This document shows positions 1-64,000 of a DNA stretch of 64,000 bases, piece after piece. The translations under genes were made by a program, and so were the position numbers. Below the pieces are notes generated by a model, which ran no database searches, was not told where the DNA came from, and saw only the letters and a list, made by a program, of their open reading frames with translations. This DNA comes from Zobellia uliginosa (GTDB lineage: Bacteria; Bacteroidota; Bacteroidia; Flavobacteriales; Flavobacteriaceae), in contig NZ_JAHKPY010000006.1 of NCBI RefSeq assembly GCF_018860745.1, positions 62,001 through 126,000 on the forward strand, read 5' to 3'. Each line of letters starts with the position of its first letter. Positions within the stretch are counted from its first letter, which is position 1.

Positions 1-96
1 TCATAATCATAAGTTTGAGTTAATTCCATGAGAAGTTAAGTAATTTTTAAGATTTATGTAAGAAAATCACTTAAAACATAATCTAAAAAAAGTCGA

Positions 97-129
97 TTTG
101 TATGTAATATGTCCATTTTTGTACTTTTG
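97..129 (+). promoter_or_regulatory. pepT promoter (Bacteroidota type)
   Basis: TTTG at 97-100, a 21-base spacer, then TACTTTTG at 122-129, which matches the Bacteroidota pattern TTTG-N17..21-TAnnTTTG. The start codon at 146 lies 16 bases downstream. An in-frame ATG at 98 sits inside this promoter and so is unlikely to be the real start. Confidence 0.6.
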
Positions 130-145
130 GTTTAAAATAAAAATA

Positions 146-1375
146 ATGCAAAATATCATTGATCGTTTTTTGAGATACATTAAGATCGATACTCAAAGCG
201 ACCCCAATTCAAAAACCACTCCCAGTACTGAAAAACAGTGGTATTTAGCAGATTTGCTTGTTGAAGAATTATTAGAGATAGGAATGGAGGAGGTTTCCAT
301 TGACAATAAAGCTTATATCACAGCTACCCTACCCAGCAATACAAATGCTAACTTACCAACCATAGGTTTCATCTCTCATTTTGATACGTCTCCGGATTTT
401 TCAGGAACTAATATCAATCCCCAGATTATTGAAAACTACGATGGTAAGGATATTGTTCTGAACGAGCGAGAAAACATTATACTTTCCCCAGAATATTTTG
501 AGGATTTATTACAATACAAAGGTCAAACTTTAATTACTACGGACGGCACTACACTTCTTGGCGCCGATGATAAAGCTGGTATTACCGAAATTATTACTGC
601 CATGGAATATCTGTTGGACCACCCAGAAATCAAACATGGTAAAATAAGAATTGGTTTTACGCCAGATGAAGAAATTGGTCGTGGAGCCCATCATTTTGAT
701 GTTGAGAAATTTGGTGCAGACTGGGCCTACACTATGGATGGTAGCCAGATTGGCGAACTGGAATATGAAAACTTCAATGCCGCCAGTGCCAAGGTGATCA
801 TTAAGGGGCGAAGCGTACACCCTGGTTATGCCAAGAATAAAATGGTAAATGCCATTAGTATTGCCAGCGAATTTTTAGAAATCCTACCTCCAGAAGAAAC
901 ACCCCAGAACACTTCCGGTAGAGAAGGCTTTTTTCATGTACATCACATAAAAGGCGAAATAGAGCATGCAGAATTTGAATTAATCGTACGTGATCATGAT
1001 AAAACCTTCTTTGAAAACAGGAAACAATTACTTCAGGATATTACGGACAAACTAAATGATATACACGGCGATTGTATCAGCATAGAAATAAAAGATCAGT
1101 ATTTTAACATGCGTGAAAAAGTAGAGCCTGTTTTTCATATTGTAGAATTGGCTAAAGAAGCCATGGAAGCCATGCGTGTAACTCCAATTATTAAACCAAT
1201 ACGCGGCGGAACAGACGGTTCACAACTGAGCTATATGGGGTTACCATGCCCTAATATATTTGCAGGAGGACATAATTTTCATGGAAAATATGAATATGTA
1301 CCTGTAGAAAGCATGATCAAGGCTACAGAGGTTATCATCAAAATATGTGAGCTGGCAGCCAAAAAAGCAAACTAA
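146..1375 (+). CDS. pepT: Peptidase T (tripeptide aminopeptidase, M20B)
   Basis: Cytoplasmic zinc aminopeptidase that removes the N-terminal residue of tripeptides. The 409-residue product matches the family length. Visible M20 motifs are SHFDTSPD with H78 and D80, the metal-bridging Asp in LLGADDKAG, the catalytic Glu pair in PDEEIGRG, and the C-terminal metal His in GGHNFHGKYE. The start was set at ATG 146 because residues encoded from 98 are not family-like and overlap the promoter. It stands alone, followed after 48 bases by a YdeI-type gene on the same strand. Confidence 0.95.
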   Translation: MQNIIDRFLRYIKIDTQSDPNSKTTPSTEKQWYLADLLVEELLEIGMEEVSIDNKAYITATLPSNTNANLPTIGFISHFDTSPDFSGTNINPQIIENYDGKDIVLNERENIILSPEYFEDLLQYKGQTLITTDGTTLLGADDKAGITEIITAMEYLLDHPEIKHGKIRIGFTPDEEIGRGAHHFDVEKFGADWAYTMDGSQIGELEYENFNAASAKVIIKGRSVHPGYAKNKMVNAISIASEFLEILPPEETPQNTSGREGFFHVHHIKGEIEHAEFELIVRDHDKTFFENRKQLLQDITDKLNDIHGDCISIEIKDQYFNMREKVEPVFHIVELAKEAMEAMRVTPIIKPIRGGTDGSQLSYMGLPCPNIFAGGHNFHGKYEYVPVESMIKATEVIIKICELAAKKAN

Positions 1376-1423
1376 TAACAAAAGCTTATCTTTAGGAAAG
1401 AGACGATGTAAAAACCTCTTTCT

Positions 1424-2023
1424 ATGGATGCATTAGAAAAAACAGAGTTTTATTACTCAGAAGAGCACCACTTTAAAACCGGTATTGCCCTTCTGCGAGA
1501 TGTTGTACTTAAGACAGATTTAGTAGAAACGTATAAATGGAACTTCCCAACATACACCATAGGCAGGAAAAATGTTCTAGCAGTTTGTAAATTCAAGCAT
1601 CATTTTGGAATTTGGTTTTTTAACGGAGTTTTCTTGAATGACCCCCAGAATGTGCTTGATAATGCACAAAAAGGAAAAACCCAAGCTATGCGCCATTGGA
1701 AGTTTTATTCCAATACAGATGTAGATCAAATGAGCGTCTCTGCATATATTAATGAAGCCATAGAAAATCAGAAAAAAGGAATGGAGCTTCCAAAAAGTCC
1801 CAAAAGAAAAACTAGAGAAGTAATTATTCCTTCTGAATTGAAGAAAGTTTTCAACTCGCAACCAAAGACCAAAACCGCCTTTAATAAACTATCGCCTTAC
1901 AAACAAAAAGAATACACCGAGTATATTGCAAATGCTAAACGCGAGAAGACCAAAGCAGCAAGGCTAGTAAAAATAATACCAATGCTACTCGAGGGAAAAG
2001 GACTGAATGATTTATATAGATAG
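1424..2023 (+). CDS. YdeI/OmpD-associated (DUF1801 + OmdA) family protein
   Basis: A 199-residue cytoplasmic protein. The N-terminal half (about 15-115) is a DUF1801 fold with the typical KWNFPTYTIGRKNVLAVCKF region. The C-terminal 70 residues form the OmdA helical domain, with the repeated pattern LSPYKQKEYTEYIANAKR and RLVKIIPMLLEGK. Family members are linked to bacteriocin protection or stress, but the biochemical role is unknown. It has no signal peptide. It lies 48 bases after pepT with no clear terminator between, so some co-transcription is possible. Confidence 0.8.
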   Translation: MDALEKTEFYYSEEHHFKTGIALLRDVVLKTDLVETYKWNFPTYTIGRKNVLAVCKFKHHFGIWFFNGVFLNDPQNVLDNAQKGKTQAMRHWKFYSNTDVDQMSVSAYINEAIENQKKGMELPKSPKRKTREVIIPSELKKVFNSQPKTKTAFNKLSPYKQKEYTEYIANAKREKTKAARLVKIIPMLLEGKGLNDLYR

Positions 2024-2060
2024 AAAATTCACAAACCCTTCCTTTAACGGAGCTTAGAAG

Positions 2061-2383
2061 CTATTTTATTACAGCATGGGTAATTTTAAACAATTTTGAT
2101 AATTGGCGGTAATGATCTTTTTTTATAAGCTTCTTAAATTTTCCTCTTGCATCGTCCCAGTAGATAATAATTACCGGTTTAGAAGGCCACATTTGCCATA
2201 TAAGATAGCAAAGCTGCATCATAACCGACTTTTATAGGTGTATTTAATTTAGCATAATCTCTACTTTCAACAGCTTCAACATTTTTTTTGGTGTGTAAAA
2301 TCCTATCTGCTTGCTTTACCCTTATCATAGGATACTTCCGGTACATTGTTCAAGTTATTTATTGCAACTATTAATATACCCAT
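2061..2383 (-). pseudogene. Decayed unidentified gene, two frame breaks
   Basis: The minus strand from ATG 2383 to TAG 2061 reads as about 103 protein-like residues only if two frameshifts are allowed. The first frame gives MGILIVAINNLNNVPEVSYD, then stops. A second frame carries VEAVESRDYAKLNTPIKVGY to a TAA at 2179-2181. A third carries WPSKPVIIIYWDD and ends in FKITHAVIK. The pieces join smoothly, which suggests a gene broken by small indels rather than chance ORFs. The family was not recognised. It lies downstream of the yajC operon on the same strand, past that operon's terminator. Sequencing error is the alternative explanation. Confidence 0.5.
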
Positions 2384-2401
2384 TTACCTTAGTATGAGAC
2401 C

Positions 2402-2438
2402 AAAAAAAACACCGCTAATTACTTAGCAGTGCTTTTTT
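2402..2438 (-). terminator. Terminator of the nusB-DUF1573-yajC operon
   Basis: On the minus strand a 9-bp hairpin (arms 2423-2431 and 2410-2418, one G-T pair) is followed by a run of T. On the plus strand the same position is a C-A mismatch, so the hairpin fits minus-strand transcription better. It lies 20 bases after the yajC stop. Confidence 0.75.
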
Positions 2439-2457
2439 ATATACGTAAAGTATATAC

Positions 2458-2745
2458 TTACTTTTTTTCAGGAGTGTTTAACTTTTTGCTCATTTCCATT
2501 GAAATGGCAGAACGATCAAACTTTAATTTACCGGCCATGGTTTCTAATATGCAAGAAAAATCATTATCGTTAAGATCCATAATTTTACCATGCAAACCAC
2601 TTTTAGTAATTACCCTATCGCCTCTTTTTAATTCAGCTGCGAATTTTTTTTCGTCCTTCTGACGTTTCATCTGCGGACGTATCATAAAGAAATACGCAAC
2701 CACAAAAATCAATATCATTGGAAGAAACTGTCCTATATCACCCAT
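2458..2745 (-). CDS. yajC: Preprotein translocase subunit YajC
   Basis: A 95-residue single-span inner-membrane protein of the SecDF-YajC accessory complex. The N-terminal helix (about 8-26) is followed by the family signature FFMIRPQMKRQK and by KRGDRVITKSGLHGKI. Length and order of motifs match YajC. It is the last gene of a nusB, DUF1573, yajC cluster, with 22 bases to the DUF1573 gene and a terminator just downstream. This gene order is common in Bacteroidota. Confidence 0.95.
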   Translation of the reverse strand: MGDIGQFLPMILIFVVAYFFMIRPQMKRQKDEKKFAAELKRGDRVITKSGLHGKIMDLNDNDFSCILETMAGKLKFDRSAISMEMSKKLNTPEKK

Positions 2746-2767
2746 GTTTTTAGTGTCTGATCCGTTA

Positions 2768-3238
2768 TTATTTTGTTGGTCCTACTGGAGCAGCTCCTTT
2801 AGGATTAACAAACGCTTTAATACGTAATTGCTCAGTACCTTTTTCCGTATTGGCATTTACCGTAATAGTTTTAGTTACTTGGTTCTGTCCCGAACCGTTA
2901 AATTTAACGACCAATTCTCCTGTGTCACCTGGTGCAATAGGGTCTTTTGGTGGATTTGGAACAGTACAACCACAAGAACTAGTGGCATTGGTAATAATTA
3001 AAGGTGCATTACCCGTATTTGTAAAGGTGAAAATAGTTTCTTGAGGCGTACCTTGCTCAATAGTACCAAAGTCATGCTCAGCTTTTTCAAACTCCATCAC
3101 GGGAATTTGTTTACCGGCCTCATCGCGTACAGCCGCTTCTGTAACATTGTCTGATTTTACTTTGCTTGACGCATTTTCTTTACAGGAAACGAACGCCAAA
3201 AGCGCACATATACTTAATGCAAAAATTGTTTTTCTCAT
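2768..3238 (-). CDS. DUF1573 lipoprotein
   Basis: A 156-residue lipoprotein. A signal peptide ends in the lipobox FVSC (Cys20), followed by a low-complexity linker. The DUF1573 Ig-like domain spans about 48-145, with the hallmark HDFGTIEQG start and the SSCGCTVP cysteine motif. The family is abundant in Bacteroidota envelopes, with no fixed biochemical role. It sits between nusB (39 bases upstream) and yajC (22 bases downstream), so it is probably expressed with them. Confidence 0.9.
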   Translation of the reverse strand: MRKTIFALSICALLAFVSCKENASSKVKSDNVTEAAVRDEAGKQIPVMEFEKAEHDFGTIEQGTPQETIFTFTNTGNAPLIITNATSSCGCTVPNPPKDPIAPGDTGELVVKFNGSGQNQVTKTITVNANTEKGTEQLRIKAFVNPKGAAPVGPTK

Positions 3239-3277
3239 ATCTCTAACTTTAATTTAGGGTAAAATTAATCAATTATT

Positions 3278-4225
3278 TTAAATCAGCCCCCTACCCATTT
3301 TGTTAAGCTTCCCTTCTTTTTTGTAATCCTTAACCAAGTTATCTAAAATACCATTGATAAAAATACTGCTCTTTGGGGTAGAATACTCTTTGGCTATCTC
3401 TAAAAACTCGTTTATAGTAACTTTTTCTGGAATGGACGGAAAGTTCAGAAGTTCACAAATAGCCATTTTTAGAAGAATGGAATCCATATCTGCAATACGG
3501 TCTTTATCCCAATTAGGTGTTTTACCTTCAATCTCCTTAGTTAGTTCTGCGTCTTTCAACAATGTTTTTCTAAGTAATTTTTGGGCAAACTCCATGTCTT
3601 CTTTGTCTTTCAACAAACGAGGCAAAAAGAAAGAAGTAGATTGATCGTTCTTTACTTTTTTGAACATTTTTAAAATAAACGTATTTACAATAGGAATATC
3701 ATCTACCCAAGTAAGGTTACTATCTTCAAAATAATCATAAATCTTTTCATCGGGAGCGATAACCTCTTTGAACAACGTAATGATAAAATCTTTGTCCTGT
3801 GCGTAGGTACTGCCTTCCTTTGACATATAATCTTGGTAGGTAGAACTTGCAATAATATTATTATAAATAATTTTTACATACTCTTCGTTCAAATACCAAT
3901 TATCTAGTTTCCGTTTTTTGAGCTCAGCTAACAACGGCTCATTGTGTACTAATTGAAGTAGTAACTTATTATTTACAAATTTTGCCTGATCAGGAAACGT
4001 ATCGGATGCTGTGGCCAAATATTTTTTTGAGGAAATTCTTAGTTGGTCAGATCCTCTTTTCTGAATCTCAATAATCAAACTCAGCATTAGAAGATAAAGC
4101 GTATACATATTGTCTATGCTAAACCGTAGAAATTTTTCTTGCTTCTCTAAAGATTCGTCTTTAGATTGGGTAATTGCATAAATACATTGCATTACTTTTA
4201 CCCGTATATGTCTTCGTGTTAGCAT
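3278..4225 (-). CDS. nusB: Transcription antitermination protein NusB (long form)
   Basis: A 315-residue protein. The start is set at MLTRRHIRVKVMQ (ATG 4225), the conserved beginning of the Bacteroidota form. An upstream in-frame start at 4273 would add 16 residues unlike the family. The NusB fold lies in the C-terminal half (about 170-300), with ADMDSILLKMAICELLNFP and INEFLEIAKEYS. The classical enzyme has about 140 residues, so the N-terminal half is a lineage extension of unknown use. NusB with NusE binds boxA in rRNA leaders. First gene of the operon with DUF1573 and yajC. Confidence 0.9.
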   Translation of the reverse strand: MLTRRHIRVKVMQCIYAITQSKDESLEKQEKFLRFSIDNMYTLYLLMLSLIIEIQKRGSDQLRISSKKYLATASDTFPDQAKFVNNKLLLQLVHNEPLLAELKKRKLDNWYLNEEYVKIIYNNIIASSTYQDYMSKEGSTYAQDKDFIITLFKEVIAPDEKIYDYFEDSNLTWVDDIPIVNTFILKMFKKVKNDQSTSFFLPRLLKDKEDMEFAQKLLRKTLLKDAELTKEIEGKTPNWDKDRIADMDSILLKMAICELLNFPSIPEKVTINEFLEIAKEYSTPKSSIFINGILDNLVKDYKKEGKLNKMGRGLI

Positions 4226-4507
4226 TTTAAAGAACTTTTTTGGAATAGTATTGGTTTGACTTTCACGTGGCAAAAATAAGAATAAAGCCCAAAAGACTAC
4301 TATACAAACCGATGAAACAATAAGCAGTTTTTACTTTCACGCATCACCATCTCCGCAACGCCTTGTTTTTAAGGCCCTTGAGACTTTATCAAATATAAAA
4401 TCTTACCGTAAATTTAACTTCTAGGACATGTTAAATTGATTTTTGAACAATTAACGAATCCCCAACATCTTATGCTATTTATAACATATGATTAATACCC
4501 AAACCGT

Positions 4508-4515
4508 TATCTTTG
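4508..4515 (+). promoter_or_regulatory. -7 box upstream of the ABC exporter gene
   Basis: TATCTTTG is an exact TAnnTTTG match, 33 bases before ATG 4549. No clear TTTG lies at the expected -33 distance. The 270-base divergent gap between nusB and this gene shows nothing else I can support. Confidence 0.5.
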
Positions 4516-4548
4516 ACCAATTAAATCTAGCCTTAGCTTATAGCTTTC

Positions 4549-6303
4549 ATGAAGGAACTTGCCCACCTAAATAAGTACTTTAAAAAATATTGGTCAAAAC
4601 TATTGACCGGATTATTCATAACCATTATTGCACGCGTACTGCAATTGGTCATGCCTAGGTACGTGAAAGAATCTATAAATGTTATTGAAAACTTTATGGA
4701 TGGTACCGTTGAAGAATCTGCCGCCAAAGGACTTCTTCTTGAATATATTTTAATCATTGTAGGTGCCGCACTCTTATCCGGATTCTTTACTTTTCTTATG
4801 CGCCAGACCATAATAAACGTTTCAAGATACATTGAGTATGACCTTAAAAATGAAATATTTGACCACTATCAATTCTTAAGTCTAAGCTTCTACAAGAAAA
4901 ATAGAACCGGAGATTTAATGAATCGTATTAGTGAAGATGTAAATCAGGTGCGCATGTATGCAGGACCGGCTTTAATGTACGGTATCAATACCATTACTTT
5001 ATTTGCCTGTATTATACCAATAATGTTCATGACCGCTCCCAAGCTGGCGGCATATACTTTAATACCATTACCTATCTTATCTGTACTTATTTATTACATA
5101 AGCAAAGTAATTCATGAGCGCAGTACCATTGTACAGCAATATCTTTCTACACTATCAACCTTTACGCAAGAAGTTTTTTCTGGAGTTTCCGTTATCAAGG
5201 CTTATGCTTTGGAACCGCAGACCAATAATGATTTAAGTTCCCTAGCTTTAGAGGGCAAAGATAAGAGCATGGATTTAGCCAAAGTTAACGCATGGTTTTT
5301 TCCGTTGATGATTTTATTGATAGGCATTAGTAACATTTTCGTTATTTATATAGGTGGAAAACAATACATAAATGGCGAAATAGAATCTTCTGGTGTAATT
5401 GCTGAATTTGTTCTTTATGTAAATATGCTTACGTGGCCAGTGGCAATTATAGGTTGGCTAACATCAATTGTACAGCGTGCGGAAGCCTCTCAAAAACGTA
5501 TTAATGAGTTTCTGAAAGAAACACCGGATATTAAAAATACAGTTTTAGAAGAAACTCCCATCAAAGGAAAAATAGAGTTTAAAGATGTAACCTTTACTTA
5601 TGAGGATACGGAAATTACCGCGCTAAAAAATATCTCATTTACCATTAATGAAGGAGAAACAGTTGCTATATTAGGCAAGACAGGCTCAGGAAAATCTACC
5701 ATTTTAGATTTAATTGCCAGATTGTACGATGTAACCTCCGGAGAAATATTAATAGACGGCACACCTATTAAGGAATTGAATATCGTTAGTTTGCGCGAGG
5801 CCATTGGTGCAGTTCCTCAAGATGCCTTCCTTTTTTCGGACTCTATAAAGAACAATATTAAGTTCGGTAAGGAAAACGCAACGGATGAGGAAGTTATAGA
5901 GGCTGCTAAGAACGCTGTTGTAGACGAAAACATCAAAGGCTTTCAAAAAGGATATAAAACTGTTTTAGGCGAAAGGGGAATTACCCTTAGTGGTGGGCAA
6001 AAGCAAAGAGTGTCCATTGCCAGAGCTTTATTAAAAAAACCAGAGGTATATCTTTTTGATGATTGTTTATCTGCAGTAGATACAGAAACCGAAGAAGAAA
6101 TTTTAAACAATCTAAAAAAAGCCTCCAAAAACCGCACCACACTAATCGTTAGCCATAGAGTATCATCTGCTAAAAATGCAGACAAAGTACTGGTTCTTTC
6201 GGACGGTGAACTTCTCCAAGAAGGTAACCATACTGATTTAAACAGCGTTGAAGGATATTACAAAGATTTGTACTACACGCAACTGTCAGAGAAAGAAAAC
6301 TAA
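4549..6303 (+). CDS. ABC exporter, fused membrane and ATPase domains (MsbA/YheI-like)
   Basis: A 584-residue half-transporter. The membrane domain is in 1-310 with about six helices. The ATPase domain is in 335-584, with Walker A GKTGSGKS (about 376), signature LSGGQKQR (about 481) and Walker B VYLFDD (about 500). The residue after the Walker B Asp is Asp, not the usual catalytic Glu. This is seen in YheI/BmrC-type subunits, which pair with a normal partner; no partner lies adjacent. The substrate cannot be told: lipid or drug export are both possible. It has its own promoter. Confidence 0.9.
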   Translation: MKELAHLNKYFKKYWSKLLTGLFITIIARVLQLVMPRYVKESINVIENFMDGTVEESAAKGLLLEYILIIVGAALLSGFFTFLMRQTIINVSRYIEYDLKNEIFDHYQFLSLSFYKKNRTGDLMNRISEDVNQVRMYAGPALMYGINTITLFACIIPIMFMTAPKLAAYTLIPLPILSVLIYYISKVIHERSTIVQQYLSTLSTFTQEVFSGVSVIKAYALEPQTNNDLSSLALEGKDKSMDLAKVNAWFFPLMILLIGISNIFVIYIGGKQYINGEIESSGVIAEFVLYVNMLTWPVAIIGWLTSIVQRAEASQKRINEFLKETPDIKNTVLEETPIKGKIEFKDVTFTYEDTEITALKNISFTINEGETVAILGKTGSGKSTILDLIARLYDVTSGEILIDGTPIKELNIVSLREAIGAVPQDAFLFSDSIKNNIKFGKENATDEEVIEAAKNAVVDENIKGFQKGYKTVLGERGITLSGGQKQRVSIARALLKKPEVYLFDDCLSAVDTETEEEILNNLKKASKNRTTLIVSHRVSSAKNADKVLVLSDGELLQEGNHTDLNSVEGYYKDLYYTQLSEKEN

Positions 6304-6376
6304 AAAATTGTTGCCGCATTGGCTTTTTTTTTACATTTTTGAAAGATTAACAACTATTAACTACACTATACACGCG

Positions 6377-6757
6377 ATGAACGAAAAAGATTCAATGGAC
6401 CAGGAGGAAATTCATTCCAAAGTTTTACGGGCGGGTAGACGCACGTATTTCTTTGATGTACGAAGTACCAAGGCAGGCGATTATTATTTGACCATTACGG
6501 AGAGCAAAAAATTTACTCATGATGATGGCTCTTTTCATTACAAAAAGCACAAAATTTATCTTTATAAAGAAGATTTTGAAGCCTTTAAGGAAAATGTAGA
6601 GGAGATGATGAATTTCATAATTGATGAAAAAGGCTCTGAAGTTATCTCTGAACGTCACCAAAAAGACTTTAAGAAAGAAGAGGAAGTTAGTACGAACGGA
6701 GAATTAAAATCTACCGAAACAGAGAGCTTTACAGATGTTAGTTTTGATGATATTTAA
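6377..6757 (+). CDS. PUR-alpha-like nucleic-acid-binding protein (DUF3276)
   Basis: A 126-residue acidic-tailed protein. The PUR-like core is about 13-92, with RTYFFDVRSTKAGDYYLTIT and HKIYLYKEDFEAF. The DUF3276 family is Bacteroidota-typical, and a member structure shows a PUR repeat that binds single-stranded nucleic acid. The tail is rich in Glu, Ser and Thr and is probably disordered. ATG 6377 was chosen over an in-frame start at 6248, which lies inside the upstream ABC gene and gives non-family sequence. A weak promoter (TTGG 6319-6322, CATTTTTG 6334-6341) and a strong terminator at 6778 suggest a single-gene transcript. Confidence 0.88.
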   Translation: MNEKDSMDQEEIHSKVLRAGRRTYFFDVRSTKAGDYYLTITESKKFTHDDGSFHYKKHKIYLYKEDFEAFKENVEEMMNFIIDEKGSEVISERHQKDFKKEEEVSTNGELKSTETESFTDVSFDDI

Positions 6758-6777
6758 AAACTAATCTTACAATAATT

Positions 6778-6803
6778 AAACGACCCTTTCGGGTCGTTTT
6801 TTG
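6778..6803 (+). terminator. Terminator after the PUR-like gene
   Basis: Perfect 8-bp stem AACGACCC / GGGTCGTT with a TTTC loop, followed by a T run. It lies 21 bases after the DUF3276 stop and between convergent genes, so it may also help stop the minus-strand acyltransferase transcript. Confidence 0.9.
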
Positions 6804-6833
6804 TTTTAACACGTTGTAGTTTTGACGCCAAAA

Positions 6834-7877
6834 TTAATTGCTACGAACATATATCCAATTGTAAAATAATAATAATAGAACAACTAATAATCCTACAAGC
6901 GCATTACTGAACATAGCAACAATGGCAAATATAAATGCATAGTAAATAGGGTAAGCCAGTAATGCAAAACCAAACCTAAGTGTTCCCATAAATTCCGGTT
7001 CCCAAACCTTAGGTCTAGCCCACTTACGCCATAATAGGAGTAACGGAAAATTTAGAACCGTGAATACGAAAGTTGCCAAACTCCCAAAAAAATTTTTGTT
7101 CTCAACGGCAGGAGTAACACTCACAGAAGAATCAACAGTTTTAATTATTTTATTGGTTTCAAAAGGGTTTAGATAATCAACATCCAATGCATCTAACTGT
7201 CCAATAATAGTATCATAATTTTTTTCGTCCTCAATATGGGTCGTTAAGTGCTTAAGTCGTTTAGAGACCATGCCTTTTACTCTGTTCACAGAACCCTGTA
7301 CATCGTTTATATCATACAGTGTATTTACCAAAATACTTTTATCATAATAAATAGCGACTCTATCCGGAAACCCAGAATTACTCTTATAATTTAAGCCTAC
7401 GGGAACAATATGAATTTCAGTATCCGGCAATCTATTAACTGCATTGAATAAGATGCGTGTGAACCCTTTGCTTAATGGTCTAACCCTACGTTTAATATTA
7501 TGGTTTGCCTCGGGAAACATCAAAATAGAATGTCCTTTTCCAAAAATTTCCGCGCATTGATCAAATACCGCTTGGTTATTTTTTAACGCTTCCCTTCCAT
7601 CCCTGATCCTGTATATAGGGATCATTCTTAAGTATGCAAAAAACTTTTTTAGAGTCGGCTTGGTAAATACATCGGACCGTGTTAAAAAGAAAGGTTTACG
7701 ATTGCACTTTACACCAATTAAAAGTACGTCTAGAAGTGCACTTTGGTGATTGGGTAAAAATAGTACCGGTTTATCCTTTGGTACATTTTCCAACCCCGAA
7801 ACTTGAATTTTTCCGTAGTAAAAATACAATCCGGTCTTAATCCAGGTTTTCAATAATTGATAGCCTATATTTTTCAA
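6834..7877 (-). CDS. Lysophospholipid acyltransferase-like protein (PlsC domain)
   Basis: A 347-residue membrane acyltransferase. The PlsC domain is in about 20-215, with NHQSALLD at 43-50 and FPEANHN near 125. The spacing from His44 to Asp50 is one longer than the usual HX4D; this longer spacing is known in the LPLAT_AAK14816-like branch. Two or three helices follow after residue 260. It probably transfers acyl chains to a lysophospholipid or related lipid; the exact acceptor is unknown. Its ATGA start overlaps the stop of the upstream BASS symporter, indicating coupled translation. Confidence 0.85.
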   Translation of the reverse strand: MKNIGYQLLKTWIKTGLYFYYGKIQVSGLENVPKDKPVLFLPNHQSALLDVLLIGVKCNRKPFFLTRSDVFTKPTLKKFFAYLRMIPIYRIRDGREALKNNQAVFDQCAEIFGKGHSILMFPEANHNIKRRVRPLSKGFTRILFNAVNRLPDTEIHIVPVGLNYKSNSGFPDRVAIYYDKSILVNTLYDINDVQGSVNRVKGMVSKRLKHLTTHIEDEKNYDTIIGQLDALDVDYLNPFETNKIIKTVDSSVSVTPAVENKNFFGSLATFVFTVLNFPLLLLWRKWARPKVWEPEFMGTLRFGFALLAYPIYYAFIFAIVAMFSNALVGLLVVLLLLFYNWIYVRSN

Positions 7878-8794
7878 GTCAGTGTTTCGGTTTTAATAGG
7901 TTTATATCCCCAGAATGCAGCTAGCAAAAGACCCGAGACCAAATGCCAAATTCCCCAAAAAGCAGCCAATAGCGCCATTCCGCCAAGTCCATCAAAAAAG
8001 GAAAAAATTAAGAGCAAGCCCAATCCGGAGTTTTGAATTCCTGTTTCTATGGTTATAGAACGCACATTCTTTTTAGAAAGGCCCATAAGTTCGGCAAACG
8101 AAAATCCTGTCAAAAATGCCAAAACATTATGTAGAACAACAATCCAAAATACATATATAATATATTCGTAAAAGACCGCTCTATTATTAAACAATGCCAA
8201 AAATACCAATACTATAAAAAAGACCAAGGAAACTACTTTAAGAACTTTGCCCATTTTTTTTGCAAAGTTTGGCTTAAGATGATTTACATAAATCCCTAAA
8301 ACCAAAGGGAGACCTAACAAAAGAGAAACGAGTTGAATCATTTCCCAAGGGGAAAGAGCCACTTGTTTTAAAATCTGCTGTGCAGGCAAATATAAATTAC
8401 CCCAAAATTGAAGGTTTAAAGGCGTAAAGAAAACGCAAAGCAGAGTGGCAGCCGCGGTGAGGCTTACAGACAAAGCCGTATTTCCTTGGGCTAAATGCGA
8501 TATAAAATTAGAAACATTGCCTCCTGGACAAGCTGCAACCATAATCATCCCCAAAGCAACACTTGGTATTGGTTCAATAAGCCATACCAATAGATAAGTA
8601 ATTAATGGTAATAGGAAAAACTGACTAAAAAGACCTACGAAAATTGGTTTAGGTCGTTGAAAAAGACCCTTGAAATCTGATATAGAAATTTCCAGGGCAA
8701 TACCGAACATCACTAAAGCCAGTGAAATATTCAACACCCATTGCGCCTGTGCATCAAAGTTAAGAGATACGTTATCTAGTAAGTTTTCGGTCAA
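7874..8794 (-). CDS. Bile acid:sodium symporter family protein (BASS)
   Basis: A 306-residue inner-membrane transporter with about ten helices. The BASS signature is seen in AACPGGNVSNFISHLAQGN and TIETGIQNSGLGL, which form the sodium-site crossover helices. In bacteria such proteins move organic anions with sodium; the substrate is not known here. The start is TTG 8794, because the preceding codon is TGA and the next Met is inside helix 1. It lies 4 bases after csaA and overlaps the acyltransferase start by 4 bases, making a three-gene unit. Confidence 0.88.
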   Translation of the reverse strand: MTENLLDNVSLNFDAQAQWVLNISLALVMFGIALEISISDFKGLFQRPKPIFVGLFSQFFLLPLITYLLVWLIEPIPSVALGMIMVAACPGGNVSNFISHLAQGNTALSVSLTAAATLLCVFFTPLNLQFWGNLYLPAQQILKQVALSPWEMIQLVSLLLGLPLVLGIYVNHLKPNFAKKMGKVLKVVSLVFFIVLVFLALFNNRAVFYEYIIYVFWIVVLHNVLAFLTGFSFAELMGLSKKNVRSITIETGIQNSGLGLLLIFSFFDGLGGMALLAAFWGIWHLVSGLLLAAFWGYKPIKTETLT

Positions 8795-8798
8795 TCAA

Positions 8799-9137
8799 TT
8801 ATGATATTTTCAGTCCGTTATCAACTGTGGCTTTTGGCTGCAGAAGCTCTACATCTTTTCCTTTAACGGCGCCCAATATAAGACATTCACTCATGAAATT
8901 AGCAATTTGCTTTTTAGGAAAGTTTACAACGGCTACAACCTGTGTCCCCAAAAGTTGTTCTTTGGTATACAAGGTGGTGACTTGGGCAGAGGTCTTCTTT
9001 ACCCCTATTTCCTCACCAAAATCAATATGAAGCTGATAAGCAGGATTACGAGCCTCTGGAAAATCATTAGCCTTTATGACCGTTCCAACGCGCATATCTA
9101 TCTTTGCAAAATCTTGCCAATTTATAGTTTCCTCCAT
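8799..9137 (-). CDS. csaA: CsaA/Trbp111-like tRNA-binding protein
   Basis: A 112-residue OB-fold protein of the CsaA/Trbp111 (EMAP-II) type. Visible motifs are FAKIDMRVGTVI at the start, ARNPAYQLHIDFG, and VVNFPKKQIANFMSECLILGA, the conserved end of the fold. CsaA is described as a chaperone-like or export-linked protein and binds tRNA. ATG 9137 (MEETINWQDF) was chosen because the usual family length is about 110; an in-frame start at 9203 adds 22 unlike residues. First gene of the csaA-BASS-acyltransferase unit. Confidence 0.9.
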   Translation of the reverse strand: MEETINWQDFAKIDMRVGTVIKANDFPEARNPAYQLHIDFGEEIGVKKTSAQVTTLYTKEQLLGTQVVAVVNFPKKQIANFMSECLILGAVKGKDVELLQPKATVDNGLKIS

Positions 9138-9252
9138 ACTATTCTTTTCGGATTTAAATCTTTTTACGAAATATGAAGGTAAAAATAGATTATGGTTTGA
9201 CAAAGGTGCGTAAAATACTTTTTATAACTTTATACATTAAATACATATAAAA

Positions 9253-9810
9253 ATGGCAAGAACTCCCAGTAATATGCTTCCTCTAGGCACTCTGGCTCCG
9301 GACTTTAATTTATTGGACACTCAGACCAATCAACAAGTGGAGCTTAGTGATTTAAAAGGCAAAAAGGGAACGGTGATTGCCTTTATTTGCAATCATTGTC
9401 CCTTTGTAATTCATATAAACCCCCAATTTGCAAAGTTGGCAAAAGAATATCAATCCAAAGAAATAGGTTTTATTGCCATTTCTAGTAATGATGTTGAAAA
9501 CTATCCTCAAGATGCGCCACACCTAATGAAGAAAATTGCAGAAGAACAAAACTACAGCTTTCCCTACCTATACGACGAAACGCAAGAAACGGCCAAAAAC
9601 TATGACGCGGCCTGTACTCCTGATTTTTATTTATTCGATTCAGATCTAAAACTGGTATATCGCGGTCAGCTAGATGACTCCAGACCAGGAAACGAAATTC
9701 CCGTAACTGGAAAAGATTTAAGAAATGCCCTTGATGCCCTAATTGAGAATAAAAGTATTAGTAATCTTCAAAAGCCAAGTATTGGCTGTAACATTAAGTG
9801 GAAAATATGA
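9253..9810 (+). CDS. Thioredoxin-fold protein with CNHC motif
   Basis: A 185-residue cytoplasmic AhpC/TSA-type thioredoxin-fold protein. The redox motif is C46-N-H-C49 in FICNHCPFV. Further conserved blocks are IAISSNDVENYPQDAP and CTPDFYLFD. The family is common in marine bacteria and is annotated only as thioredoxin family protein; the partner is unknown. There is no signal peptide, so it acts in the cytoplasm. It is divergent from csaA and convergent with the DinB-like gene. A YajC-like or Dsb role is not supported. Confidence 0.88.
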   Translation: MARTPSNMLPLGTLAPDFNLLDTQTNQQVELSDLKGKKGTVIAFICNHCPFVIHINPQFAKLAKEYQSKEIGFIAISSNDVENYPQDAPHLMKKIAEEQNYSFPYLYDETQETAKNYDAACTPDFYLFDSDLKLVYRGQLDDSRPGNEIPVTGKDLRNALDALIENKSISNLQKPSIGCNIKWKI

Positions 9811-9840
9811 TAAAAGGATTTAGAAAACGGACTTTAGGCT

Positions 9841-10383
9841 TTACCACCCCTTTCTCTCAATTAAATTAAAGATTTGGGCAAAATGATGCCTCCCGTGCCA
9901 AGCATATGTTCCAATATTCTGGTCTAGGGGCACTTGTTCATTATTACTTGGATGGGTAAAAGTTTTTTTAAGTTGAGCATTGGACAGTCCCTTTAACAAA
10001 AAGACCAACTTTCCATGAACCGCTTTTAAATGATCCAAAGAAAGCTGAATAGGTGCGGTTTTCGTATCAAAAAGTTCCGCCCAGCCTTTCTCATCATACG
10101 CTTTTATGATAGGATTATCTTCTGTAAGCGCCCATTTAAAGCGAATATAGCTATTGTGGTGGCTATCTGCAATATGATGTACGGTCTGTCTTACCGTCCA
10201 TCCACCAGGTCTATAAGGAGTTTCCAATTGCTCCTCAGTTAAGTCTTTAACCATAATTTCAAGTTCTCTGGGAAGAAGCTCTAAAACATGTATCCATTCA
10301 TGAATTTGCTCATGGGTTATTTGCTCTGGTATTTCAAATTTACCTATAGGGTACTTTAACTGTTCCAATTCCTCGTTTTCCAT
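9841..10383 (-). CDS. DinB/YfiT-like metal-dependent hydrolase
   Basis: A 180-residue DinB-superfamily four-helix protein, closest in layout to Bacillus YfiT/BstA. Conserved marks are YPIGKF at the N-terminus, GGWTVRQTVHHIADSHHNSY, with a metal-ligand His, and AWHGRHHFAQI near the C-terminus, which supplies two more His. The family folds around a nickel or zinc ion; some members are thiol-S-transferases. The substrate is unknown here. It stands alone between two plus-strand thiol-redox genes, which fits but does not prove a thiol-related role. Confidence 0.85.
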   Translation of the reverse strand: MENEELEQLKYPIGKFEIPEQITHEQIHEWIHVLELLPRELEIMVKDLTEEQLETPYRPGGWTVRQTVHHIADSHHNSYIRFKWALTEDNPIIKAYDEKGWAELFDTKTAPIQLSLDHLKAVHGKLVFLLKGLSNAQLKKTFTHPSNNEQVPLDQNIGTYAWHGRHHFAQIFNLIERKGW

Positions 10384-10431
10384 ACGTTAAAAATAGGAAA
10401 CTTTAATACATTTTTAACCATAAACTTAAGG

Positions 10432-10440
10432 TTGTCTTTG
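10432..10440 (+). promoter_or_regulatory. Possible -7 box before the peroxiredoxin gene
   Basis: TTGTCTTTG resembles TAnnTTTG with a T for the conserved A. It is 53 bases upstream of ATG 10493 and has no obvious -33 element. Confidence 0.3.
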
Positions 10441-10492
10441 AGTAATCTACTAATTTTATAGGATAATTTTTTTACCTAAAAAAACATAACAC

Positions 10493-11131
10493 ATGGCAAC
10501 AATACGATTGGGCGATAAGGCCCCGAATTTTACAGCGGACAGTTCTATAGGCGAAATAAATCTTTATGATTATTTAGGAGATAGTTGGGGAATTCTTTTT
10601 TCGCACCCAGCAGATTTTACTCCTGTTTGTACCACAGAATTAGGTACCGCAGCTCAATTTAAGGGTGAATTTGATAAGCGAAACGTTAAAATGATAGCGT
10701 TAAGCGTTGATGGTGCTGCGTCACATAAAGAATGGATAAAGGATATTAACGAGGTTCAGCATACAAACGTAGAATTTCCGATTATAGCAGACGAAGACAG
10801 AAAAGTATCTGATCTGTATGATATGATTCACCCAAAAGCGGATAATACCCTTACCGTACGTTCTGTATTTATCATTGCACCAGACAGAACGGTAAAATTG
10901 ATGTTGACCTACCCTGCTTCTACGGGTCGTAATTTTTACGAGCTTCTACGTGTTATAGATTCTTTGCAACTTACAGCTAATCATAAGGTAGCAACACCAG
11001 CTAACTGGAAAAATGGAGAAGATGTAGTTGTTAGTCCAGCAATTTCTACAGAAGATGCCAAAACAATCTTTACTAAAGGAGTTAAGGAAGTAAAGCCTTA
11101 TTTACGTATGACGCCAGACCCTGCTTCATAA
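10493..11131 (+). CDS. 1-Cys peroxiredoxin (Prx6 type)
   Basis: A 212-residue cytoplasmic peroxidase that reduces hydrogen peroxide and organic peroxides. The peroxidatic cysteine is Cys46 in HPADFTPVCTTE, and the conserved Arg is in TYPASTGRNFYELLR. There is no resolving cysteine in the C-terminal half, so it fits the one-cysteine Prx6 group, whose long C-terminal domain (about 165-212) is present. It is a single-gene unit with a strong terminator downstream. No OxyR-like site was recognised. Confidence 0.93.
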   Translation: MATIRLGDKAPNFTADSSIGEINLYDYLGDSWGILFSHPADFTPVCTTELGTAAQFKGEFDKRNVKMIALSVDGAASHKEWIKDINEVQHTNVEFPIIADEDRKVSDLYDMIHPKADNTLTVRSVFIIAPDRTVKLMLTYPASTGRNFYELLRVIDSLQLTANHKVATPANWKNGEDVVVSPAISTEDAKTIFTKGVKEVKPYLRMTPDPAS

Positions 11132-11147
11132 AGTTTTTTTAATACTT

Positions 11148-11186
11148 AAAAATCCATCTATTTTTAAAGAATAGATGGATTTTTTA
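11148..11186 (+). terminator. Terminator after the peroxiredoxin gene
   Basis: Inverted repeat AAATCCATCTATT / AATAGATGGATTT with a short loop, then a T-rich run ending in ATTTC. It lies 17 bases after the stop codon. Confidence 0.9.
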
Positions 11187-11379
11187 TTTCAAATAATTTC
11201 CTACAATTTAAAATAGATATTGTAAGCAATTGCAACATTATTTTTTCTGAAAATTGCAATTAATTATATAACTTAGCTATGAAGAACAATCTGTAAAAAA
11301 CTCAAACGAAAGCTGTTAGGTACGCAGAGAATTCTTCTTATAACCCTTAGTTAAAGTAAAGATAACTTAGTAAAAATCA
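11187..11379 (+). other. Gene-free gap before the cold-shock gene
   Basis: No coding frame is convincing here. The only structure seen is a pair of AATTGCAA octamers (11228-11235 and 11252-11259), each part of a near-palindrome, about 145 bases upstream of the csp promoter. They could be a protein site, but nothing else supports that. Confidence 0.3.
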
Positions 11380-11407
11380 TTGGTTTAATTTTTTATAGTT
11401 ATCTTTG
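11380..11407 (+). promoter_or_regulatory. Cold-shock gene promoter
   Basis: TTGG at 11380-11383, a 16-base spacer, then an exact TATCTTTG at 11400-11407. The predicted leader before ATG 11438 is only about 25 bases, so the long cold-shock leader known from E. coli cspA is absent. Confidence 0.65.
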
Positions 11408-11437
11408 CGGCATAATTTAATTTAATTTTTTTGTATT

Positions 11438-11632
11438 ATGAGTAAAGGAACAGTAAAATTCTTCAATGATTCCAAAGGTTACGGATTTATCACTGAAGAT
11501 GGTTCAAGCGAAGATCACTTTGTACACATTTCTGGTTTAATCGATGAAATTCGTGAAGGTGACGTTGTAGAATTTGAGCTACAACAAGGTAAAAAAGGAC
11601 TGAACGCGGTAAATGTGAAAGTAGTTGACTAA
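11438..11632 (+). CDS. Cold-shock protein, CspA family
   Basis: A 64-residue single OB-fold RNA chaperone. RNP1 is KGYGFIT (about 13-19) and RNP2 is DHFVHIS (about 27-33). It opens with MSKGTVKFFND, the usual family start. Such proteins melt RNA secondary structure in the cold or during growth. Both a promoter and a strong terminator flank it, so it is a single-gene unit. Which of the family's paralogues it matches cannot be told. Confidence 0.95.
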   Translation: MSKGTVKFFNDSKGYGFITEDGSSEDHFVHISGLIDEIREGDVVEFELQQGKKGLNAVNVKVVD

Positions 11633-11659
11633 GAAAGACGCAAAAACTTTTTTTATACA

Positions 11660-11695
11660 AAAGCCCTGTTACCTATGGTAACAGGGCTTTTTTTC
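11660..11695 (+). terminator. Terminator after the cold-shock gene
   Basis: Perfect GC-rich stem GCCCTGTTACC / GGTAACAGGGC with a TAT loop, preceded by A and followed by TTTTTTTCTTTT. Confidence 0.95.
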
Positions 11696-11716
11696 TTTTA
11701 CATACGTAAGTAGACA

Positions 11717-11744
11717 TTGTTTTGTCGTATTTTTCATACATTTG
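11717..11744 (+). promoter_or_regulatory. Promoter of the 30-residue membrane peptide
   Basis: TTG at 11717-11719 and an exact TACATTTG at 11737-11744, spacer 17. The start codon at 11829 lies 84 bases downstream, so the transcript would have a leader of about 80 bases. Confidence 0.5.
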
Positions 11745-11828
11745 TTTTGAAGTTTTTAACGCAACCCTTTTACTTTTTACGCGTCTAGTTAAAGACTAGG
11801 TTTTCCCCGATTAACCAAACAATAGAAT

Positions 11829-11921
11829 ATGCTTACTTTTTTTGGTATTATTTTCGTTTTGCTGGTAGTAAATATTGTTTTACTCCTTCTGAGTACAGAT
11901 AGAGCAAAGAAAACTCGATAA
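11829..11921 (+). CDS. Tiny single-helix membrane peptide (30 aa)
   Basis: ATG 11829 to TAA 11921 encodes 30 residues: a start MLTFFGIIFVLL, a hydrophobic helix to about residue 21, then STDRAKKTR, a positively charged tail as expected for an inside C-terminus. The codon pattern is not random and it has its own upstream promoter. Its N-terminus resembles the 59-residue peptide at 28043 (MMTFFTILL). Function is unknown. Free-standing helices of this kind often act as modulators of a larger membrane protein, but no partner is indicated here. Confidence 0.5.
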   Translation: MLTFFGIIFVLLVVNIVLLLLSTDRAKKTR

Positions 11922-12103
11922 ACAATAGAATCGGGTAGATTGTTTGATTTGCTTGCTGAGTGGCCCTACACTGCTCTGCCATTCCTCTTTTTGTTTATTT
12001 TGAAACTAATTTAGACTGCACAACAGCTGGTACTGCGTGTTCCTTCTAAAAGTATTTAGAATATAGAACACTCTCAAAGAACAGTAAAAAACATGATTTA
12101 TAT
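11922..12103. other. Gene-free gap before the PPIase terminator
   Basis: No ORF or RNA fold is convincing. It forms the 3' side of the small-peptide transcript, and no terminator facing the plus strand was seen except the shared hairpin at 12104-12136. A small RNA cannot be excluded. Confidence 0.3.
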
Positions 12104-12136
12104 AAAAAAGCCTTGACATTACTGCCAAGGCTTTCA
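12104..12136 (-). terminator. Terminator of the cyclophilin-FKBP gene
   Basis: On the minus strand the stem AAAGCCTTGGCA / TGTCAAGGCTTT is followed by TTTTATA. It lies about 30 bases after the PPIase stop. Confidence 0.8.
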
Positions 12137-12167
12137 TTATATTCTTAAAAGCGTACACGCACTCTTT

Positions 12168-13100
12168 TTATTTTACCCCCATAAGTTCAACATCAAACAA
12201 TAATGTAGCATCTGGCGGAATAACACCACCTGCACCTGCACTACCATAAGCTAAATTAGAAGGAATTACCAATCTGGCTTTATCCCCTACTTTTAAAAGT
12301 TGAATACCTTCATCCCAACCCGGAATAACCTGACCAACTCCTAACTGAAAATCAATTGGTTGATTACGTTTATAAGAAGAATCAAAAACTTGACCGTTCA
12401 ATAAAGAACCTTCATAATGAACTGATACCGTCTGACCCTTTTCAGCCTGTGCACCGTCTCCATTTTGGATCATTTTATATCTTAAACCACTTTCCGTTTC
12501 ATCAAAGCCAGCAGCAATTTTATCCAATTCTGCAGATTGCTTTGCTTTTTCTTCGGCAAGACGCGCTTCTTTAGAACTTTTAAACGTTGCAAAGCTCTCT
12601 AGTGCATCCCATTTTTGGGCCTCGTCACCTACACGAACAATCTCAACACTATTTATTTTATCGCCTTGAGCAATAGCGTCAACAACTTCTTGACCACTTT
12701 CTACTTTGCCAAAAACAGTATGCTTATTATCTAACCACGGCGTTGGCACATGGGTAATAAAGAACTGGCTTCCGTTTGTACCAGGACCCGCATTTGCCAT
12801 AGAAAGAACACCTGGCTCAGAGTGGTTAAGATCTGGATGAAATTCATCATCAAACTTGTAACCGGCATCACCAGTACCTGTTCCTTGCGGGCATCCGCCC
12901 TGTACCATAAAATCAGGAATTACCCTGTGGAACTTTAACCCATCATAATAAGGCTCTCCTGCAGCTTTTGCAGAATTTTCTTGTTTTCCTTCGGCAAGGG
13001 CAACAAAGTTACCTACCGTACCCGGAGTTTTATCATGGGTAAGTTTAACTAATATCTCACCTTTATCCGTATTGAATTTTGCGTAGATTCCGTCTTGCAT
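12168..13100 (-). CDS. Cyclophilin-FKBP fusion peptidyl-prolyl isomerase
   Basis: A 310-residue protein that joins two unrelated prolyl isomerase folds. Residues about 1-165 are cyclophilin-type, with [19 protein letters not shown] and [10 protein letters not shown]. Residues about 215-310 are FKBP-type, with [18 protein letters not shown] and [17 protein letters not shown], ending [16 protein letters not shown] charged helical linker (about 170-210) connects them. No signal peptide is seen, so it is probably cytoplasmic. The two domains should catalyse cis-trans prolyl isomerisation in folding proteins. Similar fusions occur in Bacteroidota. Confidence 0.92.
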
Positions 13101-13122
13101 TTTTCATTTTTTTAATGAGCGG

Positions 13123-13130
13123 CAAAGATA
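13123..13130 (-). promoter_or_regulatory. -7 box of the cyclophilin-FKBP gene
   Basis: The minus strand reads TATCTTTG, 22 bases before ATG 13100. No good -33 element is at the expected distance. Confidence 0.45.
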
Positions 13131-13254
13131 TGCAAATTTGTTCATAAATCTGTGGCTCAAACCTTAGGTTCTATGAATTCCAAACGCATCTTTTTTACGT
13201 GAAAAACATCTATTTATTGCAAGATGGAAAAGAAGATTGCCTGGCTTCTTTGCA

Positions 13255-14637
13255 TTACTTTACAATTCCATATTTATCAAACAAATAGATTAAACTGGCC
13301 ATGCTAGCTGCACCTAACTCTAATTCACGCTCATTAACATGCTCAAATGTATCGTTCTCCGCATGGTGGTGTACAAAATAACGTTGTGAATCCGGTCTTA
13401 GACCTGCTAGCACCATGTCATCATTTTTCAACGGTCTTATATCCGCTCCACTATATCCTTTTTCGAAAAGGTGAATGTAATACGGCTCAAAAAGTGATTT
13501 CCAGCTATGTACTTGTTTTAGGTTTTCATCAGAACAGTCAAAAGAAAATCCGCGTGGTGTAAAACCCCCGGCATCACTTTCCAAAGCAAAAACATGGTTC
13601 TCCTTTTGTTCGTCCGCCACCTCGGCATATTTATTTCCACCTCTTAGTCCATTTTCCTCATTCATGAACAACACTGCACGAATAGTTCTCTTAGGCTTAT
13701 ATCCGGTAGTTTTCAAAAGTCTAAGTACATCCATGCTCTGTACACACCCTGCTCCATCATCATGCGAGCCATCTCCCAAATCCCAAGAATCCAAATGCCC
13801 TCCTACAACCATAATCTCGTTTGGAAACTCGCTGCCTTTAATTTCCCCAATAACGTTAAAAGAATCCACGTCATTAAACTGTTTGCAATTCTGCTTGAAA
13901 TAAAATTGAATATCTGCATTTAACTTTAGCGTAGTACTCAATAGCTCCGCTCCATTTGTACTTATAGCTGCTGCCGGAATGCGTTTTGACACGGGAAGAT
14001 CTCCATAGCTCATAGAACCTGTATGCGGATAATCATCCAATCTTAAATTCATTGACCTTACAATTACTCCTACCGCACCATATTTAGCAGCCTCGTCTGC
14101 ACCGGAATACCTCTGATCTACACATCCCGAATATGCCGCAAACGTGCTTATCAAGGTTGCGTCCATCGGTCTATTGTAAAAAACGATCTTGCCTTCTATT
14201 TTATCCTTTCCCAATTTCTCTAACTCCTCAATACCCTGAACTTCTACTATACCTGCCTTTACCCCTGTAATAGGAGTTGCTACAGAACCGCCAAGTGCAC
14301 AAATAGGAACGTTGGTGGATAAGCCCGGACTGGTTTCAAAATAAGCGAATTCCGGTGTACCCCGGACCCATTTAGGGACTTTTACAGGTTGTAACCAAAC
14401 ACGATCAAGACCTAAAGAGTCCAGTTGTCCTTTAGTATACTCCACAGCTTGTTGTGCCTGAACGCTACCAGACAATCTACCTCCTATTTGATTGGAAAGA
14501 TAGTTTAGCCAGTCATAGGCTTTACTATCCGTAAGTGCCAAGTCATATATTTTTTTTAACTGTTGCTCATCTTCGTTTTGAGCGTAGCCTTGAACACTAA
14601 GACCTATGCCTAACAAGAGCAGGATTACTTTCTTCAT
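13255..14637 (-). CDS. Secreted M28 family zinc aminopeptidase
   Basis: A 460-residue exported peptidase. A signal peptide (about 1-19, ending YAQ) precedes a PA insert (about 125-230) and the M28 catalytic domain. Metal ligands lie in GGHLDSWD and GSHDDGAG, the catalytic Glu in FMNEENGLRGG, then ALESDAGGF, and the last His in HHHAENDTFEHV. This layout fits the carboxypeptidase Q/PGCP-like group, acting on peptides in the periplasm or outside. Its ATG overlaps the last codon of the ppk2 gene by 4 bases (ATGA), so the two are translated together. Confidence 0.9.
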   Translation of the reverse strand: MKKVILLLLGIGLSVQGYAQNEDEQQLKKIYDLALTDSKAYDWLNYLSNQIGGRLSGSVQAQQAVEYTKGQLDSLGLDRVWLQPVKVPKWVRGTPEFAYFETSPGLSTNVPICALGGSVATPITGVKAGIVEVQGIEELEKLGKDKIEGKIVFYNRPMDATLISTFAAYSGCVDQRYSGADEAAKYGAVGVIVRSMNLRLDDYPHTGSMSYGDLPVSKRIPAAAISTNGAELLSTTLKLNADIQFYFKQNCKQFNDVDSFNVIGEIKGSEFPNEIMVVGGHLDSWDLGDGSHDDGAGCVQSMDVLRLLKTTGYKPKRTIRAVLFMNEENGLRGGNKYAEVADEQKENHVFALESDAGGFTPRGFSFDCSDENLKQVHSWKSLFEPYYIHLFEKGYSGADIRPLKNDDMVLAGLRPDSQRYFVHHHAENDTFEHVNERELELGAASMASLIYLFDKYGIVK

Positions 14638-15518
14638 TCTTTTTCTTTTTCCAGTTGTTCTTTGTAAAGTTCCAAATTTGCCTTTATCTTATCATCTAGC
14701 TCAGGCTCTTTAATGTCTTTATATTTTTTTAGTTCTTCAAGCAAAACAGAAGCTACAATTACTCTTGCCGCCTTTTTATTATCAGAAGGCACTACATACC
14801 AAGGCGCATGCGGTTTTGATGTTTCATTAATTGCATCTTGATAACATTCTTGGTAGGTATCCCAAAGTTTTCTTTCCTTAAGATCCCCGGGTGAAAATTT
14901 CCAATTCTTACGTTTTAACTCCAGCCTTCTAATTAGCCGCAAACGCTGTTCTTCTTTTGAAAGGTGCAGAAAAAACTTAAAGATAATGGTACCGTTTTCA
15001 GCAATATGACGCTCAAAATTATTGATTTGCTCAAAGCGTTTATTCCAAAATTCCTGGTCAATATCATCTACAGAATGAATACCTGGAATATGCTCTCCTA
15101 AAATATATTCCGGATGAACACGAGTTACCAATACGTTTTCATAATGAGTTCTATTAAAAACACCAAATTTACCTTTGGCAGGCAGTGCAATGTAGTGCCT
15201 CCACAAAAAATCATGCCCCAACTCTAATTTGGTGGGCACTTTAAAGCTATGGACCACAACACCACGGGCATTAAAATCTTTGAATACCTCACGAACAAGA
15301 CTATCCTTTCCCGCACTATCCATTCCTTGCAAGCAAATTAGAACACTATACTTCGCATGGGCATATAAGGTATCTTGGAAATCGCCAAGCTCTACACGAA
15401 TTTTTTCCAGGTCTTTTTTAAGTTGTTTATCTGTGGCTCCAAAATCTTCTCTTGTAGCACATTTTGATAAGTCGATGTCCTTATCGACCCTAAATGATGA
15501 TATTTCTTTTCCGTACAT
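14634..15518 (-). CDS. ppk2: Polyphosphate kinase 2 family protein
   Basis: A 294-residue cytoplasmic kinase using polyphosphate to phosphorylate nucleotides. Walker A is GMDSAGKDSLV (about 65-75). The Walker B-like region and lid are seen as FNRTHYENVLVTRVHPE and RRLELKRKNWKFSPGDLKER. Length and one-domain layout fit the PPK2 class I/III group, but the class cannot be fixed by eye. The gene is followed, with a 4-base overlap, by the M28 peptidase. No shared function is obvious. Confidence 0.9.
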   Translation of the reverse strand: MYGKEISSFRVDKDIDLSKCATREDFGATDKQLKKDLEKIRVELGDFQDTLYAHAKYSVLICLQGMDSAGKDSLVREVFKDFNARGVVVHSFKVPTKLELGHDFLWRHYIALPAKGKFGVFNRTHYENVLVTRVHPEYILGEHIPGIHSVDDIDQEFWNKRFEQINNFERHIAENGTIIFKFFLHLSKEEQRLRLIRRLELKRKNWKFSPGDLKERKLWDTYQECYQDAINETSKPHAPWYVVPSDNKKAARVIVASVLLEELKKYKDIKEPELDDKIKANLELYKEQLEKEKE

Positions 15519-15716
15519 AGGTTGAATATAAAACTATTTTGTCGTTGAACGGTTGCGAATGTTAAAAAAAATGACCGTTTAGCAACAGAATCTTCCGGTT
15601 CATCCAAAATACTTCCTAGGGGATACCATCTATCGAAAAAACTACCTCTTAACGACTTGACGTGCTTAACTTTACATTGTAATAATCCCAAATTTTACAG
15701 CAGAAAAACTTACTTT

Positions 15717-16406
15717 ATGAAGTTACTTTACTTTATATTATCTCTATTCGTATTTACATCTTCTTCCTCTTTTGGGGCAAGTCAGGATTGCGATTACGCA
15801 AATTCTAATATTGGTTATGTAAAAAGTCAAACTAAAAAAGCTCTTTCTATGAAAGACTTGCAAATGACCCGTTTTTACACGTTTAAAGCTTTGACCGCAT
15901 TAGAAAAATCAAAAAAACAAATTGAGGATTGTGGTTGTGAATATGCAACCGATAGTACTGTGGAAAATATAGAATACTTAAAAAATGCTACCCGTGCCAC
16001 CTCACTTGCAGGTACCCGAATTTTACTTAACAAAGCCCTTAAATTCAGTGTTGAAAGTTTAGAAGCTATTGCCAATCATCATGAACATGATAGTATATAT
16101 GGTTCTGATAACTTGATTATGAACGTAGATAATTCTGAAGCACCAACCACTATGGCTTTTCTTGACAATGTAAAAATCAGAAAAAAAATAGATGCATCTC
16201 TGGCCAAATATAAAAACTCTTTAGATAAGGTTATTAATACCGTAGATTGCGCTAAAGCAAGAGATTTTGCTCAAAATATCTATGAAAACTGTGAGCAAGA
16301 GTTATTAGATCCCAATTTATCCGAAAGTAAAAAATACTACAATTTAAAGACCAAGGAAATTACTGAGACAGCTTTAGAACGTTTAGGTTCCTGCGGTAGA
16401 AAGTAG
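15717..16406 (+). CDS. Secreted hypothetical protein with paired cysteines
   Basis: A 229-residue protein not recognised. A signal peptide (about 1-21, ending SFGA) is followed by a mostly helical, charged body. It has about six cysteines in short acidic or polar motifs (QDCDYAN, EDCGCEY, VDCAKA, ENCEQE, GSCGRK), fairly evenly spread, which would suit disulfides outside the cytoplasm. ATG 15717 was chosen over an in-frame start at 15657 because it begins the signal peptide directly. It is convergent with the sigma-54 regulator gene. Confidence 0.75.
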   Translation: MKLLYFILSLFVFTSSSSFGASQDCDYANSNIGYVKSQTKKALSMKDLQMTRFYTFKALTALEKSKKQIEDCGCEYATDSTVENIEYLKNATRATSLAGTRILLNKALKFSVESLEAIANHHEHDSIYGSDNLIMNVDNSEAPTTMAFLDNVKIRKKIDASLAKYKNSLDKVINTVDCAKARDFAQNIYENCEQELLDPNLSESKKYYNLKTKEITETALERLGSCGRK

Positions 16407-16419
16407 AATTTATAAAAAA

Positions 16420-16446
16420 GCCTATTCTTTTTTCTCTATAAGAATA
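16420..16446 (-). terminator. Weak terminator of the NatAB/MscS/sigma-54 activator operon
   Basis: On the minus strand TATTCTT / AAGAATA arms flank a 10-base loop, followed by GGCTTTTTT. The stem is short and A-T rich, so the assignment is tentative. Confidence 0.45.
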
Positions 16447-16453
16447 CTACAGT

Positions 16454-17617
16454 TTATTTACTAGCAAATAGCTTTACATCTTCTTCCGCTACCTCTTTTC
16501 CTCCTAGTATGATTAAACGCTCTACTACATTCCTTAGCTCTCTTATATTACCGGTCCAATCATAGCTCTTTAAAAGTTTAACAGCCTTTGCAGAAAATGT
16601 CTTGGGAACTATTCCTTGTTCCGAAGCTATTTTTTTGGCAAAGTGTTCTATTAGTAAAGGTATATCATCGCGCCTATCGTTCAGTGCTGGTACCTGAATT
16701 AATATAACCGCCAATCTATGATATAAATCTTCCCGGAAGTTACCTTCCTCTATTTCCTTTTTAAGGTTCTTATTCGTTGCAGCTATAACCCGTACATCTA
16801 CTTTGATATCCTTATCCGTGCCTACTCTTGAAATCTTACTTTCCTGAAGTGCCCTAAGCACCTTTGCTTGAGCGGACAGACTCATGTCACCAATCTCATC
16901 AAGAAAAATTGTGCCTTTATTAGCAGCCTCAAACTTACCTGCACGATCCCGTACAGCAGATGTAAAAGCTCCTTTAACATGACCAAAAAGTTCACTTTCG
17001 ATTAGTTCCGATGGGATAGCTGCGCAGTTTACCTCTATAAAAGGAGCCTTACTACGCTGGCTTTTTTCATGTACCCAATGCGCCACCAACTCCTTACCTG
17101 TTCCATTAGAACCGGTAATAAGCACACGCGCGTCCGTAGGGGCCACTTTTTCTATCATATCCTTAATAACCGTGATTTCTTCACTATCACCTATCATCTC
17201 ATAATTCTTACTCACCTTTTTCTTTAAAACCTTATTCTCTACTACCAACACTTTGCGATCTACCGCATTGCGTACTGTAGTTAAAAGCCTATTGAGGTCT
17301 GGTGGCTTTGATATATAATCAAAAGCACCTAGTCTCATAGTATTTACTGCGGTATCCAAATCTCCGTGACCTGAAATCATTATAAAAGGAATTTCCGGCT
17401 TTATTTTACGAGCGGCTTCAAGGACCTCTACACCGTCCATCTTTGGCATTTTTATATCGCAAAGCACCAAATCGTAATCATTATTTTTAACGGCCTCCAG
17501 CCCTTTAAGACCGTCCTCCGCTTCCTCTAGCTGATAGCTATCGCTTTCTTCAGAAAGAATCTTGACCAGTACACGTCTAATTGCTGATTCGTCTTCAATT
17601 ACCAATATTTTAGGCAT
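16454..17617 (-). CDS. Sigma-54 response regulator without DNA-binding domain
   Basis: A 387-residue NtrC-type response regulator. The receiver domain (1-120) has the phospho-acceptor Asp54 in VLCDIKMPKMDG. The AAA+ domain (about 142-375) has Walker A GSNGTGKE and Walker B-like TIFLDEIGDMS. The sigma-54 contact loop reads GAFTSA instead of GAFTGA. The chain ends soon after LRNVVERLIILG, so the Fis-type helix-turn-helix of about 60 residues is absent. Without it, activation would not depend on upstream DNA binding by this protein. It is the last gene of a five-gene unit, 12 bases after the DUF6268 gene. Confidence 0.9.
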   Translation of the reverse strand: MPKILVIEDESAIRRVLVKILSEESDSYQLEEAEDGLKGLEAVKNNDYDLVLCDIKMPKMDGVEVLEAARKIKPEIPFIMISGHGDLDTAVNTMRLGAFDYISKPPDLNRLLTTVRNAVDRKVLVVENKVLKKKVSKNYEMIGDSEEITVIKDMIEKVAPTDARVLITGSNGTGKELVAHWVHEKSQRSKAPFIEVNCAAIPSELIESELFGHVKGAFTSAVRDRAGKFEAANKGTIFLDEIGDMSLSAQAKVLRALQESKISRVGTDKDIKVDVRVIAATNKNLKKEIEEGNFREDLYHRLAVILIQVPALNDRRDDIPLLIEHFAKKIASEQGIVPKTFSAKAVKLLKSYDWTGNIRELRNVVERLIILGGKEVAEEDVKLFASK

Positions 17618-17629
17618 AGTATCTAAATT

Positions 17630-18532
17630 TTAAAGTCCTATTCTAAATCCTGTTCTAAAGTAGAAACTAGGATTATCGTTTAATGTAAAAATATCATTTC
17701 TATCCTCATCCCTCAAAACGCCATCTTGAAATACTGTATGACCGGCGTACGCATAAAGAAACGTACTGGATGCCAATTTAAACTGATATCCTACCGTGAC
17801 CAGTGCTGCAGATGACGATACGGAAGAAGCACTTATAGTATTTGGTAGTACAATATTATTCTGCAAATTAACATAATAGCCATCAAAAATGAACTCCGTT
17901 TGAAATTGATGTCTTTCTTTAAGATGATATTTCATCCCGGTCTTGGGGATACCTACAACAAAACTCCAGTTTCTGTGAAAACGTTGTTCATAGTAAAAAA
18001 TAGGTATCGGTATGCGTAATGCTACCGTTGAATTATAGGCAAGACCCAAAACCAAAATACTAGGTTTTGAAACTTTCTTCTTTTCCTTCAGAAAACCTAT
18101 TGTGGAGTTTACGGAGAAATCTCCATTTTCTAAGGGGTTTGTTAATGTTGATGACAAACGCGGGGTAACTACACCTATAAATCGCCAATTAGGATTAAAT
18201 TTCCAGACGTAAGCCAAATTTAAATCTACGATATGAAATTGCTTTAATCCGGCACTACTAAAAGGTAGTTCTTTCTTTAAATGATATGCCAACCGATTGT
18301 ATTCTGCTCCTAAGACCAAATTATTGGAGTCCTTTATTGTAATGGGTACGTTCACCAGAAGTTTCATTCGGGACAATTCCGCATCCGAACCATTTTTTGG
18401 CATCATCATATATTCTGCCCTTACTACATCTGGAGTTTGGCTTAGACCTAAAAAAGACCCTATAAGAAAAAAGACAGTACAGGCAATAAATTTTCTGCTA
18501 TTCACCTTAATTCGCTTCGATATTATTGGCAT
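17630..18532 (-). CDS. DUF6268 outer-membrane protein
   Basis: A 300-residue protein with a signal peptide (about 1-27, ending GLSQ) and a body of alternating strands typical of an outer-membrane barrel (for example WRFIGVVTPRLSST, WSFVVGIPKTGM, FYFRTGFRIGL at the C-terminus). It fits DUF6268, whose function is unknown. ATG 18532 is chosen because the signal peptide begins there; it overlaps the end of the mscS gene by 26 bases. Position inside a channel/ABC/sigma-54 unit suggests an envelope role. Confidence 0.75.
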   Translation of the reverse strand: MPIISKRIKVNSRKFIACTVFFLIGSFLGLSQTPDVVRAEYMMMPKNGSDAELSRMKLLVNVPITIKDSNNLVLGAEYNRLAYHLKKELPFSSAGLKQFHIVDLNLAYVWKFNPNWRFIGVVTPRLSSTLTNPLENGDFSVNSTIGFLKEKKKVSKPSILVLGLAYNSTVALRIPIPIFYYEQRFHRNWSFVVGIPKTGMKYHLKERHQFQTEFIFDGYYVNLQNNIVLPNTISASSVSSSAALVTVGYQFKLASSTFLYAYAGHTVFQDGVLRDEDRNDIFTLNDNPSFYFRTGFRIGL

Positions 18533-19433
18533 TACTGTCTTGAAACGGTTTTTGGTGAATAATATGTATATCTCTTTGCGGAAAAGGTATAGAAATATTG
18601 TTCTTTCTAAATTCTGCATCTAATTTATAACGCATTTCACTCTTAATTTTGGGTACATTAAAACTATCTAGTGTATAAAAATTCATGCTAAACAGAAGTG
18701 CTGAATCTCCAAAATCCTCAAAAATCACAAATGGCTTAGGACTTTTTAATATCCCATTTTGGCCATCTGCAATGCTCTCTAAAATTTTGGTTGCCATAAC
18801 AACATCGCTACCGTATGCAATTCCGATTTTTACTTGCTCTCTTGTGGTTTTATGGTTTTGGGTATAGTTATAAATTATATCACTAATAAATTTGTGATTG
18901 GGAATAATAATTACCTTATCATCTCTTGTTATAGCCCTGGTCGTTCTAAGTTTGATTTCAAAAACCTTGCCTACCTTATTATCCACTTCAATAATATCAC
19001 CTACATGAAGTGATTTGTCAATAATAATAAATATACCTCCTATAACATCTTGAAAGAGTTCCTGGAGTGCTAAGCCAAGCCCAACGAAAAGTGCTGCAGA
19101 AGCCGTTAGAAGTAATGTTATGTCAATTCCTGCCGCACTCATCGTTAAGAGAATGACGACCATATACACTACATATCTAATAAATTTAAAGACACTAATG
19201 AACTTTAGTTTATCCTCTGCTTCCATGCGCTGCGTCAAAAGTATCCGCAACCATTTTAATACAAATCCAGTAAGCAAGAATACTACGGTAACGAGCAACA
19301 AAAGACCAATAGTAATATTTATGGAATTTTCACCTTCTCCATATCTAAGTCCCAGATTAAGAAATTCCTTGATCCCTCCCCAAATATCTTCTTCTATAAT
19401 TTCTTCTACCTTACTTTGCGTGTCTTGAATCAT
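18507..19433 (-). CDS. MscS-family mechanosensitive channel
   Basis: A 308-residue small-conductance mechanosensitive channel. It has about three helices in 40-150, with the pore helix LFVGLGLALQELFQDVIGGI, then a cytoplasmic vestibule domain from about 150. The gene ends FQDSNANNIEAN. A GTG start at 19451 is possible and overlaps the upstream permease stop, but ATG 19433 gives a cleaner join (2-base gap). It relieves turgor during osmotic downshock. Third gene of the unit. Confidence 0.9.
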   Translation of the reverse strand: MIQDTQSKVEEIIEEDIWGGIKEFLNLGLRYGEGENSINITIGLLLLVTVVFLLTGFVLKWLRILLTQRMEAEDKLKFISVFKFIRYVVYMVVILLTMSAAGIDITLLLTASAALFVGLGLALQELFQDVIGGIFIIIDKSLHVGDIIEVDNKVGKVFEIKLRTTRAITRDDKVIIIPNHKFISDIIYNYTQNHKTTREQVKIGIAYGSDVVMATKILESIADGQNGILKSPKPFVIFEDFGDSALLFSMNFYTLDSFNVPKIKSEMRYKLDAEFRKNNISIPFPQRDIHIIHQKPFQDSNANNIEAN

Positions 19434-19435
19434 GA

Positions 19436-20764
19436 TCAATACCTTAACCACTTGAACAACTCCTTATACGTTGGCTTCTTACCATACATAAGAATACCTA
19501 CCCTATAAATTTTTGCCGCTAGCCATACGATACCTATAAAAGTAACGATTAAAAGGATAATAGACGTAACCAATTCCCATACTGGAACACCACCTTCTCC
19601 TATACCTCCGGGAAGACGCATGAGCATAACAATAGGCGAGGTTAATGGGAACAAGGAAAAACCAACTGCTATAGGTCCGTGGGGATTACTAAAAACAGAA
19701 AAGAACCCCACGTATATAGCTAACATCAAGGGTAAAATAATAGGGAAAATAAATTGTTGCGTATCTGTTTCATTATCTACAGCAGCTCCTATTGCCGCAT
19801 AAATTGAGCTGTAAATAAGATAACCCAAAATAAAATATACAAGAAAAAAGGTAATGAGCATACCCCATGGAATCTTAAAAAGTTCTTGAGCGTATAATTG
19901 CATCGTATGATCAACAGATGGTAAACCAGGCCCTATATTAGGTGTTATTGCGGCACCGGAATTCATTGCCACCGGATCAATATCAAATACAGCAAACGAT
20001 ATAAGAAGCAGAAGACTTGCGGAAACAATCCAAATTGCAAATTGGGTTATGCCTGCCAAAGATGTACCTATAATTTTGCCCAACATAAGTTGAAAAGGTT
20101 TTACCGAAGAAATAATTACTTCAATAATTCGACTGGTTTTTTCCTCTATGACGCTTCTCATAACAAAGCCACCATAGATGATTATAAACATCATTATGAG
20201 ATAGCCAAAACCGCCACCAATAAAAGCCTTTATCTCATTTATACCCTTTAGGTTGGTCTCCCCCGAATAGGTTGCGGTATTCATTTCAAAATGAGTATCC
20301 ATCTTTGCGAAATCTTCAGCACTTATACCCATTTCTTGTAAACGCTCCTGTCTTAATCGTTCTTGAAAAGTATTCTCAAGACGTTCCACCACTTGCGTAG
20401 GCGGGGCATCTTTGGAATAGAAAAACGAATGTGACGTTACCGTTCTTAAATCAGAGTCTTGAGGAATATACAGAAGCCCATCAAAGCCTAAACCGGCAAC
20501 CGAGTCCTTTGCCTCTTCTAGAGTAACATCTTTAAAATCTACAAAAGTTGTGGTTCCACTAGGCACGAAATCATTTGAAAAAAATTTACTCTCGTTCAAT
20601 ATACCGATAACCCGAGATTCATTATCGTTCACCTTGGCTAAATAGGCTACCAAAATAACCATGGCAACCATGAGAATAGGACTTAAAAATGTCATTATTA
20701 CGAAGGACTTATTCCGCACCTTGGCCAAATACTCCCTTTTTATAATAAGTGGTAGTTTATTCAT
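19436..20764 (-). CDS. ABC-2 type permease (NatB-like)
   Basis: A 442-residue membrane subunit. One N-terminal helix (about 20-42) is followed by a large outside domain (about 45-180), then five or six helices (about 180-425). The signature block FVMRSVIEEKTSRIIEVIISSVKP is typical of NatB/ABC-2 proteins. With NatA it would form an exporter; sodium export is known for Bacillus NatAB, but the substrate is not shown here. It overlaps the ATPase gene by 8 bases. Confidence 0.9.
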   Translation of the reverse strand: MNKLPLIIKREYLAKVRNKSFVIMTFLSPILMVAMVILVAYLAKVNDNESRVIGILNESKFFSNDFVPSGTTTFVDFKDVTLEEAKDSVAGLGFDGLLYIPQDSDLRTVTSHSFFYSKDAPPTQVVERLENTFQERLRQERLQEMGISAEDFAKMDTHFEMNTATYSGETNLKGINEIKAFIGGGFGYLIMMFIIIYGGFVMRSVIEEKTSRIIEVIISSVKPFQLMLGKIIGTSLAGITQFAIWIVSASLLLLISFAVFDIDPVAMNSGAAITPNIGPGLPSVDHTMQLYAQELFKIPWGMLITFFLVYFILGYLIYSSIYAAIGAAVDNETDTQQFIFPIILPLMLAIYVGFFSVFSNPHGPIAVGFSLFPLTSPIVMLMRLPGGIGEGGVPVWELVTSIILLIVTFIGIVWLAAKIYRVGILMYGKKPTYKELFKWLRY

Positions 20765-21698
20765 TTACACCTTTGCTTTTGCTTTGTACCGCTTGTATAA
20801 AAATATCACTTGTAGACGGAATGGTCTCAACAAAGTGATTAATGTTAGCTTTTGAAGAAAGATAGGTCAATATTTCACGAGAATCGTTTGTAGGCAATTG
20901 TAGTGTTAGGTTCAACTGATTTTCTACAGAATCAAATTGAGAGGTATTGATCGTAAACTTATCTGTGAGTCCCTTTAAAAGTATGTCACCATTGTTCGTT
21001 TCCAATCCAACTTTAAAAATGTTATTTTTATACGCTTTCTTAATCTCGGATAATCTACCATCCAATATTTTTTCGGAGCGATGTATTAGTGCAATATATT
21101 CACAAAGTTCCTCTACGGATTCCATCCTATGGGTAGAAAATATTATAGAAGTTCCGTTCTCCTTTAACTTAAGAATCTCCTCTTTTATAATGTTGGCATT
21201 AATAGGGTCAAATCCACTAAAGGGCTCATCAAATATCAAGAGTTTTGGCTCGTGTAATACAGTTACAATAAACTGTATTTTTTGCGCCATACCTTTGGAA
21301 AGTTCTTGAATTTTTTTGTTCCACCAATCTCCTATTTCTAAACGTTCGAACCAAAATTTGAGTCTTTTTTTTGCTTCAGCCTTAGATAGGCCTTTCAATT
21401 GTGCAAGATATAAGGCTTGCTCTCCCACCTTCATGCTTTTATACAGCCCTCTTTCTTCTGGCAAGTACCCAATTTGGGCAATGTGCTCCGCTTTTAGCGG
21501 TTCTCCATCAAACAAAACCTCACCCTTGTCAGGGTATGTAATTTGATTAATAATTCTAATGAGAGTAGTCTTCCCGGCACCGTTAGGGCCTAGAAGACCG
21601 TAAATACTATTTTTAGGAATCTCTAAAGAAACTTTATTAAGAGCTGTATAATCCCCAAATTGTTTGGTGACCTCCTTAGTGACCAAAATATTGTTCAT
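20757..21698 (-). CDS. ABC transporter ATPase (NatA-like)
   Basis: A 313-residue ATPase. Walker A is GPNGAGKTT (about 38-46), Q-loop GYLPEER, signature LSKGMAQK, Walker B LLIFDEPFSG and the switch His in STHRM. The C-terminal 80 residues form the extra domain common in ABC-2 ATPases. It is the first gene of a five-gene, minus-strand unit: ATPase, permease, MscS, DUF6268 protein and sigma-54 activator. A -7 box lies just upstream at 21713-21720. Confidence 0.92.
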   Translation of the reverse strand: MNNILVTKEVTKQFGDYTALNKVSLEIPKNSIYGLLGPNGAGKTTLIRIINQITYPDKGEVLFDGEPLKAEHIAQIGYLPEERGLYKSMKVGEQALYLAQLKGLSKAEAKKRLKFWFERLEIGDWWNKKIQELSKGMAQKIQFIVTVLHEPKLLIFDEPFSGFDPINANIIKEEILKLKENGTSIIFSTHRMESVEELCEYIALIHRSEKILDGRLSEIKKAYKNNIFKVGLETNNGDILLKGLTDKFTINTSQFDSVENQLNLTLQLPTNDSREILTYLSSKANINHFVETIPSTSDIFIQAVQSKSKGVNE

Positions 21699-21712
21699 GC
21701 AAGCAATTTTGT

Positions 21713-21720
21713 CAAAGATA
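21713..21720 (-). promoter_or_regulatory. -7 box of the ABC/MscS/sigma-54 unit
   Basis: The minus strand reads TATCTTTG, 14 bases before ATG 21698, an exact TAnnTTTG match. The leader would be about 10 bases. Confidence 0.5.
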
Positions 21721-21752
21721 GTTTTTTGTCTTCACAAGACATTACCAATGTC

Positions 21753-21795
21753 CCTAAAAACAAAACCCACCCTTAAGTAAATCAAGGATGGGAAA
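21753..21795 (-). terminator. Second terminator downstream of dnaJ
   Basis: On the minus strand CCCATCCTT / AAGGGTGGG (one T-G pair) is followed by TTTTGTTTTTAGG. It backs up the dnaJ-proximal hairpin at 21806-21841 and separates grpE-dnaJ from the NatAB unit. Confidence 0.7.
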
Positions 21796-21805
21796 AAAAT
21801 TGCTA

Positions 21806-21841
21806 TGAAAAAGAAAATTAATATTGGTAATCCAATATTAA
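21806..21841 (-). terminator. Terminator of grpE-dnaJ
   Basis: Perfect 10-bp inverted repeat TTAATATTGG / CCAATATTAA (21818-21841) with a 4-base loop, followed on the minus strand by TTTTCTTTTTC. It lies 42 bases after the dnaJ stop. Confidence 0.75.
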
Positions 21842-21882
21842 ACCAAATATACGTTTTTTATTTAAAACGCATTCAATGGTGG

Positions 21883-23013
21883 TTATGAGAACATATCCTT
21901 TACTTTTTCAAAGAAAGACTTATCAGATTTCTCAGGTTTTGGTTCAAAATTTTCATTGTTCTGCATTCTTTCAAAGAACTCTTTTTGTTCTTTGTTCAAC
22001 TCCTTTGGAGTCCAAACGTTTACGTGAACCAATAGGTCTCCACTACCGTAACCATTTAGGCTTGATATACCTTTACCTCTTAATCTTAAAATTTTACCAG
22101 ATTGAATTCCGGATTCCAATTTTATACGAACTTTTCCACTAACGGCATCAATCTCTTTAGATGTTCCTAGAACTGCCTCAGAAAAACTTATGTACAAATC
22201 ATAATGAAGGTTATCTCCTTCACGTTTTAGAGTCTCATGGTCTAACGTCTCAATAGCCACCAATAAATCGCCTGGTACTCCGTTACCTGGCGCATCATTA
22301 CCTTTATTGGGAACCTTTAACTGCATACCATCCTCTACCCCGGCCGGAATATTAATAGCAACCGTTTCCTCGGAGACTTTAAGTCCTTGAGCATCTGCAT
22401 CACTAGGTTTCTTATCCAAAATCTGGCCACTGCCACCACAAGTACTACAGGTAGCTGCAGTTTGCATACGGCCAAGAATTGTATTGGTAATCTTGGTAAC
22501 CTGACCAGCACCTCCGCAGGTTCCGCATGTTTTATAAGTAACACCGCTTGCCTGAATTTTTCTTTTGACCTTTATTTTCTTCTCTACTCCATTAGCAACT
22601 TCTTCTAGGGTTAATTTTACGCGAATACGCAAATTGCTTCCTTTAACCCTACGTTGACCGCCGCCAAAGCCGCCGCCGCCGAAACCACCAAAACCACCCC
22701 CGCCACCGCCGAAAGCGCTGCCGAAAATGTCTCCGAACTGACTGAAGATATCATCCATGTTCATTCCGCCGCCACCAAAACCGCCAGAACCGTCAAAAGC
22801 GCCATGTCCAAACTGGTCATAACGTGCTTTTTTGTCAGGATTGCTCAAAACCTCATATGCTTCTGCAGATTTCTTGAACAATTCTTCAGCCTTGGTATCG
22901 CCAGGGTTTTTATCCGGGTGATGCTCCAATGCTTTTTTTCGATAGGCCTTTTTTATTTCCGCTGCGCTGGCACTTTTACTAATGCCAAGTACTTCATAAT
23001 AATCTTCCTTCAT
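21883..23013 (-). CDS. dnaJ: Chaperone DnaJ with a reduced zinc domain
   Basis: A 376-residue J-domain co-chaperone that delivers substrates to DnaK and stimulates its ATPase. The J domain is in 5-66, with HPD at 32-34. A Gly/Phe-rich linker (about 70-120) is encoded by a GC-rich stretch. Only two CXXCXGXG motifs are present, C163/C166 and C189/C192; canonical DnaJ has four. By position these are motifs 2 and 3, which form zinc centre II, while motifs 1 and 4 (centre I) are missing. The C-terminal substrate domains are intact. It is 9 bases after grpE. Confidence 0.95.
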
Positions 23014-23022
23014 CCTTGATTT

Positions 23023-23568
23023 TTAGTTTCCTACAACCACTTTAGGGTGACGAATAATTCTATCACCAAGTTTAAATCCTTTTTCAACGACATCGACAAT
23101 CTTGCCTTTCAGTTTTTTATTTGGTGCCGGTATTTGCGTAATAGCCTCGTGCAAATCAGCATCAAAAGCATCTCCTGGCTCTGCATGCACCTCTTCTAAT
23201 CCTTTTGATTTCAAGGTTTCGCGGAACTTAACTCTAATCAACTCTACCCCTTTGAACATTTCTTTGTCCTCAGACTTGGCCATCTCTTTTAAAGCACGCT
23301 CAAAATCATCCAAAACCGGTAACATGGAAACCATGATTTCCTGTCCGGCAGTTTTGAATAACTCTACCCGTTCTTTTGAAGTTCTTCTTTTAAAGTTCTC
23401 GAACTCAGCAAACAACCGAAGAAATTTATCTTTTTCCTTCGCAAGGTCTTCCCTTAGCTGTTCTTCTACACTTAGTTCTTCTTGCTCTATATTGCCCTCA
23501 GACGTTGCTTCAGCTTGGTCCTTGTCCAATACTTCGTCAATGTCTTCTGTATTTTGTTTATCGCTCAT
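23023..23568 (-). CDS. grpE: Nucleotide exchange factor GrpE
   Basis: A 181-residue DnaK nucleotide-exchange factor. An acidic N-terminus (about 1-45) is followed by a long coiled coil with RLFAEFENFKRRTSKER, then the beta domain with PGDAFDADLHEAI and VEKGFKLGDRIIRHPKVVV. It is the first gene of grpE-dnaJ, with a 9-base gap. dnaK is not in the window. A -7 box lies upstream; no heat-shock CIRCE repeat was found. Confidence 0.95.
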   Translation of the reverse strand: MSDKQNTEDIDEVLDKDQAEATSEGNIEQEELSVEEQLREDLAKEKDKFLRLFAEFENFKRRTSKERVELFKTAGQEIMVSMLPVLDDFERALKEMAKSEDKEMFKGVELIRVKFRETLKSKGLEEVHAEPGDAFDADLHEAITQIPAPNKKLKGKIVDVVEKGFKLGDRIIRHPKVVVGN

Positions 23569-23603
23569 TTGTGATACAATTTGAATTCTCGTGATTAGGT
23601 TGG

Positions 23604-23636
23604 CAAAAGTACTGCCATTTCTTTAAAAATGTCAAA
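23604..23636 (-). promoter_or_regulatory. grpE-dnaJ promoter
   Basis: On the minus strand TTTG (23636-23633), a 21-base spacer, then TACTTTTG (23611-23604), 35 bases before ATG 23568. It is a housekeeping-type promoter; no heat-shock element was recognised. Confidence 0.5.
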
Positions 23637-23715
23637 ATGTCATTAAAAAAGAAAGTACATTCTGTCTCTTTATACTTGTCCAACGGTAATCTGCCAACTT
23701 ATAAAATGTACTGCA

Positions 23716-23744
23716 TAAAAAAACACCTGCAAATTGCAGGTGTT
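23716..23744 (-). terminator. Terminator of the epimerase gene
   Basis: On the minus strand ACACCTGCAA / TTGCAGGTGT arms are followed by TTTTTTATG. It lies 30 bases after the epimerase stop. Confidence 0.85.
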
Positions 23745-23773
23745 CCACATGTTTCCTTTTTTTTAAAATCAAT

Positions 23774-24739
23774 CTATGAAATGTACTCTTTAGAAAGCGT
23801 ACCTATACCAGGCGTGTCAGAACATTCAGAACCCTTATACAGAGATTCTAGAGCTACGCAGACATTAGGAAAGATAAAATTAAAACCTTCTTCTTCAATT
23901 TTCTTACAACTTACTCGCTGGCTAGCGAATAATAGATAGGACATTTTACCTAAAATCATTTGCATTGCAAACTTGGGTATATTGGGCAGTACCAAAGGTC
24001 TTTCCAGAACTTTGGCTATCTCCTTAACAAGTTTGTTATTTGTAACAGGATTTGGACCTACACCATTATATACTCCTTCTAGACCGTATGCTAGGACAAA
24101 CATAAAAATACGTGCTAAATCTGCAATATGCACCCAAGACTGCCACTGTTGGCCGCTACCGAATGCAGCACCTACATAATTCTTAACCGGTTTTGCCATC
24201 TCTGGAAGCGCACCTCCCTTGCAGGACATTACCAAACCTATTCTAACTTTGGCTACCTTAAAATCAAAACTTTTGAATTTATCCGTTTCCTTTTCCCAAA
24301 CCTCTACCACTTCTCCCAAAAAACTATCATCTACAGCAGTTTCACTTTCCGTATAGAACTTGCTCAAAGAATTAGGATATCTACCAGTTGCAGAAGCAGA
24401 AACAAAAGAGGTGATTTTACTAGTGTCTACTTTTGAAAGTGCATCATGTAAGGTACGTAAGGAATTAACCCTACTAGAAATTATTACCTTTCTATAACTA
24501 GAGGTCCATCTTTTGGAAATGGTAGCTCCCGCTAAATTAATAATCGCGGAAACCCCGTCAAAACAATCCAAATCGATTTCGGCTTTGTCCGGATTCCAAT
24601 AATAACCTTGAAAGTTGGGCTCTGAAGTAATTTTACTTTTACTGGTGGTAAGATAGTTTACAGCAATATTCTTCTTGTGACATTGCTCTACAATTGCACT
24701 GCCTACCAGACCTGTTGCCCCTGTAATCAGTATTCTCAT
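23774..24739 (-). CDS. TIGR01777-family NAD-dependent epimerase/dehydratase
   Basis: A 321-residue Rossmann-fold protein of the TIGR01777 (YfcH-like) group. It opens with MRILITGATGLVGSA, the dinucleotide site, and has SASATGRYPN and the conserved block GSGQQWQSWVHIADLAR. The C-terminal DUF1731 domain (about 270-321) is present. Family members are often called cell-division inhibitor SulA by error; the true substrate is unknown. The -7 box at 24744-24751 nearly touches the ATG, so the message may be leaderless or start inside the gene. Confidence 0.88.
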   Translation of the reverse strand: MRILITGATGLVGSAIVEQCHKKNIAVNYLTTSKSKITSEPNFQGYYWNPDKAEIDLDCFDGVSAIINLAGATISKRWTSSYRKVIISSRVNSLRTLHDALSKVDTSKITSFVSASATGRYPNSLSKFYTESETAVDDSFLGEVVEVWEKETDKFKSFDFKVAKVRIGLVMSCKGGALPEMAKPVKNYVGAAFGSGQQWQSWVHIADLARIFMFVLAYGLEGVYNGVGPNPVTNNKLVKEIAKVLERPLVLPNIPKFAMQMILGKMSYLLFASQRVSCKKIEEEGFNFIFPNVCVALESLYKGSECSDTPGIGTLSKEYIS

Positions 24740-24743
24740 ACTT

Positions 24744-24751
24744 CAAAGATA
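24744..24751 (-). promoter_or_regulatory. -7 box touching the epimerase start codon
   Basis: The minus strand reads TATCTTTG with only 4 bases to ATG 24739. If used, transcription would begin at or near the start codon. Confidence 0.35.
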
Positions 24752-24866
24752 TGGGATTTGTAAACCACCTGACTATCATTTAATTCCGATTTAACACTAA
24801 TGAGCGCTTATATGTTAAGAAACACCGTTATGACGCTTCTTATTAACTTTTCCTTAGCACCAAAAG

Positions 24867-25526
24867 TTACTTTCTAGCCCTTAACATCTCTCTCTTTCCT
24901 GGAGGGCCAGGTAAACGTTCTACCTCAAAACCAACGGCGATCATGGCTCTCCTAACACTCCCTTTTGCTGCATATGTAACCAGAACACCATGCTTTTTCA
25001 TAGCGTGGTACATTTTAGCGAAGATTTCTTCGGTCCACAACTCGGGTTGCACTCTTGCACCGAACGCATCAAAATAAACAAGGTCAAAAATATTTTCATC
25101 GGTTATATCAGCAAACAATTTCTGTTCTTTATTGAGAATAAAATTTTCAGAAATCAAAATATCACTCTCCCATGGGGATACATGCATTTTTTCTAAATCT
25201 TTTTGAAATTCCTCAGCTTTCAATTCAGAAATATAATCAAGTTGTTGTATTTCTTCTACCGAGACCGGGTAGGCTTCTACACCTGTATATCTAACTTCCG
25301 TATTGTTTTTTTTAGATTCGATATAGGTGATTACAGCGTTGAGGCCAGTACCAAAACCAATTTCAAGGACATTTACTTTCTTTCCAAAAAAGAGGGAAAG
25401 CCCATGTTTAATAAAAACGTGATATGCTTCTTGCACAGCACCATGCTTAGAATGGTACTGCTCATCCCATTCAGAAATCTGAATGGTCTTAGACCCATCT
25501 CCCGTAGTAATTATCTTTCTCTCCAA
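24867..25526 (-). CDS. mnmD: tRNA (mnm5s2U34) methyltransferase MnmD
   Basis: A 219-residue SAM-dependent methyltransferase for the wobble uridine of certain tRNAs, equal to the MnmC methylase domain without its oxidase half. Family blocks seen are HSKHGAVQEAYHVFI, VNVLEIGFGTGLNAV (SAM loop), FDLVYFDAFGARVQPELW, and the end VERLPGPPGKREMLRA. The start is TTG 25526; MERKIITTGDGS matches the family's beginning and no ATG fits. It begins just after the stop of the DUF4920 gene on the same strand, so the two are likely co-transcribed. Confidence 0.93.
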   Translation of the reverse strand: MERKIITTGDGSKTIQISEWDEQYHSKHGAVQEAYHVFIKHGLSLFFGKKVNVLEIGFGTGLNAVITYIESKKNNTEVRYTGVEAYPVSVEEIQQLDYISELKAEEFQKDLEKMHVSPWESDILISENFILNKEQKLFADITDENIFDLVYFDAFGARVQPELWTEEIFAKMYHAMKKHGVLVTYAAKGSVRRAMIAVGFEVERLPGPPGKREMLRARK

Positions 25527-25527
25527 A

Positions 25528-26022
25528 CTAGTTGTTTTCTATCAAAACTCCATCCGCTTCAAAACCAAAGGTTTTCTTAGGTTCCTTAATTTCATCAATT
25601 TTAGATTGACATTCACCCCCATCCTTTGCATAATGTTTTTGGTCTTCAACACTCATTGCCTCTACATATGCATAACCGTTTACAACAACATCTTTTCCGG
25701 CAATATCACTTGGCATAAAAAAACCATAATCCTTAAAACGGACCATTGTCTCTTGCCCATTGTTCAACTGCAATTTCATCCAACAGCCTTTTACCTTGCA
25801 GACCTCTGTTACTTTAGCCTTGAATTTTGTGCGGAGCGTATCATTAGTCTGCATTTTATTAAACCTATCGTCCATTTGGGCATCACTTAGTACATTACCT
25901 AAATCTAAGTTTGCACCAATAGTACTATAGGTAACACCATCATAGGTTACCTTTTCCGCTTCTTGCCCTCTACAGGTCAATACCACCGTAAATACCGCAA
26001 GTAAAATGTTAAATAGACGCAT
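25528..26022 (-). CDS. DUF4920 exported protein
   Basis: A 164-residue exported protein. An N-terminal signal (MRLFNILLAVFTVVLTC) precedes an OB-like domain with CKVKGCWMKLQL and MVRFKDYGFFMP, which marks DUF4920. Cys17 may be a lipid site, but the -1 residue is Thr, so an ordinary signal cleavage is also possible. An in-frame start at 26061 adds 13 residues; ATG 26022 starts the signal directly. No function is known. It lies 2 bases upstream of mnmD. Confidence 0.8.
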   Translation of the reverse strand: MRLFNILLAVFTVVLTCRGQEAEKVTYDGVTYSTIGANLDLGNVLSDAQMDDRFNKMQTNDTLRTKFKAKVTEVCKVKGCWMKLQLNNGQETMVRFKDYGFFMPSDIAGKDVVVNGYAYVEAMSVEDQKHYAKDGGECQSKIDEIKEPKKTFGFEADGVLIENN

Positions 26023-26128
26023 TTCCAATAAAAATTTAATGAGTACTACAAAACTGGTCATTTTTCAACGAAAAAAGAAGAACAGGTAAGGATAAATCAT
26101 TATTTTTAATCCTTTAATTCAAAAAGTT

Positions 26129-27193
26129 ATGAACTCGACCATGCAAAAAATCAGCATTGAAAAGGTAAAAGAATCAAAGATTGAACAAGTTGACTTCAAC
26201 AATCTCGCTTTTGGGAGTGTTTTTACCGATCATATGCTGGTCTGCGATTATAAAAATGGTGCTTGGGAAACCCCAAAAATAATCCCCTACCAACCTATTA
26301 GTCTTGACCCTTCAGCTAAAATCTTTCACTATGGACAATCTATTTTTGAAGGAATGAAAGCTTATAAGGATACCGATGAAAAGGTTTGGCTTTTTAGACC
26401 ATTGGAAAACCACAAGCGGTTTAACATATCTGCTAAACGTATGTCTATTCCAGAAATCCCTGAGGAATTTTTCATGGAGGGACTAAAGACATTATTAGAG
26501 CTGGAAAACAAATGGATTCCTCAAACAGAAGGTAGCTCTATGTATATAAGACCTTTTATGTTTGCATCGGGAAATGGCTTTCATGCTTCTCCTGCGGATG
26601 CCTATAAATTTATTATTTGCCTTGCACCATCCGGTTCTTATTTTTCGGGCAAGGTGAAGGTCCTTATTGAAGAAAAATATTCTCGTTCTGCTAATGGCGG
26701 TGTGGGTTATGCCAAAACGGGCGGTAACTATGCCGGTCAATTCTACCCTACGCAATTGGCAGTTGCAAAAGGCTACAACCAAGTTATTTGGACGGATGAC
26801 AATGCCCACGAATATATTGAAGAAGCCGGCGCCATGAATATCTTTGTACGTATTAACGACACTTTAATTACAGGACCTACCAGTGATCGTATATTAGACG
26901 GAATTACTCGTAAGAGTATATTGGAGCTAGCCGAGAAAAAAGGTATAAGAACCGAAGTTCGGAAAATTACAGTTACCGAAGTTGTTACAGCCGCTAAAAA
27001 TGGAAGTTTAAAAGAAATGTTCGGAGCGGGAACCGCTGCTGTTGTTTCCCCAATTTCTGCATTTGGCTACAGAGATGTAGATTATAATTTACCAGAACTT
27101 AAAGATAGTTACGCCTCTCAAATAAAGAAAGATATTACCGATATTCAATACAACCGAGCCGAAGACCCTTTTGGCTGGCGAGTCAGTTTGTAA
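26129..27193 (+). CDS. ilvE: Branched-chain amino acid aminotransferase
   Basis: A 354-residue fold-type IV PLP aminotransferase of the long (eukaryote-like) group. It interconverts Leu, Ile and Val with their 2-oxo acids. The PLP Lys lies in VGYAKTGGNYAG (about residue 195), and the substrate Glu in NAHEYIEEAGAMNIF. ITRKSILELA and FGAGTAAVVSPI are also typical. The start MNSTMQKIS could be at either Met. It is a single-gene unit with a two-way terminator downstream. Confidence 0.95.
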   Translation: MNSTMQKISIEKVKESKIEQVDFNNLAFGSVFTDHMLVCDYKNGAWETPKIIPYQPISLDPSAKIFHYGQSIFEGMKAYKDTDEKVWLFRPLENHKRFNISAKRMSIPEIPEEFFMEGLKTLLELENKWIPQTEGSSMYIRPFMFASGNGFHASPADAYKFIICLAPSGSYFSGKVKVLIEEKYSRSANGGVGYAKTGGNYAGQFYPTQLAVAKGYNQVIWTDDNAHEYIEEAGAMNIFVRINDTLITGPTSDRILDGITRKSILELAEKKGIRTEVRKITVTEVVTAAKNGSLKEMFGAGTAAVVSPISAFGYRDVDYNLPELKDSYASQIKKDITDIQYNRAEDPFGWRVSL

Positions 27194-27230
27194 AAACATA
27201 TCATTTTACATCCTACATAATGAGGATACA

Positions 27231-27266
27231 AAAAAACGGACGCTAAAGCATGGCGTCCGTTTTTTA
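27231..27266. terminator. Two-way terminator between ilvE and the MazG-like gene
   Basis: Stem AAACGGACGC / GGCGTCCGTTT with an 8-base loop and A/T runs on both sides, between two convergent genes. It can serve both strands. Confidence 0.9.
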
Positions 27267-27283
27267 TGTTTTAGAAGACTTAT

Positions 27284-27670
27284 TTACTCCTCTAAAATTT
27301 TAGAAATATTAGGTTTAAAATAGTTGGGTCCTTTTAAGACCTTGCCATCCTCACGATAGATGGGGTTTCCGTCCTCACCCAACTTACTCATATTACTACG
27401 CTGTATTTCGTTAAAAACTTCTTCTATTTTATATTGCATGCCATGTTCAAGTATGGTACCACATAATATATATAGCATATCTCCCAAGGCATCTGCAACC
27501 TCCACCAAGTCATCATTCTTTGCAGCTTCTAAATACTCATTATTCTCTTCATCCATTAAATTAAAACGGAGCATATTCTTGGTCTCACCCAAATCTGCAC
27601 GCATGGTTTGCGAAACACCTTGCCCAAAAGAAGTATGAAAAAGCGCTACTGCCCTTAATTTGTTTTTCAT
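27284..27670 (-). CDS. MazG-like nucleotide pyrophosphohydrolase
   Basis: A 128-residue all-alpha NTP-pyrophosphohydrolase. The metal motifs are MDEENNEYLEA (EExxE type) and EVADALGDMLY (ExxD), as in MazG and dCTPase folds. It would remove pyrophosphate from non-canonical nucleoside triphosphates. The C-terminus GEDGNPIYREDGKVLKGPNY matches the Bacteroidota group. It is a single gene, convergent with ilvE. The substrate is not known. Confidence 0.85.
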   Translation of the reverse strand: MKNKLRAVALFHTSFGQGVSQTMRADLGETKNMLRFNLMDEENNEYLEAAKNDDLVEVADALGDMLYILCGTILEHGMQYKIEEVFNEIQRSNMSKLGEDGNPIYREDGKVLKGPNYFKPNISKILEE

Positions 27671-27714
27671 CTATAGTTGTATTGATTTAAAAATAGTTTC
27701 TGCCAATAATAGCG

Positions 27715-27722
27715 TAATTTTG
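27715..27722 (+). promoter_or_regulatory. -7 box of the 62-residue membrane protein
   Basis: TAATTTTG is an exact TAnnTTTG match, 16 bases before ATG 27739. Confidence 0.5.
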
Positions 27723-27738
27723 CCGAAAAATAAAGAAT

Positions 27739-27927
27739 ATGTTCACCACCGGACAAATCATTTTTGCAGTGATTTTTGCTATCAGTTTTATCTGTGTCAT
27801 CTTTTTATCTTATAAAAAAGACAAAAAACTACATGCAAAGAACTACAAAGGTGTGAAATGGGTAGGGCTTTTATTCATATGTTTCGTAATAATCCTCCTC
27901 TTCATTAAGCATTTTCTTAAAAATTAA
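27739..27927 (+). CDS. Small two-helix membrane protein (62 aa)
   Basis: Two hydrophobic helices (about 5-24 and 42-58) are joined by a short basic loop KKDKKLHAKNYKGV, and the end is IKHFLKN. Both ends carry positive charge, so the loop is probably inside. It has no recognised domain. Comparable proteins of about 60 residues with the start MFTTGQ are, as I recall, common in flavobacteria, which makes it probably real. It has its own -7 box. Confidence 0.7.
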   Translation: MFTTGQIIFAVIFAISFICVIFLSYKKDKKLHAKNYKGVKWVGLLFICFVIILLFIKHFLKN

Positions 27928-28007
27928 GACAATATTCATAGTTTCGATAAAAGTGTCGTTTTACACGACCAAAAGTCATTTTTCTCCGTATAACATAACA
28001 AATAGCG

Positions 28008-28015
28008 TAATTTTG
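28008..28015 (+). promoter_or_regulatory. -7 box of the 59-residue peptide
   Basis: TAATTTTG, an exact TAnnTTTG match, 27 bases before ATG 28043. The sequence around it (AGCGTAATTTTGC) matches the box at 27715 almost exactly. Confidence 0.5.
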
Positions 28016-28042
28016 CGTTAACTATTCCAAAGGGGCAATAAA

Positions 28043-28222
28043 ATGATGACATTTTTTACTATACTTTTAATACTTATCGGAGCAAACGCTCTGTTTATGG
28101 TATTCAGTCTGAGCGGAATTTCCAACGATGGCAAAAAATCCGAAGGTAATGTACCTAAGTCTACATCACCTAAAGTTTACCCTCTAAACAATATTTCCTC
28201 TAAATTTAAAAAAGCGGTTTAA
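28043..28222 (+). CDS. Small single-helix membrane protein (59 aa)
   Basis: ATG 28043 to TAA 28222 gives 59 residues: a hydrophobic helix (about 3-22, MMTFFTILLILIGANALF), then a soluble tail with basic residues ending KVYPLNNISSKFKKAV. It has its own -7 box. The opening resembles the 30-residue peptide at 11829. No domain was recognised. The neighbouring 62-residue protein and crcB are also small membrane proteins on this strand. Confidence 0.6.
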   Translation: MMTFFTILLILIGANALFMVFSLSGISNDGKKSEGNVPKSTSPKVYPLNNISSKFKKAV

Positions 28223-28278
28223 AAAGTTAGTGCTCAAAGCGCATTTCATCTGATAAATTATTTCCGTAATTTGCGCCG

Positions 28279-28650
28279 ATGAAACAATTGTTACTCGTTT
28301 TCTTTGGAGGTGGCATAGGCAGCATACTTCGCTATCTAGTTTCAAAATTACTCAATTCCCATTTTCAGCATTTTTTTTTAGGTACATTTTTAGTGAATAT
28401 CATAGGTTGTCTATTAATTGGTCTTGTTTTAGGGCTTTCTCTTAAAACCAATTATTTATCCCCCAACCAAACACTTTTATTAGCAACGGGTTTTTGCGGT
28501 GGCTTCACTACTTTTTCTACGTTTGCATTTGAAAAACATTCGCTTTTGACTTCTGGCGAATTATTGCACTTCTCTATTTATCTTATTGCCAGTATTGTAG
28601 TTGGTATTGCAGCAGTATCCTTTGGATTATGGATATCCAAAATGTTATGA
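28279..28650 (+). CDS. crcB: Fluoride efflux transporter CrcB
   Basis: A 123-residue, four-helix Fluc-type fluoride channel. Conserved blocks are GGGIGSILRYLVS, LGTFLVNIIGC, and TGFCGGFTTFSTFAFE with the Phe-box and the central sodium site. It works as a dual-topology dimer that leaks fluoride out. It has no fluoride riboswitch upstream. The second half-gene seen in some bacteria is absent, as expected for a homodimer. Confidence 0.93.
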   Translation: MKQLLLVFFGGGIGSILRYLVSKLLNSHFQHFFLGTFLVNIIGCLLIGLVLGLSLKTNYLSPNQTLLLATGFCGGFTTFSTFAFEKHSLLTSGELLHFSIYLIASIVVGIAAVSFGLWISKML

Positions 28651-28823
28651 TATAAATTTTTATAACAGTCCAACCCTAAATTTGTTAAAAATATAAAATT
28701 TTAAGGCTTCAACTTAAGATAATCTAACCTTATGGCATTTTTTTGCCCTTTTTTTCAATTTTCCTCCACTTTTTGCAGATTTAAATCAACGAAAATGCAT
28801 TTTTGAGTAATTTTTATTAGATA

Positions 28824-28842
28824 CCCCAAAAAATATAGGGGG
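28824..28842 (+). promoter_or_regulatory. Putative nitrogen operator, distal copy (glnK)
   Basis: Palindrome ATACCCC-N10-GGGGGTAAT: CCCC at 28824-28827, ten A/T bases, GGGGG at 28838-28842. It lies 88 bases before the glnK -7 box and 54 bases before a second copy. The same layout occurs before glnA. Confidence 0.5.
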
Positions 28843-28877
28843 TAATATTCCTATAAACATAAAAATAAGTCATTAGA

Positions 28878-28894
28878 CCCCAAAATTTTAAGGG
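28878..28894 (+). promoter_or_regulatory. Putative nitrogen operator, proximal copy (glnK)
   Basis: ACCCC-N10-GGGTG: CCCC at 28878-28881, ten A/T bases, GGG at 28892-28894. It begins 34 bases before the -7 box, so it covers the -33 region. Confidence 0.5.
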
Positions 28895-28911
28895 TGTTAA
28901 TTATTTTAACA

Positions 28912-28919
28912 TACATTTG
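28912..28919 (+). promoter_or_regulatory. -7 box of glnK-amtB
   Basis: TACATTTG, an exact TAnnTTTG match, 23 bases before ATG 28943. No TTTG lies at -33; two palindromes upstream occupy that area, which suits an activated or repressed promoter. Confidence 0.55.
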
Positions 28920-28942
28920 TTTCTCTAATTAATACAATTATT

Positions 28943-29281
28943 ATGAAACAAATCGAGGCAATTATTAGAAAATCGAAGTTTGATGACGTCAAAAAAGCGT
29001 TACATCAAATAGAGGTTAACTTCTTCAGTTACTGGGATGTAACCGGAGTTGGAAATGAAAAACAAGGTCATGTCTATAGAGGAATTTCCTATAGTACTAG
29101 TGACATTCAAAGAAGATACCTATCTATAGTGGTATCTGACGAATTTGTACAGCGCACAGTTGATACCATTTTGGAAACAGCTTACACTGGCAATGTTGGA
29201 GATGGAAAAATATTTGTTTCCGAAGTTTTAGAGGCATATAGAATTCGCACGAAAGAAAGCGGGCAATCCGGAATCAACTAA
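28943..29281 (+). CDS. glnK: PII signal protein GlnK
   Basis: A 112-residue PII trimer subunit that reports 2-oxoglutarate and ATP/ADP and plugs the ammonium channel AmtB. The T-loop holds GHVYRGISY with Tyr50 at the uridylylation place; the loop is a few residues shorter and different from the enteric one. The C-terminal signature is TGNVGDGKIFV. Position just before amtB (29 bases) marks it as GlnK rather than GlnB. The upstream region carries two CCCC-N10-GGG palindromes. Confidence 0.93.
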   Translation: MKQIEAIIRKSKFDDVKKALHQIEVNFFSYWDVTGVGNEKQGHVYRGISYSTSDIQRRYLSIVVSDEFVQRTVDTILETAYTGNVGDGKIFVSEVLEAYRIRTKESGQSGIN

Positions 29282-29310
29282 AAATTACCAATAACTAAAC
29301 TTTATAGAAA

Positions 29311-30543
29311 ATGGACGCAGGATTATTTACAGCAAATAACGTTTGGATGATGGTGGCTACCGCTCTGGTATTCTTCATGCATACCGGATTCTCCTTTTTG
29401 GAAATAGGTCTAACCAGACAAAAAAATACAATTAACATCTTATTTAAGAACATCTTTATTATTACAGGTGGGCTTTTACTCTATTACGCATGGGGATTTA
29501 ACATGATGTACCCTGGTTTTGAAGAAGGATCTTCAGGAATTTTCGGTTTTGCCGGTTTCGGTATAGCGGCTCCGGAAGGCGGAATGACACCAGACTACGC
29601 AGATGGCGGTTACACATGGTGGACAGACTTCTTGTTTCAAGGTATGTTCGCAGCAACAGCAGCTACTATCGTTTCTGGAGCAGTTGCAGAACGTATTAAA
29701 ATTGGTGCCTTTATGATTTTCACCGTTATTTACGTAGGACTTGTTTATCCTATAGTAGGCGCTTGGAAATGGGGTGGCGGTTTCTTGGATTCATGGGGTT
29801 TCTATGATTTCGCAGGTTCTACATTAGTTCACTCTGTAGGAGGTTGGGCAGCATTGGTTGCTATCTTCTTATTAGGGTCACGTATTGGTAAATTTGATGA
29901 AAACGGTAAGCCAAAAGCAATACCGGGCCATAGTATACCAATGGCAACCGCAGGTGTGCTTATCCTATGGCTAGGATGGTTTGGATTTAACGGTGGTTCT
30001 GTACTATCCGCTGATCCGGAATTAACCTCTCTAGTATTGGTAACTACTAGCTTAGCAGCAGCAGCGGGTGGGTTTGGATCTATGATCTTATCAACTATAC
30101 TTTACAAGAACTTAGATTTAACTATGTTCTTAAACGGTATTCTTGGTGGTCTAGTTGGTATTACCGCAGGTGCAGATTTAATGTCTCCCAATGAAGCCGT
30201 AGTTATCGGTTTCCTAGCAGGTCTGTTAATTGTTCTTGCTGTTTCTCTAGTAGATAAATTGAAATTAGATGATCCAGTTGGTGCCGTTGCAGTACACCTT
30301 GTATGTGGTATCTGGGGAACTTTGGCAGTTGGTCTTTTTGGAGCAAAAGCTGGTGGTGGCCAATTTATGGTTCAGCTATACGGTGTATTGATCATAGGTG
30401 CCTTCTGCGTAATTTGTACATTCATTATCCTAGGTGCCTTAAAAGCTACTATGGGACTTAGAGTAAGCAAAGAAGAAGAGATCGAAGGTCTTGACATTCA
30501 CGAACATGGTATGGATGCTTATCCAGATTTCATAAACGACTAA
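29311..30543 (+). CDS. amtB: Ammonium transporter AmtB
   Basis: A 410-residue ammonium channel with eleven helices. The pore His pair is His174 in TLVHSVGGW and His329 in VHLVCGIWGT. The chain begins MDAGLFTANNVW without a signal peptide. It is regulated by GlnK, whose gene is directly upstream. The cytoplasmic tail GLDIHEHGMDAYPDFIND is the usual GlnK-contact end. The terminator at 30558 separates it, perhaps only in part, from the porin gene. Confidence 0.95.
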   Translation: MDAGLFTANNVWMMVATALVFFMHTGFSFLEIGLTRQKNTINILFKNIFIITGGLLLYYAWGFNMMYPGFEEGSSGIFGFAGFGIAAPEGGMTPDYADGGYTWWTDFLFQGMFAATAATIVSGAVAERIKIGAFMIFTVIYVGLVYPIVGAWKWGGGFLDSWGFYDFAGSTLVHSVGGWAALVAIFLLGSRIGKFDENGKPKAIPGHSIPMATAGVLILWLGWFGFNGGSVLSADPELTSLVLVTTSLAAAAGGFGSMILSTILYKNLDLTMFLNGILGGLVGITAGADLMSPNEAVVIGFLAGLLIVLAVSLVDKLKLDDPVGAVAVHLVCGIWGTLAVGLFGAKAGGGQFMVQLYGVLIIGAFCVICTFIILGALKATMGLRVSKEEEIEGLDIHEHGMDAYPDFIND

Positions 30544-30557
30544 GTATATTAATTAGA

Positions 30558-30588
30558 AACGGAGCGTTTTGCAGAACGCTCCGTTATT
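30558..30588 (+). terminator. Terminator after amtB
   Basis: Stem AACGGAGCGTT / AACGCTCCGTT with a 6-base loop, followed by ATTTA. The T tail is short, so it may attenuate rather than stop transcription into the porin gene. Confidence 0.7.
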
Positions 30589-30658
30589 TACCACTTTCAA
30601 AATCTTAATAGATTTCAATTCAATCATTCCAAAACAGGGATAACTAAATAAAATTATA

Positions 30659-31729
30659 ATGAAAGCGATTACAAATACAAAATACGTAAAAAATCTATTT
30701 TTCCTAGCGGTACTACTTTTCTCTGCAACAATTGTTGTTGCTCAAGAAGAAGAGGAAGAAGAGTCTAAACCTAAGTTTTCTTTTAGCGGTTCTGTTGATG
30801 CGTATTACCGAGCAAATTTAAATGCTCCTAACGGAGTAGATGCCCAGGCTCCAGGAAGTTCATTCGCTAACTTACCAGGATTTGCTTTGGGTATGGCCAA
30901 TGTTATTGGTGCTTACGAAGGCGAAAAAGTAGGTTTTGTGGCTGATTTAGTTTTCGGTCCAAGAGGAACGGATGCTATTTTTGCTTCTCCAATGTATTCT
31001 TCTACCGGAAACATCGTTAACCAATTGTATGCTTACTGGAATGTAAGTGATGCCGTAACCTTAACTTTTGGTAACTTCAATACTTTCTTAGGTTATGAAG
31101 TAATCTCACCGGTTGCCAACTTTAACTACAGTACATCTTACCTGTTCTCATATGGTCCGTTTTCACATACCGGTTTAAAAGCTGATTTTGCTTTATCTGA
31201 TGATTTCAGCTTAATGCTAGCGGTAATGAACCCAACTGATCTTACAGAGTTCAACCCAACAGGCCAGTACGCTTGGGGAGCTCAATTAGGCTACAGCGGT
31301 CAATACTTGAACCTTTTAATTGATAACGGTTCTTACGAAGTAGATTTCACAGGTGGTTTTGACCTTTCGGATACTTTCTTCCTAGGTCTTAACGCTGCTT
31401 ATTTTGATGGTGACGAAGATGACGGTGTTGGTAGCTTTGCAGGTCTTGCAGTTTACCCACAGTTAGCTACTTCCGATACTTTCTCAATAGGTCTAAGAGG
31501 TGAATATTTTGCTGAAACTGATTTCTTTGGAGCAGTTGGAGGAACCGATGCAGATGGAGATGCGAGCGTATTTGCTGTTACTTTAACAGGAAGCGCTACT
31601 ATTGGTGATTTGATCATCAAACCTGAATTAAGATTAGACAGCGCTTCAGAAGAAGTATTCATTGACAATGATGGAAACCCAATTGGAGGTCTTTCTTCTT
31701 TTGTGTTGGCTGCGGTCTACTCTTTCTAA
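30659..31729 (+). CDS. Outer-membrane porin (beta-barrel)
   Basis: A 356-residue barrel protein. The signal peptide (about 1-29, ending VVAQ) is followed by a Glu-rich stretch EEEEEES, then strands such as FSFSGSVDAYYRAN, AVTLTFGNFNTFLGY and the end FVLAAVYSF, an outer-membrane C-terminal pattern. It fits the outer-membrane beta-barrel family that often follows amtB in flavobacteria, so it may admit nitrogen compounds; this is inferred from position only. No promoter of its own was found. Confidence 0.8.
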   Translation: MKAITNTKYVKNLFFLAVLLFSATIVVAQEEEEEESKPKFSFSGSVDAYYRANLNAPNGVDAQAPGSSFANLPGFALGMANVIGAYEGEKVGFVADLVFGPRGTDAIFASPMYSSTGNIVNQLYAYWNVSDAVTLTFGNFNTFLGYEVISPVANFNYSTSYLFSYGPFSHTGLKADFALSDDFSLMLAVMNPTDLTEFNPTGQYAWGAQLGYSGQYLNLLIDNGSYEVDFTGGFDLSDTFFLGLNAAYFDGDEDDGVGSFAGLAVYPQLATSDTFSIGLRGEYFAETDFFGAVGGTDADGDASVFAVTLTGSATIGDLIIKPELRLDSASEEVFIDNDGNPIGGLSSFVLAAVYSF

Positions 31730-31782
31730 AAAAAGAATTATAATGGTTAAGTGTTTATAATTTAAGTTAAGCTAATTCAAAT

Positions 31783-31814
31783 AAAGACCTCAACGTTTAA
31801 TCGTTGGGGTCTTT
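31783..31814. terminator. Terminator between the porin and DUF1684 genes
   Basis: Stem AAAGACCTCAACG / CGTTGGGGTCTTT with one T-G pair and a 6-base loop. It is followed by AGCTTTTTA on the plus strand. It overlaps the DUF1684 stop by two bases. Confidence 0.75.
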
Positions 31815-32463
31815 AGCTTTTTATAGGTTTAAAAGCTTTAACCCCAGCAAGTATTTCCGTATCCAAATTATTAACACTTGGTACAATAGGACACGAAAAC
31901 TTTTTATTGTAAGCACAGTATGGATTATACGCTTTGTTAAAATCTATAATTATAGTTTCACCAGCGGGAATGGTTAAATCTATATACCTGCCGCCTGTAT
32001 ACGTTTGCACACCATTAGTATTGTCGGTAAAAGGCAGAAATAAATAATCTCTATATTTTTCCTGCAGCATCAATTCTTTGTTTTGGTACACTTCTAATTG
32101 CCTGTTCTTTCCGTTAAGCGTGAAATGAGCAATACCATAAACCGTTTCCTCAGATTCATCCCCAGTTGTACTTGGCATCATAAATGGCAGTGCCTCGGGC
32201 GTACGAACAAATTTAGCAGTTACTACATAAGTGGTGTCCGGAGCAAAGAAATCCAATGTCTCAAAGTTCTTTCGGTAACGATCTGGCAAAGGTGATGTCT
32301 CAGGATTTTTAAATTCTTCGTTCTTTTCCTTTTGATAGTTCAAAATAGCCTGCAAGGCACCTGTTTCAAGAACAACTTCTTGCTTTTCCGGTGCATCATG
32401 ATACTTCTTGTCTGTCTTACAGCTTAAAACCGTTAGGCAAAGAATTAAAACAATAATTCGCAT
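31813..32463 (-). CDS. DUF1684 lipoprotein
   Basis: A 216-residue lipoprotein. The signal peptide ends in the lipobox VLSC (about Cys15), then KTDKK. The DUF1684 domain holds EEFKNPETSPLP, YGIAHFTLNGK, YLFLPFTDNTNG and the hallmark end IIIDFNKAYNPYCAYN. The family role is unknown. ATG 32463 is used because an in-frame start at 32532 adds 23 residues before the signal peptide. On the minus strand TATTTTTG at 32488-32481 is a likely -7 box. Confidence 0.85.
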   Translation of the reverse strand: MRIIVLILCLTVLSCKTDKKYHDAPEKQEVVLETGALQAILNYQKEKNEEFKNPETSPLPDRYRKNFETLDFFAPDTTYVVTAKFVRTPEALPFMMPSTTGDESEETVYGIAHFTLNGKNRQLEVYQNKELMLQEKYRDYLFLPFTDNTNGVQTYTGGRYIDLTIPAGETIIIDFNKAYNPYCAYNKKFSCPIVPSVNNLDTEILAGVKAFKPIKS

Positions 32464-32547
32464 AAAATTTAATTTTACCACAAAAATACAATATAAAGTT
32501 ATTAACCTATTCGAACCAATTGTACATTGCAACTCAAAATATTGTAA

Positions 32548-33285
32548 ATGAACAGAATTTTCCCATTATTGCTTCTTATAGTCACTATTTTCTCCTGCAA
32601 TACTCCAAAAGAAGAGACTAAGACCATCGCGCATTTAAAAAGGGTATTACCAGAAATTTCACCTGACAGATATAACGTAGCCTTCCTTATCATGGACGGC
32701 ACCTTCAATACCGAACTAACAGCTCCCTTCGATATTTTTCAGCATACCAAATTCAGAAAAAACATCAAGGCCATGAATACTTTTACCGTGGCAAATACAT
32801 TGGAGCCTATAACCACTTTTGAAGGTATGCGCCTATTGCCTGATTTTGATTATACCAAAGACGACCTACCTCCCATAGATATTTTAGTAATACCCAGTGC
32901 AGAACACCATTTAGATACAGATTTAAAGGATACTGTTATGCTAGACTTTGTCCGAAAAGTTGATAGCACAGCACTATTTATGACCAGCCACTGCGATGGT
33001 GCTTTTGTGTTGGCCAAAGCCGATGTGCTTAAAGGAAAATCCTCTACCACATTTCCTAGCGACATTGATACCTATAAAAAAATGTTCCCCGATTTAAAAG
33101 TAGCGGATAGTGTTCTTTTTGTTCACGATGGAAAATATATTACTTCGGCAGGAGGCGCCAAAAGTTTTGAAGCCGCCCTATATCTATGCGAGCATTTATA
33201 CGGAAAAGAAGTGACCGATGCTCTGGCAAAAGGTTTAGTTATAGATTGGAACTTAAAAAAAATCCCACACCTAATTATAAAATAA
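32548..33285 (+). CDS. DJ-1/PfpI-family lipoprotein
   Basis: A 245-residue lipoprotein. The signal peptide ends at FSC (about Cys17) and is followed by the DJ-1/PfpI fold from about residue 40. The nucleophile Cys149 is in TSHCDGAFVLA, and VIPSAEHHL is nearby. It resembles the GATase1-like group near AraC-type regulators, but lacks a DNA-binding part. No partner enzyme is adjacent. Role unknown. The coding strand is divergent from the DUF1684 gene. Confidence 0.82.
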   Translation: MNRIFPLLLLIVTIFSCNTPKEETKTIAHLKRVLPEISPDRYNVAFLIMDGTFNTELTAPFDIFQHTKFRKNIKAMNTFTVANTLEPITTFEGMRLLPDFDYTKDDLPPIDILVIPSAEHHLDTDLKDTVMLDFVRKVDSTALFMTSHCDGAFVLAKADVLKGKSSTTFPSDIDTYKKMFPDLKVADSVLFVHDGKYITSAGGAKSFEAALYLCEHLYGKEVTDALAKGLVIDWNLKKIPHLIIK

Positions 33286-33291
33286 CCCTTT

Positions 33292-34707
33292 CTACTCTTC
33301 AATTATGGTGTAGCGAGCATCTTTCAAATACTTTTCAACCAACTCATTAAACTCCGGTGTAATGCGTAATAAAGCCGTATTTTCTAATGCGTAAAGTTCG
33401 TTGCGGTTAGTATATCCTTTTTTGAGAAGTTCCTCCAAATAAAAAAGTGCCGTTCCGTAATCATCTGTTTTAGCCGTATAGGATATGATTTTCAGATAAC
33501 TATCAAAATTATCGGGTTCTATAATCGTCTTCAACATCCATAAAAAATTCAGGGCCTCACTATCAATTGGGGTTTCTGCACTTAACACATCTACATTATC
33601 GGAAACCAATGCCTTTACATAACCCTCCAAACGTTTGCCCATTTTTTGCTGAAGGACCTCAGGGCTTTTTTGGAATTTCTGAAGTTCTTCCATCTGGTAC
33701 TTCCACCATCCCAAATTATTATAATTGTAAGTTATAATATCCTCCTCTAAATAATAATTATACTCCTCCTTAATTAAACTTTCTTTTAAATTTAGTGAAT
33801 TCTGAGTTCTATTTTGCTCTCTAAATAATCGGCTTTTCCTCAAAGTTTTTCTACTTGTTTTTATAGAGTCCAAAGACATATAAGGCTGATAAATTTCGGA
33901 CATCTCTGCCAACCAACTATCTGCCAACAAAGGTTTGCTTTCCGTATACAACCTATTTACCTTGACAAAATCCTCTTTATAACTTGCATCTACATATGCC
34001 GTATCTTTTGGCACATGACCTTTAGCCATGGCAGATAGGGTCAAAAGTTTTAATGCCGAACTAAGTTCTTTCGTTTTTGGCCATTCACGACCTCCATCAA
34101 AAACCAACAATTGGTTGGGAAATTTTAATCTATTTAACAATTTCTCTATCGTAAGCATCTCTGGATATGTAAAATCCTCATCGCCCACAATTCCAACATA
34201 ATGAAATGGATTCCTACTGGTAAGTACCCCTATATTCGCTACCGAAGCACCACAGGCAACTACTCCTTCTACCTCTTTTATAAAAGTAGGAATCAAAGTT
34301 GAAAACCTACCACCGCTAGAAAAACCACTTGTATATATACCATGATTTCTTATTGGTAACATATTTGCTACCGTACTGAACATTCTACTGGTAATCAAAA
34401 CATTCTTGGAAATAGACAAAGTATCACTAATGCTATTGGAAGCAGCAAGTATATAACCCTGCTCTTCTGCAGCTGCCCTATACATAGATAAAGCCTGCCT
34501 ACCTCTACCGTCCATGTCAAAAACAAAAATTACAGGCCAAGCTTTTGAAACATCAAATTTCTTAGGCAAGTACAATGAAAATGTTTCGGGAACCGTATCA
34601 TTAACCACAAGAGAATCTATAATCACACCTTTCTTTAGCGTGATATTATTTTGGGCCAACCCAACAAAAACGGTACAAAAGGCCAACAACAGTAGTGTTT
34701 TTTTCAT
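33292..34707 (-). CDS. Secreted alpha/beta hydrolase
   Basis: A 471-residue exported protein. The signal peptide (about 1-18, ending GLAQ) precedes an esterase-like fold with VIFVFDMDGRGRQ and the nucleophile elbow GFSSGG (Ser about 150). Residues after about 270 form a helical, possibly repeat-like region with DYGTALFYLEELLKKG. A serine hydrolase is likely, but the substrate is unknown. It is convergent with the DJ-1 gene (6-base gap). Confidence 0.75.
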   Translation of the reverse strand: MKKTLLLLAFCTVFVGLAQNNITLKKGVIIDSLVVNDTVPETFSLYLPKKFDVSKAWPVIFVFDMDGRGRQALSMYRAAAEEQGYILAASNSISDTLSISKNVLITSRMFSTVANMLPIRNHGIYTSGFSSGGRFSTLIPTFIKEVEGVVACGASVANIGVLTSRNPFHYVGIVGDEDFTYPEMLTIEKLLNRLKFPNQLLVFDGGREWPKTKELSSALKLLTLSAMAKGHVPKDTAYVDASYKEDFVKVNRLYTESKPLLADSWLAEMSEIYQPYMSLDSIKTSRKTLRKSRLFREQNRTQNSLNLKESLIKEEYNYYLEEDIITYNYNNLGWWKYQMEELQKFQKSPEVLQQKMGKRLEGYVKALVSDNVDVLSAETPIDSEALNFLWMLKTIIEPDNFDSYLKIISYTAKTDDYGTALFYLEELLKKGYTNRNELYALENTALLRITPEFNELVEKYLKDARYTIIEE

Positions 34708-34796
34708 AAAAATTAAATCATCAAAAATCTAGCCAAAAGCCGAACCTATAGGATTTTTGCTCACTGCGCATATCGCAACTACAGTACAAGATTAGA

Positions 34797-35621
34797 TTAC
34801 TCCCCTATTTTACCTATTTCTACGCCTTCTGAGTAAGCCACTTTAATATCATGTTTACTAAAGGCTCTTTTAATATACTTATTTGCATTGAAGGTAACTT
34901 CCCAAAAATCATCCGGCAGAACATACGGTCTAACGATCAATTGTACATTATGAGAATCAAAATCTAAGATTCCTATTTCCGTTTCCGGTTCTTGGAGTAT
35001 TTTTGGAACCTCTTTTAAAGCTTCCCTTAAGACCTCTTTAACTCTGGGAAAACTTTCCTCGTATGGCATTGTCACTTCCAACTCCAGTCTAATCATTCCT
35101 TTTTCGGAATAATTGGTCACTACAGATTCTGTAATCATGGAATTAGGGATGATTAATATTTTGTTTCCAGGAGTAAGCACATCTGTACTGAAAATACCTA
35201 TTTCAACCACTCTACCGAACTTATCTTCTACCTGAATCCAATCTGATACTTTAAACGGTTTTAGGGTAAGAATAAGAATACCCGAAGCAAAATTCCCTAA
35301 GCTTCCTTGCAAAGCCATACCCACTGCAAAGGCAGCTGCAGCCAATATTGCGAATAGACCTGTTAAATCTGCCCCAAGCACGGTTGCAATAACAAAAAGC
35401 ACCGTACCTTTTAAAAGCACACCAACTATAGATGATAAAAAAGGACGTAAGGTTTCAGAAAAACCGGTCTTTTCCAAAGCTTTCCCAACAAGCTCAACTA
35501 TTTTTTTGACAAGCTTAAAGCCAATCCACAAAATGAGACCTGCTAAGAAAATTCGCGGTACATAAAAAATTACCTTATCCGTGGCTATCTGAGCGTACTC
35601 ATTAATTTTGTCCAAATCCAT
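34797..35621 (-). CDS. MscS-family mechanosensitive channel
   Basis: A 274-residue small MscS-type channel, close to the length of E. coli MscS (286). Three helices lie in about 15-115, with the Gly/Ala-rich pore helix AVGMALQGSLGNFASGIL. The vestibule domain follows to the C-terminus. The gene is alone in its transcription unit. It is a second, distinct copy beside that at 18507, with more conventional length. Confidence 0.92.
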   Translation of the reverse strand: MDLDKINEYAQIATDKVIFYVPRIFLAGLILWIGFKLVKKIVELVGKALEKTGFSETLRPFLSSIVGVLLKGTVLFVIATVLGADLTGLFAILAAAAFAVGMALQGSLGNFASGILILTLKPFKVSDWIQVEDKFGRVVEIGIFSTDVLTPGNKILIIPNSMITESVVTNYSEKGMIRLELEVTMPYEESFPRVKEVLREALKEVPKILQEPETEIGILDFDSHNVQLIVRPYVLPDDFWEVTFNANKYIKRAFSKHDIKVAYSEGVEIGKIGE

Positions 35622-35752
35622 GAATTAAAATTAATAATTAGAGTCCACTCTCCTACAGAAAGTTCATTTTTTTATTCATTTAATATTAAAAACCTTGAAA
35701 AAACAACTATTAGAAGGATGTTTGGTGATGCTCAACACAAGAATCCGTATTA

Positions 35753-37828
35753 TTATCTTTTAAGTGAAAAATGGCTTTTAAATTCTTTCCGTTCTCCATC
35801 TTTAGTATACTCCACCTTAAACCAATAGTCATTTGAAGGAACGTTCTTCCCGTTGAAAGTGCCGTCCCAACCATTGTTTCCATTAAATTGATACATAAGC
35901 ATGCCATATTGATTGTAGATACTTACATCCGGGTCTTCCATCTCCGGAAAACCAACTATTGTCCATGTTTCATGCATACCATCTCCGTTAGGCGTAAAAA
36001 ACCTAGGATAATCTACAACAGTAAATTCTTCTGATAACACGCTACAATTGTGTATATCGGTAACATATGCAATGTGCTCTCCAGCGCTTAAGTTTTCAAA
36101 TCTATTTTCCGAAGTAAAATCCGTATTGTCTATACTGTATAGGTAGCTACCTTCACCTTCTGCAATAATATCTACCGTATTATTATCCGTAAAAGGATCC
36201 GACACGAAATTTACTTCAAACACCTCTGGTTGAGGAGAGGTAATTACAACAGTGGATAAAGGAAATTCACAACCCAATCCCCTATTATTAAGAACAACCA
36301 CGTAAACCCCTTCTTGACTTGCTGTATAAGATGCATCTGATGCACCAACGATTAAATTTTCTTGTGAGACACTTTCTTTGTACCAAGTAAAACCATACTC
36401 TGCGTTAGAAAGTCCGGTATTTAAAATTGGCAGTGGATCTATCGTTTCCCCATTTACATCTAGGCAAAGAATATATTCCTCTTCCAAATCAGATTGAAAA
36501 TCCAACCCTAGCAACTGAGCCTCAAAAGAGGTAAGCTCAAAACAACTATTACCAGAAGATATCCTACAGAAAATAGTCTGAGAAGCGGTAGTTAATTCAA
36601 AAGATTCAGGGCTTTCAATAGGATTTACAAAAGCTTCCGCGTCTTCCTTTGCCAAGTAATAAGTTACTTGATAAATAGTTGCGTCCTGCTCACCCAATAC
36701 TAATTTATCGTTCAAGGTGAGATCAATAACCTCACTAGCATTCCCATCTACATCACAGAAAATAAGGTTTTCTGGCTCTGTTGCGATAACTGGTATTGGA
36801 ATAAATTCCGCTTTCAAAGTTCCGCTGGCCACACAAGATTCCGAAAAAACCAACTCCACCCTGTATTCACCGCTATCCGTGACATCTACTACAGGCGTTC
36901 CGGACCATTCGGTAATTTCAGTATTGTCTTTAAACCATACATAATCCGTTACACCTTCTACTGTAGCATCCAAGGTTATAATCTCATCTATACAAGCAGG
37001 ATTACCACCGGCTACAGTTCTATCTTCCCCTAAATTATATCCTAATGAGAAGCTTCCCGCTTCTAAAAAAACTGCCGAATCTACCTGGGAGTCCCTATTA
37101 TCCGCAATAACCAACTTAATAGTGTAAGAGTTATTTGGCACCACTACGGATTCTGCAATCATGCTGACAGTCTGACCATGAAAGGATATTGCAGAATTTT
37201 CGCCATTGATCTTATCAAAATAAGAAAGATTACGAGGAGCACATTCTCCATCTACCCCTGCCCTAATAGTAGTTACACTAACCGGAAGTTTATTATTTGG
37301 AATTACTGCAAGGTTCGTAGAAACACCTTCTGAATCTGTCAAAATAAAAGCGAAAACATCCCCAAAAGTACATTGATAGTTTTCTTGATATTCTTCTGAT
37401 GCAAATAAAAAGTTGAAACTGATGCGATTGGTATGGGGAACAAAATCAAATTGAATATAGGACGCGTTGAAAAGAATATCCGATCCTGTTATGGTTTTCA
37501 AATCAGCATCCCCTAACCACTTATCACTTCCTGAATTATGAATATCATCATTGGGACCTTCAGCAAGCTTAGCCTGCCCAGTACTCAGGACAATACCTTC
37601 TTCATAGGCAAAGCCAGACCCATTAGATTCGAAATAACCTATACCATTCAATCCTTCCGAACTGCCCGTCTGCGCTTCATAATTACTAGTCTCTGCGCAA
37701 TTACTATTGATCAATACATCATTAACCAAATCCTCTACGGAATAATTGGTAACATCAACGCGTATCTGGGCCATAAGACCATTAAACGATAGTAGCAGTA
37801 GTAAAAAACTTAATGTTTTCATTTTCAA
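35753..37828 (-). CDS. T9SS-secreted protein with choice-of-anchor L domain
   Basis: A 691-residue secreted or surface protein. After a signal peptide (about 1-20, ending LMAQ) comes a choice-of-anchor L domain (about 25-265), with RISFNFLFASEEYQE and TFGDVFAFILTDSEG. Ig-like segments follow. The last 85 residues form a type B T9SS sorting domain, with FFTPNGDGMHETW, IYNQYGMLMY, GWDGTFNGK and LPSNDYWF-like VPSNDYWFKV. It is exported by the gliding-linked type IX system and probably stays cell-bound. Its ligand is unknown. Confidence 0.9.
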   Translation of the reverse strand: MKMKTLSFLLLLLSFNGLMAQIRVDVTNYSVEDLVNDVLINSNCAETSNYEAQTGSSEGLNGIGYFESNGSGFAYEEGIVLSTGQAKLAEGPNDDIHNSGSDKWLGDADLKTITGSDILFNASYIQFDFVPHTNRISFNFLFASEEYQENYQCTFGDVFAFILTDSEGVSTNLAVIPNNKLPVSVTTIRAGVDGECAPRNLSYFDKINGENSAISFHGQTVSMIAESVVVPNNSYTIKLVIADNRDSQVDSAVFLEAGSFSLGYNLGEDRTVAGGNPACIDEIITLDATVEGVTDYVWFKDNTEITEWSGTPVVDVTDSGEYRVELVFSESCVASGTLKAEFIPIPVIATEPENLIFCDVDGNASEVIDLTLNDKLVLGEQDATIYQVTYYLAKEDAEAFVNPIESPESFELTTASQTIFCRISSGNSCFELTSFEAQLLGLDFQSDLEEEYILCLDVNGETIDPLPILNTGLSNAEYGFTWYKESVSQENLIVGASDASYTASQEGVYVVVLNNRGLGCEFPLSTVVITSPQPEVFEVNFVSDPFTDNNTVDIIAEGEGSYLYSIDNTDFTSENRFENLSAGEHIAYVTDIHNCSVLSEEFTVVDYPRFFTPNGDGMHETWTIVGFPEMEDPDVSIYNQYGMLMYQFNGNNGWDGTFNGKNVPSNDYWFKVEYTKDGERKEFKSHFSLKR

Positions 37829-37940
37829 TAGCGTGCTTTAAGAAAGCTTGAAGAGTTAAATATAAGAAACTCTTTACAAGTTAACCGTACTTATTTTGAA
37901 ATATCAGGATAAAGAAATCCAGAAACCAAACAAGCCCATT

Positions 37941-38387
37941 TTAAAATGGGTTCTTACCAATTGGTGCGCTAGACACCACATTAGATAATATGATATGAGT
38001 CCTAGTCTCCCCATACTGGATTAGCTTATCTATAAAGCGTTCCAGGTGAAATTGATCCTTGAGAACTACCTCCATTACAATATTCTCATTACCAGTTATA
38101 CGATAGCAATTTACAACCTCTTTATACGTTTTTACAATCTCTAAAAATGGTTTGAGCTTACCCATAAAGGCCCGCAAAGTAATTATTGCTTTTAGATGAT
38201 GACCAGTCTTGGCATGAGAAACCTTAGTATTATACCCTTCTATAATGCCTAGATCTTCCATCTTCTTTATACGCTCTGCAACTGCAGGGGCAGTAAGCCC
38301 AACATGTCTGCCCATATCAGCATAAGTTTCACGTGCATTTGCCTGAAGTCGATTGAGAATTTTCCAGTTTAAATCGTCTATATTCAT
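37941..38387 (-). CDS. Lrp/AsnC-family transcriptional regulator
   Basis: A 148-residue regulator. The N-terminal helix-turn-helix (about 4-60) includes DLNWKILNRLQANARETYAD and VGLTAPAVAERIKKME. The C-terminal RAM domain (about 70-140) binds an amino acid. Family members form octamers and act as feast/famine regulators. Neighbours (T9SS protein, four-helix protein, purU) do not reveal its targets. It is transcribed divergently from the small gene at 38513. Confidence 0.92.
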   Translation of the reverse strand: MNIDDLNWKILNRLQANARETYADMGRHVGLTAPAVAERIKKMEDLGIIEGYNTKVSHAKTGHHLKAIITLRAFMGKLKPFLEIVKTYKEVVNCYRITGNENIVMEVVLKDQFHLERFIDKLIQYGETRTHIILSNVVSSAPIGKNPF

Positions 38388-38512
38388 TTTCGAGCCTAAA
38401 TTTAATAAATAGCTTGTTATCTAAAGCTAATATAACAATATACTTTTAATTCTAAAGGTAAAACTTAGAATCTGGCCGTAACTTTATTAATCCAAATTGT
38501 TAGCGAAAAAAA

Positions 38513-38926
38513 ATGTCCTATAAGAATCTTCGGGCCTTACCGGTCTACAAAAAAGCTTTAGAGCTCTGCCATATGAGCAGGGAGATTGCTTCGTATGTTT
38601 CTTTGAACAAAGACCTTATTAATCTCTATCAATCTAACAGCCACAGAGATAGCATTGCAGATTCTTTACTGACCGATGCAATTCTTATCCCAAAAAAAAT
38701 TGCATCCGCAGAAATAAGCGGTTGTCACATAGAGCGCATGAAGAGCGCTAGCTTCATAAATATTATGATCCGCAATATTAATTCTTATTGTAATGGTCTT
38801 GAGAAGGATGGCGTAAAAGAAAAAGAGTATCTAAATCTTTTAAGAAAAGAAATCAAAAGTTTTAGACGTTCCTTTAAAAAATGGAGAAGCTCTTTTCCAG
38901 ATGGTGGCGCCAACTATTTTCATTAA
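38513..38926 (+). CDS. Helical protein, possibly four-helix-bundle family
   Basis: A 137-residue, mostly helical basic protein. The start SYKNLRALPVYKKALELCHMSREI and the spacing of helices resemble the four-helix-bundle (23S rRNA intervening-sequence/Avd-like) fold, but the match is weak. It has two cysteines and no signal peptide. It is transcribed alone, 67 bases before the TTG that begins purU. Hypothetical is the safer name. Confidence 0.55.
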   Translation: MSYKNLRALPVYKKALELCHMSREIASYVSLNKDLINLYQSNSHRDSIADSLLTDAILIPKKIASAEISGCHIERMKSASFINIMIRNINSYCNGLEKDGVKEKEYLNLLRKEIKSFRRSFKKWRSSFPDGGANYFH

Positions 38927-38988
38927 GAATCCACTCTCCCATTTTGTTTTAAAATTTAGGTTATACTAAAATTGTTAGTTTAAAGTTC

Positions 38989-38996
38989 TAATTTTG
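38989..38996 (+). promoter_or_regulatory. -7 box of purU, decides the start
   Basis: TAATTTTG is an exact TAnnTTTG match. It overlaps a possible TTG start at 38994, so transcription begins downstream of that codon and the TTG at 39015 must be used. Confidence 0.55.
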
Positions 38997-39014
38997 GATT
39001 TTAAATTAAATATT

Positions 39015-39866
39015 TTGAAAACAACGATTCTTATTCATTGTCCTGATCAAGCAGGAATCATAAGTGTAACCACTAACTTTGTGCACCAATATAAAGGAAA
39101 CATTGTTTACCTTGATCAGCACGTAGACAAGGAAACGAACGTATTTTTTATGCGTTTGGATAGTGATTTCGAGAATAAAGATTTCTCTACTGAATCATTT
39201 AAAAAAGAATTCCAAACAGAACTTGCAAATAGGTATGACATGAAATGGAGCATGCATGAAGCTGGAGTAAAACCTAAGATGGCTCTGTTTGTTTCTAAAT
39301 ACAACCACTGTCTATATGATCTTTTAAGCCGGTTTAACTCTAATGAATTGGAAGTTGAAATTCCTTTTATTATAAGTAATCACATAGACCTTAAACCTAT
39401 TGCCAATCAATTTAATATCCCTTATTTTCATATTCCGGTAACCAAAGACACCAAACCCCAGGCGGAAACCAAACAATTAGCGCTTTTAAAAGAGTATAAA
39501 GTTGATTTTATTGTCTTGGCGCGATACATGCAGATTGTAAGTCCAAAAATCATAAGTAACTTCCCTAATCGTATTATTAATATCCATCACTCCTTTCTAC
39601 CGGCATTTGCTGGTGCCAAACCATACCACGCTGCCTTTAAACGTGGAGTAAAGATTATTGGAGCCACTAGTCATTACGTTACGGAAGAATTAGATGCAGG
39701 ACCTATTATTGAACAAGATGTAACTACGGTAACACATGCTCACAGTATAAAAGATTTCATTGCTAAAGGTCGCGATTTGGAGAAAATAGTCCTTTCTAGG
39801 GCTGTTAAGCTACATATTCTGAGAAAGACGATGGTCTACAACAATAAGACCGTGATTTTTTCGTAG
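39015..39866 (+). CDS. purU: Formyltetrahydrofolate deformylase
   Basis: A 283-residue enzyme that hydrolyses 10-formyl-THF to THF and formate, balancing one-carbon pools and feeding purine synthesis by PurT. The N-terminal ACT domain (about 2-80) opens KTTILIHCPDQAG. The formyltransferase-like catalytic domain follows, with INIHHSFLPAFAGAKPY (His-Asn site) and EELDAGPIIEQDV (Asp). The start is TTG 39015: the start at 38994 lies in the promoter. Usual length is about 280. Confidence 0.93.
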   Translation: MKTTILIHCPDQAGIISVTTNFVHQYKGNIVYLDQHVDKETNVFFMRLDSDFENKDFSTESFKKEFQTELANRYDMKWSMHEAGVKPKMALFVSKYNHCLYDLLSRFNSNELEVEIPFIISNHIDLKPIANQFNIPYFHIPVTKDTKPQAETKQLALLKEYKVDFIVLARYMQIVSPKIISNFPNRIINIHHSFLPAFAGAKPYHAAFKRGVKIIGATSHYVTEELDAGPIIEQDVTTVTHAHSIKDFIAKGRDLEKIVLSRAVKLHILRKTMVYNNKTVIFS

Positions 39867-39973
39867 TATATTTTGAAAGTACAGAAATAATCAAGTTCTA
39901 TTCTTAATGCGTAGTAAAGTACTAGGCTACTAAGGACTATTATTTCCTTCTTTATCCATTTTAAAAAAAAGCT

Positions 39974-40678
39974 ATGAAAAAACTGGTTATCTTATTTCTT
40001 GCACTGAACTTAAGCTCATGCCATGAACTACAACAAGTTGTTAATCAATTACCCCAAGGCAATGTTGCATTAGGCAACGACCAAATTGCGGCAGGCCTTA
40101 GAGAAGCATTGGACAAAGGAATTCAAAGTCAGGTAAGTAAACTTACCAAAGAAGACGGATTTCTAAAAAATGAAGCGGTAAAAATACTTTTGCCCGAAGA
40201 GCTTCAGAAAGTAGACAAGACCCTACGCGATGTTGGACTCGGTAGTTTGGCTGATGAAGGTCTTAAAGTTTTAAACCGGGCTGCTGAAGATGCGGTAGGT
40301 GAAGCCACTCCAATTTTTGTAGATGCCGTGAAAGGAATTACGTTTAGCGATGCAAAGAACATTTTATTAGGAAGCGATAATGCTGCCACTCAATATTTAA
40401 CCTCAGCTACACAAACACAACTTTATGCAAAATTCAATCCGGTGATCAAGAATTCTTTCAGTAAAGTTGGTGCCGATAAGATATGGAGCAATCTTATCAC
40501 TAAATACAATAACATACCACTAACCAAAAATGTAAATCCTGACTTAACGGATTATGTTACCCAAGAAGCACTTAGTGGTGTTTACACAATGATAGCTGTT
40601 GAAGAAAAGGAAATTAGAAACAATGCCAGCTCTAGAACCACTGACCTTTTGAGACAAGTTTTTAGCTTACAGGATTAA
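39974..40678 (+). CDS. DUF4197 lipoprotein
   Basis: A 234-residue lipoprotein. The signal peptide ends LSSC (about Cys16). The DUF4197 domain fills the rest, with AAGLREALDKGIQSQV, DVGLGSLADEGLKVLNRAAEDA, and TDYVTQEALSGVYTMIAVEE near the end. The family is alpha-helical, found in Proteobacteria and Bacteroidota, with no known function. It is transcribed alone, followed by a terminator after 160 bases. Confidence 0.88.
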   Translation: MKKLVILFLALNLSSCHELQQVVNQLPQGNVALGNDQIAAGLREALDKGIQSQVSKLTKEDGFLKNEAVKILLPEELQKVDKTLRDVGLGSLADEGLKVLNRAAEDAVGEATPIFVDAVKGITFSDAKNILLGSDNAATQYLTSATQTQLYAKFNPVIKNSFSKVGADKIWSNLITKYNNIPLTKNVNPDLTDYVTQEALSGVYTMIAVEEKEIRNNASSRTTDLLRQVFSLQD

Positions 40679-40806
40679 AAATAAATTTTTCCTATCAACC
40701 TTACAATAACTTGAAAATTAACACGTTAAATTTATAAGTGGTCTTTATGGACTGCCAATCTCCAAGACTTTGTCAATCACATAAAATTAGAGATTGTAAC
40801 ACTGAA

Positions 40807-40835
40807 TTTTTTGAGTTAGTAATTTTTGAGTTAGT
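40807..40835 (+). repeat. 13-bp tandem repeat before a terminator
   Basis: TTTTTGAGTTAGT occurs at 40808-40820 and again at 40823-40835, 15 bases apart. It probably reflects a slippage duplication in non-coding DNA. Confidence 0.7.
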
Positions 40836-40842
40836 TAGTTTA

Positions 40843-40869
40843 AAACCGGTGGGAGCACCGGTTTTTTTT
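40843..40869 (+). terminator. Terminator after the DUF4197 gene
   Basis: Perfect 9-bp stem AAACCGGTG / CACCGGTTT with a GGAG loop, followed by T5 and more. It lies 165 bases past the stop codon, so the 3' UTR would be long, or a short unannotated transcript ends here. Confidence 0.9.
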
Positions 40870-40944
40870 GTATCTAAATCCGCGATATTCTTAAGATATG
40901 ACTGCAAAGATGCTTGCTAACTGCCGCTTAAACATTAAAGGGTT

Positions 40945-41733
40945 TTAACCTCTATCTACATCAGCAACAAAATCTATTACAAAGCGATTGAAAAGTTGAG
41001 GCTGTTCTACGTTCACCACATGACCACAATGCTCAATAGTTAATAAACTTGATTGTGATTGCTTTTGAACCATTTTCTTTACAGAAGGAAGAAATAGATA
41101 ATCCTCTCCACCCATAACATATAACGTAGGAATATCAATATCTCCCGCTCTAAAGAAACGCAAAAGTTTATTTATTTGGGATCCCATTTTATACCATCTC
41201 ACAAACTCCTTTTGATACATACGTTTGGCCTCACGTACAAAAAGCAATCTAGACTCTTTATGGTTTCCATCTGGCATAATCGCAAAAGTAAACAGCTTAT
41301 ACAACCATATGTAAGGCACCAAAGATTTAAAAAGACCGCCAAAGCCCATTAAAATTCTAAAACGCATATCTAACCGAATAATAGCACCACCCAAAACCAT
41401 ACTCTCTACACGGTTCGGATATTTTTCAGCTAAATTTCTGATTAATACGGTCCCTAGGGAAATACCGATAAAATGTGATTTTTTAATTTTAAGAAAATCT
41501 AGAACCTCCAGGATATCTTCCGTGATATAATCAAAAGTATATTTATCATCAAAGGCATCCTTTAAGCCAGGTTGAGAGTCTCCATGTCCCCTGAGATCCA
41601 ATAATAATATATTGAAATGCTTCTTAAACTCTCTTAGTTGTTTAAACCAAATAGAAGAACTCCCTCCTGCTCCATGCACGAAGGTGACCCAAGAATCTGA
41701 TTCTTGATGTAAGTATGTTACGTAATTCAGCAA
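40945..41733 (-). CDS. Alpha/beta hydrolase
   Basis: A 262-residue cytoplasmic alpha/beta hydrolase. Oxyanion region VTFVHGAGGSSSIW, nucleophile elbow GISLGT (Ser about 96), a likely Asp in LYVMGGEDYLFLP and His in IEHCGHVVNVEQP complete a catalytic triad. The TTG 41733 start gives the full fold; no upstream ATG fits. The substrate is unknown. It stands alone. Confidence 0.85.
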   Translation of the reverse strand: MLNYVTYLHQESDSWVTFVHGAGGSSSIWFKQLREFKKHFNILLLDLRGHGDSQPGLKDAFDDKYTFDYITEDILEVLDFLKIKKSHFIGISLGTVLIRNLAEKYPNRVESMVLGGAIIRLDMRFRILMGFGGLFKSLVPYIWLYKLFTFAIMPDGNHKESRLLFVREAKRMYQKEFVRWYKMGSQINKLLRFFRAGDIDIPTLYVMGGEDYLFLPSVKKMVQKQSQSSLLTIEHCGHVVNVEQPQLFNRFVIDFVADVDRG

Positions 41734-42090
41734 AGTGTTCTCTCGTTTTCTCCCATTTGGAAACCTTGCAATGTATTAAATCTTTTGATTCAATTTAATA
41801 TTAAATGAAAAATATAGTTCACAAAGTAGCCAGAAAGCGAAAAATTCAATAAAAATCAAGAAAAGCTAAGAATCTGATTCACAACTGTCTTCGGTGCCTG
41901 ACCGAGATTGTTAATATCTTATCATTTTAACGTAAAACACTTTACATGACCTGCAAGAAAAAAAGAGTTATTAACATGTCTTAAAGGAGATTCGCAAGCA
42001 TTGCATTGAGTAACTGTTAATAAATCATCAATTCATCTTAATTTTTGCTATCTACAGCGAATATAGAGATCCAAAGATGATTTCCGTGCG
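41734..42090. other. Gene-free gap, about 360 bases
   Basis: No coding frame longer than a dozen residues is convincing. It separates two divergent genes and so must hold the promoter of the alpha/beta hydrolase. A short imperfect hairpin (CTTCGGT-gcctg-ACCGAGA, near 41888-41906) was seen and is too weak to call. Confidence 0.4.
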
Positions 42091-42098
42091 TATATTTG
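42091..42098 (+). promoter_or_regulatory. -7 box of the 65-residue protein
   Basis: TATATTTG is an exact TAnnTTTG match, 19 bases before ATG 42118. Confidence 0.55.
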
Positions 42099-42117
42099 TT
42101 GTAAAGGATTTATAATT

Positions 42118-42315
42118 ATGGATAATCAGTATTGCAAAGTAGGAACAGTTACTCCAATCACTTCTAACAGAAACGTGATTTCCCTTTTAGAGTATCAGTA
42201 TCAAACCTTTTTGAACAAAGCTAGTGACATGAAATATACCGATGCTAAATTGGTGGAATTTTTTGAGCAAAAAGCTGAGAAGATTCAAAGAGTTTTGGAT
42301 AATATGATGAACTAG
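42118..42315 (+). CDS. Small soluble hypothetical protein (65 aa)
   Basis: A 65-residue, charged, probably helical protein: a short N-terminal loop (MDNQYCKVGTVTPITSNR) followed by an amphipathic helical hairpin (about 20-64) ending QKAEKIQRVLDNMMN. No domain was recognised and there is no signal peptide. It has its own exact -7 box and ends against the pyrF stop, which supports a real gene. A regulatory or adaptor role is only a guess. Confidence 0.65.
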   Translation: MDNQYCKVGTVTPITSNRNVISLLEYQYQTFLNKASDMKYTDAKLVEFFEQKAEKIQRVLDNMMN

Positions 42316-42328
42316 TTTTTTTCGGAAA

Positions 42329-43138
42329 CTACAAAAATTCGGCCATTTGACTTTGTAGCTCTAAAGTCTTATGTCTTGCTGCGTCCGCAAAATCCGTATT
42401 TGTTGAGGCATAAATTATACCTCTAGAAGAATTTATAAGAAGGCCTACGTTTTCGTTCATTCCGTTTTCACAAACATCCTTTAAACTTCCTCCTTGCGCA
42501 CCTACACCGGGCACCAGTAAAAAACTTTCAGGAATAATTTTTCGAATGTCTTTGAAGTACTCTGCCTTAGTTGCACCCACAACGTACATTAAGTTTTTAG
42601 AGTTACTATACGTTTTTGAGGTTTCCAGTACGGTTTTGTACAGTTCTTTACCTTCTATTAATTTCGTCTGAAAATCAAAAGCACCAACGTTAGATGTTAG
42701 GGCCAAGAGTATGGTATGCTTATTCTTAAAGGCTAGGAAAGGTTCTACAGAATCCTTGCCCATGTAAGGAGCAATAGTAATGGAATCAAATTCCAGATCT
42801 TCAAAAAAAGCTTTTGCATAACGTGTAGAAGTATTTCCTATATCACCCCTTTTCGCGTCTGCAATGGTAAATATCTCCGGATAGTTAGCATTAATATATT
42901 TGATGGTTTTTTCAAGAGAATGCCAGCCTTTAATTCCATACGCTTCATAAAAAGCAATATTAGGCTTATAGGATACACAAATATCATGTGTAGCATCTAT
43001 TATAGCTTTATTGAATGCAAAAATTGGATCTTCCACCTTGAGTAAATGAGGCGGTATTTTCTGTAGATCGGTATCTAAACCAATACATAAAAACGACTTT
43101 TTCTTTCTAATCTGGGCAACTAATTGTTCAGTAGTCAT
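42329..43138 (-). CDS. pyrF: Orotidine 5'-phosphate decarboxylase
   Basis: A 269-residue enzyme making UMP from OMP, the last step of pyrimidine synthesis. It is the type 2 form. The catalytic Lys is in [19 protein letters not shown], with [12 protein letters not shown] for phosphate binding and [11 protein letters not shown] at the end. It is 47 bases downstream of prfA on the same strand, so they may be co-transcribed. No terminator was seen. Confidence 0.95.
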
Positions 43139-43185
43139 AGAGACGCTACAGCTATAGTGTTATGGTTTCCAATAAAATTTAAACA

Positions 43186-44262
43186 TTAAAAAATCTCGGA
43201 AGCTTCTTTTAGTTTTTCGGTATTCTCTACAAAACTTAATTCATCAATTATTTTCTGAATATCCCCATCTATTATGTTTTGCAAATCGTAAAGCGTTAAT
43301 CCAATACGGTGATCTGTTACACGGCCTTGCGGATAATTGTATGTTCTAATCTTAGCCGATCGGTCACCGCTACTTACCTGAGAGTTACGTTTGGCCGCAT
43401 CCTCTTCTTGTTTTTTGGCAAGTTCAAGATCATATAGACGCGAACGCAACACTCTAAAAGCCTTATCCTTGTTCTTATGCTGTGATTTTTGATCCTGGCA
43501 CTGCGCCACCAATCCTGTTGGAATGTGAGTAAGACGCACCGCAGAGTAAGTCGTATTCACCGACTGACCACCTGGGCCAGAAGAACAGAAAAAATCTATC
43601 CGGACATCTTTGGGTTCAATCTGAACATCAAAATCTTCCGCTTCAGGAAGTACCATTACCGTTGCAGCACTGGTATGAACCCTTCCTTGTGTTTCTGTCT
43701 GTGGAACACGTTGCACGCGGTGTACACCCGCCTCAAACTTAAGCGTTCCGTAAACATCTTTCCCAGTAACTTCAAATTGGATTTCTTTGTAACCGCCACT
43801 GGTGCCTTCACTTAAATCTATAACGTTGGTCTTCCAGCCCTTGCTCTCGCAATACTTGGTATACATACGGAATAGATCTCCTGCAAAAATACTAGCTTCA
43901 TCACCTCCGGTTCCTGCTCTAATTTCAACCACGACGTCTTTGGCGTCTTCTGGGTCTTTAGGTATAAGCATTAATTTAATTTCCTCTTCTAATTCCGGTA
44001 AACCTCCTTTAGCCTCATCTAATTGCATTTTGGCCATTTCAACCATCTCTGCATCACTCCCGTCCGCAATAATCTCCTCTGCTTCTTGAATATTATTAAG
44101 CAACTCAATGTATTGCTCACGCTTAGCTACAAGCTCCTTCAAATCGGAATATTCCTTGGTTAATCCTACATAGCGCTTTTGATCCGAAATAATATCCGGC
44201 TGAATAATAAGGTCGGAAACCTCATCAAAACGCTGCTTAACTATATTGAGTTTATCTATCAT
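43186..44262 (-). CDS. prfA: Peptide chain release factor 1
   Basis: A 358-residue factor that reads UAA and UAG and triggers peptide release. The codon-reading tripeptide, PAT in E. coli, is Pro-Gln-Thr here (187-189 in [10 protein letters not shown]), as far as I recall normal in Bacteroidota. The catalytic GGQ is at 231-233 in [10 protein letters not shown]. Length matches RF1. It is upstream of pyrF and divergent from the membrane protein gene at 44321. Confidence 0.95.
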
Positions 44263-44320
44263 TATCTTGCATCACTTGTATTGCGAATTTACGACAAATT
44301 TGTACATTTATTGATATACC

Positions 44321-44650
44321 TTGGTTTTGATAAAAAGCTTATTTCATCTACGCACCTATCATATAGTCTTTCTATTCTACCGTTCTTTGTTAGTTTTTTC
44401 TACTGCAATAACCCTGCTTCAGTATGTATTACTTAGGTCTTCAGGCTCAACCGGAATGGCAATAAAAATCCTGACATCCAAGTTTTTTTTGATTCTTTTA
44501 TACTTTGCTTTTACATTTATAGGCCCAACAAATAAAAAACTGGTGTTCTATAAAAATTTTGGGATTTCCACTATTCGATTATTTTTTATCTGTTTTGTTA
44601 TGGATGCTATTCTTTCCATAATTACCGTTCAAATCCTCAATCTATTTTGA
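44321..44650 (+). CDS. Small membrane protein of an ABC micro-operon
   Basis: A 109-residue, very hydrophobic protein with about three helices (about 18-42, 51-68, 82-107) and no recognised domain. It begins with TTG 44321 (MVLIKSLFHLRTYH), the first start that keeps all helices. Its TGA overlaps the TTG start of the next gene by 4 bases (TTGA), showing translational coupling to an ABC ATPase. It is therefore a likely membrane partner, but it is far shorter than normal ABC permeases. Confidence 0.65.
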   Translation: MVLIKSLFHLRTYHIVFLFYRSLLVFSTAITLLQYVLLRSSGSTGMAIKILTSKFFLILLYFAFTFIGPTNKKLVFYKNFGISTIRLFFICFVMDAILSIITVQILNLF

Positions 44651-45294
44651 AACTAGAAATAGACAACATAGAACTCAGTTTTGACCACAAACGTATCTTG
44701 TACGGTATATACTTAAAGGCCGAAACCGGAAAAATTACAGGCCTTTTAGGTCGGAATGGCTGCGGAAAAACATCCTTGCTACGTATTCTATTTGGAAGCC
44801 TCACTCCTAAATATTTAAACATAAGGATAGATGGCGTTCATCAAAAAAGAAAATTATTTAAATACGGAAATATCGCTTACTTACCTCAACATCAATTACT
44901 ACCAGAAGGACTTAAAGCATACAAAGCCTTCAATTATTTTAATGCAGATTGGCAACTGTTCATCTCTACTTTTCCTTCTTTTGAAAAATACAGGAATAAT
45001 AGTGTTGAAGAATTAAGTTCTGGAGAACTCCGCGTTATTGAAACGTATTTGATATTGAATTCAAACAAAAAAATCATCTTATTAGATGAACCGTTTTCAT
45101 TTATAGCTCCTGTTTATGTAGAAAAGATGATAGCACTTATTGAAATAAAAAAGCAGGATACCGTAATTGTCATAACAGACCATTTTTACAAGGAAATAAT
45201 GGGAATTAGTGATACTGTTTATATTTTGAAAGAAGGCTCTTGCAAACAGATAAATTCTTTAAAAGACCTAAGAAACGAAGGCTATATTATCTAA
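44647..45294 (+). CDS. ABC ATPase paired with a small membrane protein
   Basis: A 215-residue ATPase. Walker A is GRNGCGKTS (about 35-43), Q-loop YLPQHQ, signature LSSGELR, Walker B KIILLDEPFSF, and the switch His in VIVITDHFY. It starts at TTG 44647, overlapping the membrane protein stop. Because no larger permease is adjacent, the two may form a compact system or the ATPase may serve a permease encoded elsewhere. The function is unknown; export or a signalling use are both possible. Confidence 0.85.
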   Translation: MKLEIDNIELSFDHKRILYGIYLKAETGKITGLLGRNGCGKTSLLRILFGSLTPKYLNIRIDGVHQKRKLFKYGNIAYLPQHQLLPEGLKAYKAFNYFNADWQLFISTFPSFEKYRNNSVEELSSGELRVIETYLILNSNKKIILLDEPFSFIAPVYVEKMIALIEIKKQDTVIVITDHFYKEIMGISDTVYILKEGSCKQINSLKDLRNEGYII

Positions 45295-45319
45295 GATATC
45301 CATATTATTAACTAAGAAT

Positions 45320-46315
45320 TCAGGGTTTCTCATTCAATAATATACCACTACTCTTATATACTTTATTAGCATTATCTATTAGAATAACATCCGTACCTCC
45401 TAATTGATTTATTAATGCGAGTCCATCTTCTTTGCCCATAATGTAGACTGCCGTAGCCAATGCATCACAAAGTTCGGCGCTTTTTGCAAAAATAGATACA
45501 CTATTCACACCCTCTGCCGGATAGCCTGTTCTAGGATTTAAGATATGAGAGTATTTTAATCCCTCAAAAATGACATATTTTTCTGAATCCCCGGAAGTTG
45601 CTACCGAAGATTCCACAACGGGCAACCAAGAAAATATCTTATCCTTACTTAACGGATTGGCAATACCAATCAGCCATTTTTCTCCGGTTGCTTTAGTTCC
45701 CCACGTTGTAAGGTCTCCAGCTGCGTTTATTATACCTCCTTGAACTTGTTTGGACACCAAAAGTTCCTTGGCCTTATCTGCAGCATAACCCTTACCAATA
45801 GCCCCAAAAGAAATTTTCATACCCTTCTTACTCAAATACACGGTTCTTTCCAACGGATTTAAAATTATTTTCTCATGACCTACTGTTTCCAAAGCCTTAC
45901 TCACCTCTTCCGGTGTTGGAACTTTGACCATAGACCCATCAAATTTCCAAATATCATAGAGGGAAGCATAAGAAATATCAAAAGCGCCATCCGTTATTTC
46001 CGAAATCTGTTTTGCACGCTCAATCAACATAAAGAGTTCCTGACTGACCTTTACGGGCTTTACCCCAGCGTTAAGATTTATCAAGGAAGTTTCCGAATCT
46101 GGATTCCATGATGAAATCATATTTTCTATCCGAACAATTTCTGCAGTGGCCTCTTCTATATTTATATATCCTAAATCTTCATTAGTGGATACCACAGTAA
46201 TATCAAACCGTGTTCCCATAAGCTCCATAGCCTTGTGCACGGTCACTAGTTTCTTTTCCTGGGCAAAGCCATAGGATAAGAAGAAAAAAGAAAGTATGTA
46301 AAATACTATCCTCAC
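45320..46315 (-). CDS. apbE: FAD:protein FMN transferase ApbE
   Basis: A 331-residue exported enzyme that links FMN to Ser/Thr of partner flavoproteins. The signal peptide (about 1-18, ending GFAQ) is followed by MGTRFDITV, MISSWNPDSETSLIN, ISFGAIGKGYAADKA and GYPAEGVNSVSIFA; a conserved Asp lies in AELCDALATAVYIMG. The GTG start at 46315 overlaps the thioredoxin stop by one base. It is the last gene of a Rieske-thioredoxin-ApbE unit. Confidence 0.92.
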   Translation of the reverse strand: MRIVFYILSFFFLSYGFAQEKKLVTVHKAMELMGTRFDITVVSTNEDLGYINIEEATAEIVRIENMISSWNPDSETSLINLNAGVKPVKVSQELFMLIERAKQISEITDGAFDISYASLYDIWKFDGSMVKVPTPEEVSKALETVGHEKIILNPLERTVYLSKKGMKISFGAIGKGYAADKAKELLVSKQVQGGIINAAGDLTTWGTKATGEKWLIGIANPLSKDKIFSWLPVVESSVATSGDSEKYVIFEGLKYSHILNPRTGYPAEGVNSVSIFAKSAELCDALATAVYIMGKEDGLALINQLGGTDVILIDNANKVYKSSGILLNEKP

Positions 46316-46746
46316 TAGAACATAGATTTTAGATGTGTTATATACTCATTAGGAGAAAGTTTTAAATACCCCGTTTGCCCCAAAACTTCCGCATCTCCAT
46401 TTAATAAAACCACCAAAGGAAAATGACCTTTGGGATTATATTTTTCAGCTAGCCTATGATTTTGGGCGGTCATTGCCTCACTAAGTCTGTTCGCTTTTTT
46501 TCTTGGAAAATCTGCTTTGTAAAGAATTAAATCAGATTTGGAGAAGCTCTTGAAATCTTCAGACTCCCATATCGCCTTTTCTAACTTCATACAAGGTGCA
46601 CACCAATCTGAACCAGCAAAAACCAATAATAGGCCTTTATTATTTTTCTTTGCCAAAGCTTGAGCGTTTGCAAAGTTTTCCTGCCAATCCTGGGCCGAAA
46701 TAGAGGCAACCATACTCAAACAAAACAAAAATAAAATCTTCTTCAT
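46315..46746 (-). CDS. Exported thioredoxin-fold protein (CAPC)
   Basis: A 143-residue exported thioredoxin-like protein. The signal peptide (about 1-19, ending SISA) precedes the motif C49-A-P-C52 in GSDWCAPCMKLE; the cis-Pro lies in KGHFPLVVLL. It would act as a periplasmic thiol:disulfide or DsbD-like reductase. It overlaps apbE by one base and follows the Rieske gene by 28 bases. Confidence 0.9.
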   Translation of the reverse strand: MKKILFLFCLSMVASISAQDWQENFANAQALAKKNNKGLLLVFAGSDWCAPCMKLEKAIWESEDFKSFSKSDLILYKADFPRKKANRLSEAMTAQNHRLAEKYNPKGHFPLVVLLNGDAEVLGQTGYLKLSPNEYITHLKSMF

Positions 46747-46774
46747 ATTGATGTTAAAACAAATTCAGTGCCAT

Positions 46775-47221
46775 TTATTCATAAATGCGCAACATTGTAC
46801 CTGTCAATTCGGTTTTAAAAATCTTTAATGTTTTTGCCGTTGCACCATCTACTTGGTTCAATGGCGCTCCATTTTGTTCAAAACGGGACCCATGCACATC
46901 ACAATAAAAGATGCCTCCATCCGAATCTACAAAGCGTACTTCTTCATAACCTTGGTGGCTACAAACTTGACTAGCGGCAACAAATTCACCCTCCAAATTC
47001 CTAGCTATCACCACCAAATTTTTTAATACAAAACCGCCATTATCGGCAAGTTTTGCATTAGCAGGTTCGTCCAAATCAATTGTAAAATCTATTCCGGTAG
47101 GTATTGGGGTATTCCCTTCGGTTTCTTCATCATTATCGCTAGAACAGCCATGTAAACATGGAAAAGCAATAGCAAATGCCGCGCTGGCTCCTAAGCTTTT
47201 TAAGAACTGTTTTCTTTCCAT
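46775..47221 (-). CDS. Exported Rieske [2Fe-2S] protein
   Basis: A 148-residue exported iron-sulfur protein. A hydrophobic N-terminus ends HGC (Cys26) and gives a probable lipoprotein, with an acidic linker after it. The cluster ligands are Cys87 and His89 (QVCSHQG) and Cys107 and His110 (YCDVHGSRF). It is a stand-alone Rieske domain, not the bc1 subunit. First gene of the unit with thioredoxin and ApbE; the group suggests periplasmic electron transfer. Confidence 0.88.
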   Translation of the reverse strand: MERKQFLKSLGASAAFAIAFPCLHGCSSDNDEETEGNTPIPTGIDFTIDLDEPANAKLADNGGFVLKNLVVIARNLEGEFVAASQVCSHQGYEEVRFVDSDGGIFYCDVHGSRFEQNGAPLNQVDGATAKTLKIFKTELTGTMLRIYE

Positions 47222-47272
47222 AACACTGTTGTTTACTAAAGAAAACGAACTAATGATACGATTCGTATGCCT

Positions 47273-48451
47273 TTAATAAACAAACTTACCACAAGTACTC
47301 TCTATTGTAAGTTTTTTAGAGGCACTAGCCTCTACCCTACCCACAATCTGAGCTTCTACACCAAAACTTTCCGATATTGCTATTAAATCTTTAGCAACAG
47401 CTTCGTTCGTATAAATTTCAAGACGATGGCCACAATTAAAAACCTGATACATTTCTTTCCAGTCCGTACCGGATTGTTCTTGAATTAATTTAAAAAGCGG
47501 CGGAACAGGAAAAAGGTTGTCCTTAACAATATGGAGCTCATCAACGAAGTGAAGAATTTTAGTTTGTGCACCACCACTGCAGTGCACCATACCATGAATA
47601 TCTTCGGAAGTATACGTATTCAAAATTTTCTTTACAATTGGTGCATAGGTACGTGTTGGTGACAGCACCAATTTACCCGCGTCCACAGGCACACCATCAA
47701 TTTTGTCCGTCAATTTCGTATTACCCGAATATACCAAATCAGCAGGCACGGATGCATCAAAACTCTCCGGGTATTTCTCAGCAAGATATTTTGAAAAAAC
47801 ATCGTGTCTAGCAGAAGTAAGTCCGTTACTCCCCATTCCCCCATTATATTCCTTCTCGTAAGTAGCTTTTCCAAAAGAGGCCAAACCAACTATAACATCT
47901 CCTGCTTTTATATTTGCGTTATCTATAACGTCTTCTTTCTTTAAACGCGCCGTAACCGTAGAATCCACAATTATAGTACGGACTAAATCACCTACATCTG
48001 CAGTTTCTCCACCAGTAGAACGTATGGTCAACCCATGTTCCGCCAAGTCATTTATAAGCTCCTCGGTACCATTAATTATTTCTGATATCACCTGACCGGG
48101 AATCAAATTTTTATTTCGTCCAATGGTAGAAGAAAGCATAATATTATCCGTAGCCCCAACACAGATAAGGTCATCTATGTTCATAATAAGTGCATCTTGC
48201 GCAATTCCTTTCCAAACGGATAAGTCTCCTGTTTCCTTCCAGTACATATACGCCAACGAAGATTTTGTACCCGCACCATCTGCATGCATTACCAAACAAT
48301 AATCTTCATCATTAGTTAAGTAATCCGGCACAATTTTACAGAACGCCTTTGGAAAGAGTCCCTTATCAATATTCTTTATAGCATTGTGCACATCTTCTTT
48401 TGAGGCGGAAACTCCTCTTTGGCTATACCTTTCACTGTTAGATGAACTCAT
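47273..48451 (-). CDS. purM: Phosphoribosylformylglycinamidine cyclo-ligase
   Basis: A 392-residue AIR synthase that closes the imidazole ring in purine synthesis. The nucleotide site appears in DYCLVMHADGAGTKS, with the domain core VGLASFGKATYEKEYNGGMGSNGLTSARHD and CSGGAQTKI. It is longer than the E. coli enzyme (345) with the Bacteroidota arrangement. The -7 box at 48468-48475 lies 16 bases before ATG 48451. Confidence 0.93.
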   Translation of the reverse strand: MSSSNSERYSQRGVSASKEDVHNAIKNIDKGLFPKAFCKIVPDYLTNDEDYCLVMHADGAGTKSSLAYMYWKETGDLSVWKGIAQDALIMNIDDLICVGATDNIMLSSTIGRNKNLIPGQVISEIINGTEELINDLAEHGLTIRSTGGETADVGDLVRTIIVDSTVTARLKKEDVIDNANIKAGDVIVGLASFGKATYEKEYNGGMGSNGLTSARHDVFSKYLAEKYPESFDASVPADLVYSGNTKLTDKIDGVPVDAGKLVLSPTRTYAPIVKKILNTYTSEDIHGMVHCSGGAQTKILHFVDELHIVKDNLFPVPPLFKLIQEQSGTDWKEMYQVFNCGHRLEIYTNEAVAKDLIAISESFGVEAQIVGRVEASASKKLTIESTCGKFVY

Positions 48452-48467
48452 TATTATGGCTTTTTGG

Positions 48468-48475
48468 CAAAAATA
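48468..48475 (-). promoter_or_regulatory. -7 box of purM
   Basis: The minus strand reads TATTTTTG, an exact TAnnTTTG match, 16 bases before ATG 48451. Confidence 0.45.
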
Positions 48476-48535
48476 AGGTATTCACCGAATAATCATAGCT
48501 TGACAAAAAAAACTTTCAAAAAGTTCTTAAATCGA

Positions 48536-49384
48536 TTAAAATTTATGATAAACACCGCCACCAATAACTGCTCTTTTTGGTACATTGGCCCCTGAAATAG
48601 CTGAAGTATAATTAGCTAGTACACCTATTTTTTCGGTAATTTCTATAATTCCCTTTATACCGTAAGCAACATATTCCTGATCATTCAAATACAGTCCTGT
48701 GGCCAAATTAGCTTCCGGAAGTATAACCTCTCCGTTTTCAAAAGAAGTTGAAAAATCAAGAAAACCAATAAGCCAAAGTCTCTTTATCGGTTTTACACCA
48801 GCTTCAGCGCTAGCTCTAAAATTTGAACTATAGTCATTAAAACGAATATCAACTCCTGTAGATGCCTGAACAAAGAAATTATCATAACCTCTACCAATAT
48901 TCAGTCTTGGAGATAATGTAAATGTATCATAACCACTTCTAAGTCCGGATGCCTCAAAATAGTTTCCGGTGTTGGCCTCAATATTAAATTGACCGGAAAT
49001 CACCCATTTATTGTTATAAAGTTGATGTTTTACGCCAACGACCAAATTACCCAAAGCAGTTTCAGAACCATTTGAAGTAATAGGTATGCCATTAGCAGAT
49101 GATACTACATCGCCAGCTTTTATCATTTTAATAGGTAGACTTAATAAAACAGTAGTCTTATCAGAAATACCATATTCACCAAAAAGTTGAAGGGTGTTAT
49201 CTGTTATTTTACGCTCGGTTCTATAATCGGGATTTCCGTAGATACCGGAATAGCCAGCTATATTATAATAAGATAGTTGAACGTAAGCTTCGTTTTTTGC
49301 TTTTGTCCACGCTCCCTGAGAAAAAAGAGAAATAGAAAATAAAAAAAGCAAGGTGAAAAGGTATTTTTTTACAGTACTATGCAT
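48536..49384 (-). CDS. Outer-membrane barrel protein
   Basis: A 282-residue exported protein. The signal peptide (about 1-22, ending SQGA) is followed by alternating strands typical of a small outer-membrane barrel: AYVQLSYYNIAGYSG, TVLLSLPIKMIKAGD, DNFFVQASTGVDIRF and the end RAVIGGGVYHKF (terminal Phe). No fixed function. The 130-base upstream region contains two TTAGCTAA palindromes and a C-rich half-site (CCCCCTAAAA) like that before glnA. Confidence 0.72.
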   Translation of the reverse strand: MHSTVKKYLFTLLFLFSISLFSQGAWTKAKNEAYVQLSYYNIAGYSGIYGNPDYRTERKITDNTLQLFGEYGISDKTTVLLSLPIKMIKAGDVVSSANGIPITSNGSETALGNLVVGVKHQLYNNKWVISGQFNIEANTGNYFEASGLRSGYDTFTLSPRLNIGRGYDNFFVQASTGVDIRFNDYSSNFRASAEAGVKPIKRLWLIGFLDFSTSFENGEVILPEANLATGLYLNDQEYVAYGIKGIIEITEKIGVLANYTSAISGANVPKRAVIGGGVYHKF

Positions 49385-49444
49385 CTTTAAAATATTTACA
49401 ATATTCCCTACTTAGTATATCTTTTCACCGCTCCCTTACATCCA

Positions 49445-49474
49445 TTTAGCTAATTTTTAGGTGTTTTAGCTAAA
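49445..49474 (-). promoter_or_regulatory. Paired TTAGCTAA palindromes, exact 20-bp period
   Basis: Core TTAGCTAA at 49446-49453 and 49466-49473, exactly 20 bases apart, about two helix turns. This is the layout of a dimer-of-dimers operator. It lies 61-90 bases upstream of the outer-membrane gene at 49384. Confidence 0.4.
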
Positions 49475-49513
49475 GTGATCTATGATTTCCCCCTAAAACA
49501 GAAAAAAGGATTT

Positions 49514-51700
49514 TTATTTAATGGATAACAATTCGCGATACTTGGTAAGCGGCCAATACCTATTATCTACCAACCTTTCCAATTTATCGCAATGCATCCG
49601 TATTTCATCAAAATACGGCTTTACATTATCACTGTAAGCAAAGGCTTTTTTATGTGTATCCGTTAGTTTGTTTGCCTTCCTTCTTGCATCGGTCATAGCG
49701 TCCGTCTGCTTTTTAAGATCAGTAATATGCTCTGCAACTTGTTCTATAATTCCTGATTGGCCATCCGTTAACTTCCTATGAGCAGCACCATATATTTCTT
49801 TGAGACCCAATACATTTTTTATCAAAATATTCTGATACTCCACAACCGACGGAATGATGTGATTGTACACCAATTCATTGAGAACCCTACCTTCTATTTG
49901 AATGTGTAAAATATAAGCTTCCAATTCTACTTCCTGTCTTGCGGCCACCTCTTTCTCACTCATAACGCCCATAGAATCAAAAAGGTCTAGACTTGTTTTT
50001 GAGGTCAAAATCCGTAAAGCTTGCGGAGTGTTCTTATTGTTGCTTAATTTTCTTCTTCTCGCTTCTTTTTCCCATTCATCACTATAGCCATCACCATCAA
50101 AACGAATACGTTTGGAAGTTTTAATATACTCACGCAGCACATTAAAAACGGCTTCATCCTTTTTGAGACTCTTTTTATCTACCAGTGCATCTACTTCCTT
50201 TTTAAATTCCTGTAGTTGCTTTGCCACAATAGTATTTAAAATTGTCATGGGTTTTGCACAATTGGTTTTGGCCCCAACACCACGCATCTCAAACTTGTTT
50301 CCGGTAAATGCAAAAGGAGACGTGCGGTTACGATCCGTATTATCCAATAAAATTTCCGGAATTTTACCCACTACATTTAATTTAAGCTCCGTTTTCTCCT
50401 CCGGTGATAATTTTCCTTTGGACACCCCTTCTAACTCATCCAAAACATTACTTAACTGCTTACCAACAAATATGGATAAGATTGCCGGAGGCGCTTCATT
50501 AGAACCCAATCTATGGTCGTTACTAGCAGATGCAATAGAGGACCGTAAAAGCTCCTCATAAGTATCTACCGCTTTAATGGTATTGATAAAAAACGTTAAG
50601 AATTGAAGGTTCTTCATTGGTGTAGAGCCTGGACTCAATAAATTTACACCTGTATCCGTAGCCAAAGACCAATTATTATGCTTTCCCGAACCATTGATAC
50701 CAGCAAATGGTTTTTCGTGAAAAAGGACCTTAAGTTGATGCCTATCCGCTATCCGATCCATCACATCCATTAGAAGTAGGTTGTGATCCACCGCTAAATT
50801 TGCTTCTTCAAAAACAGGTGCTAATTCAAACTGATTAGGAGCTACTTCATTATGCCTTGTTTTTAAAGGAATGCCCAAAAGCATACATTCTACCTCCAAG
50901 TCCTTCATAAAATTAATTGCCCTCAGTGGTATAACGCCAAAATAATGATCATCTAACTGCTGACCTTTTGCCGCGGAATGGCCCACAAGTGTTCGCCCTG
51001 TTAAACTGATATCAATTCTTGAGAGAGCAAGTTCTTTATCCACCAAAAAATATTCCTGCTCCCAACCTAAAGTTGCGCTAACTTTTACCACAGTCTTATC
51101 AAAATACCGAGCAACAGCTGTAGCCGCTTCATCTACTGCACTTAAAGCACGTAATAAAGGTGCCTTATTATCCAAAGCCTCCCCGGTATACGATACAAAT
51201 ATTGTAGGTATACACAACGTAGTATCATATACGAAAGCCGGACTAGTGGGGTCCCAAGCCGTATATCCTCTAGCTTCAAAAGTATTACGGATTCCTCCAC
51301 TGGGAAAACTAGAGGCATCGGGTTCTTGTTGTACCAACTGGCCACCGCCAAACTTCTCTAAAGCCCTCCCATCTGGCATAAGATCAAAAAAAGCGTCATG
51401 CTTCTCTGCTGTTGCACCAGTAAGTGGCTGAAACCAATGTGTGTAATGGGTAGCACCCATTTCAATAGCCCATGACTTCATGGACTCCGCTACCTGATCA
51501 GCTATTTTCCTATCAATTTTCGAACCTGAAAATATTGCCCCTTGAACACTTGCCAAAGCATCCTTGGTTAAATATTGTAGCATGCGTTCATTATTAAATA
51601 CGTTGTTCGCATAAAGCTCTGACCTACGCCCCTTTTCATCAACACTTACGCGTTCCCTTTTTCGGCTCTGGGCAATAGCATCAAATCGCTGTCTAGACAT
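49514..51700 (-). CDS. glnN: Glutamine synthetase, type III
   Basis: A 728-residue ATP-dependent glutamine synthetase of the type III class typical of Bacteroidota and cyanobacteria. Catalytic blocks include VSATLGWEQEYFLVD, MKTRHNEVAPNQFELAP-like RHNEVAPNQFELAPV, and GINGSGKHNNWSL. It fixes ammonium into glutamine in the cytoplasm as a dodecamer. Divergent from the type II enzyme gene, with a 212-base shared intergenic region that carries the CCCC-N10-GGG palindrome. Confidence 0.95.
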   Translation of the reverse strand: MSRQRFDAIAQSRKRERVSVDEKGRRSELYANNVFNNERMLQYLTKDALASVQGAIFSGSKIDRKIADQVAESMKSWAIEMGATHYTHWFQPLTGATAEKHDAFFDLMPDGRALEKFGGGQLVQQEPDASSFPSGGIRNTFEARGYTAWDPTSPAFVYDTTLCIPTIFVSYTGEALDNKAPLLRALSAVDEAATAVARYFDKTVVKVSATLGWEQEYFLVDKELALSRIDISLTGRTLVGHSAAKGQQLDDHYFGVIPLRAINFMKDLEVECMLLGIPLKTRHNEVAPNQFELAPVFEEANLAVDHNLLLMDVMDRIADRHQLKVLFHEKPFAGINGSGKHNNWSLATDTGVNLLSPGSTPMKNLQFLTFFINTIKAVDTYEELLRSSIASASNDHRLGSNEAPPAILSIFVGKQLSNVLDELEGVSKGKLSPEEKTELKLNVVGKIPEILLDNTDRNRTSPFAFTGNKFEMRGVGAKTNCAKPMTILNTIVAKQLQEFKKEVDALVDKKSLKKDEAVFNVLREYIKTSKRIRFDGDGYSDEWEKEARRRKLSNNKNTPQALRILTSKTSLDLFDSMGVMSEKEVAARQEVELEAYILHIQIEGRVLNELVYNHIIPSVVEYQNILIKNVLGLKEIYGAAHRKLTDGQSGIIEQVAEHITDLKKQTDAMTDARRKANKLTDTHKKAFAYSDNVKPYFDEIRMHCDKLERLVDNRYWPLTKYRELLSIK

Positions 51701-51784
51701 ACTTTTACTTTTATTTATATCGGCTAAAATAAGTATTACCGAATTAATAATAAATTCTGGAAAAAATCAACTTACCACAAAATA

Positions 51785-51801
51785 CCCCGTTAAAATTAGG
51801 G
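51785..51801 (+). promoter_or_regulatory. Putative nitrogen operator, distal copy (glnA)
   Basis: ATACCCC-N10-GGG: CCCC at 51785-51788, ten bases (mostly A/T), GGG at 51799-51801. It lies 86 bases before the glnA -7 box, as at glnK (88). It also lies 85 bases upstream of glnN, so it could serve both genes. Confidence 0.5.
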
Positions 51802-51835
51802 CAATCGTAAATAATATTCAATTTTTTCATATTTA

Positions 51836-51851
51836 CCCCCCTAAAAATTAG
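51836..51851 (+). promoter_or_regulatory. Putative nitrogen half-site, proximal (glnA)
   Basis: TTACCCCCCTAAAAATTAG has the CCCC arm (51838-51841) with the same A/T core but lacks the GGG arm. It begins 33 bases before the -7 box, as the proximal copy does at glnK (34). Confidence 0.35.
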
Positions 51852-51870
51852 TATAATTCAACAAAAAACA

Positions 51871-51878
51871 TATTTTTG
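51871..51878 (+). promoter_or_regulatory. -7 box of glnA
   Basis: TATTTTTG, an exact TAnnTTTG match, 34 bases before ATG 51913. Confidence 0.5.
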
Positions 51879-51912
51879 TTCGTCTGTAAATTTAAAATTA
51901 ATTACCGTAATT

Positions 51913-52929
51913 ATGAGCAAAACTAAATTAGAATACATCTGGTTGGATGGATATTTCCCTACGCAGAACATGCGTAGCAAAACTAAAGTTGTAAACGATT
52001 TTGGAGGCAAATTAGAAGATTGTGATATGTGGTCTTTTGATGGAAGTTCAACGAGGCAAGCAGAAGGTGGATCTTCTGACTGTTTGTTAAAACCAGTTGC
52101 AATTTATCCAGATCCTGCACGTAGAGATGCCTTTTTAGTAATGACCGAGGTCTTAAATGCTGATGGTACTCCTCACGAATCTAACGGAAGAGCAGGTATT
52201 GATGACGATGATAACGATTTCTGGTTCGGTTTTGAGCAAGAATACTTTATCATGGATACGAAAACACAACTTCCTTTAGGTTTCCCTATTGGCGGATACC
52301 CGGCTCCACAAGGAATGTACTACTGTTCTGTAGGTGGTTTACATACTCACGGAAGAGAGCTAGTAGAAAAGCATGCTGACCTTTGTATCGATGCTGGTCT
52401 TAACTTTGAAGGAATCAACCAGGAGGTTGCTTCTGGACAATGGGAATTTCAATTATTCGCTAAAGGTGCCAAGAAAGCGGGAGATGAAATTTGGATTGCA
52501 AGATACCTTTTAGACAGATTAACCGAGCAATATGGTTACTACATTGAATACCACCCTAAGCCATTAGGTAAAGATATGGACTGGAACGGTTCTGGTATGC
52601 ACGCTAACTTCTCTAATGAAGTCTTAAGAACATGTGGTTCTAAAGAAACTTACGAGAAAATATGTGAAGCTTTCCGTCCGGTTGTAAAAGAACACATTGC
52701 TGTTTACGGTGAGTTTAACGACCAACGTTTAACAGGTGAGCACGAAACTGCTTCAATCAACGACTTTAGCTTTGGTATTTCTGATAGAGGCGCCTCTATC
52801 CGTATTCCAATTATTACAGTTGAACAAGGCTGGAAAGGCTGGTTAGAAGACAGAAGACCTGCTTCTAATGGTGATCCATACAAGATTGCCGGTAGAATTA
52901 TAAAAACAGTTAAATCTGCGAAGATTTAA
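51913..52929 (+). CDS. glnA: Glutamine synthetase, type II-like
   Basis: A 338-residue glutamine synthetase of the short, eukaryote-like type II group. It opens with LEYIWLDGYFPTQNMRSKTKVV. The ATP and glutamate sites appear in FWFGFEQEYFIMD, INQEVASGQWEFQ, and HPKPLGKDMDWNGSGMHANFS. The Arg-rich end DRGASIRIPIITVEQ matches. It is a second ammonium-fixing enzyme beside glnN. A strong terminator follows. Confidence 0.93.
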   Translation: MSKTKLEYIWLDGYFPTQNMRSKTKVVNDFGGKLEDCDMWSFDGSSTRQAEGGSSDCLLKPVAIYPDPARRDAFLVMTEVLNADGTPHESNGRAGIDDDDNDFWFGFEQEYFIMDTKTQLPLGFPIGGYPAPQGMYYCSVGGLHTHGRELVEKHADLCIDAGLNFEGINQEVASGQWEFQLFAKGAKKAGDEIWIARYLLDRLTEQYGYYIEYHPKPLGKDMDWNGSGMHANFSNEVLRTCGSKETYEKICEAFRPVVKEHIAVYGEFNDQRLTGEHETASINDFSFGISDRGASIRIPIITVEQGWKGWLEDRRPASNGDPYKIAGRIIKTVKSAKI

Positions 52930-52961
52930 TTATACAGTTTTTTGTTGTTGACATAATGTAG

Positions 52962-52996
52962 AACGCCCGAACCAATTGGTTCGGGCGTTTTTTTGT
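52962..52996 (+). terminator. Terminator after glnA
   Basis: Perfect 12-bp GC-rich stem AACGCCCGAACC / GGTTCGGGCGTT with an AATT loop, followed by T7. Confidence 0.95.
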
Positions 52997-53013
52997 TTTC
53001 TACTTTATAAAAA

Positions 53014-54165
53014 CTATTGGTCATTACCTTTCCAAGTCTGCAATGCGCTCACAGCCTCATCTGTATAATCCGTAAAAACACCATCTACACCAGCATCAAA
53101 GAACAGGTGGTACTCATCTTCCACATTACCGTTACTCCACTTGTTATCTTCATTTCTAAACGTATATGGATGTACTTGTAAATCATATTTGTGAGCCAAA
53201 TCTACAAAGTCGGTTTTTGGCAGCACCGCGATAGTTCCACTTTCATCCTTGGTAAAAGAAATGACAAAAGGTTTCCATGGGCCAATACCTTCTGCATAAG
53301 AAGATACGAATCTCATACCTTCATCCGTAGAAAAATACTCGTAGGTTCTAGCATCTCCATTGGCATAAAAATCGAATGGTGCTGCATAGGAGATAAAATC
53401 ACCCTCAGGTACATTAAAATCCAAACTACCGTCTGCATTTACATTATAAGTTGAAATTAGCTGTACCAATTTTACATCTGATTTTGAGTTGATATACTGC
53501 AAAGGAGCAACCTCAAAACACTGAACGAACACAGGCGAATTATACGAGTTAAGTTTTGCTTCCGATAATTTTGCCAATAGAGCATCTTCAATAGGAAGGC
53601 CTATTAAGTTATGAAAATAAGGATGCTTCATTTCAGGATAAAGCCCCACATCACTTCCATTTGTAGTTTTTCTAGATTTTGCCAAAGTGATAATTTCGTC
53701 TAATGTTGGAATTTGAAACATGCCATCAAAACGATCGGAACGGTCAGAACGGGCTTGTTTGGCTTTTAGTTTTTTAATCTGCTCCAAAGTAAAATCAGAA
53801 ACAAACCAGTCCGTAATTTCTTTTCCATCCAGATTTTTAGTTGTTTTTAAATTAGCAAACTCCTGTAGGTCTTCTACGTTGGTTGTGCCGGAAATAAAAG
53901 GTTCGTGACGCGCTACCAAAAAACTGTCCTTGGTCATGACCAAATCTGGCTCAATGTAATCAGCACCCATTTCAATAGCTTTTGCGTACGCCTCTAACGT
54001 GTGCTCTGGATAAATGGACTGTGCACCTCTGTGCGCTATGACCAAAGGTGTTTTACTATTTTCTTCGTGATGACCTCCCCCTATAAAATCATCTAATTTA
54101 TCACAAGAAGTGAATAAGGTTAGAAGGGATAAACCTGCCATTGGTAAAAAATTCATTTTCTTCAT
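53014..54165 (-). CDS. glpQ: Glycerophosphodiester phosphodiesterase
   Basis: A 383-residue lipoprotein. The signal peptide ends FTSC (about Cys21). The TIM-barrel GDPD domain has VIAHRGAQSIYPEHTLEAY, ADYIEPDLVMTKD and FLVARHEP, which supply the catalytic His pair and metal ligands. It cleaves deacylated phospholipids to glycerol-3-phosphate and an alcohol. The GlpQ-like late C-terminal end is intact. It is alone on the minus strand. Confidence 0.92.
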   Translation of the reverse strand: MKKMNFLPMAGLSLLTLFTSCDKLDDFIGGGHHEENSKTPLVIAHRGAQSIYPEHTLEAYAKAIEMGADYIEPDLVMTKDSFLVARHEPFISGTTNVEDLQEFANLKTTKNLDGKEITDWFVSDFTLEQIKKLKAKQARSDRSDRFDGMFQIPTLDEIITLAKSRKTTNGSDVGLYPEMKHPYFHNLIGLPIEDALLAKLSEAKLNSYNSPVFVQCFEVAPLQYINSKSDVKLVQLISTYNVNADGSLDFNVPEGDFISYAAPFDFYANGDARTYEYFSTDEGMRFVSSYAEGIGPWKPFVISFTKDESGTIAVLPKTDFVDLAHKYDLQVHPYTFRNEDNKWSNGNVEDEYHLFFDAGVDGVFTDYTDEAVSALQTWKGNDQ

Positions 54166-54296
54166 TTTAGTGGTTTTTAAATTGACACTAAAACAACAAA
54201 ACAGATATTAGCCTAACGTTAAAGAAGATTACTATATGAATATGCTTAGATGAGGATAAGTTAAGGGAATTGTAAAGTAACTAATAAAGACAAAAA

Positions 54297-55235
54297 TTAA
54301 GTGATCGTATGGTAAACAAACGCAATATAAACTCCTAGTAATATAATACCATCCCTCCATCCTAAACGAAGACCCCTAGGAATAAAAACTAGAGGAAGTA
54401 TAAGAAAGGAAATACCTAACATCCAAAAAATATCATTACTCAATAACCCTTCATCCATTACATGAATAGGCGTAATAATAGAGGTGATACCTAGAACGGC
54501 CAATAAATTAAAAATATTTGAACCGATCAAATTTCCTAAAGAAATAGCTTTTTCCTTTTTGATCACGGCAATTATAGATGCCGCCAATTCTGGTATGCTA
54601 GTACCCACGGAAACTATAGTTACGGCTATTATACGCTCACTAACGCCATATAAAGTAGCCAAACCTACCGCACCATTGATAAGCAACTCTGACCCTCCCC
54701 AAAGTGCCGTACCGCCAAGACCTAAAAATAGTACTAACTTATACAGTGGCAAAGGTTCATCATCCTCCGGTGCTTCGTCTTCTACTGCTTGCTTTTGAAA
54801 GCGCAATAAATAGACTAAAAACAAGAATAAGGCAACAACCATTATTATACCTTCATACTGTTGTATTTGCCCATCAAAGAAAATAAACCCAAAAAATAGC
54901 AGTGAAGCGGCCATCATTACGGGCCAATCTGTTGTATAGAAAGTTTTACGAACATCTATACTTCCTAACAATACCGTCACGCCTAATACTAAACCAAGGT
55001 TAGCAATATTAGAACCTACTACATTTCCTAATGCCAAATCCGGAAAACCATCTAATGCTGCTTTTATACTTACAATAAGCTCAGGTGCTGATGTAGCAAA
55101 AGACACCACCGTCATACCTATCACTATTTTGGGGATATTCAATCTTAAAGAAAGAGCAACTGCTGATTTTAAAAGCCAATTACCACCCGCTATTAAAAGT
55201 GTAAGGCCTAGAACAATAAAAAGAAGATTCTGCAT
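54297..55235 (-). CDS. Calcium/sodium antiporter (YrbG-like)
   Basis: A 312-residue antiporter with two inverted halves. The alpha-repeat motifs are GNVVGSNIANLGLVLG (about 71) and GNLIGSNIFNLLAVLG (about 235), each GNxxGSN plus following helix. It exchanges cations such as sodium and calcium across the inner membrane. The -7 box at 55261-55268 lies 25 bases upstream. The gene is alone on the minus strand. Confidence 0.92.
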   Translation of the reverse strand: MQNLLFIVLGLTLLIAGGNWLLKSAVALSLRLNIPKIVIGMTVVSFATSAPELIVSIKAALDGFPDLALGNVVGSNIANLGLVLGVTVLLGSIDVRKTFYTTDWPVMMAASLLFFGFIFFDGQIQQYEGIIMVVALFLFLVYLLRFQKQAVEDEAPEDDEPLPLYKLVLFLGLGGTALWGGSELLINGAVGLATLYGVSERIIAVTIVSVGTSIPELAASIIAVIKKEKAISLGNLIGSNIFNLLAVLGITSIITPIHVMDEGLLSNDIFWMLGISFLILPLVFIPRGLRLGWRDGIILLGVYIAFVYHTIT

Positions 55236-55260
55236 GTACAGTTTTCAGAAAATTAGTGAA

Positions 55261-55268
55261 CAAAGATA
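55261..55268 (-). promoter_or_regulatory. -7 box of the antiporter gene
   Basis: The minus strand reads TATCTTTG, an exact match, 25 bases before ATG 55235. Confidence 0.5.
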
Positions 55269-55649
55269 TAGGAACATTTTTACTTTTAAATGTCTTTTTT
55301 AGCGAGTTACCAAAGCAAAATATACGTGTGAAAAAAGTCGTTCAAAAATGGATTTGCACCAAAAGCATTAATTCCGACTCAAAACTATGCTTAAAAAAGA
55401 AAAGGATCTTCAAAACAGTCCTTCATTTGTTTCAATATGAAAGTTTTATTTTACTAATAAATTACAAATTGAAACCATACTGTAGACATATTTTTAAATT
55501 TATTAACTGTAACCATTTTTTAACCTGCATAATCGTATGAAAATTGAATAATTCTCATCATTCTGCTAGGATATCAATATTTCTTTTAATTATCTTGATT
55601 GGATAATCGATTATTATCAACTATCTATTAACCCTAAAAACCCCTAATT
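55269..55649. other. Gene-free gap before the 20-residue peptide
   Basis: A plus-strand frame across about 55256-55540 has no recognisable domain, is Cys- and Lys-rich and starts at an unusual codon, so I do not call it. It would contain the promoter of the 20-residue peptide. No TAnnTTTG box was seen near it. Confidence 0.35.
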
Positions 55650-55712
55650 ATGATTACACTTGCAAAAATTCTATTACTACTCCTAGTATCGATGATCACG
55701 ATAGTAGCGTAA
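55650..55712 (+). CDS. Tiny hydrophobic membrane peptide (20 aa)
   Basis: ATG 55650 to TAA 55712 gives a single hydrophobic helix (MITLAKILLLLLVSMITIVA). It is followed after 25 bases by a good terminator, so it forms a compact transcript. Similar tiny helices (such as toxins of type I systems or channel modulators) are known generally, but nothing here fixes the function and no antisense RNA was identified. Confidence 0.4.
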   Translation: MITLAKILLLLLVSMITIVA

Positions 55713-55737
55713 GTTAAATCATATAGGCCTATATAAT

Positions 55738-55770
55738 AAAAGACCGCCGTAAAGCGGTCTTTTACTTTAT
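55738..55770 (+). terminator. Terminator after the 20-residue peptide
   Basis: Perfect 10-bp stem AAAAGACCGC / GCGGTCTTTT with a 6-base loop, then ACTTTATTTT. Confidence 0.85.
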
Positions 55771-55804
55771 TTTCAATAAGTTAGCATATTCTATATACCA
55801 ACTG

Positions 55805-55957
55805 ATGAAGAAAACATTATTTAAATTTCTTGCCAAAGTAAATCAAGTACTATTACCCTCTTATTCTCAAAAAAGGCTAGACTTATCTAAAGCTTCCAAG
55901 ATACAGATGGCTATAATTGGCTGGCGCTATTTTGTTACTACTCGGGCTTTGGACTAG
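55805..55957 (+). CDS. Small basic conserved protein (50 aa)
   Basis: ATG 55805 to TAG 55957 gives 50 residues: KKTLFKFLAKVNQVLLPSYS, then LDLSKASKIQMAIIGWRY and the end VTTRALD. The pattern recalls small flavobacterial proteins of about 50 residues that databases sometimes name SsrA-binding protein by error; the real SmpB is three times longer. It is basic and partly helical, without a signal peptide. Its stop overlaps the apt stop by three bases on the other strand. Confidence 0.5.
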   Translation: MKKTLFKFLAKVNQVLLPSYSQKRLDLSKASKIQMAIIGWRYFVTTRALD

Positions 55958-56466
55958 TAATTTAAAAGTGCTTTTGTCATAATATTTTCTATTTTGTTCC
56001 TACCGTTTAAAAAATCCAGTTCAATCAAAAAGTTACATTGAACGATTTCCCCTCCCAAACGTTGTACTAAATCGCACGTAGCTTTTGCTGTACCTCCAGT
56101 AGCTAGTACATCATCATGAATTAGTACTTTTTCGCCTTTAAGAATAGCATCACTATGTATCTCCAAGGTATCTGTACCATATTCAAGATCATAGGTCTGA
56201 CTAGTTCTTGCTGCCGGTAACTTATTAGGTTTTCTAACCGGGATGAAACCTGCATTCAGTTTTTGAGCCAAAAGAGGTGCGAAAAAAAATCCGCGGCTTT
56301 CCATGCCCACAACTTTATCTATCTTAACATCACCCACCATTTCAGCAAGTCTATCTAACGTAAATTGCATGGCTTTGGCATCTGCCAACAGCGGTGTTAT
56401 ATCTTTAAAGACCACTCCATCTTGCGGAAAATTATCAATATCTCTAATAAAGGTTTTTAAATCCAT
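55954..56466 (-). CDS. apt: Adenine phosphoribosyltransferase
   Basis: A 170-residue enzyme that salvages adenine to AMP with PRPP. The PRPP motif is KVLIHDDVLATGGTA and the conserved opening block is LKTFIRDIDNFPQDGVVFKDI. The RGFFFAPLLA segment and N-terminal helix also match. Typical length is about 170. It is a single gene on the minus strand, divergent from the tRNA-Arg unit. Confidence 0.95.
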   Translation of the reverse strand: MDLKTFIRDIDNFPQDGVVFKDITPLLADAKAMQFTLDRLAEMVGDVKIDKVVGMESRGFFFAPLLAQKLNAGFIPVRKPNKLPAARTSQTYDLEYGTDTLEIHSDAILKGEKVLIHDDVLATGGTAKATCDLVQRLGGEIVQCNFLIELDFLNGRNKIENIMTKALLNY

Positions 56467-56484
56467 TTAATAAGTAACTTATAT

Positions 56485-56515
56485 TTTGCCGTAAATGTAA
56501 AAAGAAATATATTTG
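56485..56515 (+). promoter_or_regulatory. tRNA-Arg promoter
   Basis: TTTG at 56485-56488, a 19-base spacer, then TATATTTG at 56508-56515. This is an ideal match to the Bacteroidota consensus. The tRNA begins about 75 bases past the expected start of transcription. Confidence 0.7.
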
Positions 56516-56595
56516 CACCCCGTTAGGTAAAAAGCCCATTACAATTGGCTTATTTTAATTTCCGTTCAGGGAAAGCTAACGAAAGTATTTTTATT

Positions 56596-56672
56596 GGTCC
56601 TGTGGCGCAACTGGATAGCGCATCTGACTACGAATCAGAAGGTTACAAGTTCGAATCTTGTCAGGATCACCA
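56596..56672 (+). tRNA. tRNA-Arg (anticodon ACG)
   Basis: Cloverleaf seen by eye. The acceptor stem GGTCCTG pairs with CAGGATC with one G-T pair; the D arm is GCGCAACTGGATAGCGC; the anticodon stem TCTGA/TCAGA encloses CTACGAA with anticodon ACG; the T arm is CAAGTTCGAATCTTG; CCA is encoded (56670-56672). Anticodon ACG, modified to inosine, reads CGU, CGC and CGA. Confidence 0.95.
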
Positions 56673-56693
56673 AATTGGACGTATTCCAATATC

Positions 56694-56729
56694 AAAACCT
56701 TGCTGATCTTAAGATCAGCAAGGTTTTTT
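56694..56729 (+). terminator. Terminator after tRNA-Arg
   Basis: Perfect 15-bp inverted repeat AACCTTGCTGATCTT / AAGATCAGCAAGGTT without a spacer, followed by TTTTT. It ends the tRNA transcript before the polysaccharide genes. Confidence 0.9.
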
Positions 56730-56991
56730 GCTTTTTAAGAATATAGTTGAATTTTGATAATGCTTAAACTGTAGATTTTTGAAAACCCATTGAAGTCTGT
56801 CTACTTTTTCAACGTTATATTGATAGCTTACCACTAGTAATTGAAATGAATATACCCTAATACTCATTCGATAAATTACAACTATCCAATACAACTGTTT
56901 TTTACGCAAGAGTACAATTAATATATTCTCAAATACACTTCTTCTGAAGCAAAGACTTTAATTTACTCTGTTCTAAAATGCTTAGTAAATT
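56730..56991. other. Gap between the tRNA terminator and the polysaccharide locus
   Basis: It must contain the promoter of the 947-residue gene, but I see no TAnnTTTG box. A minus-strand frame of about 64 residues here looks like chance. An imperfect palindrome CTTCTGAAG lies at about 56940. No integrase or repeat was seen. Confidence 0.4.
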
Positions 56992-59835
56992 ATGAATACA
57001 TATATAACTCAATCTCCATTAACTCTACTTATTCTACTTTTAGGTATAAATTGTTCGTCGAGTCAAGATACAAGATATAAGGAAGTTATAAATACATCAG
57101 GTGTTTACAGTATTGACACAGGATATACAATTTCTAAAGTACGTCCTGCAGTAAACAAGAATAAAACGTACATCGTTGCTAGTAGTTATGAAGGCACCGT
57201 TTTAGGCATTTCTTATAACGGAAAAATACTTTGGAAAAATGAACTATCAGGTTTTATGAACCATGATATTTGGGCCGATGATATAAATAATGATGGCTTT
57301 GATGAGATTTTAGCCGCAAATGCGGATGGTACTGTATATTGTCTTGATCATAAAGGAAAGGTATTATGGAAATTTAAACAGAATACCGCACCCATGTATG
57401 CGGTTTGTATCATAAAAAAAGATAAAAAGGCCTATGTAGTTTGTGGTGGGTACGACAATAGCTTTTACTATGTGACTAGTGATGGTAAATTAATTGATGA
57501 AATTGCTTCTCATACCTATTCTGTAGAAAAACCCTTTAGTAAAGCAAAAAAAGAACTACCTCCCGAAGGGTTGCATTTAACCAATTTTTTAAGACCTGGA
57601 AAACTTGCGAACGGCAAAGAAATATTGATAGTTCATGGAGTTCAAAACAGCATGAATGGCAATGGAACGCTTTACTATTTCAACCCTTTAGAGAAACTAC
57701 CTTACAAAACCATAAAAATTAAAAAACGTGGCCCTTATGGAGATGTGAAAATTGGAAATGTAAATGGAGCTCAAGAAGTGTTACTGGGTCGTGTTGGGGC
57801 GCAGGCAAAAGGTATGCACTTTACAAAAGTTAGCCTTGACAACCCCAACCACCAATCTTTTGTTGATTTTAAAGAAGTAAAAGACCAAAAACCCCTTAAA
57901 AGAGGCATGTATCGTGTTATTCAAACCGATGTGTTCAACTACAAAGGGAAAACGGCTTATATAACCCTATTTGGTAGCAATATTTTAATTCATAATGTTG
58001 GAGCTAAAGATGCAGATGCCGAAGTAATCCCTACACGGTTTTCATTTAACGACATGTTTAAAGACCACAACGCAAATAAGCTAATCTTAGCTAGTGCACA
58101 AAGTGGAGGAAGCGCTATTCAAATTATAGATTTAGATAATACGAATTGGAAAAATGAATTTTCTAAATTAAATCCTCCAGGGAAAATTCAGACTATACTT
58201 ACCAATACGAACAAAATAAAACAAGATTTACAGCAGTTTAAAAAACCTTCTTATCAAAAAGAATCCGCTACTGTTTATTTGATGTCAGAAAACAGAAAAA
58301 AAACAGGTGCGGCAGAAGCTATTGATAAAATTGAAGCTACATATAGCAACCCTGTATTTTTAAACGGAGGGAGTTTTGATAAAGAAAAGTGGGATCGTTC
58401 TGCCATGCCAAGTGAAGTTTATAAAAATAAGCGAGATGGTAGAATGAAATACATATTAACCCAAAACGAGGTTTTAGAAATACTGAAGAAAAAGCATAAG
58501 CAGTCTAACGGAAAAGGGATTTCTTATTGGGCCGGTCACGGTAACGACCCTTATATGTACCAAGTAGCTACTACGAAAAAAGGATTTGATATTGCTAACG
58601 GAAACAAAACCGTAATAATTTACCCTGAAGTTGAAGACCATTCGGACGAGTTTAATTTTGTCATGAATGATTTAATTCTACCCCTAGCAGATTATGCGAA
58701 AACAAAAAATGCTAGTTTATACCTACGCAATAAGCATTTGTTCTGGCAATCTAGTGTTTATATGGATAAATGGGAACCATTAACATCTGGTAAATATGCT
58801 AGTGTTTTTGTGCCCGCTATGGAAGAAACCACGGATAAATCTATGGAATTGAGTTTTACATCTCGCTTAGGCCTTTGGGCAAGCGGAGCGGTAGATAGTT
58901 GGGGTGCCCGTTGTGCTAGAGACAACCCTAGTTTTGATCGTTTACGCCAACATTCCAATCAAACGTTACCCAACCATTTCTTAAGAACCATGGTGTATAC
59001 TATTTCAAGTGGTGCCCAATATATAGATAATTTCCCCGTGGATCAAGAGTACATGAGTTTACTATGGGAACTGATTGCAAAAGGGGCTTTATTTGTTCCT
59101 GAACGCTCGGACATTTTAAGTTTTTCCCCTGTTCATTTAAGCATTAATAATCCTAATGAAGACTATCTAAATGAAGCTAGCAATGTAAAATGGCTAACGT
59201 TTTACAATAAAAACGGAGATAATAAAGAAGCATATGCTTTTAGCAGATTAAATGGTACGTGGCCAGGAGCTCCATTAACTGAATGGGATTTTTCCAGATT
59301 TGCTGCAGGAGCAACAGACCGTCATTTAAATTTTATCCCAAAATATAATAACGGTATGGTTTTGATTACTCCTACACAAAATGGTGCGTTTGTAGACAAA
59401 GATGCCATTAGAAAACCTTTAGAAGAAAATATTAACCCATGGTACAAAGGCAAACTAAAAGAATACTATTCTGACGGAAAAAATTATATGTCTGCAGATG
59501 GTAAATCCATTTATAAGCCTAGAGATTATTACAAGGTAATTGAAAAAGATATTATAGAAAGTGCCACTTTATTACCATTAACAGTTTCTGGCAATGTGGG
59601 GTGGGTAGTTGCACAGGTCTCGCCAAAGCATTTACGTTTAACCCTTGTCGAAAACGGATATATTAACCCAAAAGAAGCTACGGCAACCGTTAAATTTAAT
59701 AATATGAAAGTACTGAAGATTAAAGACCTGTTGAATAATGAGGAGTTTAAATCGAGCCCAAATACGGAGATAAAGATTGCTGTTCCGTTAGGTGGCTTCC
59801 GATTTTTAGATATTGAACTAGCTGAAGCATTATAG
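56992..59835 (+). CDS. Large secreted glycoside hydrolase, lambda-carrageenase (GH150)-like
   Basis: A 947-residue exported protein. The N-terminus (to about 25, INC then SSSQD) may be a lipoprotein signal, though Cys21 is preceded by Asn. Residues about 40-420 show repeated beta-propeller blades of PQQ-like type (GKILWKNE, DINNDGFDEILAANADGTVY, GKVLWKFK). From about 440 a catalytic-type domain follows, with ISYWAGHGNDPYMY, YPEVEDHSDEFNF and AMEETTDKSMELSF. Length and this two-part plan match lambda-carrageenase (942 residues in Pseudoalteromonas). Two sulfatases and an esterase adjoin. The specificity is inferred, not shown. Confidence 0.55.
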   Translation: MNTYITQSPLTLLILLLGINCSSSQDTRYKEVINTSGVYSIDTGYTISKVRPAVNKNKTYIVASSYEGTVLGISYNGKILWKNELSGFMNHDIWADDINNDGFDEILAANADGTVYCLDHKGKVLWKFKQNTAPMYAVCIIKKDKKAYVVCGGYDNSFYYVTSDGKLIDEIASHTYSVEKPFSKAKKELPPEGLHLTNFLRPGKLANGKEILIVHGVQNSMNGNGTLYYFNPLEKLPYKTIKIKKRGPYGDVKIGNVNGAQEVLLGRVGAQAKGMHFTKVSLDNPNHQSFVDFKEVKDQKPLKRGMYRVIQTDVFNYKGKTAYITLFGSNILIHNVGAKDADAEVIPTRFSFNDMFKDHNANKLILASAQSGGSAIQIIDLDNTNWKNEFSKLNPPGKIQTILTNTNKIKQDLQQFKKPSYQKESATVYLMSENRKKTGAAEAIDKIEATYSNPVFLNGGSFDKEKWDRSAMPSEVYKNKRDGRMKYILTQNEVLEILKKKHKQSNGKGISYWAGHGNDPYMYQVATTKKGFDIANGNKTVIIYPEVEDHSDEFNFVMNDLILPLADYAKTKNASLYLRNKHLFWQSSVYMDKWEPLTSGKYASVFVPAMEETTDKSMELSFTSRLGLWASGAVDSWGARCARDNPSFDRLRQHSNQTLPNHFLRTMVYTISSGAQYIDNFPVDQEYMSLLWELIAKGALFVPERSDILSFSPVHLSINNPNEDYLNEASNVKWLTFYNKNGDNKEAYAFSRLNGTWPGAPLTEWDFSRFAAGATDRHLNFIPKYNNGMVLITPTQNGAFVDKDAIRKPLEENINPWYKGKLKEYYSDGKNYMSADGKSIYKPRDYYKVIEKDIIESATLLPLTVSGNVGWVVAQVSPKHLRLTLVENGYINPKEATATVKFNNMKVLKIKDLLNNEEFKSSPNTEIKIAVPLGGFRFLDIELAEAL

Positions 59836-59931
59836 CAGAAAAGCGAGAATATTAAGATTGATTTAATCGATTTCTAAAATATTCAAAAAAACACATGACA
59901 GCTGTTTTATTGAACAAATTATGAATTAAAA

Positions 59932-60843
59932 ATGAAGCATACATTCTTTTATTTAATCCTATTGACTTGCACTTTTGTTGGATGTAAAACAGCAAATATT
60001 GATACTATTAACGCAAAAGCATTAGAATCAATAGATGTTAAAATTGTATTGTTAGCAGGGCAGTCCAATATGGCTGGAGCGGGAAATTTTGATGAATTGA
60101 GTCCGGTAGACCTTAAAAGAATTGAACATATATCAAAAAGAGTTTCATTAAGTTTCAATGGCAAACCAGCTGAACCGCTTTCATATTATGATAATAAACC
60201 AAACGAAAAATATGCCTTTTTAAAGCGTTTTGGTCCAGAACTATTTATGGGATTGACATTAGCAGAGCGTAACCCATATCAAGAATTCCTATTAATAAAG
60301 CGTTCACAGGGTGGGACAGCATTGTATGGCGCTTGGAATCCTAATTGGACAGCTAAAAAAGCTAAAGAAGTGGAAAAAGGAGAGTCTAAACAAAATTTGA
60401 AACTCTATGATCTTCATATTACAGATATCAAGAAAAATATAGAAGTTTTAAAAACTCAAAACAAGACTTACAAAATAATAGGGTTAGCTTGGATGCAAGG
60501 AGAGAATGATGCTGCCAAAGAGATTAGTGCAACCACTTATAAAGACAATCTTAGAATTTTAATTAAAAGTTATAGAGAAGATTTAGGTAATAAAAATCTA
60601 TCATTCGTAATTGGACAAATAAATTCCAGATATGGAAAATTCCAAGAAAAAGGCCCTGCTATAGTGAGACAAGCAATGAATGAAGTTAGCGCTTCAGACA
60701 ATCAGGCAGCTATTATTAAAACATCAACAGATACCACTTGGGCGGATTATCCAAAACATACAGATAATGTCCATTACAATACTAAAGGTCAAAAACGTTT
60801 AGGGATTGCATTTGCCAATAAGCTAAGTATTCTAAACCAATAG
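59932..60843 (+). CDS. SASA-type carbohydrate esterase
   Basis: A 303-residue exported esterase of the sialate O-acetylesterase-like (SASA, DUF303) group. The signal peptide may end FVGC (Cys18), suggesting a lipoprotein. The Ser nucleophile is in LLAGQSNMAGAG, with KRSQGGTALYGAW, IGLAWMQGENDA, and the His-Asp block NVHYNTKGQKRLG. It should remove acetyl or similar groups from a polysaccharide. It is 96 bases after the hydrolase gene and 98 before the sulfatase, likely co-transcribed. Confidence 0.85.
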   Translation: MKHTFFYLILLTCTFVGCKTANIDTINAKALESIDVKIVLLAGQSNMAGAGNFDELSPVDLKRIEHISKRVSLSFNGKPAEPLSYYDNKPNEKYAFLKRFGPELFMGLTLAERNPYQEFLLIKRSQGGTALYGAWNPNWTAKKAKEVEKGESKQNLKLYDLHITDIKKNIEVLKTQNKTYKIIGLAWMQGENDAAKEISATTYKDNLRILIKSYREDLGNKNLSFVIGQINSRYGKFQEKGPAIVRQAMNEVSASDNQAAIIKTSTDTTWADYPKHTDNVHYNTKGQKRLGIAFANKLSILNQ

Positions 60844-60941
60844 AAGAATTGACAACGGACTACCCCAGAAACGGGCGAAGCCAAGCGCAGAATTAGCTTA
60901 AAAGCAATAGAGTAGGTTTTAAACGCAAAATATTATAGAAT

Positions 60942-62411
60942 ATGGATGTTAAGAAAATAGCACTATTTACAGTTGTCTTACTTCAAATAACAGCTTGTGG
61001 TGCTCAAGCATTAAAAAATTCAAAACCGAATATCGTTTTTGTAATGACAGATGATCAAGGGTTGGTTTTGGAATCAATTGGGCATCCTGTAGTTGAAACA
61101 CCGTTTATAGATGCTTTTGCCAAGAAAGCATTACGATTTACTAATTTTTATGTAAGCCCAAACTGTGCACCTTCTAGAGCTGCCATTATGGGAGGCGTAC
61201 ATGAGTTTAGAGCAGCAGTTACGGCAACACACAACGAATGTGAACGTATGGCTTTGGATTTGACAACCTTTCCTGAATTACTCCAAAAAGAAGGGTATGA
61301 AACCGGAATATTTGGAAAATGGCATTTAGGGGATATTGATGCGCATTTACCTAGGAATAGAGGGTTTTCCGAAGTCTTAATGCATGGAGCCGGAGGAATT
61401 GGTCAAAGAGAAAAAGGTGTAGAAATAACAAGTTATGCAGATTTCACACCAAATCAAGGAGAGAAAATGAATGCTAAATATTTCGACCCAGTTTTATTAC
61501 ACAACAAAACCGTAGTGCAAACCAAGGGCTATTGTACAGATATATTTTTCAATTCGGCAATTGCATGGATTAAAGAACAAAATGAGGCCAAAAAACCATT
61601 TTTCGCATATATATCTACAAATGCACCTCATTCGCCTTTGATAGCAAAGCCAGAAAATTTGCAGCGAATGAAAGACCGTGGTGTTACAAAACCACAACCT
61701 AGGTTGGCAATGATTGAAAATATTGACGACAATTTTGGTGTATTGATGCAGAAGTTAGAAAAATGGAATATGTTAGAAAATACACTTGTTATTTTCACTT
61801 CTGATAACGGAGCACCAGGCTCTGACCCAGATTTTATTCAAGGTCATAAAACAGGTAAAGGAACACCCTATGAAGGGGGCGTACATGTACCTGCTTTTTG
61901 GTATTGGAAAGGGAAATTTAAAGAAGATGTAGCTATTGACGCATTAACTGCCCATGTAGACTTATTTAAAACGTTTTGTGAATTAACCGGAGCAAATAGT
62001 TCCAAAGCAAAACAAGAATTAACCGGAAGAAGTTTGTTGCCGTTATTAGAAAATCCAAGTTATAATTGGAAACCAAGAGTATTGCAAACACAACGTGGAA
62101 ATATTGCTAAAAACCCCATAGATTCTGCAGACAAAATGTGGTCGGTAAGAACAGACCGTTGGCGATTAGTTGGAAAAGAATTGTATGATATTTCAAATGA
62201 TCCTTATGAACAAATAGATGTTTCTGAGGAATACCCAGATGTTGTTGCAGCACTATCAAAATCTCATTTTGATTGGTACCAAACAATGATTCCCCATATG
62301 ATTAATCAGAATAATGTGTGGACAGACCCCAAAGCTCCTTTCGAAAAATTATACGACGAACAATTAGCTAAAGGGGGTATTCCTAATTGGGCACCTGCTA
62401 GTATTGACTAA
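60942..62411 (+). CDS. Formylglycine sulfatase (S1 family), lipoprotein
   Basis: A 489-residue sulfatase. The signal peptide ends ITAC (Cys19), giving a lipoprotein. It opens PNIVFVMTDDQG, which binds the metal. The formylglycine motif is Cys75 in CAPSRAAIMGG, with Gly where Thr usually stands before the last Gly. The metal Asp-Asn pair is in FTSDNGAPGSD, and EGGVHVPAFWYW follows. It hydrolyses sulfate esters, probably on the polysaccharide cut by the upstream enzyme. Activation needs a formylglycine-generating enzyme not in the window. Confidence 0.9.
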   Translation: MDVKKIALFTVVLLQITACGAQALKNSKPNIVFVMTDDQGLVLESIGHPVVETPFIDAFAKKALRFTNFYVSPNCAPSRAAIMGGVHEFRAAVTATHNECERMALDLTTFPELLQKEGYETGIFGKWHLGDIDAHLPRNRGFSEVLMHGAGGIGQREKGVEITSYADFTPNQGEKMNAKYFDPVLLHNKTVVQTKGYCTDIFFNSAIAWIKEQNEAKKPFFAYISTNAPHSPLIAKPENLQRMKDRGVTKPQPRLAMIENIDDNFGVLMQKLEKWNMLENTLVIFTSDNGAPGSDPDFIQGHKTGKGTPYEGGVHVPAFWYWKGKFKEDVAIDALTAHVDLFKTFCELTGANSSKAKQELTGRSLLPLLENPSYNWKPRVLQTQRGNIAKNPIDSADKMWSVRTDRWRLVGKELYDISNDPYEQIDVSEEYPDVVAALSKSHFDWYQTMIPHMINQNNVWTDPKAPFEKLYDEQLAKGGIPNWAPASID

Positions 62412-62497
62412 TGCAATTGAGGTACTAGAATAAATTATGATTCTATAGACAAAACTCAGAAGATAGTTATCAGTTAATTCAAATAAAAAGCCATTCT

Positions 62498-62538
62498 AAA
62501 CCCTCAGTTAAATTGAAAAATTTCCTGAGGGTTTTCTT
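62498..62538 (+). terminator. Terminator between the two sulfatase genes
   Basis: Stem AAACCCTCAG / CTGAGGGTTT with a 17-base loop (which holds a small A/T hairpin), followed by TCTTATTTC. It separates the first sulfatase unit from the second. Confidence 0.7.
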
Positions 62539-62697
62539 ATTTCTTGAAGATTGTATGGTGTTTTGCGTCAAAAATACTCAGAGAGACATTGAAAATACTG
62601 TTAGATACTAAAAATCGCCTACACATTGTAATTTTATCTGCATCGCTTATAAGTGTCTAAGTATTAATATCACTTGAGCTCCAATTAATAATTTAAA

Positions 62698-64000
62698 ATG
62701 AAAACAGTCAATTTAAAACAAGGGTTATTATTAGTTCTGCTAGCAGTTACGTCTATTACTTGTAACGCTCAAAATAAGCAAGATAAAAAACCAAACATCA
62801 TTTACATTTTAGCAGATGATATGGGCCTGGGCGATGTACAATTGTACAACAAGGACAGTAAAATACCAACACCTAATATTGATCGCTTAGGTACTGAAGG
62901 TGTTAGATTCACAGATGCTCATACAAGTTCAGCTGTATGTACTCCAACAAGATATGGTATAATTACAGGCCGTTATTCTTGGAGGACTTCGACATTAAAA
63001 AAGGGAGTTTTAGGTGGCCATAGTGAACATTTAATTGATATTGAAAGAGAAACCGTTGCCAGCATATTAAAAAAGCAAGGTTATAAAACCGCATGTGTTG
63101 GAAAGTGGCATTTAGGTATGGATTGGAAAGAACTTAACGCTACTGAGTCCTTAAGGAAAAAAGCCAATAATGTTGATATGAATGCTCCAATCAAGAATGG
63201 CCCTAATACAAATGGTTTTGACTATTATTTTGGAATTTCGGCATCATTAAACATGAATCCCCATGTATTTATTGAAAATGACAAAGCGCTGGGAACTTTC
63301 GAATATTTAAAAAATGAAGATGCATTAGAAAAAAGAGGATACATAGGGGCAAAACCAGGCTGGTCTGCTAAAGAATTTGAACAAGATGAAGTCTTATCAA
63401 CCTTTACTAAAAAAACGTGTGATTGGATTGAAGAAAACAAAGACACTCCATTTTTTGTCTATATGCCATTGAATGCGCCGCATTCGCCAATTGTTCCCAG
63501 TAAAAAATTTATCGGTAAAAGTGGTTTAAACGATCATGGCGATTTTTGTATGGAAACAGACTGGGCCGTAGGGCAAGTAATGGAAACATTAGACCGGTTA
63601 AACATAGCAGACAATACTATTATAATCTTTACTGCTGATAACGGAACGTCTCCTAAGGCAGGTTTTCCGGCGATGGCAGAAAGAGGACATCATTCAAGTT
63701 GGATTTATAGAGGAATGAAAGGAACAAACTGGGAAGGTGGCCATAGAGTACCTTTTTTAGTACGTTGGCCAAACAAAGTGAAAAAAGAACAAGTTTCCGA
63801 TCAATTAATTTGTACTACTGATTTGATGGCTACCTGTGCTAGCCTTTTAGGAATTACACTAAATGAGAATGAAGGAGAAGATAGTATTAGTTTTTTACCT
63901 GCATTACACGGGGAAACAATTCCTGAAGTAAGTGAGCGAACAATAGCACACCATTCTGATGGAGGGATTTTTTCTATTCGAACAGCCAAATGGAAATTGA
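62698..64000 (+). CDS. Formylglycine sulfatase (S1 family), truncated by the window end
   Basis: ATG 62698 runs open to the last base (434 codons, then one base), so the C-terminus is missing. The signal peptide ends around SITCNAQ. The chain opens PNIIYILADDMGLGD, and the formylglycine motif is Cys81 in CTPTRYGIITG, here complete. Other marks are GKWHLGMDW, LNAPHSPIV, FTADNGTSP and WEGGHRVPFLVRW. It is a second sulfatase for the same polysaccharide. Its transcript is separated from the first sulfatase by a terminator. Confidence 0.9.
   Translation, partial: MKTVNLKQGLLLVLLAVTSITCNAQNKQDKKPNIIYILADDMGLGDVQLYNKDSKIPTPNIDRLGTEGVRFTDAHTSSAVCTPTRYGIITGRYSWRTSTLKKGVLGGHSEHLIDIERETVASILKKQGYKTACVGKWHLGMDWKELNATESLRKKANNVDMNAPIKNGPNTNGFDYYFGISASLNMNPHVFIENDKALGTFEYLKNEDALEKRGYIGAKPGWSAKEFEQDEVLSTFTKKTCDWIEENKDTPFFVYMPLNAPHSPIVPSKKFIGKSGLNDHGDFCMETDWAVGQVMETLDRLNIADNTIIIFTADNGTSPKAGFPAMAERGHHSSWIYRGMKGTNWEGGHRVPFLVRWPNKVKKEQVSDQLICTTDLMATCASLLGITLNENEGEDSISFLPALHGETIPEVSERTIAHHSDGGIFSIRTAKWKL

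Follow-up and report, generated by a model that had tools for sequence, protein, structure and literature searches.

The window, by which the whole 64-kb stretch of DNA analysed is meant, carries glnK and amtB, followed by a porin gene, and, further downstream, glnA, preceded by a divergent glnN. Twenty open reading frames of the window were compared with Pfam profiles and ten with NCBIfam ones. The product of the divergent gene is taken by us to be a type-III glutamine synthetase (GSIII), from its size and from gene order; homologues of glnN are found in 150 of 158 genomes of the class. Genes and upstream features are reported in Table 1.

Table 1. Genes and promoter features of the window
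Feature	Position	Strand	Remarks
glnK-amtB distal palindrome, ACCC-N11-GGG(G)	28823..28841	+	centre at about -91; no half-site base varies among 9 genus-level sequences
A-tract TAAAAAT, conserved, midway between the glnK palindromes (about -61)	28860..28866	+	columns 37-43 of the 79-sequence table
glnK-amtB proximal palindrome, ACCC-N11-GGGT	28877..28895	+	centre at about -38
Second palindrome, TGTTAATTATTTTAACA, between proximal site and -7 box	28895..28911	+	seen only at glnK
glnK promoter, -7 box TACATTTG	28912..28919	+	fits the flavobacterial -7 consensus TAnnTTTG
glnK, P-II protein	28943..29281	+	NCBIfam P-II models, best 1.7e-23, under curated cut-offs
amtB, ammonium transporter	29311..30543	+	TIGR00836, above cut-off
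OmpL-like porin (BBP2)	30659..31729	+	Pfam PF07642; homologues elsewhere directly behind a double site
glnN, divergent, type-III-like glutamine synthetase, 728 aa	49514..51700	-	weak NCBIfam glutamine-synthetase matches
glnA distal palindrome, ACCC-N11-GGG(C)	51784..51802	+	
glnA proximal site	51835..51853	+	inner ACCC half kept, outer GGG half lost
glnA promoter, -7 box TATTTTTG	51871..51878	+	
glnA, GlnII-like glutamine synthetase	51913..52929	+	NCBIfam NF041605, 9.4e-111, below curated cut-off

Paired palindromes upstream of glnK-amtB and glnA

The preliminary description had reported the string CCCC-N10-GGG at 28824 and 28878, before glnK, and at 51785, before glnA, and all three copies are found. 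The C-run half-site it placed at 51838 occupies 51836-51841, 51838 being the start of the last four C. Distances from copy to -7 box, recomputed from the boxes of Table 1, are again 88 and 34 at glnK, 86 and 33 at glnA, with copies 54 and 53 apart, about five helix turns. The palindrome itself stands, its register being refined: the invariant core is CCC-N11-GGG (in full, ACCC-N11-GGGT), not CCCC-N10-GGG. Numbering of the centres, at -38 and -91, is derived from the -7 consensus TAnnTTTG, spanning -12 to -5, given for another flavobacterium in the available part of PMC9723704, rather than from start sites mapped in this genome.

The bare string is not rare. Four occurrences of CCCC-N10-GGG are present on the two strands of the window, all at the three known sites (one site being counted twice), against 2.4 expected in the shuffled window; four or more are reached in 23 of 100 shuffles. 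The excess over chance lies in pairing, position and conservation. A double site was defined as a pair scoring at least 12/16 at a distance of 50-56 bp. Of 80 glnK loci, the best 80 of at least 530 relatives, 79 have one, as compared with one of 800 base shuffles and 7 of 344 random pieces of 250 bp taken from these loci; among the 79, L100 departs from the usual layout. At glnA, a double site is found in 27 of 30 loci, the best 30 from 70 genomes with a match. Neither of the two outcomes named beforehand as refuting the proposal is observed: the motif is present upstream of orthologues among close relatives, of which both sets consist, and the pair is rare in shuffled or random DNA from these loci. 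When spacing is left free between 40 and 66, it falls at 52-54 in 75 of the 79 glnK loci with a pair. Of the 75 loci with a -7 box, 69 have the start of the proximal copy 34-36 nt ahead of it. Among nine distinct sequences at genus level, none of the 16 half-site bases varies; in the upstream flank, the invariant positions number 41 of 116. As for the glnA proximal site, 24 of the 27 double-site loci keep the inner CCC and none keeps the outer GGG. A spacing of 52-54 bp would fit two cooperating dimers. Between the two sites, the A-tract columns show 70-94% of one base in 79 glnK sequences; the tract is a possible site for the alpha subunit of RNA polymerase.

The earlier reading had missed TGTTAA-N5-TTAACA, adjoining the glnK -7 box. 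It occurs in 64 of 408 loci, several of them overlapping copies, and in all 64 glnK lies within 260 bp downstream. The related exact pattern TGTNA-N7-TNACA is present in 26 of 80 glnK regions (best 80 of at least 530), against 1.0 in shuffled sequences, 18 of the 26 copies being at one offset from the -7 box; in 30 glnA regions there is none, against 0.4 shuffled. This palindrome, which has the form of a GlnR/TnrA operator, is a separate element, confined to glnK, and is not the shared motif.

Genes behind the double site

A double-site model was scanned over 60 genomes of the family: 48 have a match at E <= 3e-4, while 12 have none under strict filters. Sixty places not assigned to glnA were examined, and 58 of them have glnK, amt, glnN, gltB, ald (alanine dehydrogenase) or an amt-linked BBP2 porin no more than 420 bp away, the porin being downstream at 20 of the 60. 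The 58 include three of terminator-like look (L233, L250, L251), and only L247 and L253 have no target gene. Places beside glnA matches are excluded from the 60, as are three glnK-like places of the genome studied here (G001, G011, G075), of which G011 and G075 do encode glnK; the glnA label of L402, L403 and L405 reflects cross-homology of glnN. Sites of the same family served to train model R2. The training set contained no ald, gltB, glnN or porin places, but some of the glnK places come from genomes used in training; model R1 was trained with both promoters of the window, which makes its E-values for glnK and glnA of this genome circular. At gltB, some 310 bp separate the site from the gene, and the site adjoins the divergent porin, so that control of gltB is uncertain. 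Of the weaker matches to a single site, the 20 fetched are all in coding DNA, in terminators or beside unrelated genes. Outside the family the double site was sought at P-II genes, 11 of 18 loci being examined: it is absent in 10 of 10 from other families of the class, and one P-II locus of the same family (L193) features a single extended palindrome.

In type-III glutamine synthetase promoters, traces extend further. The two inner half-sites are kept in 10 of the 24 closest such promoters outside the order (0.31 expected), and the pair is present in 7 of 40 promoters spread over families of the class (0.74 expected), being absent in the other 33; a stricter pair pattern gives 6 of 40, with about 1.1 expected. 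Two of the pairs counted in these tallies (L339, L362) are probably false. By the test that gave 7 of 40, the pair is absent in 5 of 6 GSIII genes from within Flavobacteriales. Where present in other orders, the inner half-sites precede the -7 box by 12-17 nt. In 15 such loci, without the two doubtful ones, a relaxed pattern finds a -7 box in 13, and 7 of these 13 carry a TTG at -33 (1.7 expected): a layout that would suit a repressor.

The same operator is thus found before related, unlinked operons in many species. Sequence evidence establishes an operator of fixed spacing, the genes it targets and its conservation. Double sites at glnK and glnA, target genes at 58 of 60 places, invariance in the genus and the half-sites of GSIII promoters, taken together, identify the ACCC-N11-GGGT pairs as the predicted operator of a nitrogen-assimilation regulon. 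Shared control of the ammonium genes, as originally proposed, is strongly supported, and would include glnN, ald, further amt genes, the linked porin and probably gltB.

Mode of control and alternative explanations

A TTG at -33 is found in 8 of 75 glnK loci (7.4 expected) and in 1 of 23 glnA loci (2.2 expected), without excess over chance in either set, so that polymerase probably needs help at these promoters. Centres near -38 and -91, along with the lack of an evident -33 element, favour an activator. The arrangement, judged as sequence layout, is of the class III type, with two in-phase sites near -40 and -91 and no -35/-33 element. At class III promoters of E. coli the two CRP dimers, near -41 and -91/-93, share a face of the helix, with the alpha subunit of polymerase between them. 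Site positions on one helix face are alike, while neither the operator sequence nor the distance between half-sites fits CRP. We consider it probable, with moderate confidence, that one dedicated nitrogen-assimilation regulator of Bacteroidia uses the palindromes as operators and activates sigma-A promoters in a class-III-like manner. In Flavobacteriaceae, two dimers would sit on the ACCC-N11-GGGT sites, on the same helix face, and would recruit sigma-A RNA polymerase to TAnnTTTG promoters devoid of an evident -33 element, the alpha subunit probably contacting the A-tract between them, much as with paired CRP dimers. The protein may be dimeric or tetrameric; its binding would be cooperative, its effect activating, and the signal would be nitrogen or 2-oxoglutarate/glutamine status.

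The same regulon might instead be under a repressor, two dimers cooperating to loop or wrap the roughly 53 bp; at the proximal site they would obstruct RNA polymerase under nitrogen-rich conditions, like GlnR of Firmicutes. The proximal site, at about -38 in glnK and glnA, does overlap the promoter, two in-phase operators are common among looping repressors, and the GSIII sites of other orders lie between -33 and -7, with the -33 TTG in 7 of 13. The glnK and glnA promoters, by their chance-level -33 TTG, and the activator-like layout, with sites at -38 and -91 and an A-tract between, speak against it, and repression is judged rather unlikely. The sense of control may differ, given that in Prevotella, according to the available part of PMC5552732, orthologous genes rise with ammonium. 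That the palindromes are not protein sites at all, and act as transcribed RNA hairpins or terminators, is very improbable. CCCC..GGGG stems do resemble flavobacterial terminators, and some model matches, namely L233, L250, L251 and one at asnB-gyrB, are terminator-like; the glnK and glnA sites, however, come in pairs ahead of the -7 box, keep set distances from it and are devoid of T-tracts, and the one decayed half at glnA would break a stem. No Rfam family is found at the sites, either in the window, at gathering scores, or in 8 loci searched at E up to 1, where four weak matches fall elsewhere.

Genes of the glnK and glnA type are classical targets of NtrC/sigma-54 and NtcA in other bacteria, and control of this type is extremely improbable here. 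With consensus sequences and up to two mismatches, sigma-54 sites are found in 3 of 80 glnK regions (1.4 shuffled) and 0 of 30 glnA regions, and NtrC sites in neither set, so that neither -24/-12 promoters nor NtrC enhancers are clearly enriched at glnA and glnK; NtcA sites, as exact GTA-N8-TAC, stay below shuffled counts (1 of 80 glnK, 7.2 shuffled; 2 of 30 glnA, 3.2 shuffled). The sigma-A -7 box at a fixed place is a further argument against sigma-54. In the available text on the sigma-54 regulon of F. psychrophilum no ammonium-assimilation gene is named (PMC9723704), and a survey, in its accessible part, describes the sigma-54 nitrogen regulon as fading beyond the listed classes, Flavobacteriia not being among them (PMC12316311).

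Known nitrogen regulons and candidate regulators

As a dedicated nitrogen regulon, comprising glutamine synthetase and ammonium transport, the system resembles the GlnR/TnrA regulons of Firmicutes, also in having a palindrome with an AT-rich centre and half-site contacts at comparable distance from it. It differs in the operator, ACCC-N11-GGGT here and TGTNA-N7-TNACA there, in the fixed pair about 53 bp apart, and in the TAnnTTTG-type promoter. In GlnR systems the glnR gene adjoins glnA, and feedback-inhibited glutamine synthetase binds the regulator; here no regulator gene was recognized beside glnA, both MerR matches of this genome being on other contigs. With NtrBC/sigma-54 of Proteobacteria it shares the targets glnA and glnK-amtB, not the promoter, which is of vegetative type, with no NtrC or sigma-54 sites found. 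AmtR (TetR family, Corynebacterium) and NtcA (cyanobacteria) are likewise dedicated nitrogen regulators with overlapping targets; their operators are not known to be related to ACCC-N11-GGGT, NtcA being the one compared by sequence.

No recurrent transcription factor was recognized by eye beside the sites in 80 glnK, 40 further and 29 GSIII loci. The exception is presumably BlaI-like proteins, encoded close to some glnN genes with an exchanger gene in between (L177, L245, L249, L259). Lrp/AsnC, LuxR/NarL, LysR and Crp families were weighed on the geometry of their sites. A search for autoregulation, with the single-site model in 7 genomes and at 20 further places, gave no regulator behind a convincing site. 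MliR, a GlnR/TnrA-like MerR protein of 109 aa (L387:1471-1797), might be the Bacteroidota counterpart of GlnR, as activator or repressor alike; it is a weak candidate, and its being the regulator is doubtful. The genome has only two MerR matches, on contigs C2 and C13 (glnA is on C12), and a GlnR-type palindrome is also present at 28895. MliR is said to share domains with TnrA/GlnR in the available part of PMC9478572, and CCC/GGG at +-6 to 8 take the positions of TGT/ACA in the GlnR site TGTNA-N7-TNACA, as given in part of PMC9249791. Against MliR, its deletion in rich medium changes mostly iron and metal-transport genes, the main text of the deletion paper naming asnB and neither glutamine nor glutamate, and its surrounding 3.2 kb hold no nitrogen-assimilation gene. 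A homologue is found in 150 of 158 genomes of the class, whether the motif is present or absent, so that distribution does not discriminate.

A full-text literature search, screened by title and abstract and extending to few subscription journals, returned no nitrogen regulator or nitrogen operator of Bacteroidota, a phylum dominant in guts and a major polymer degrader in the sea. On balance, we lean towards a nitrogen-control system proper to Bacteroidia, apart from NtrC, NtcA, AmtR and GlnR, in which an undescribed regulator would read paired ACCC-N11-GGGT sites and govern ammonium uptake, P-II, both glutamine synthetases, alanine dehydrogenase, probably GOGAT, and an outer-membrane porin; other orders would employ the same cis-module shifted by two helix turns towards the -7 box, and the GlnR-like palindrome would be a further input at glnK. 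A precise operator, with defined targets and fixed geometry, makes the regulator directly accessible to DNA pull-down, and offers a ready reporter of low nitrogen. That ammonium transporters are linked to a single porin family points to a step at the outer membrane in the uptake of ammonium or amines.

The double site at glnK and glnA

For the palindromes in front of glnK-amtB and glnA, the strings and distances given in the preliminary description were all correct when checked again in the window. The bare string CCCC-N10-GGG is weak evidence, since it occurs four times in 64 kb on both strands, all at the three sites already described, against 2.4 expected. The arrangement of the sites, two ACCC-N11-GGGT palindromes forming a double site, is not weak. 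In the 80 closest glnK loci, the best of at least 530 relatives, a best pair of palindromes scoring at least 12 of 16 is present in 79 (including locus L100, whose layout is unusual), as opposed to 1 of 800 base shuffles and 7 of 344 stretches taken at random from those loci: the motif does recur at orthologues and is rarer in random DNA. Spacing, left free within 40–66 bp, is 52, 53 or 54 bp in 75 of these 79 loci, and the proximal site starts 34–36 nt ahead of the -7 box (TAnnTTTG) in 69 of the 75 loci having a box. The CCC and GGG triplets are 91–100% conserved, while the intervening bases are mostly A/T. In three Psychroflexus-type glnK loci (L088, L100, L193) the usual pair is absent, and one extended palindrome, e.g. 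AACACCCCCTAAAAATTAGGGGGTGTT, is found instead.

The double site is also present in 27 of 30 glnA loci, chosen as the best among 70 genomes that gave a match. Within this set of 27, 26 loci keep the inner GGG and 24 keep the inner CCC of the proximal site, whose outer GGG is intact in none, a pattern with which the window agrees.

Conservation relative to neutral flanks, proposed earlier as a check, is evident when nine distinct sequences are compared at genus level: none of the 16 half-site bases and none of the 8 bases of the -7 box varies, whereas 41 of 116 bases are fixed in the upstream flank and 18 of 35 in the spacer. The P-II protein of the window shares 97% identity with its counterparts in Zobellia amurskyensis and Z. 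russellii.

Features of the window (positions in the window)
Feature	Position	Remark
glnK distal site	28823..28841	
glnK proximal site	28877..28895	
Second palindrome at glnK	28895-28911	not in the preliminary description
BBP2/OmpL-like porin	30659-31729	
glnA distal site	51784..51802	
glnA proximal site	51835..51853	inner ACCC half intact, outer GGG half lost
Sodium/calcium-exchanger-like gene	54297-55235	label based on Pfam

By consensus-string comparison, a second palindrome, TGTTAATTATTTTAACA, was located between the glnK proximal site and the -7 box, which it abuts. The GlnR/TnrA consensus is reported as TGTNA-N7-TNACA (PMC9249791); exact copies occur in 26 of 80 glnK regions (1.0 expected) and in none of 30 glnA regions. 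They stand 17 nt before the -7 box in 18 cases, and upstream of the distal site in the other 8, all from Arenibacter. The exact form TGTTAA-N5-TTAACA is found in 64 of 408 loci (1.44 Mb, with overlaps), in all 64 with glnK within 260 bp downstream. This GlnR-type palindrome is separate from the shared motif and specific for glnK.

Genes downstream of the double site

With a double-site profile of 102 positions, the 4.86 Mb genome carrying the window yields just two strong places, glnK and glnA, whose sites both belonged to the training set; the third place, gltB (E 0.0017), lies outside it. Family-wide, 48 of 60 genomes yield at least one match with E no higher than 3e-4. Sixty non-glnA places were examined by mapping known proteins onto them: all but two (L247, L253) have the start of an ammonium-assimilation gene or a BBP2 porin no more than 420 bp away. 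In related flavobacterial genomes the motif is found before glnK, amt, glnA, glnN and ald, and near gltB.

Non-glnA places with a double site, by downstream gene (glnN, type-III glutamine synthetase, GSIII; ald, alanine dehydrogenase)
Gene	Places
glnK-amtB	11
glnK alone	2
glnK with gltB	1
amt alone	2
glnN	8
glnN with glnA label	4
ald	8
gltB with divergent BBP2 porin	19
gltB	2
BBP2 porin alone	1

A single-site profile, run on seven genomes, gave nothing convincing, the 20 further places examined being coding DNA, terminators or the surroundings of unrelated genes. With this outcome and the tally of targets, the regulon seems to be small and dedicated to ammonium assimilation.

At the 19 gltB-porin places (e.g. 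L238, L241, L258, L264-L267, L270), control of the porin would be surer than that of gltB, because the site adjoins the porin and is 291–324 bp away from the gltB start. The constancy of this distance suggests that gltB has a long leader whose length is conserved; in L267, the one locus searched there, Rfam gave no match. A porin-like cluster accompanies the ammonium transporters in 76 of 80 glnK loci, and the porin lies downstream of 20 of 60 double-site places (e.g. L235, L238, L240, L262-L267), sometimes followed by amt. It seems to be co-regulated with the transporters, and might serve as a channel in the outer membrane through which ammonium or amines pass.

The exchanger-like gene is a recurrent neighbor of glutamine synthetase genes (L177, L245, L249, L255, L259, L260), the label having a Pfam basis for the window gene only. 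In the asnB-gyrB intergenic region (L001, L222, L227, L229) a single palindrome close to ACCCCATAAAATATGGGGT, near a TATATTTG box, is kept in several genus members; possible roles are a bidirectional terminator and an operator of gyrB.

Mode of control and candidate regulators

Published mapping in Flavobacterium psychrophilum places TAnnTTTG at -12 to -5 (PMC9723704); with the start taken from this consensus, the glnK palindromes have their centers near -38 and -91, a distance of five helix turns. A -33 TTG is at chance level, both at glnK (8 of 75; 7.4 expected) and at glnA (1 of 23; 2.2 expected), and an A-tract, TAAAAAT, is conserved midway between the glnK palindromes. Class III activator promoters, as known for CRP, share this anatomy: no -33 element, a site overlapping -38, another one in phase with it at -91, and an A-tract separating the two. 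On account of this likeness an activator is favored, as far as layout can tell. A repressor is kept as an alternative, since in other orders the sites overlap the promoter and a -33 TTG is often present. In Prevotella ruminicola, amtB, glnK, glnN-2 and gltBD are 27- to 69-fold higher when ammonium is not limiting, and that paper's passages on these genes name no DNA-binding regulator for them (PMC5552732).

Whether activator or repressor, no recurrent transcription factor, other than BlaI-like proteins near some glnN genes, was recognized by eye beside the sites (80 glnK loci, a set of 40 loci and 29 GSIII loci), and none with a convincing site copy in front was seen at the profile places examined. 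The sites resemble those of the MerR-type GlnR/TnrA in having contacts 6–8 bases from the center and an A/T center. Two MerR matches are present in the genome: one of 299 aa, upstream of a desaturase-like gene, and one of 109 aa, equal in length to MliR of Bizionia, of which we infer it to be the orthologue. MliR is reported to have domains in common with TnrA/GlnR (PMC9478572), which, together with the site geometry, makes the 109-aa protein a candidate, but an unlikely one: in the account of MliR removal, in rich medium, mainly iron/metal-transport genes are affected and asnB is lowered, and its main text mentions neither glutamine nor glutamate (PMC9478572). The distribution of MliR decides nothing, as homologues occur in 150 of 158 genomes of the class.

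In kind of target genes, the system is like the NtrC, GlnR, NtcA and AmtR regulons; it differs in operator and promoter layout, with the 109-aa protein as a weak candidate for the regulator. Full-text searches, only indicative as most subscription journals are outside their scope, gave no paper whose title and abstract describe this operator or a nitrogen regulator of Bacteroidota.

Reach beyond the order

The double site is absent at ten P-II genes from other families of the class. Among the 24 closest GSIII loci outside the order, 10 have the inner half-site pair (a G-run and a C-run 33–38 bases apart), where shuffling predicts 0.31; in a set of 40 drawn from different families, 7 have it (0.74 expected). 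Applied to the own order, this strict test gives the pair at 1 of 6 GSIII genes (0.01 expected). In the pairs outside the order, the CCC lies 12–17 nt before the -7 box, about two helix turns nearer than at glnK, and 7 of 13 carry a -33 TTG (1.7 expected). The module thus probably predates the order, and its position relative to the promoter has moved. GSIII promoters of other orders (L325, L327, L328, L330, L334, L337) often have a distal half-site in the extended form GGGGGTGTTRATAAA, which suggests a longer recognition sequence.
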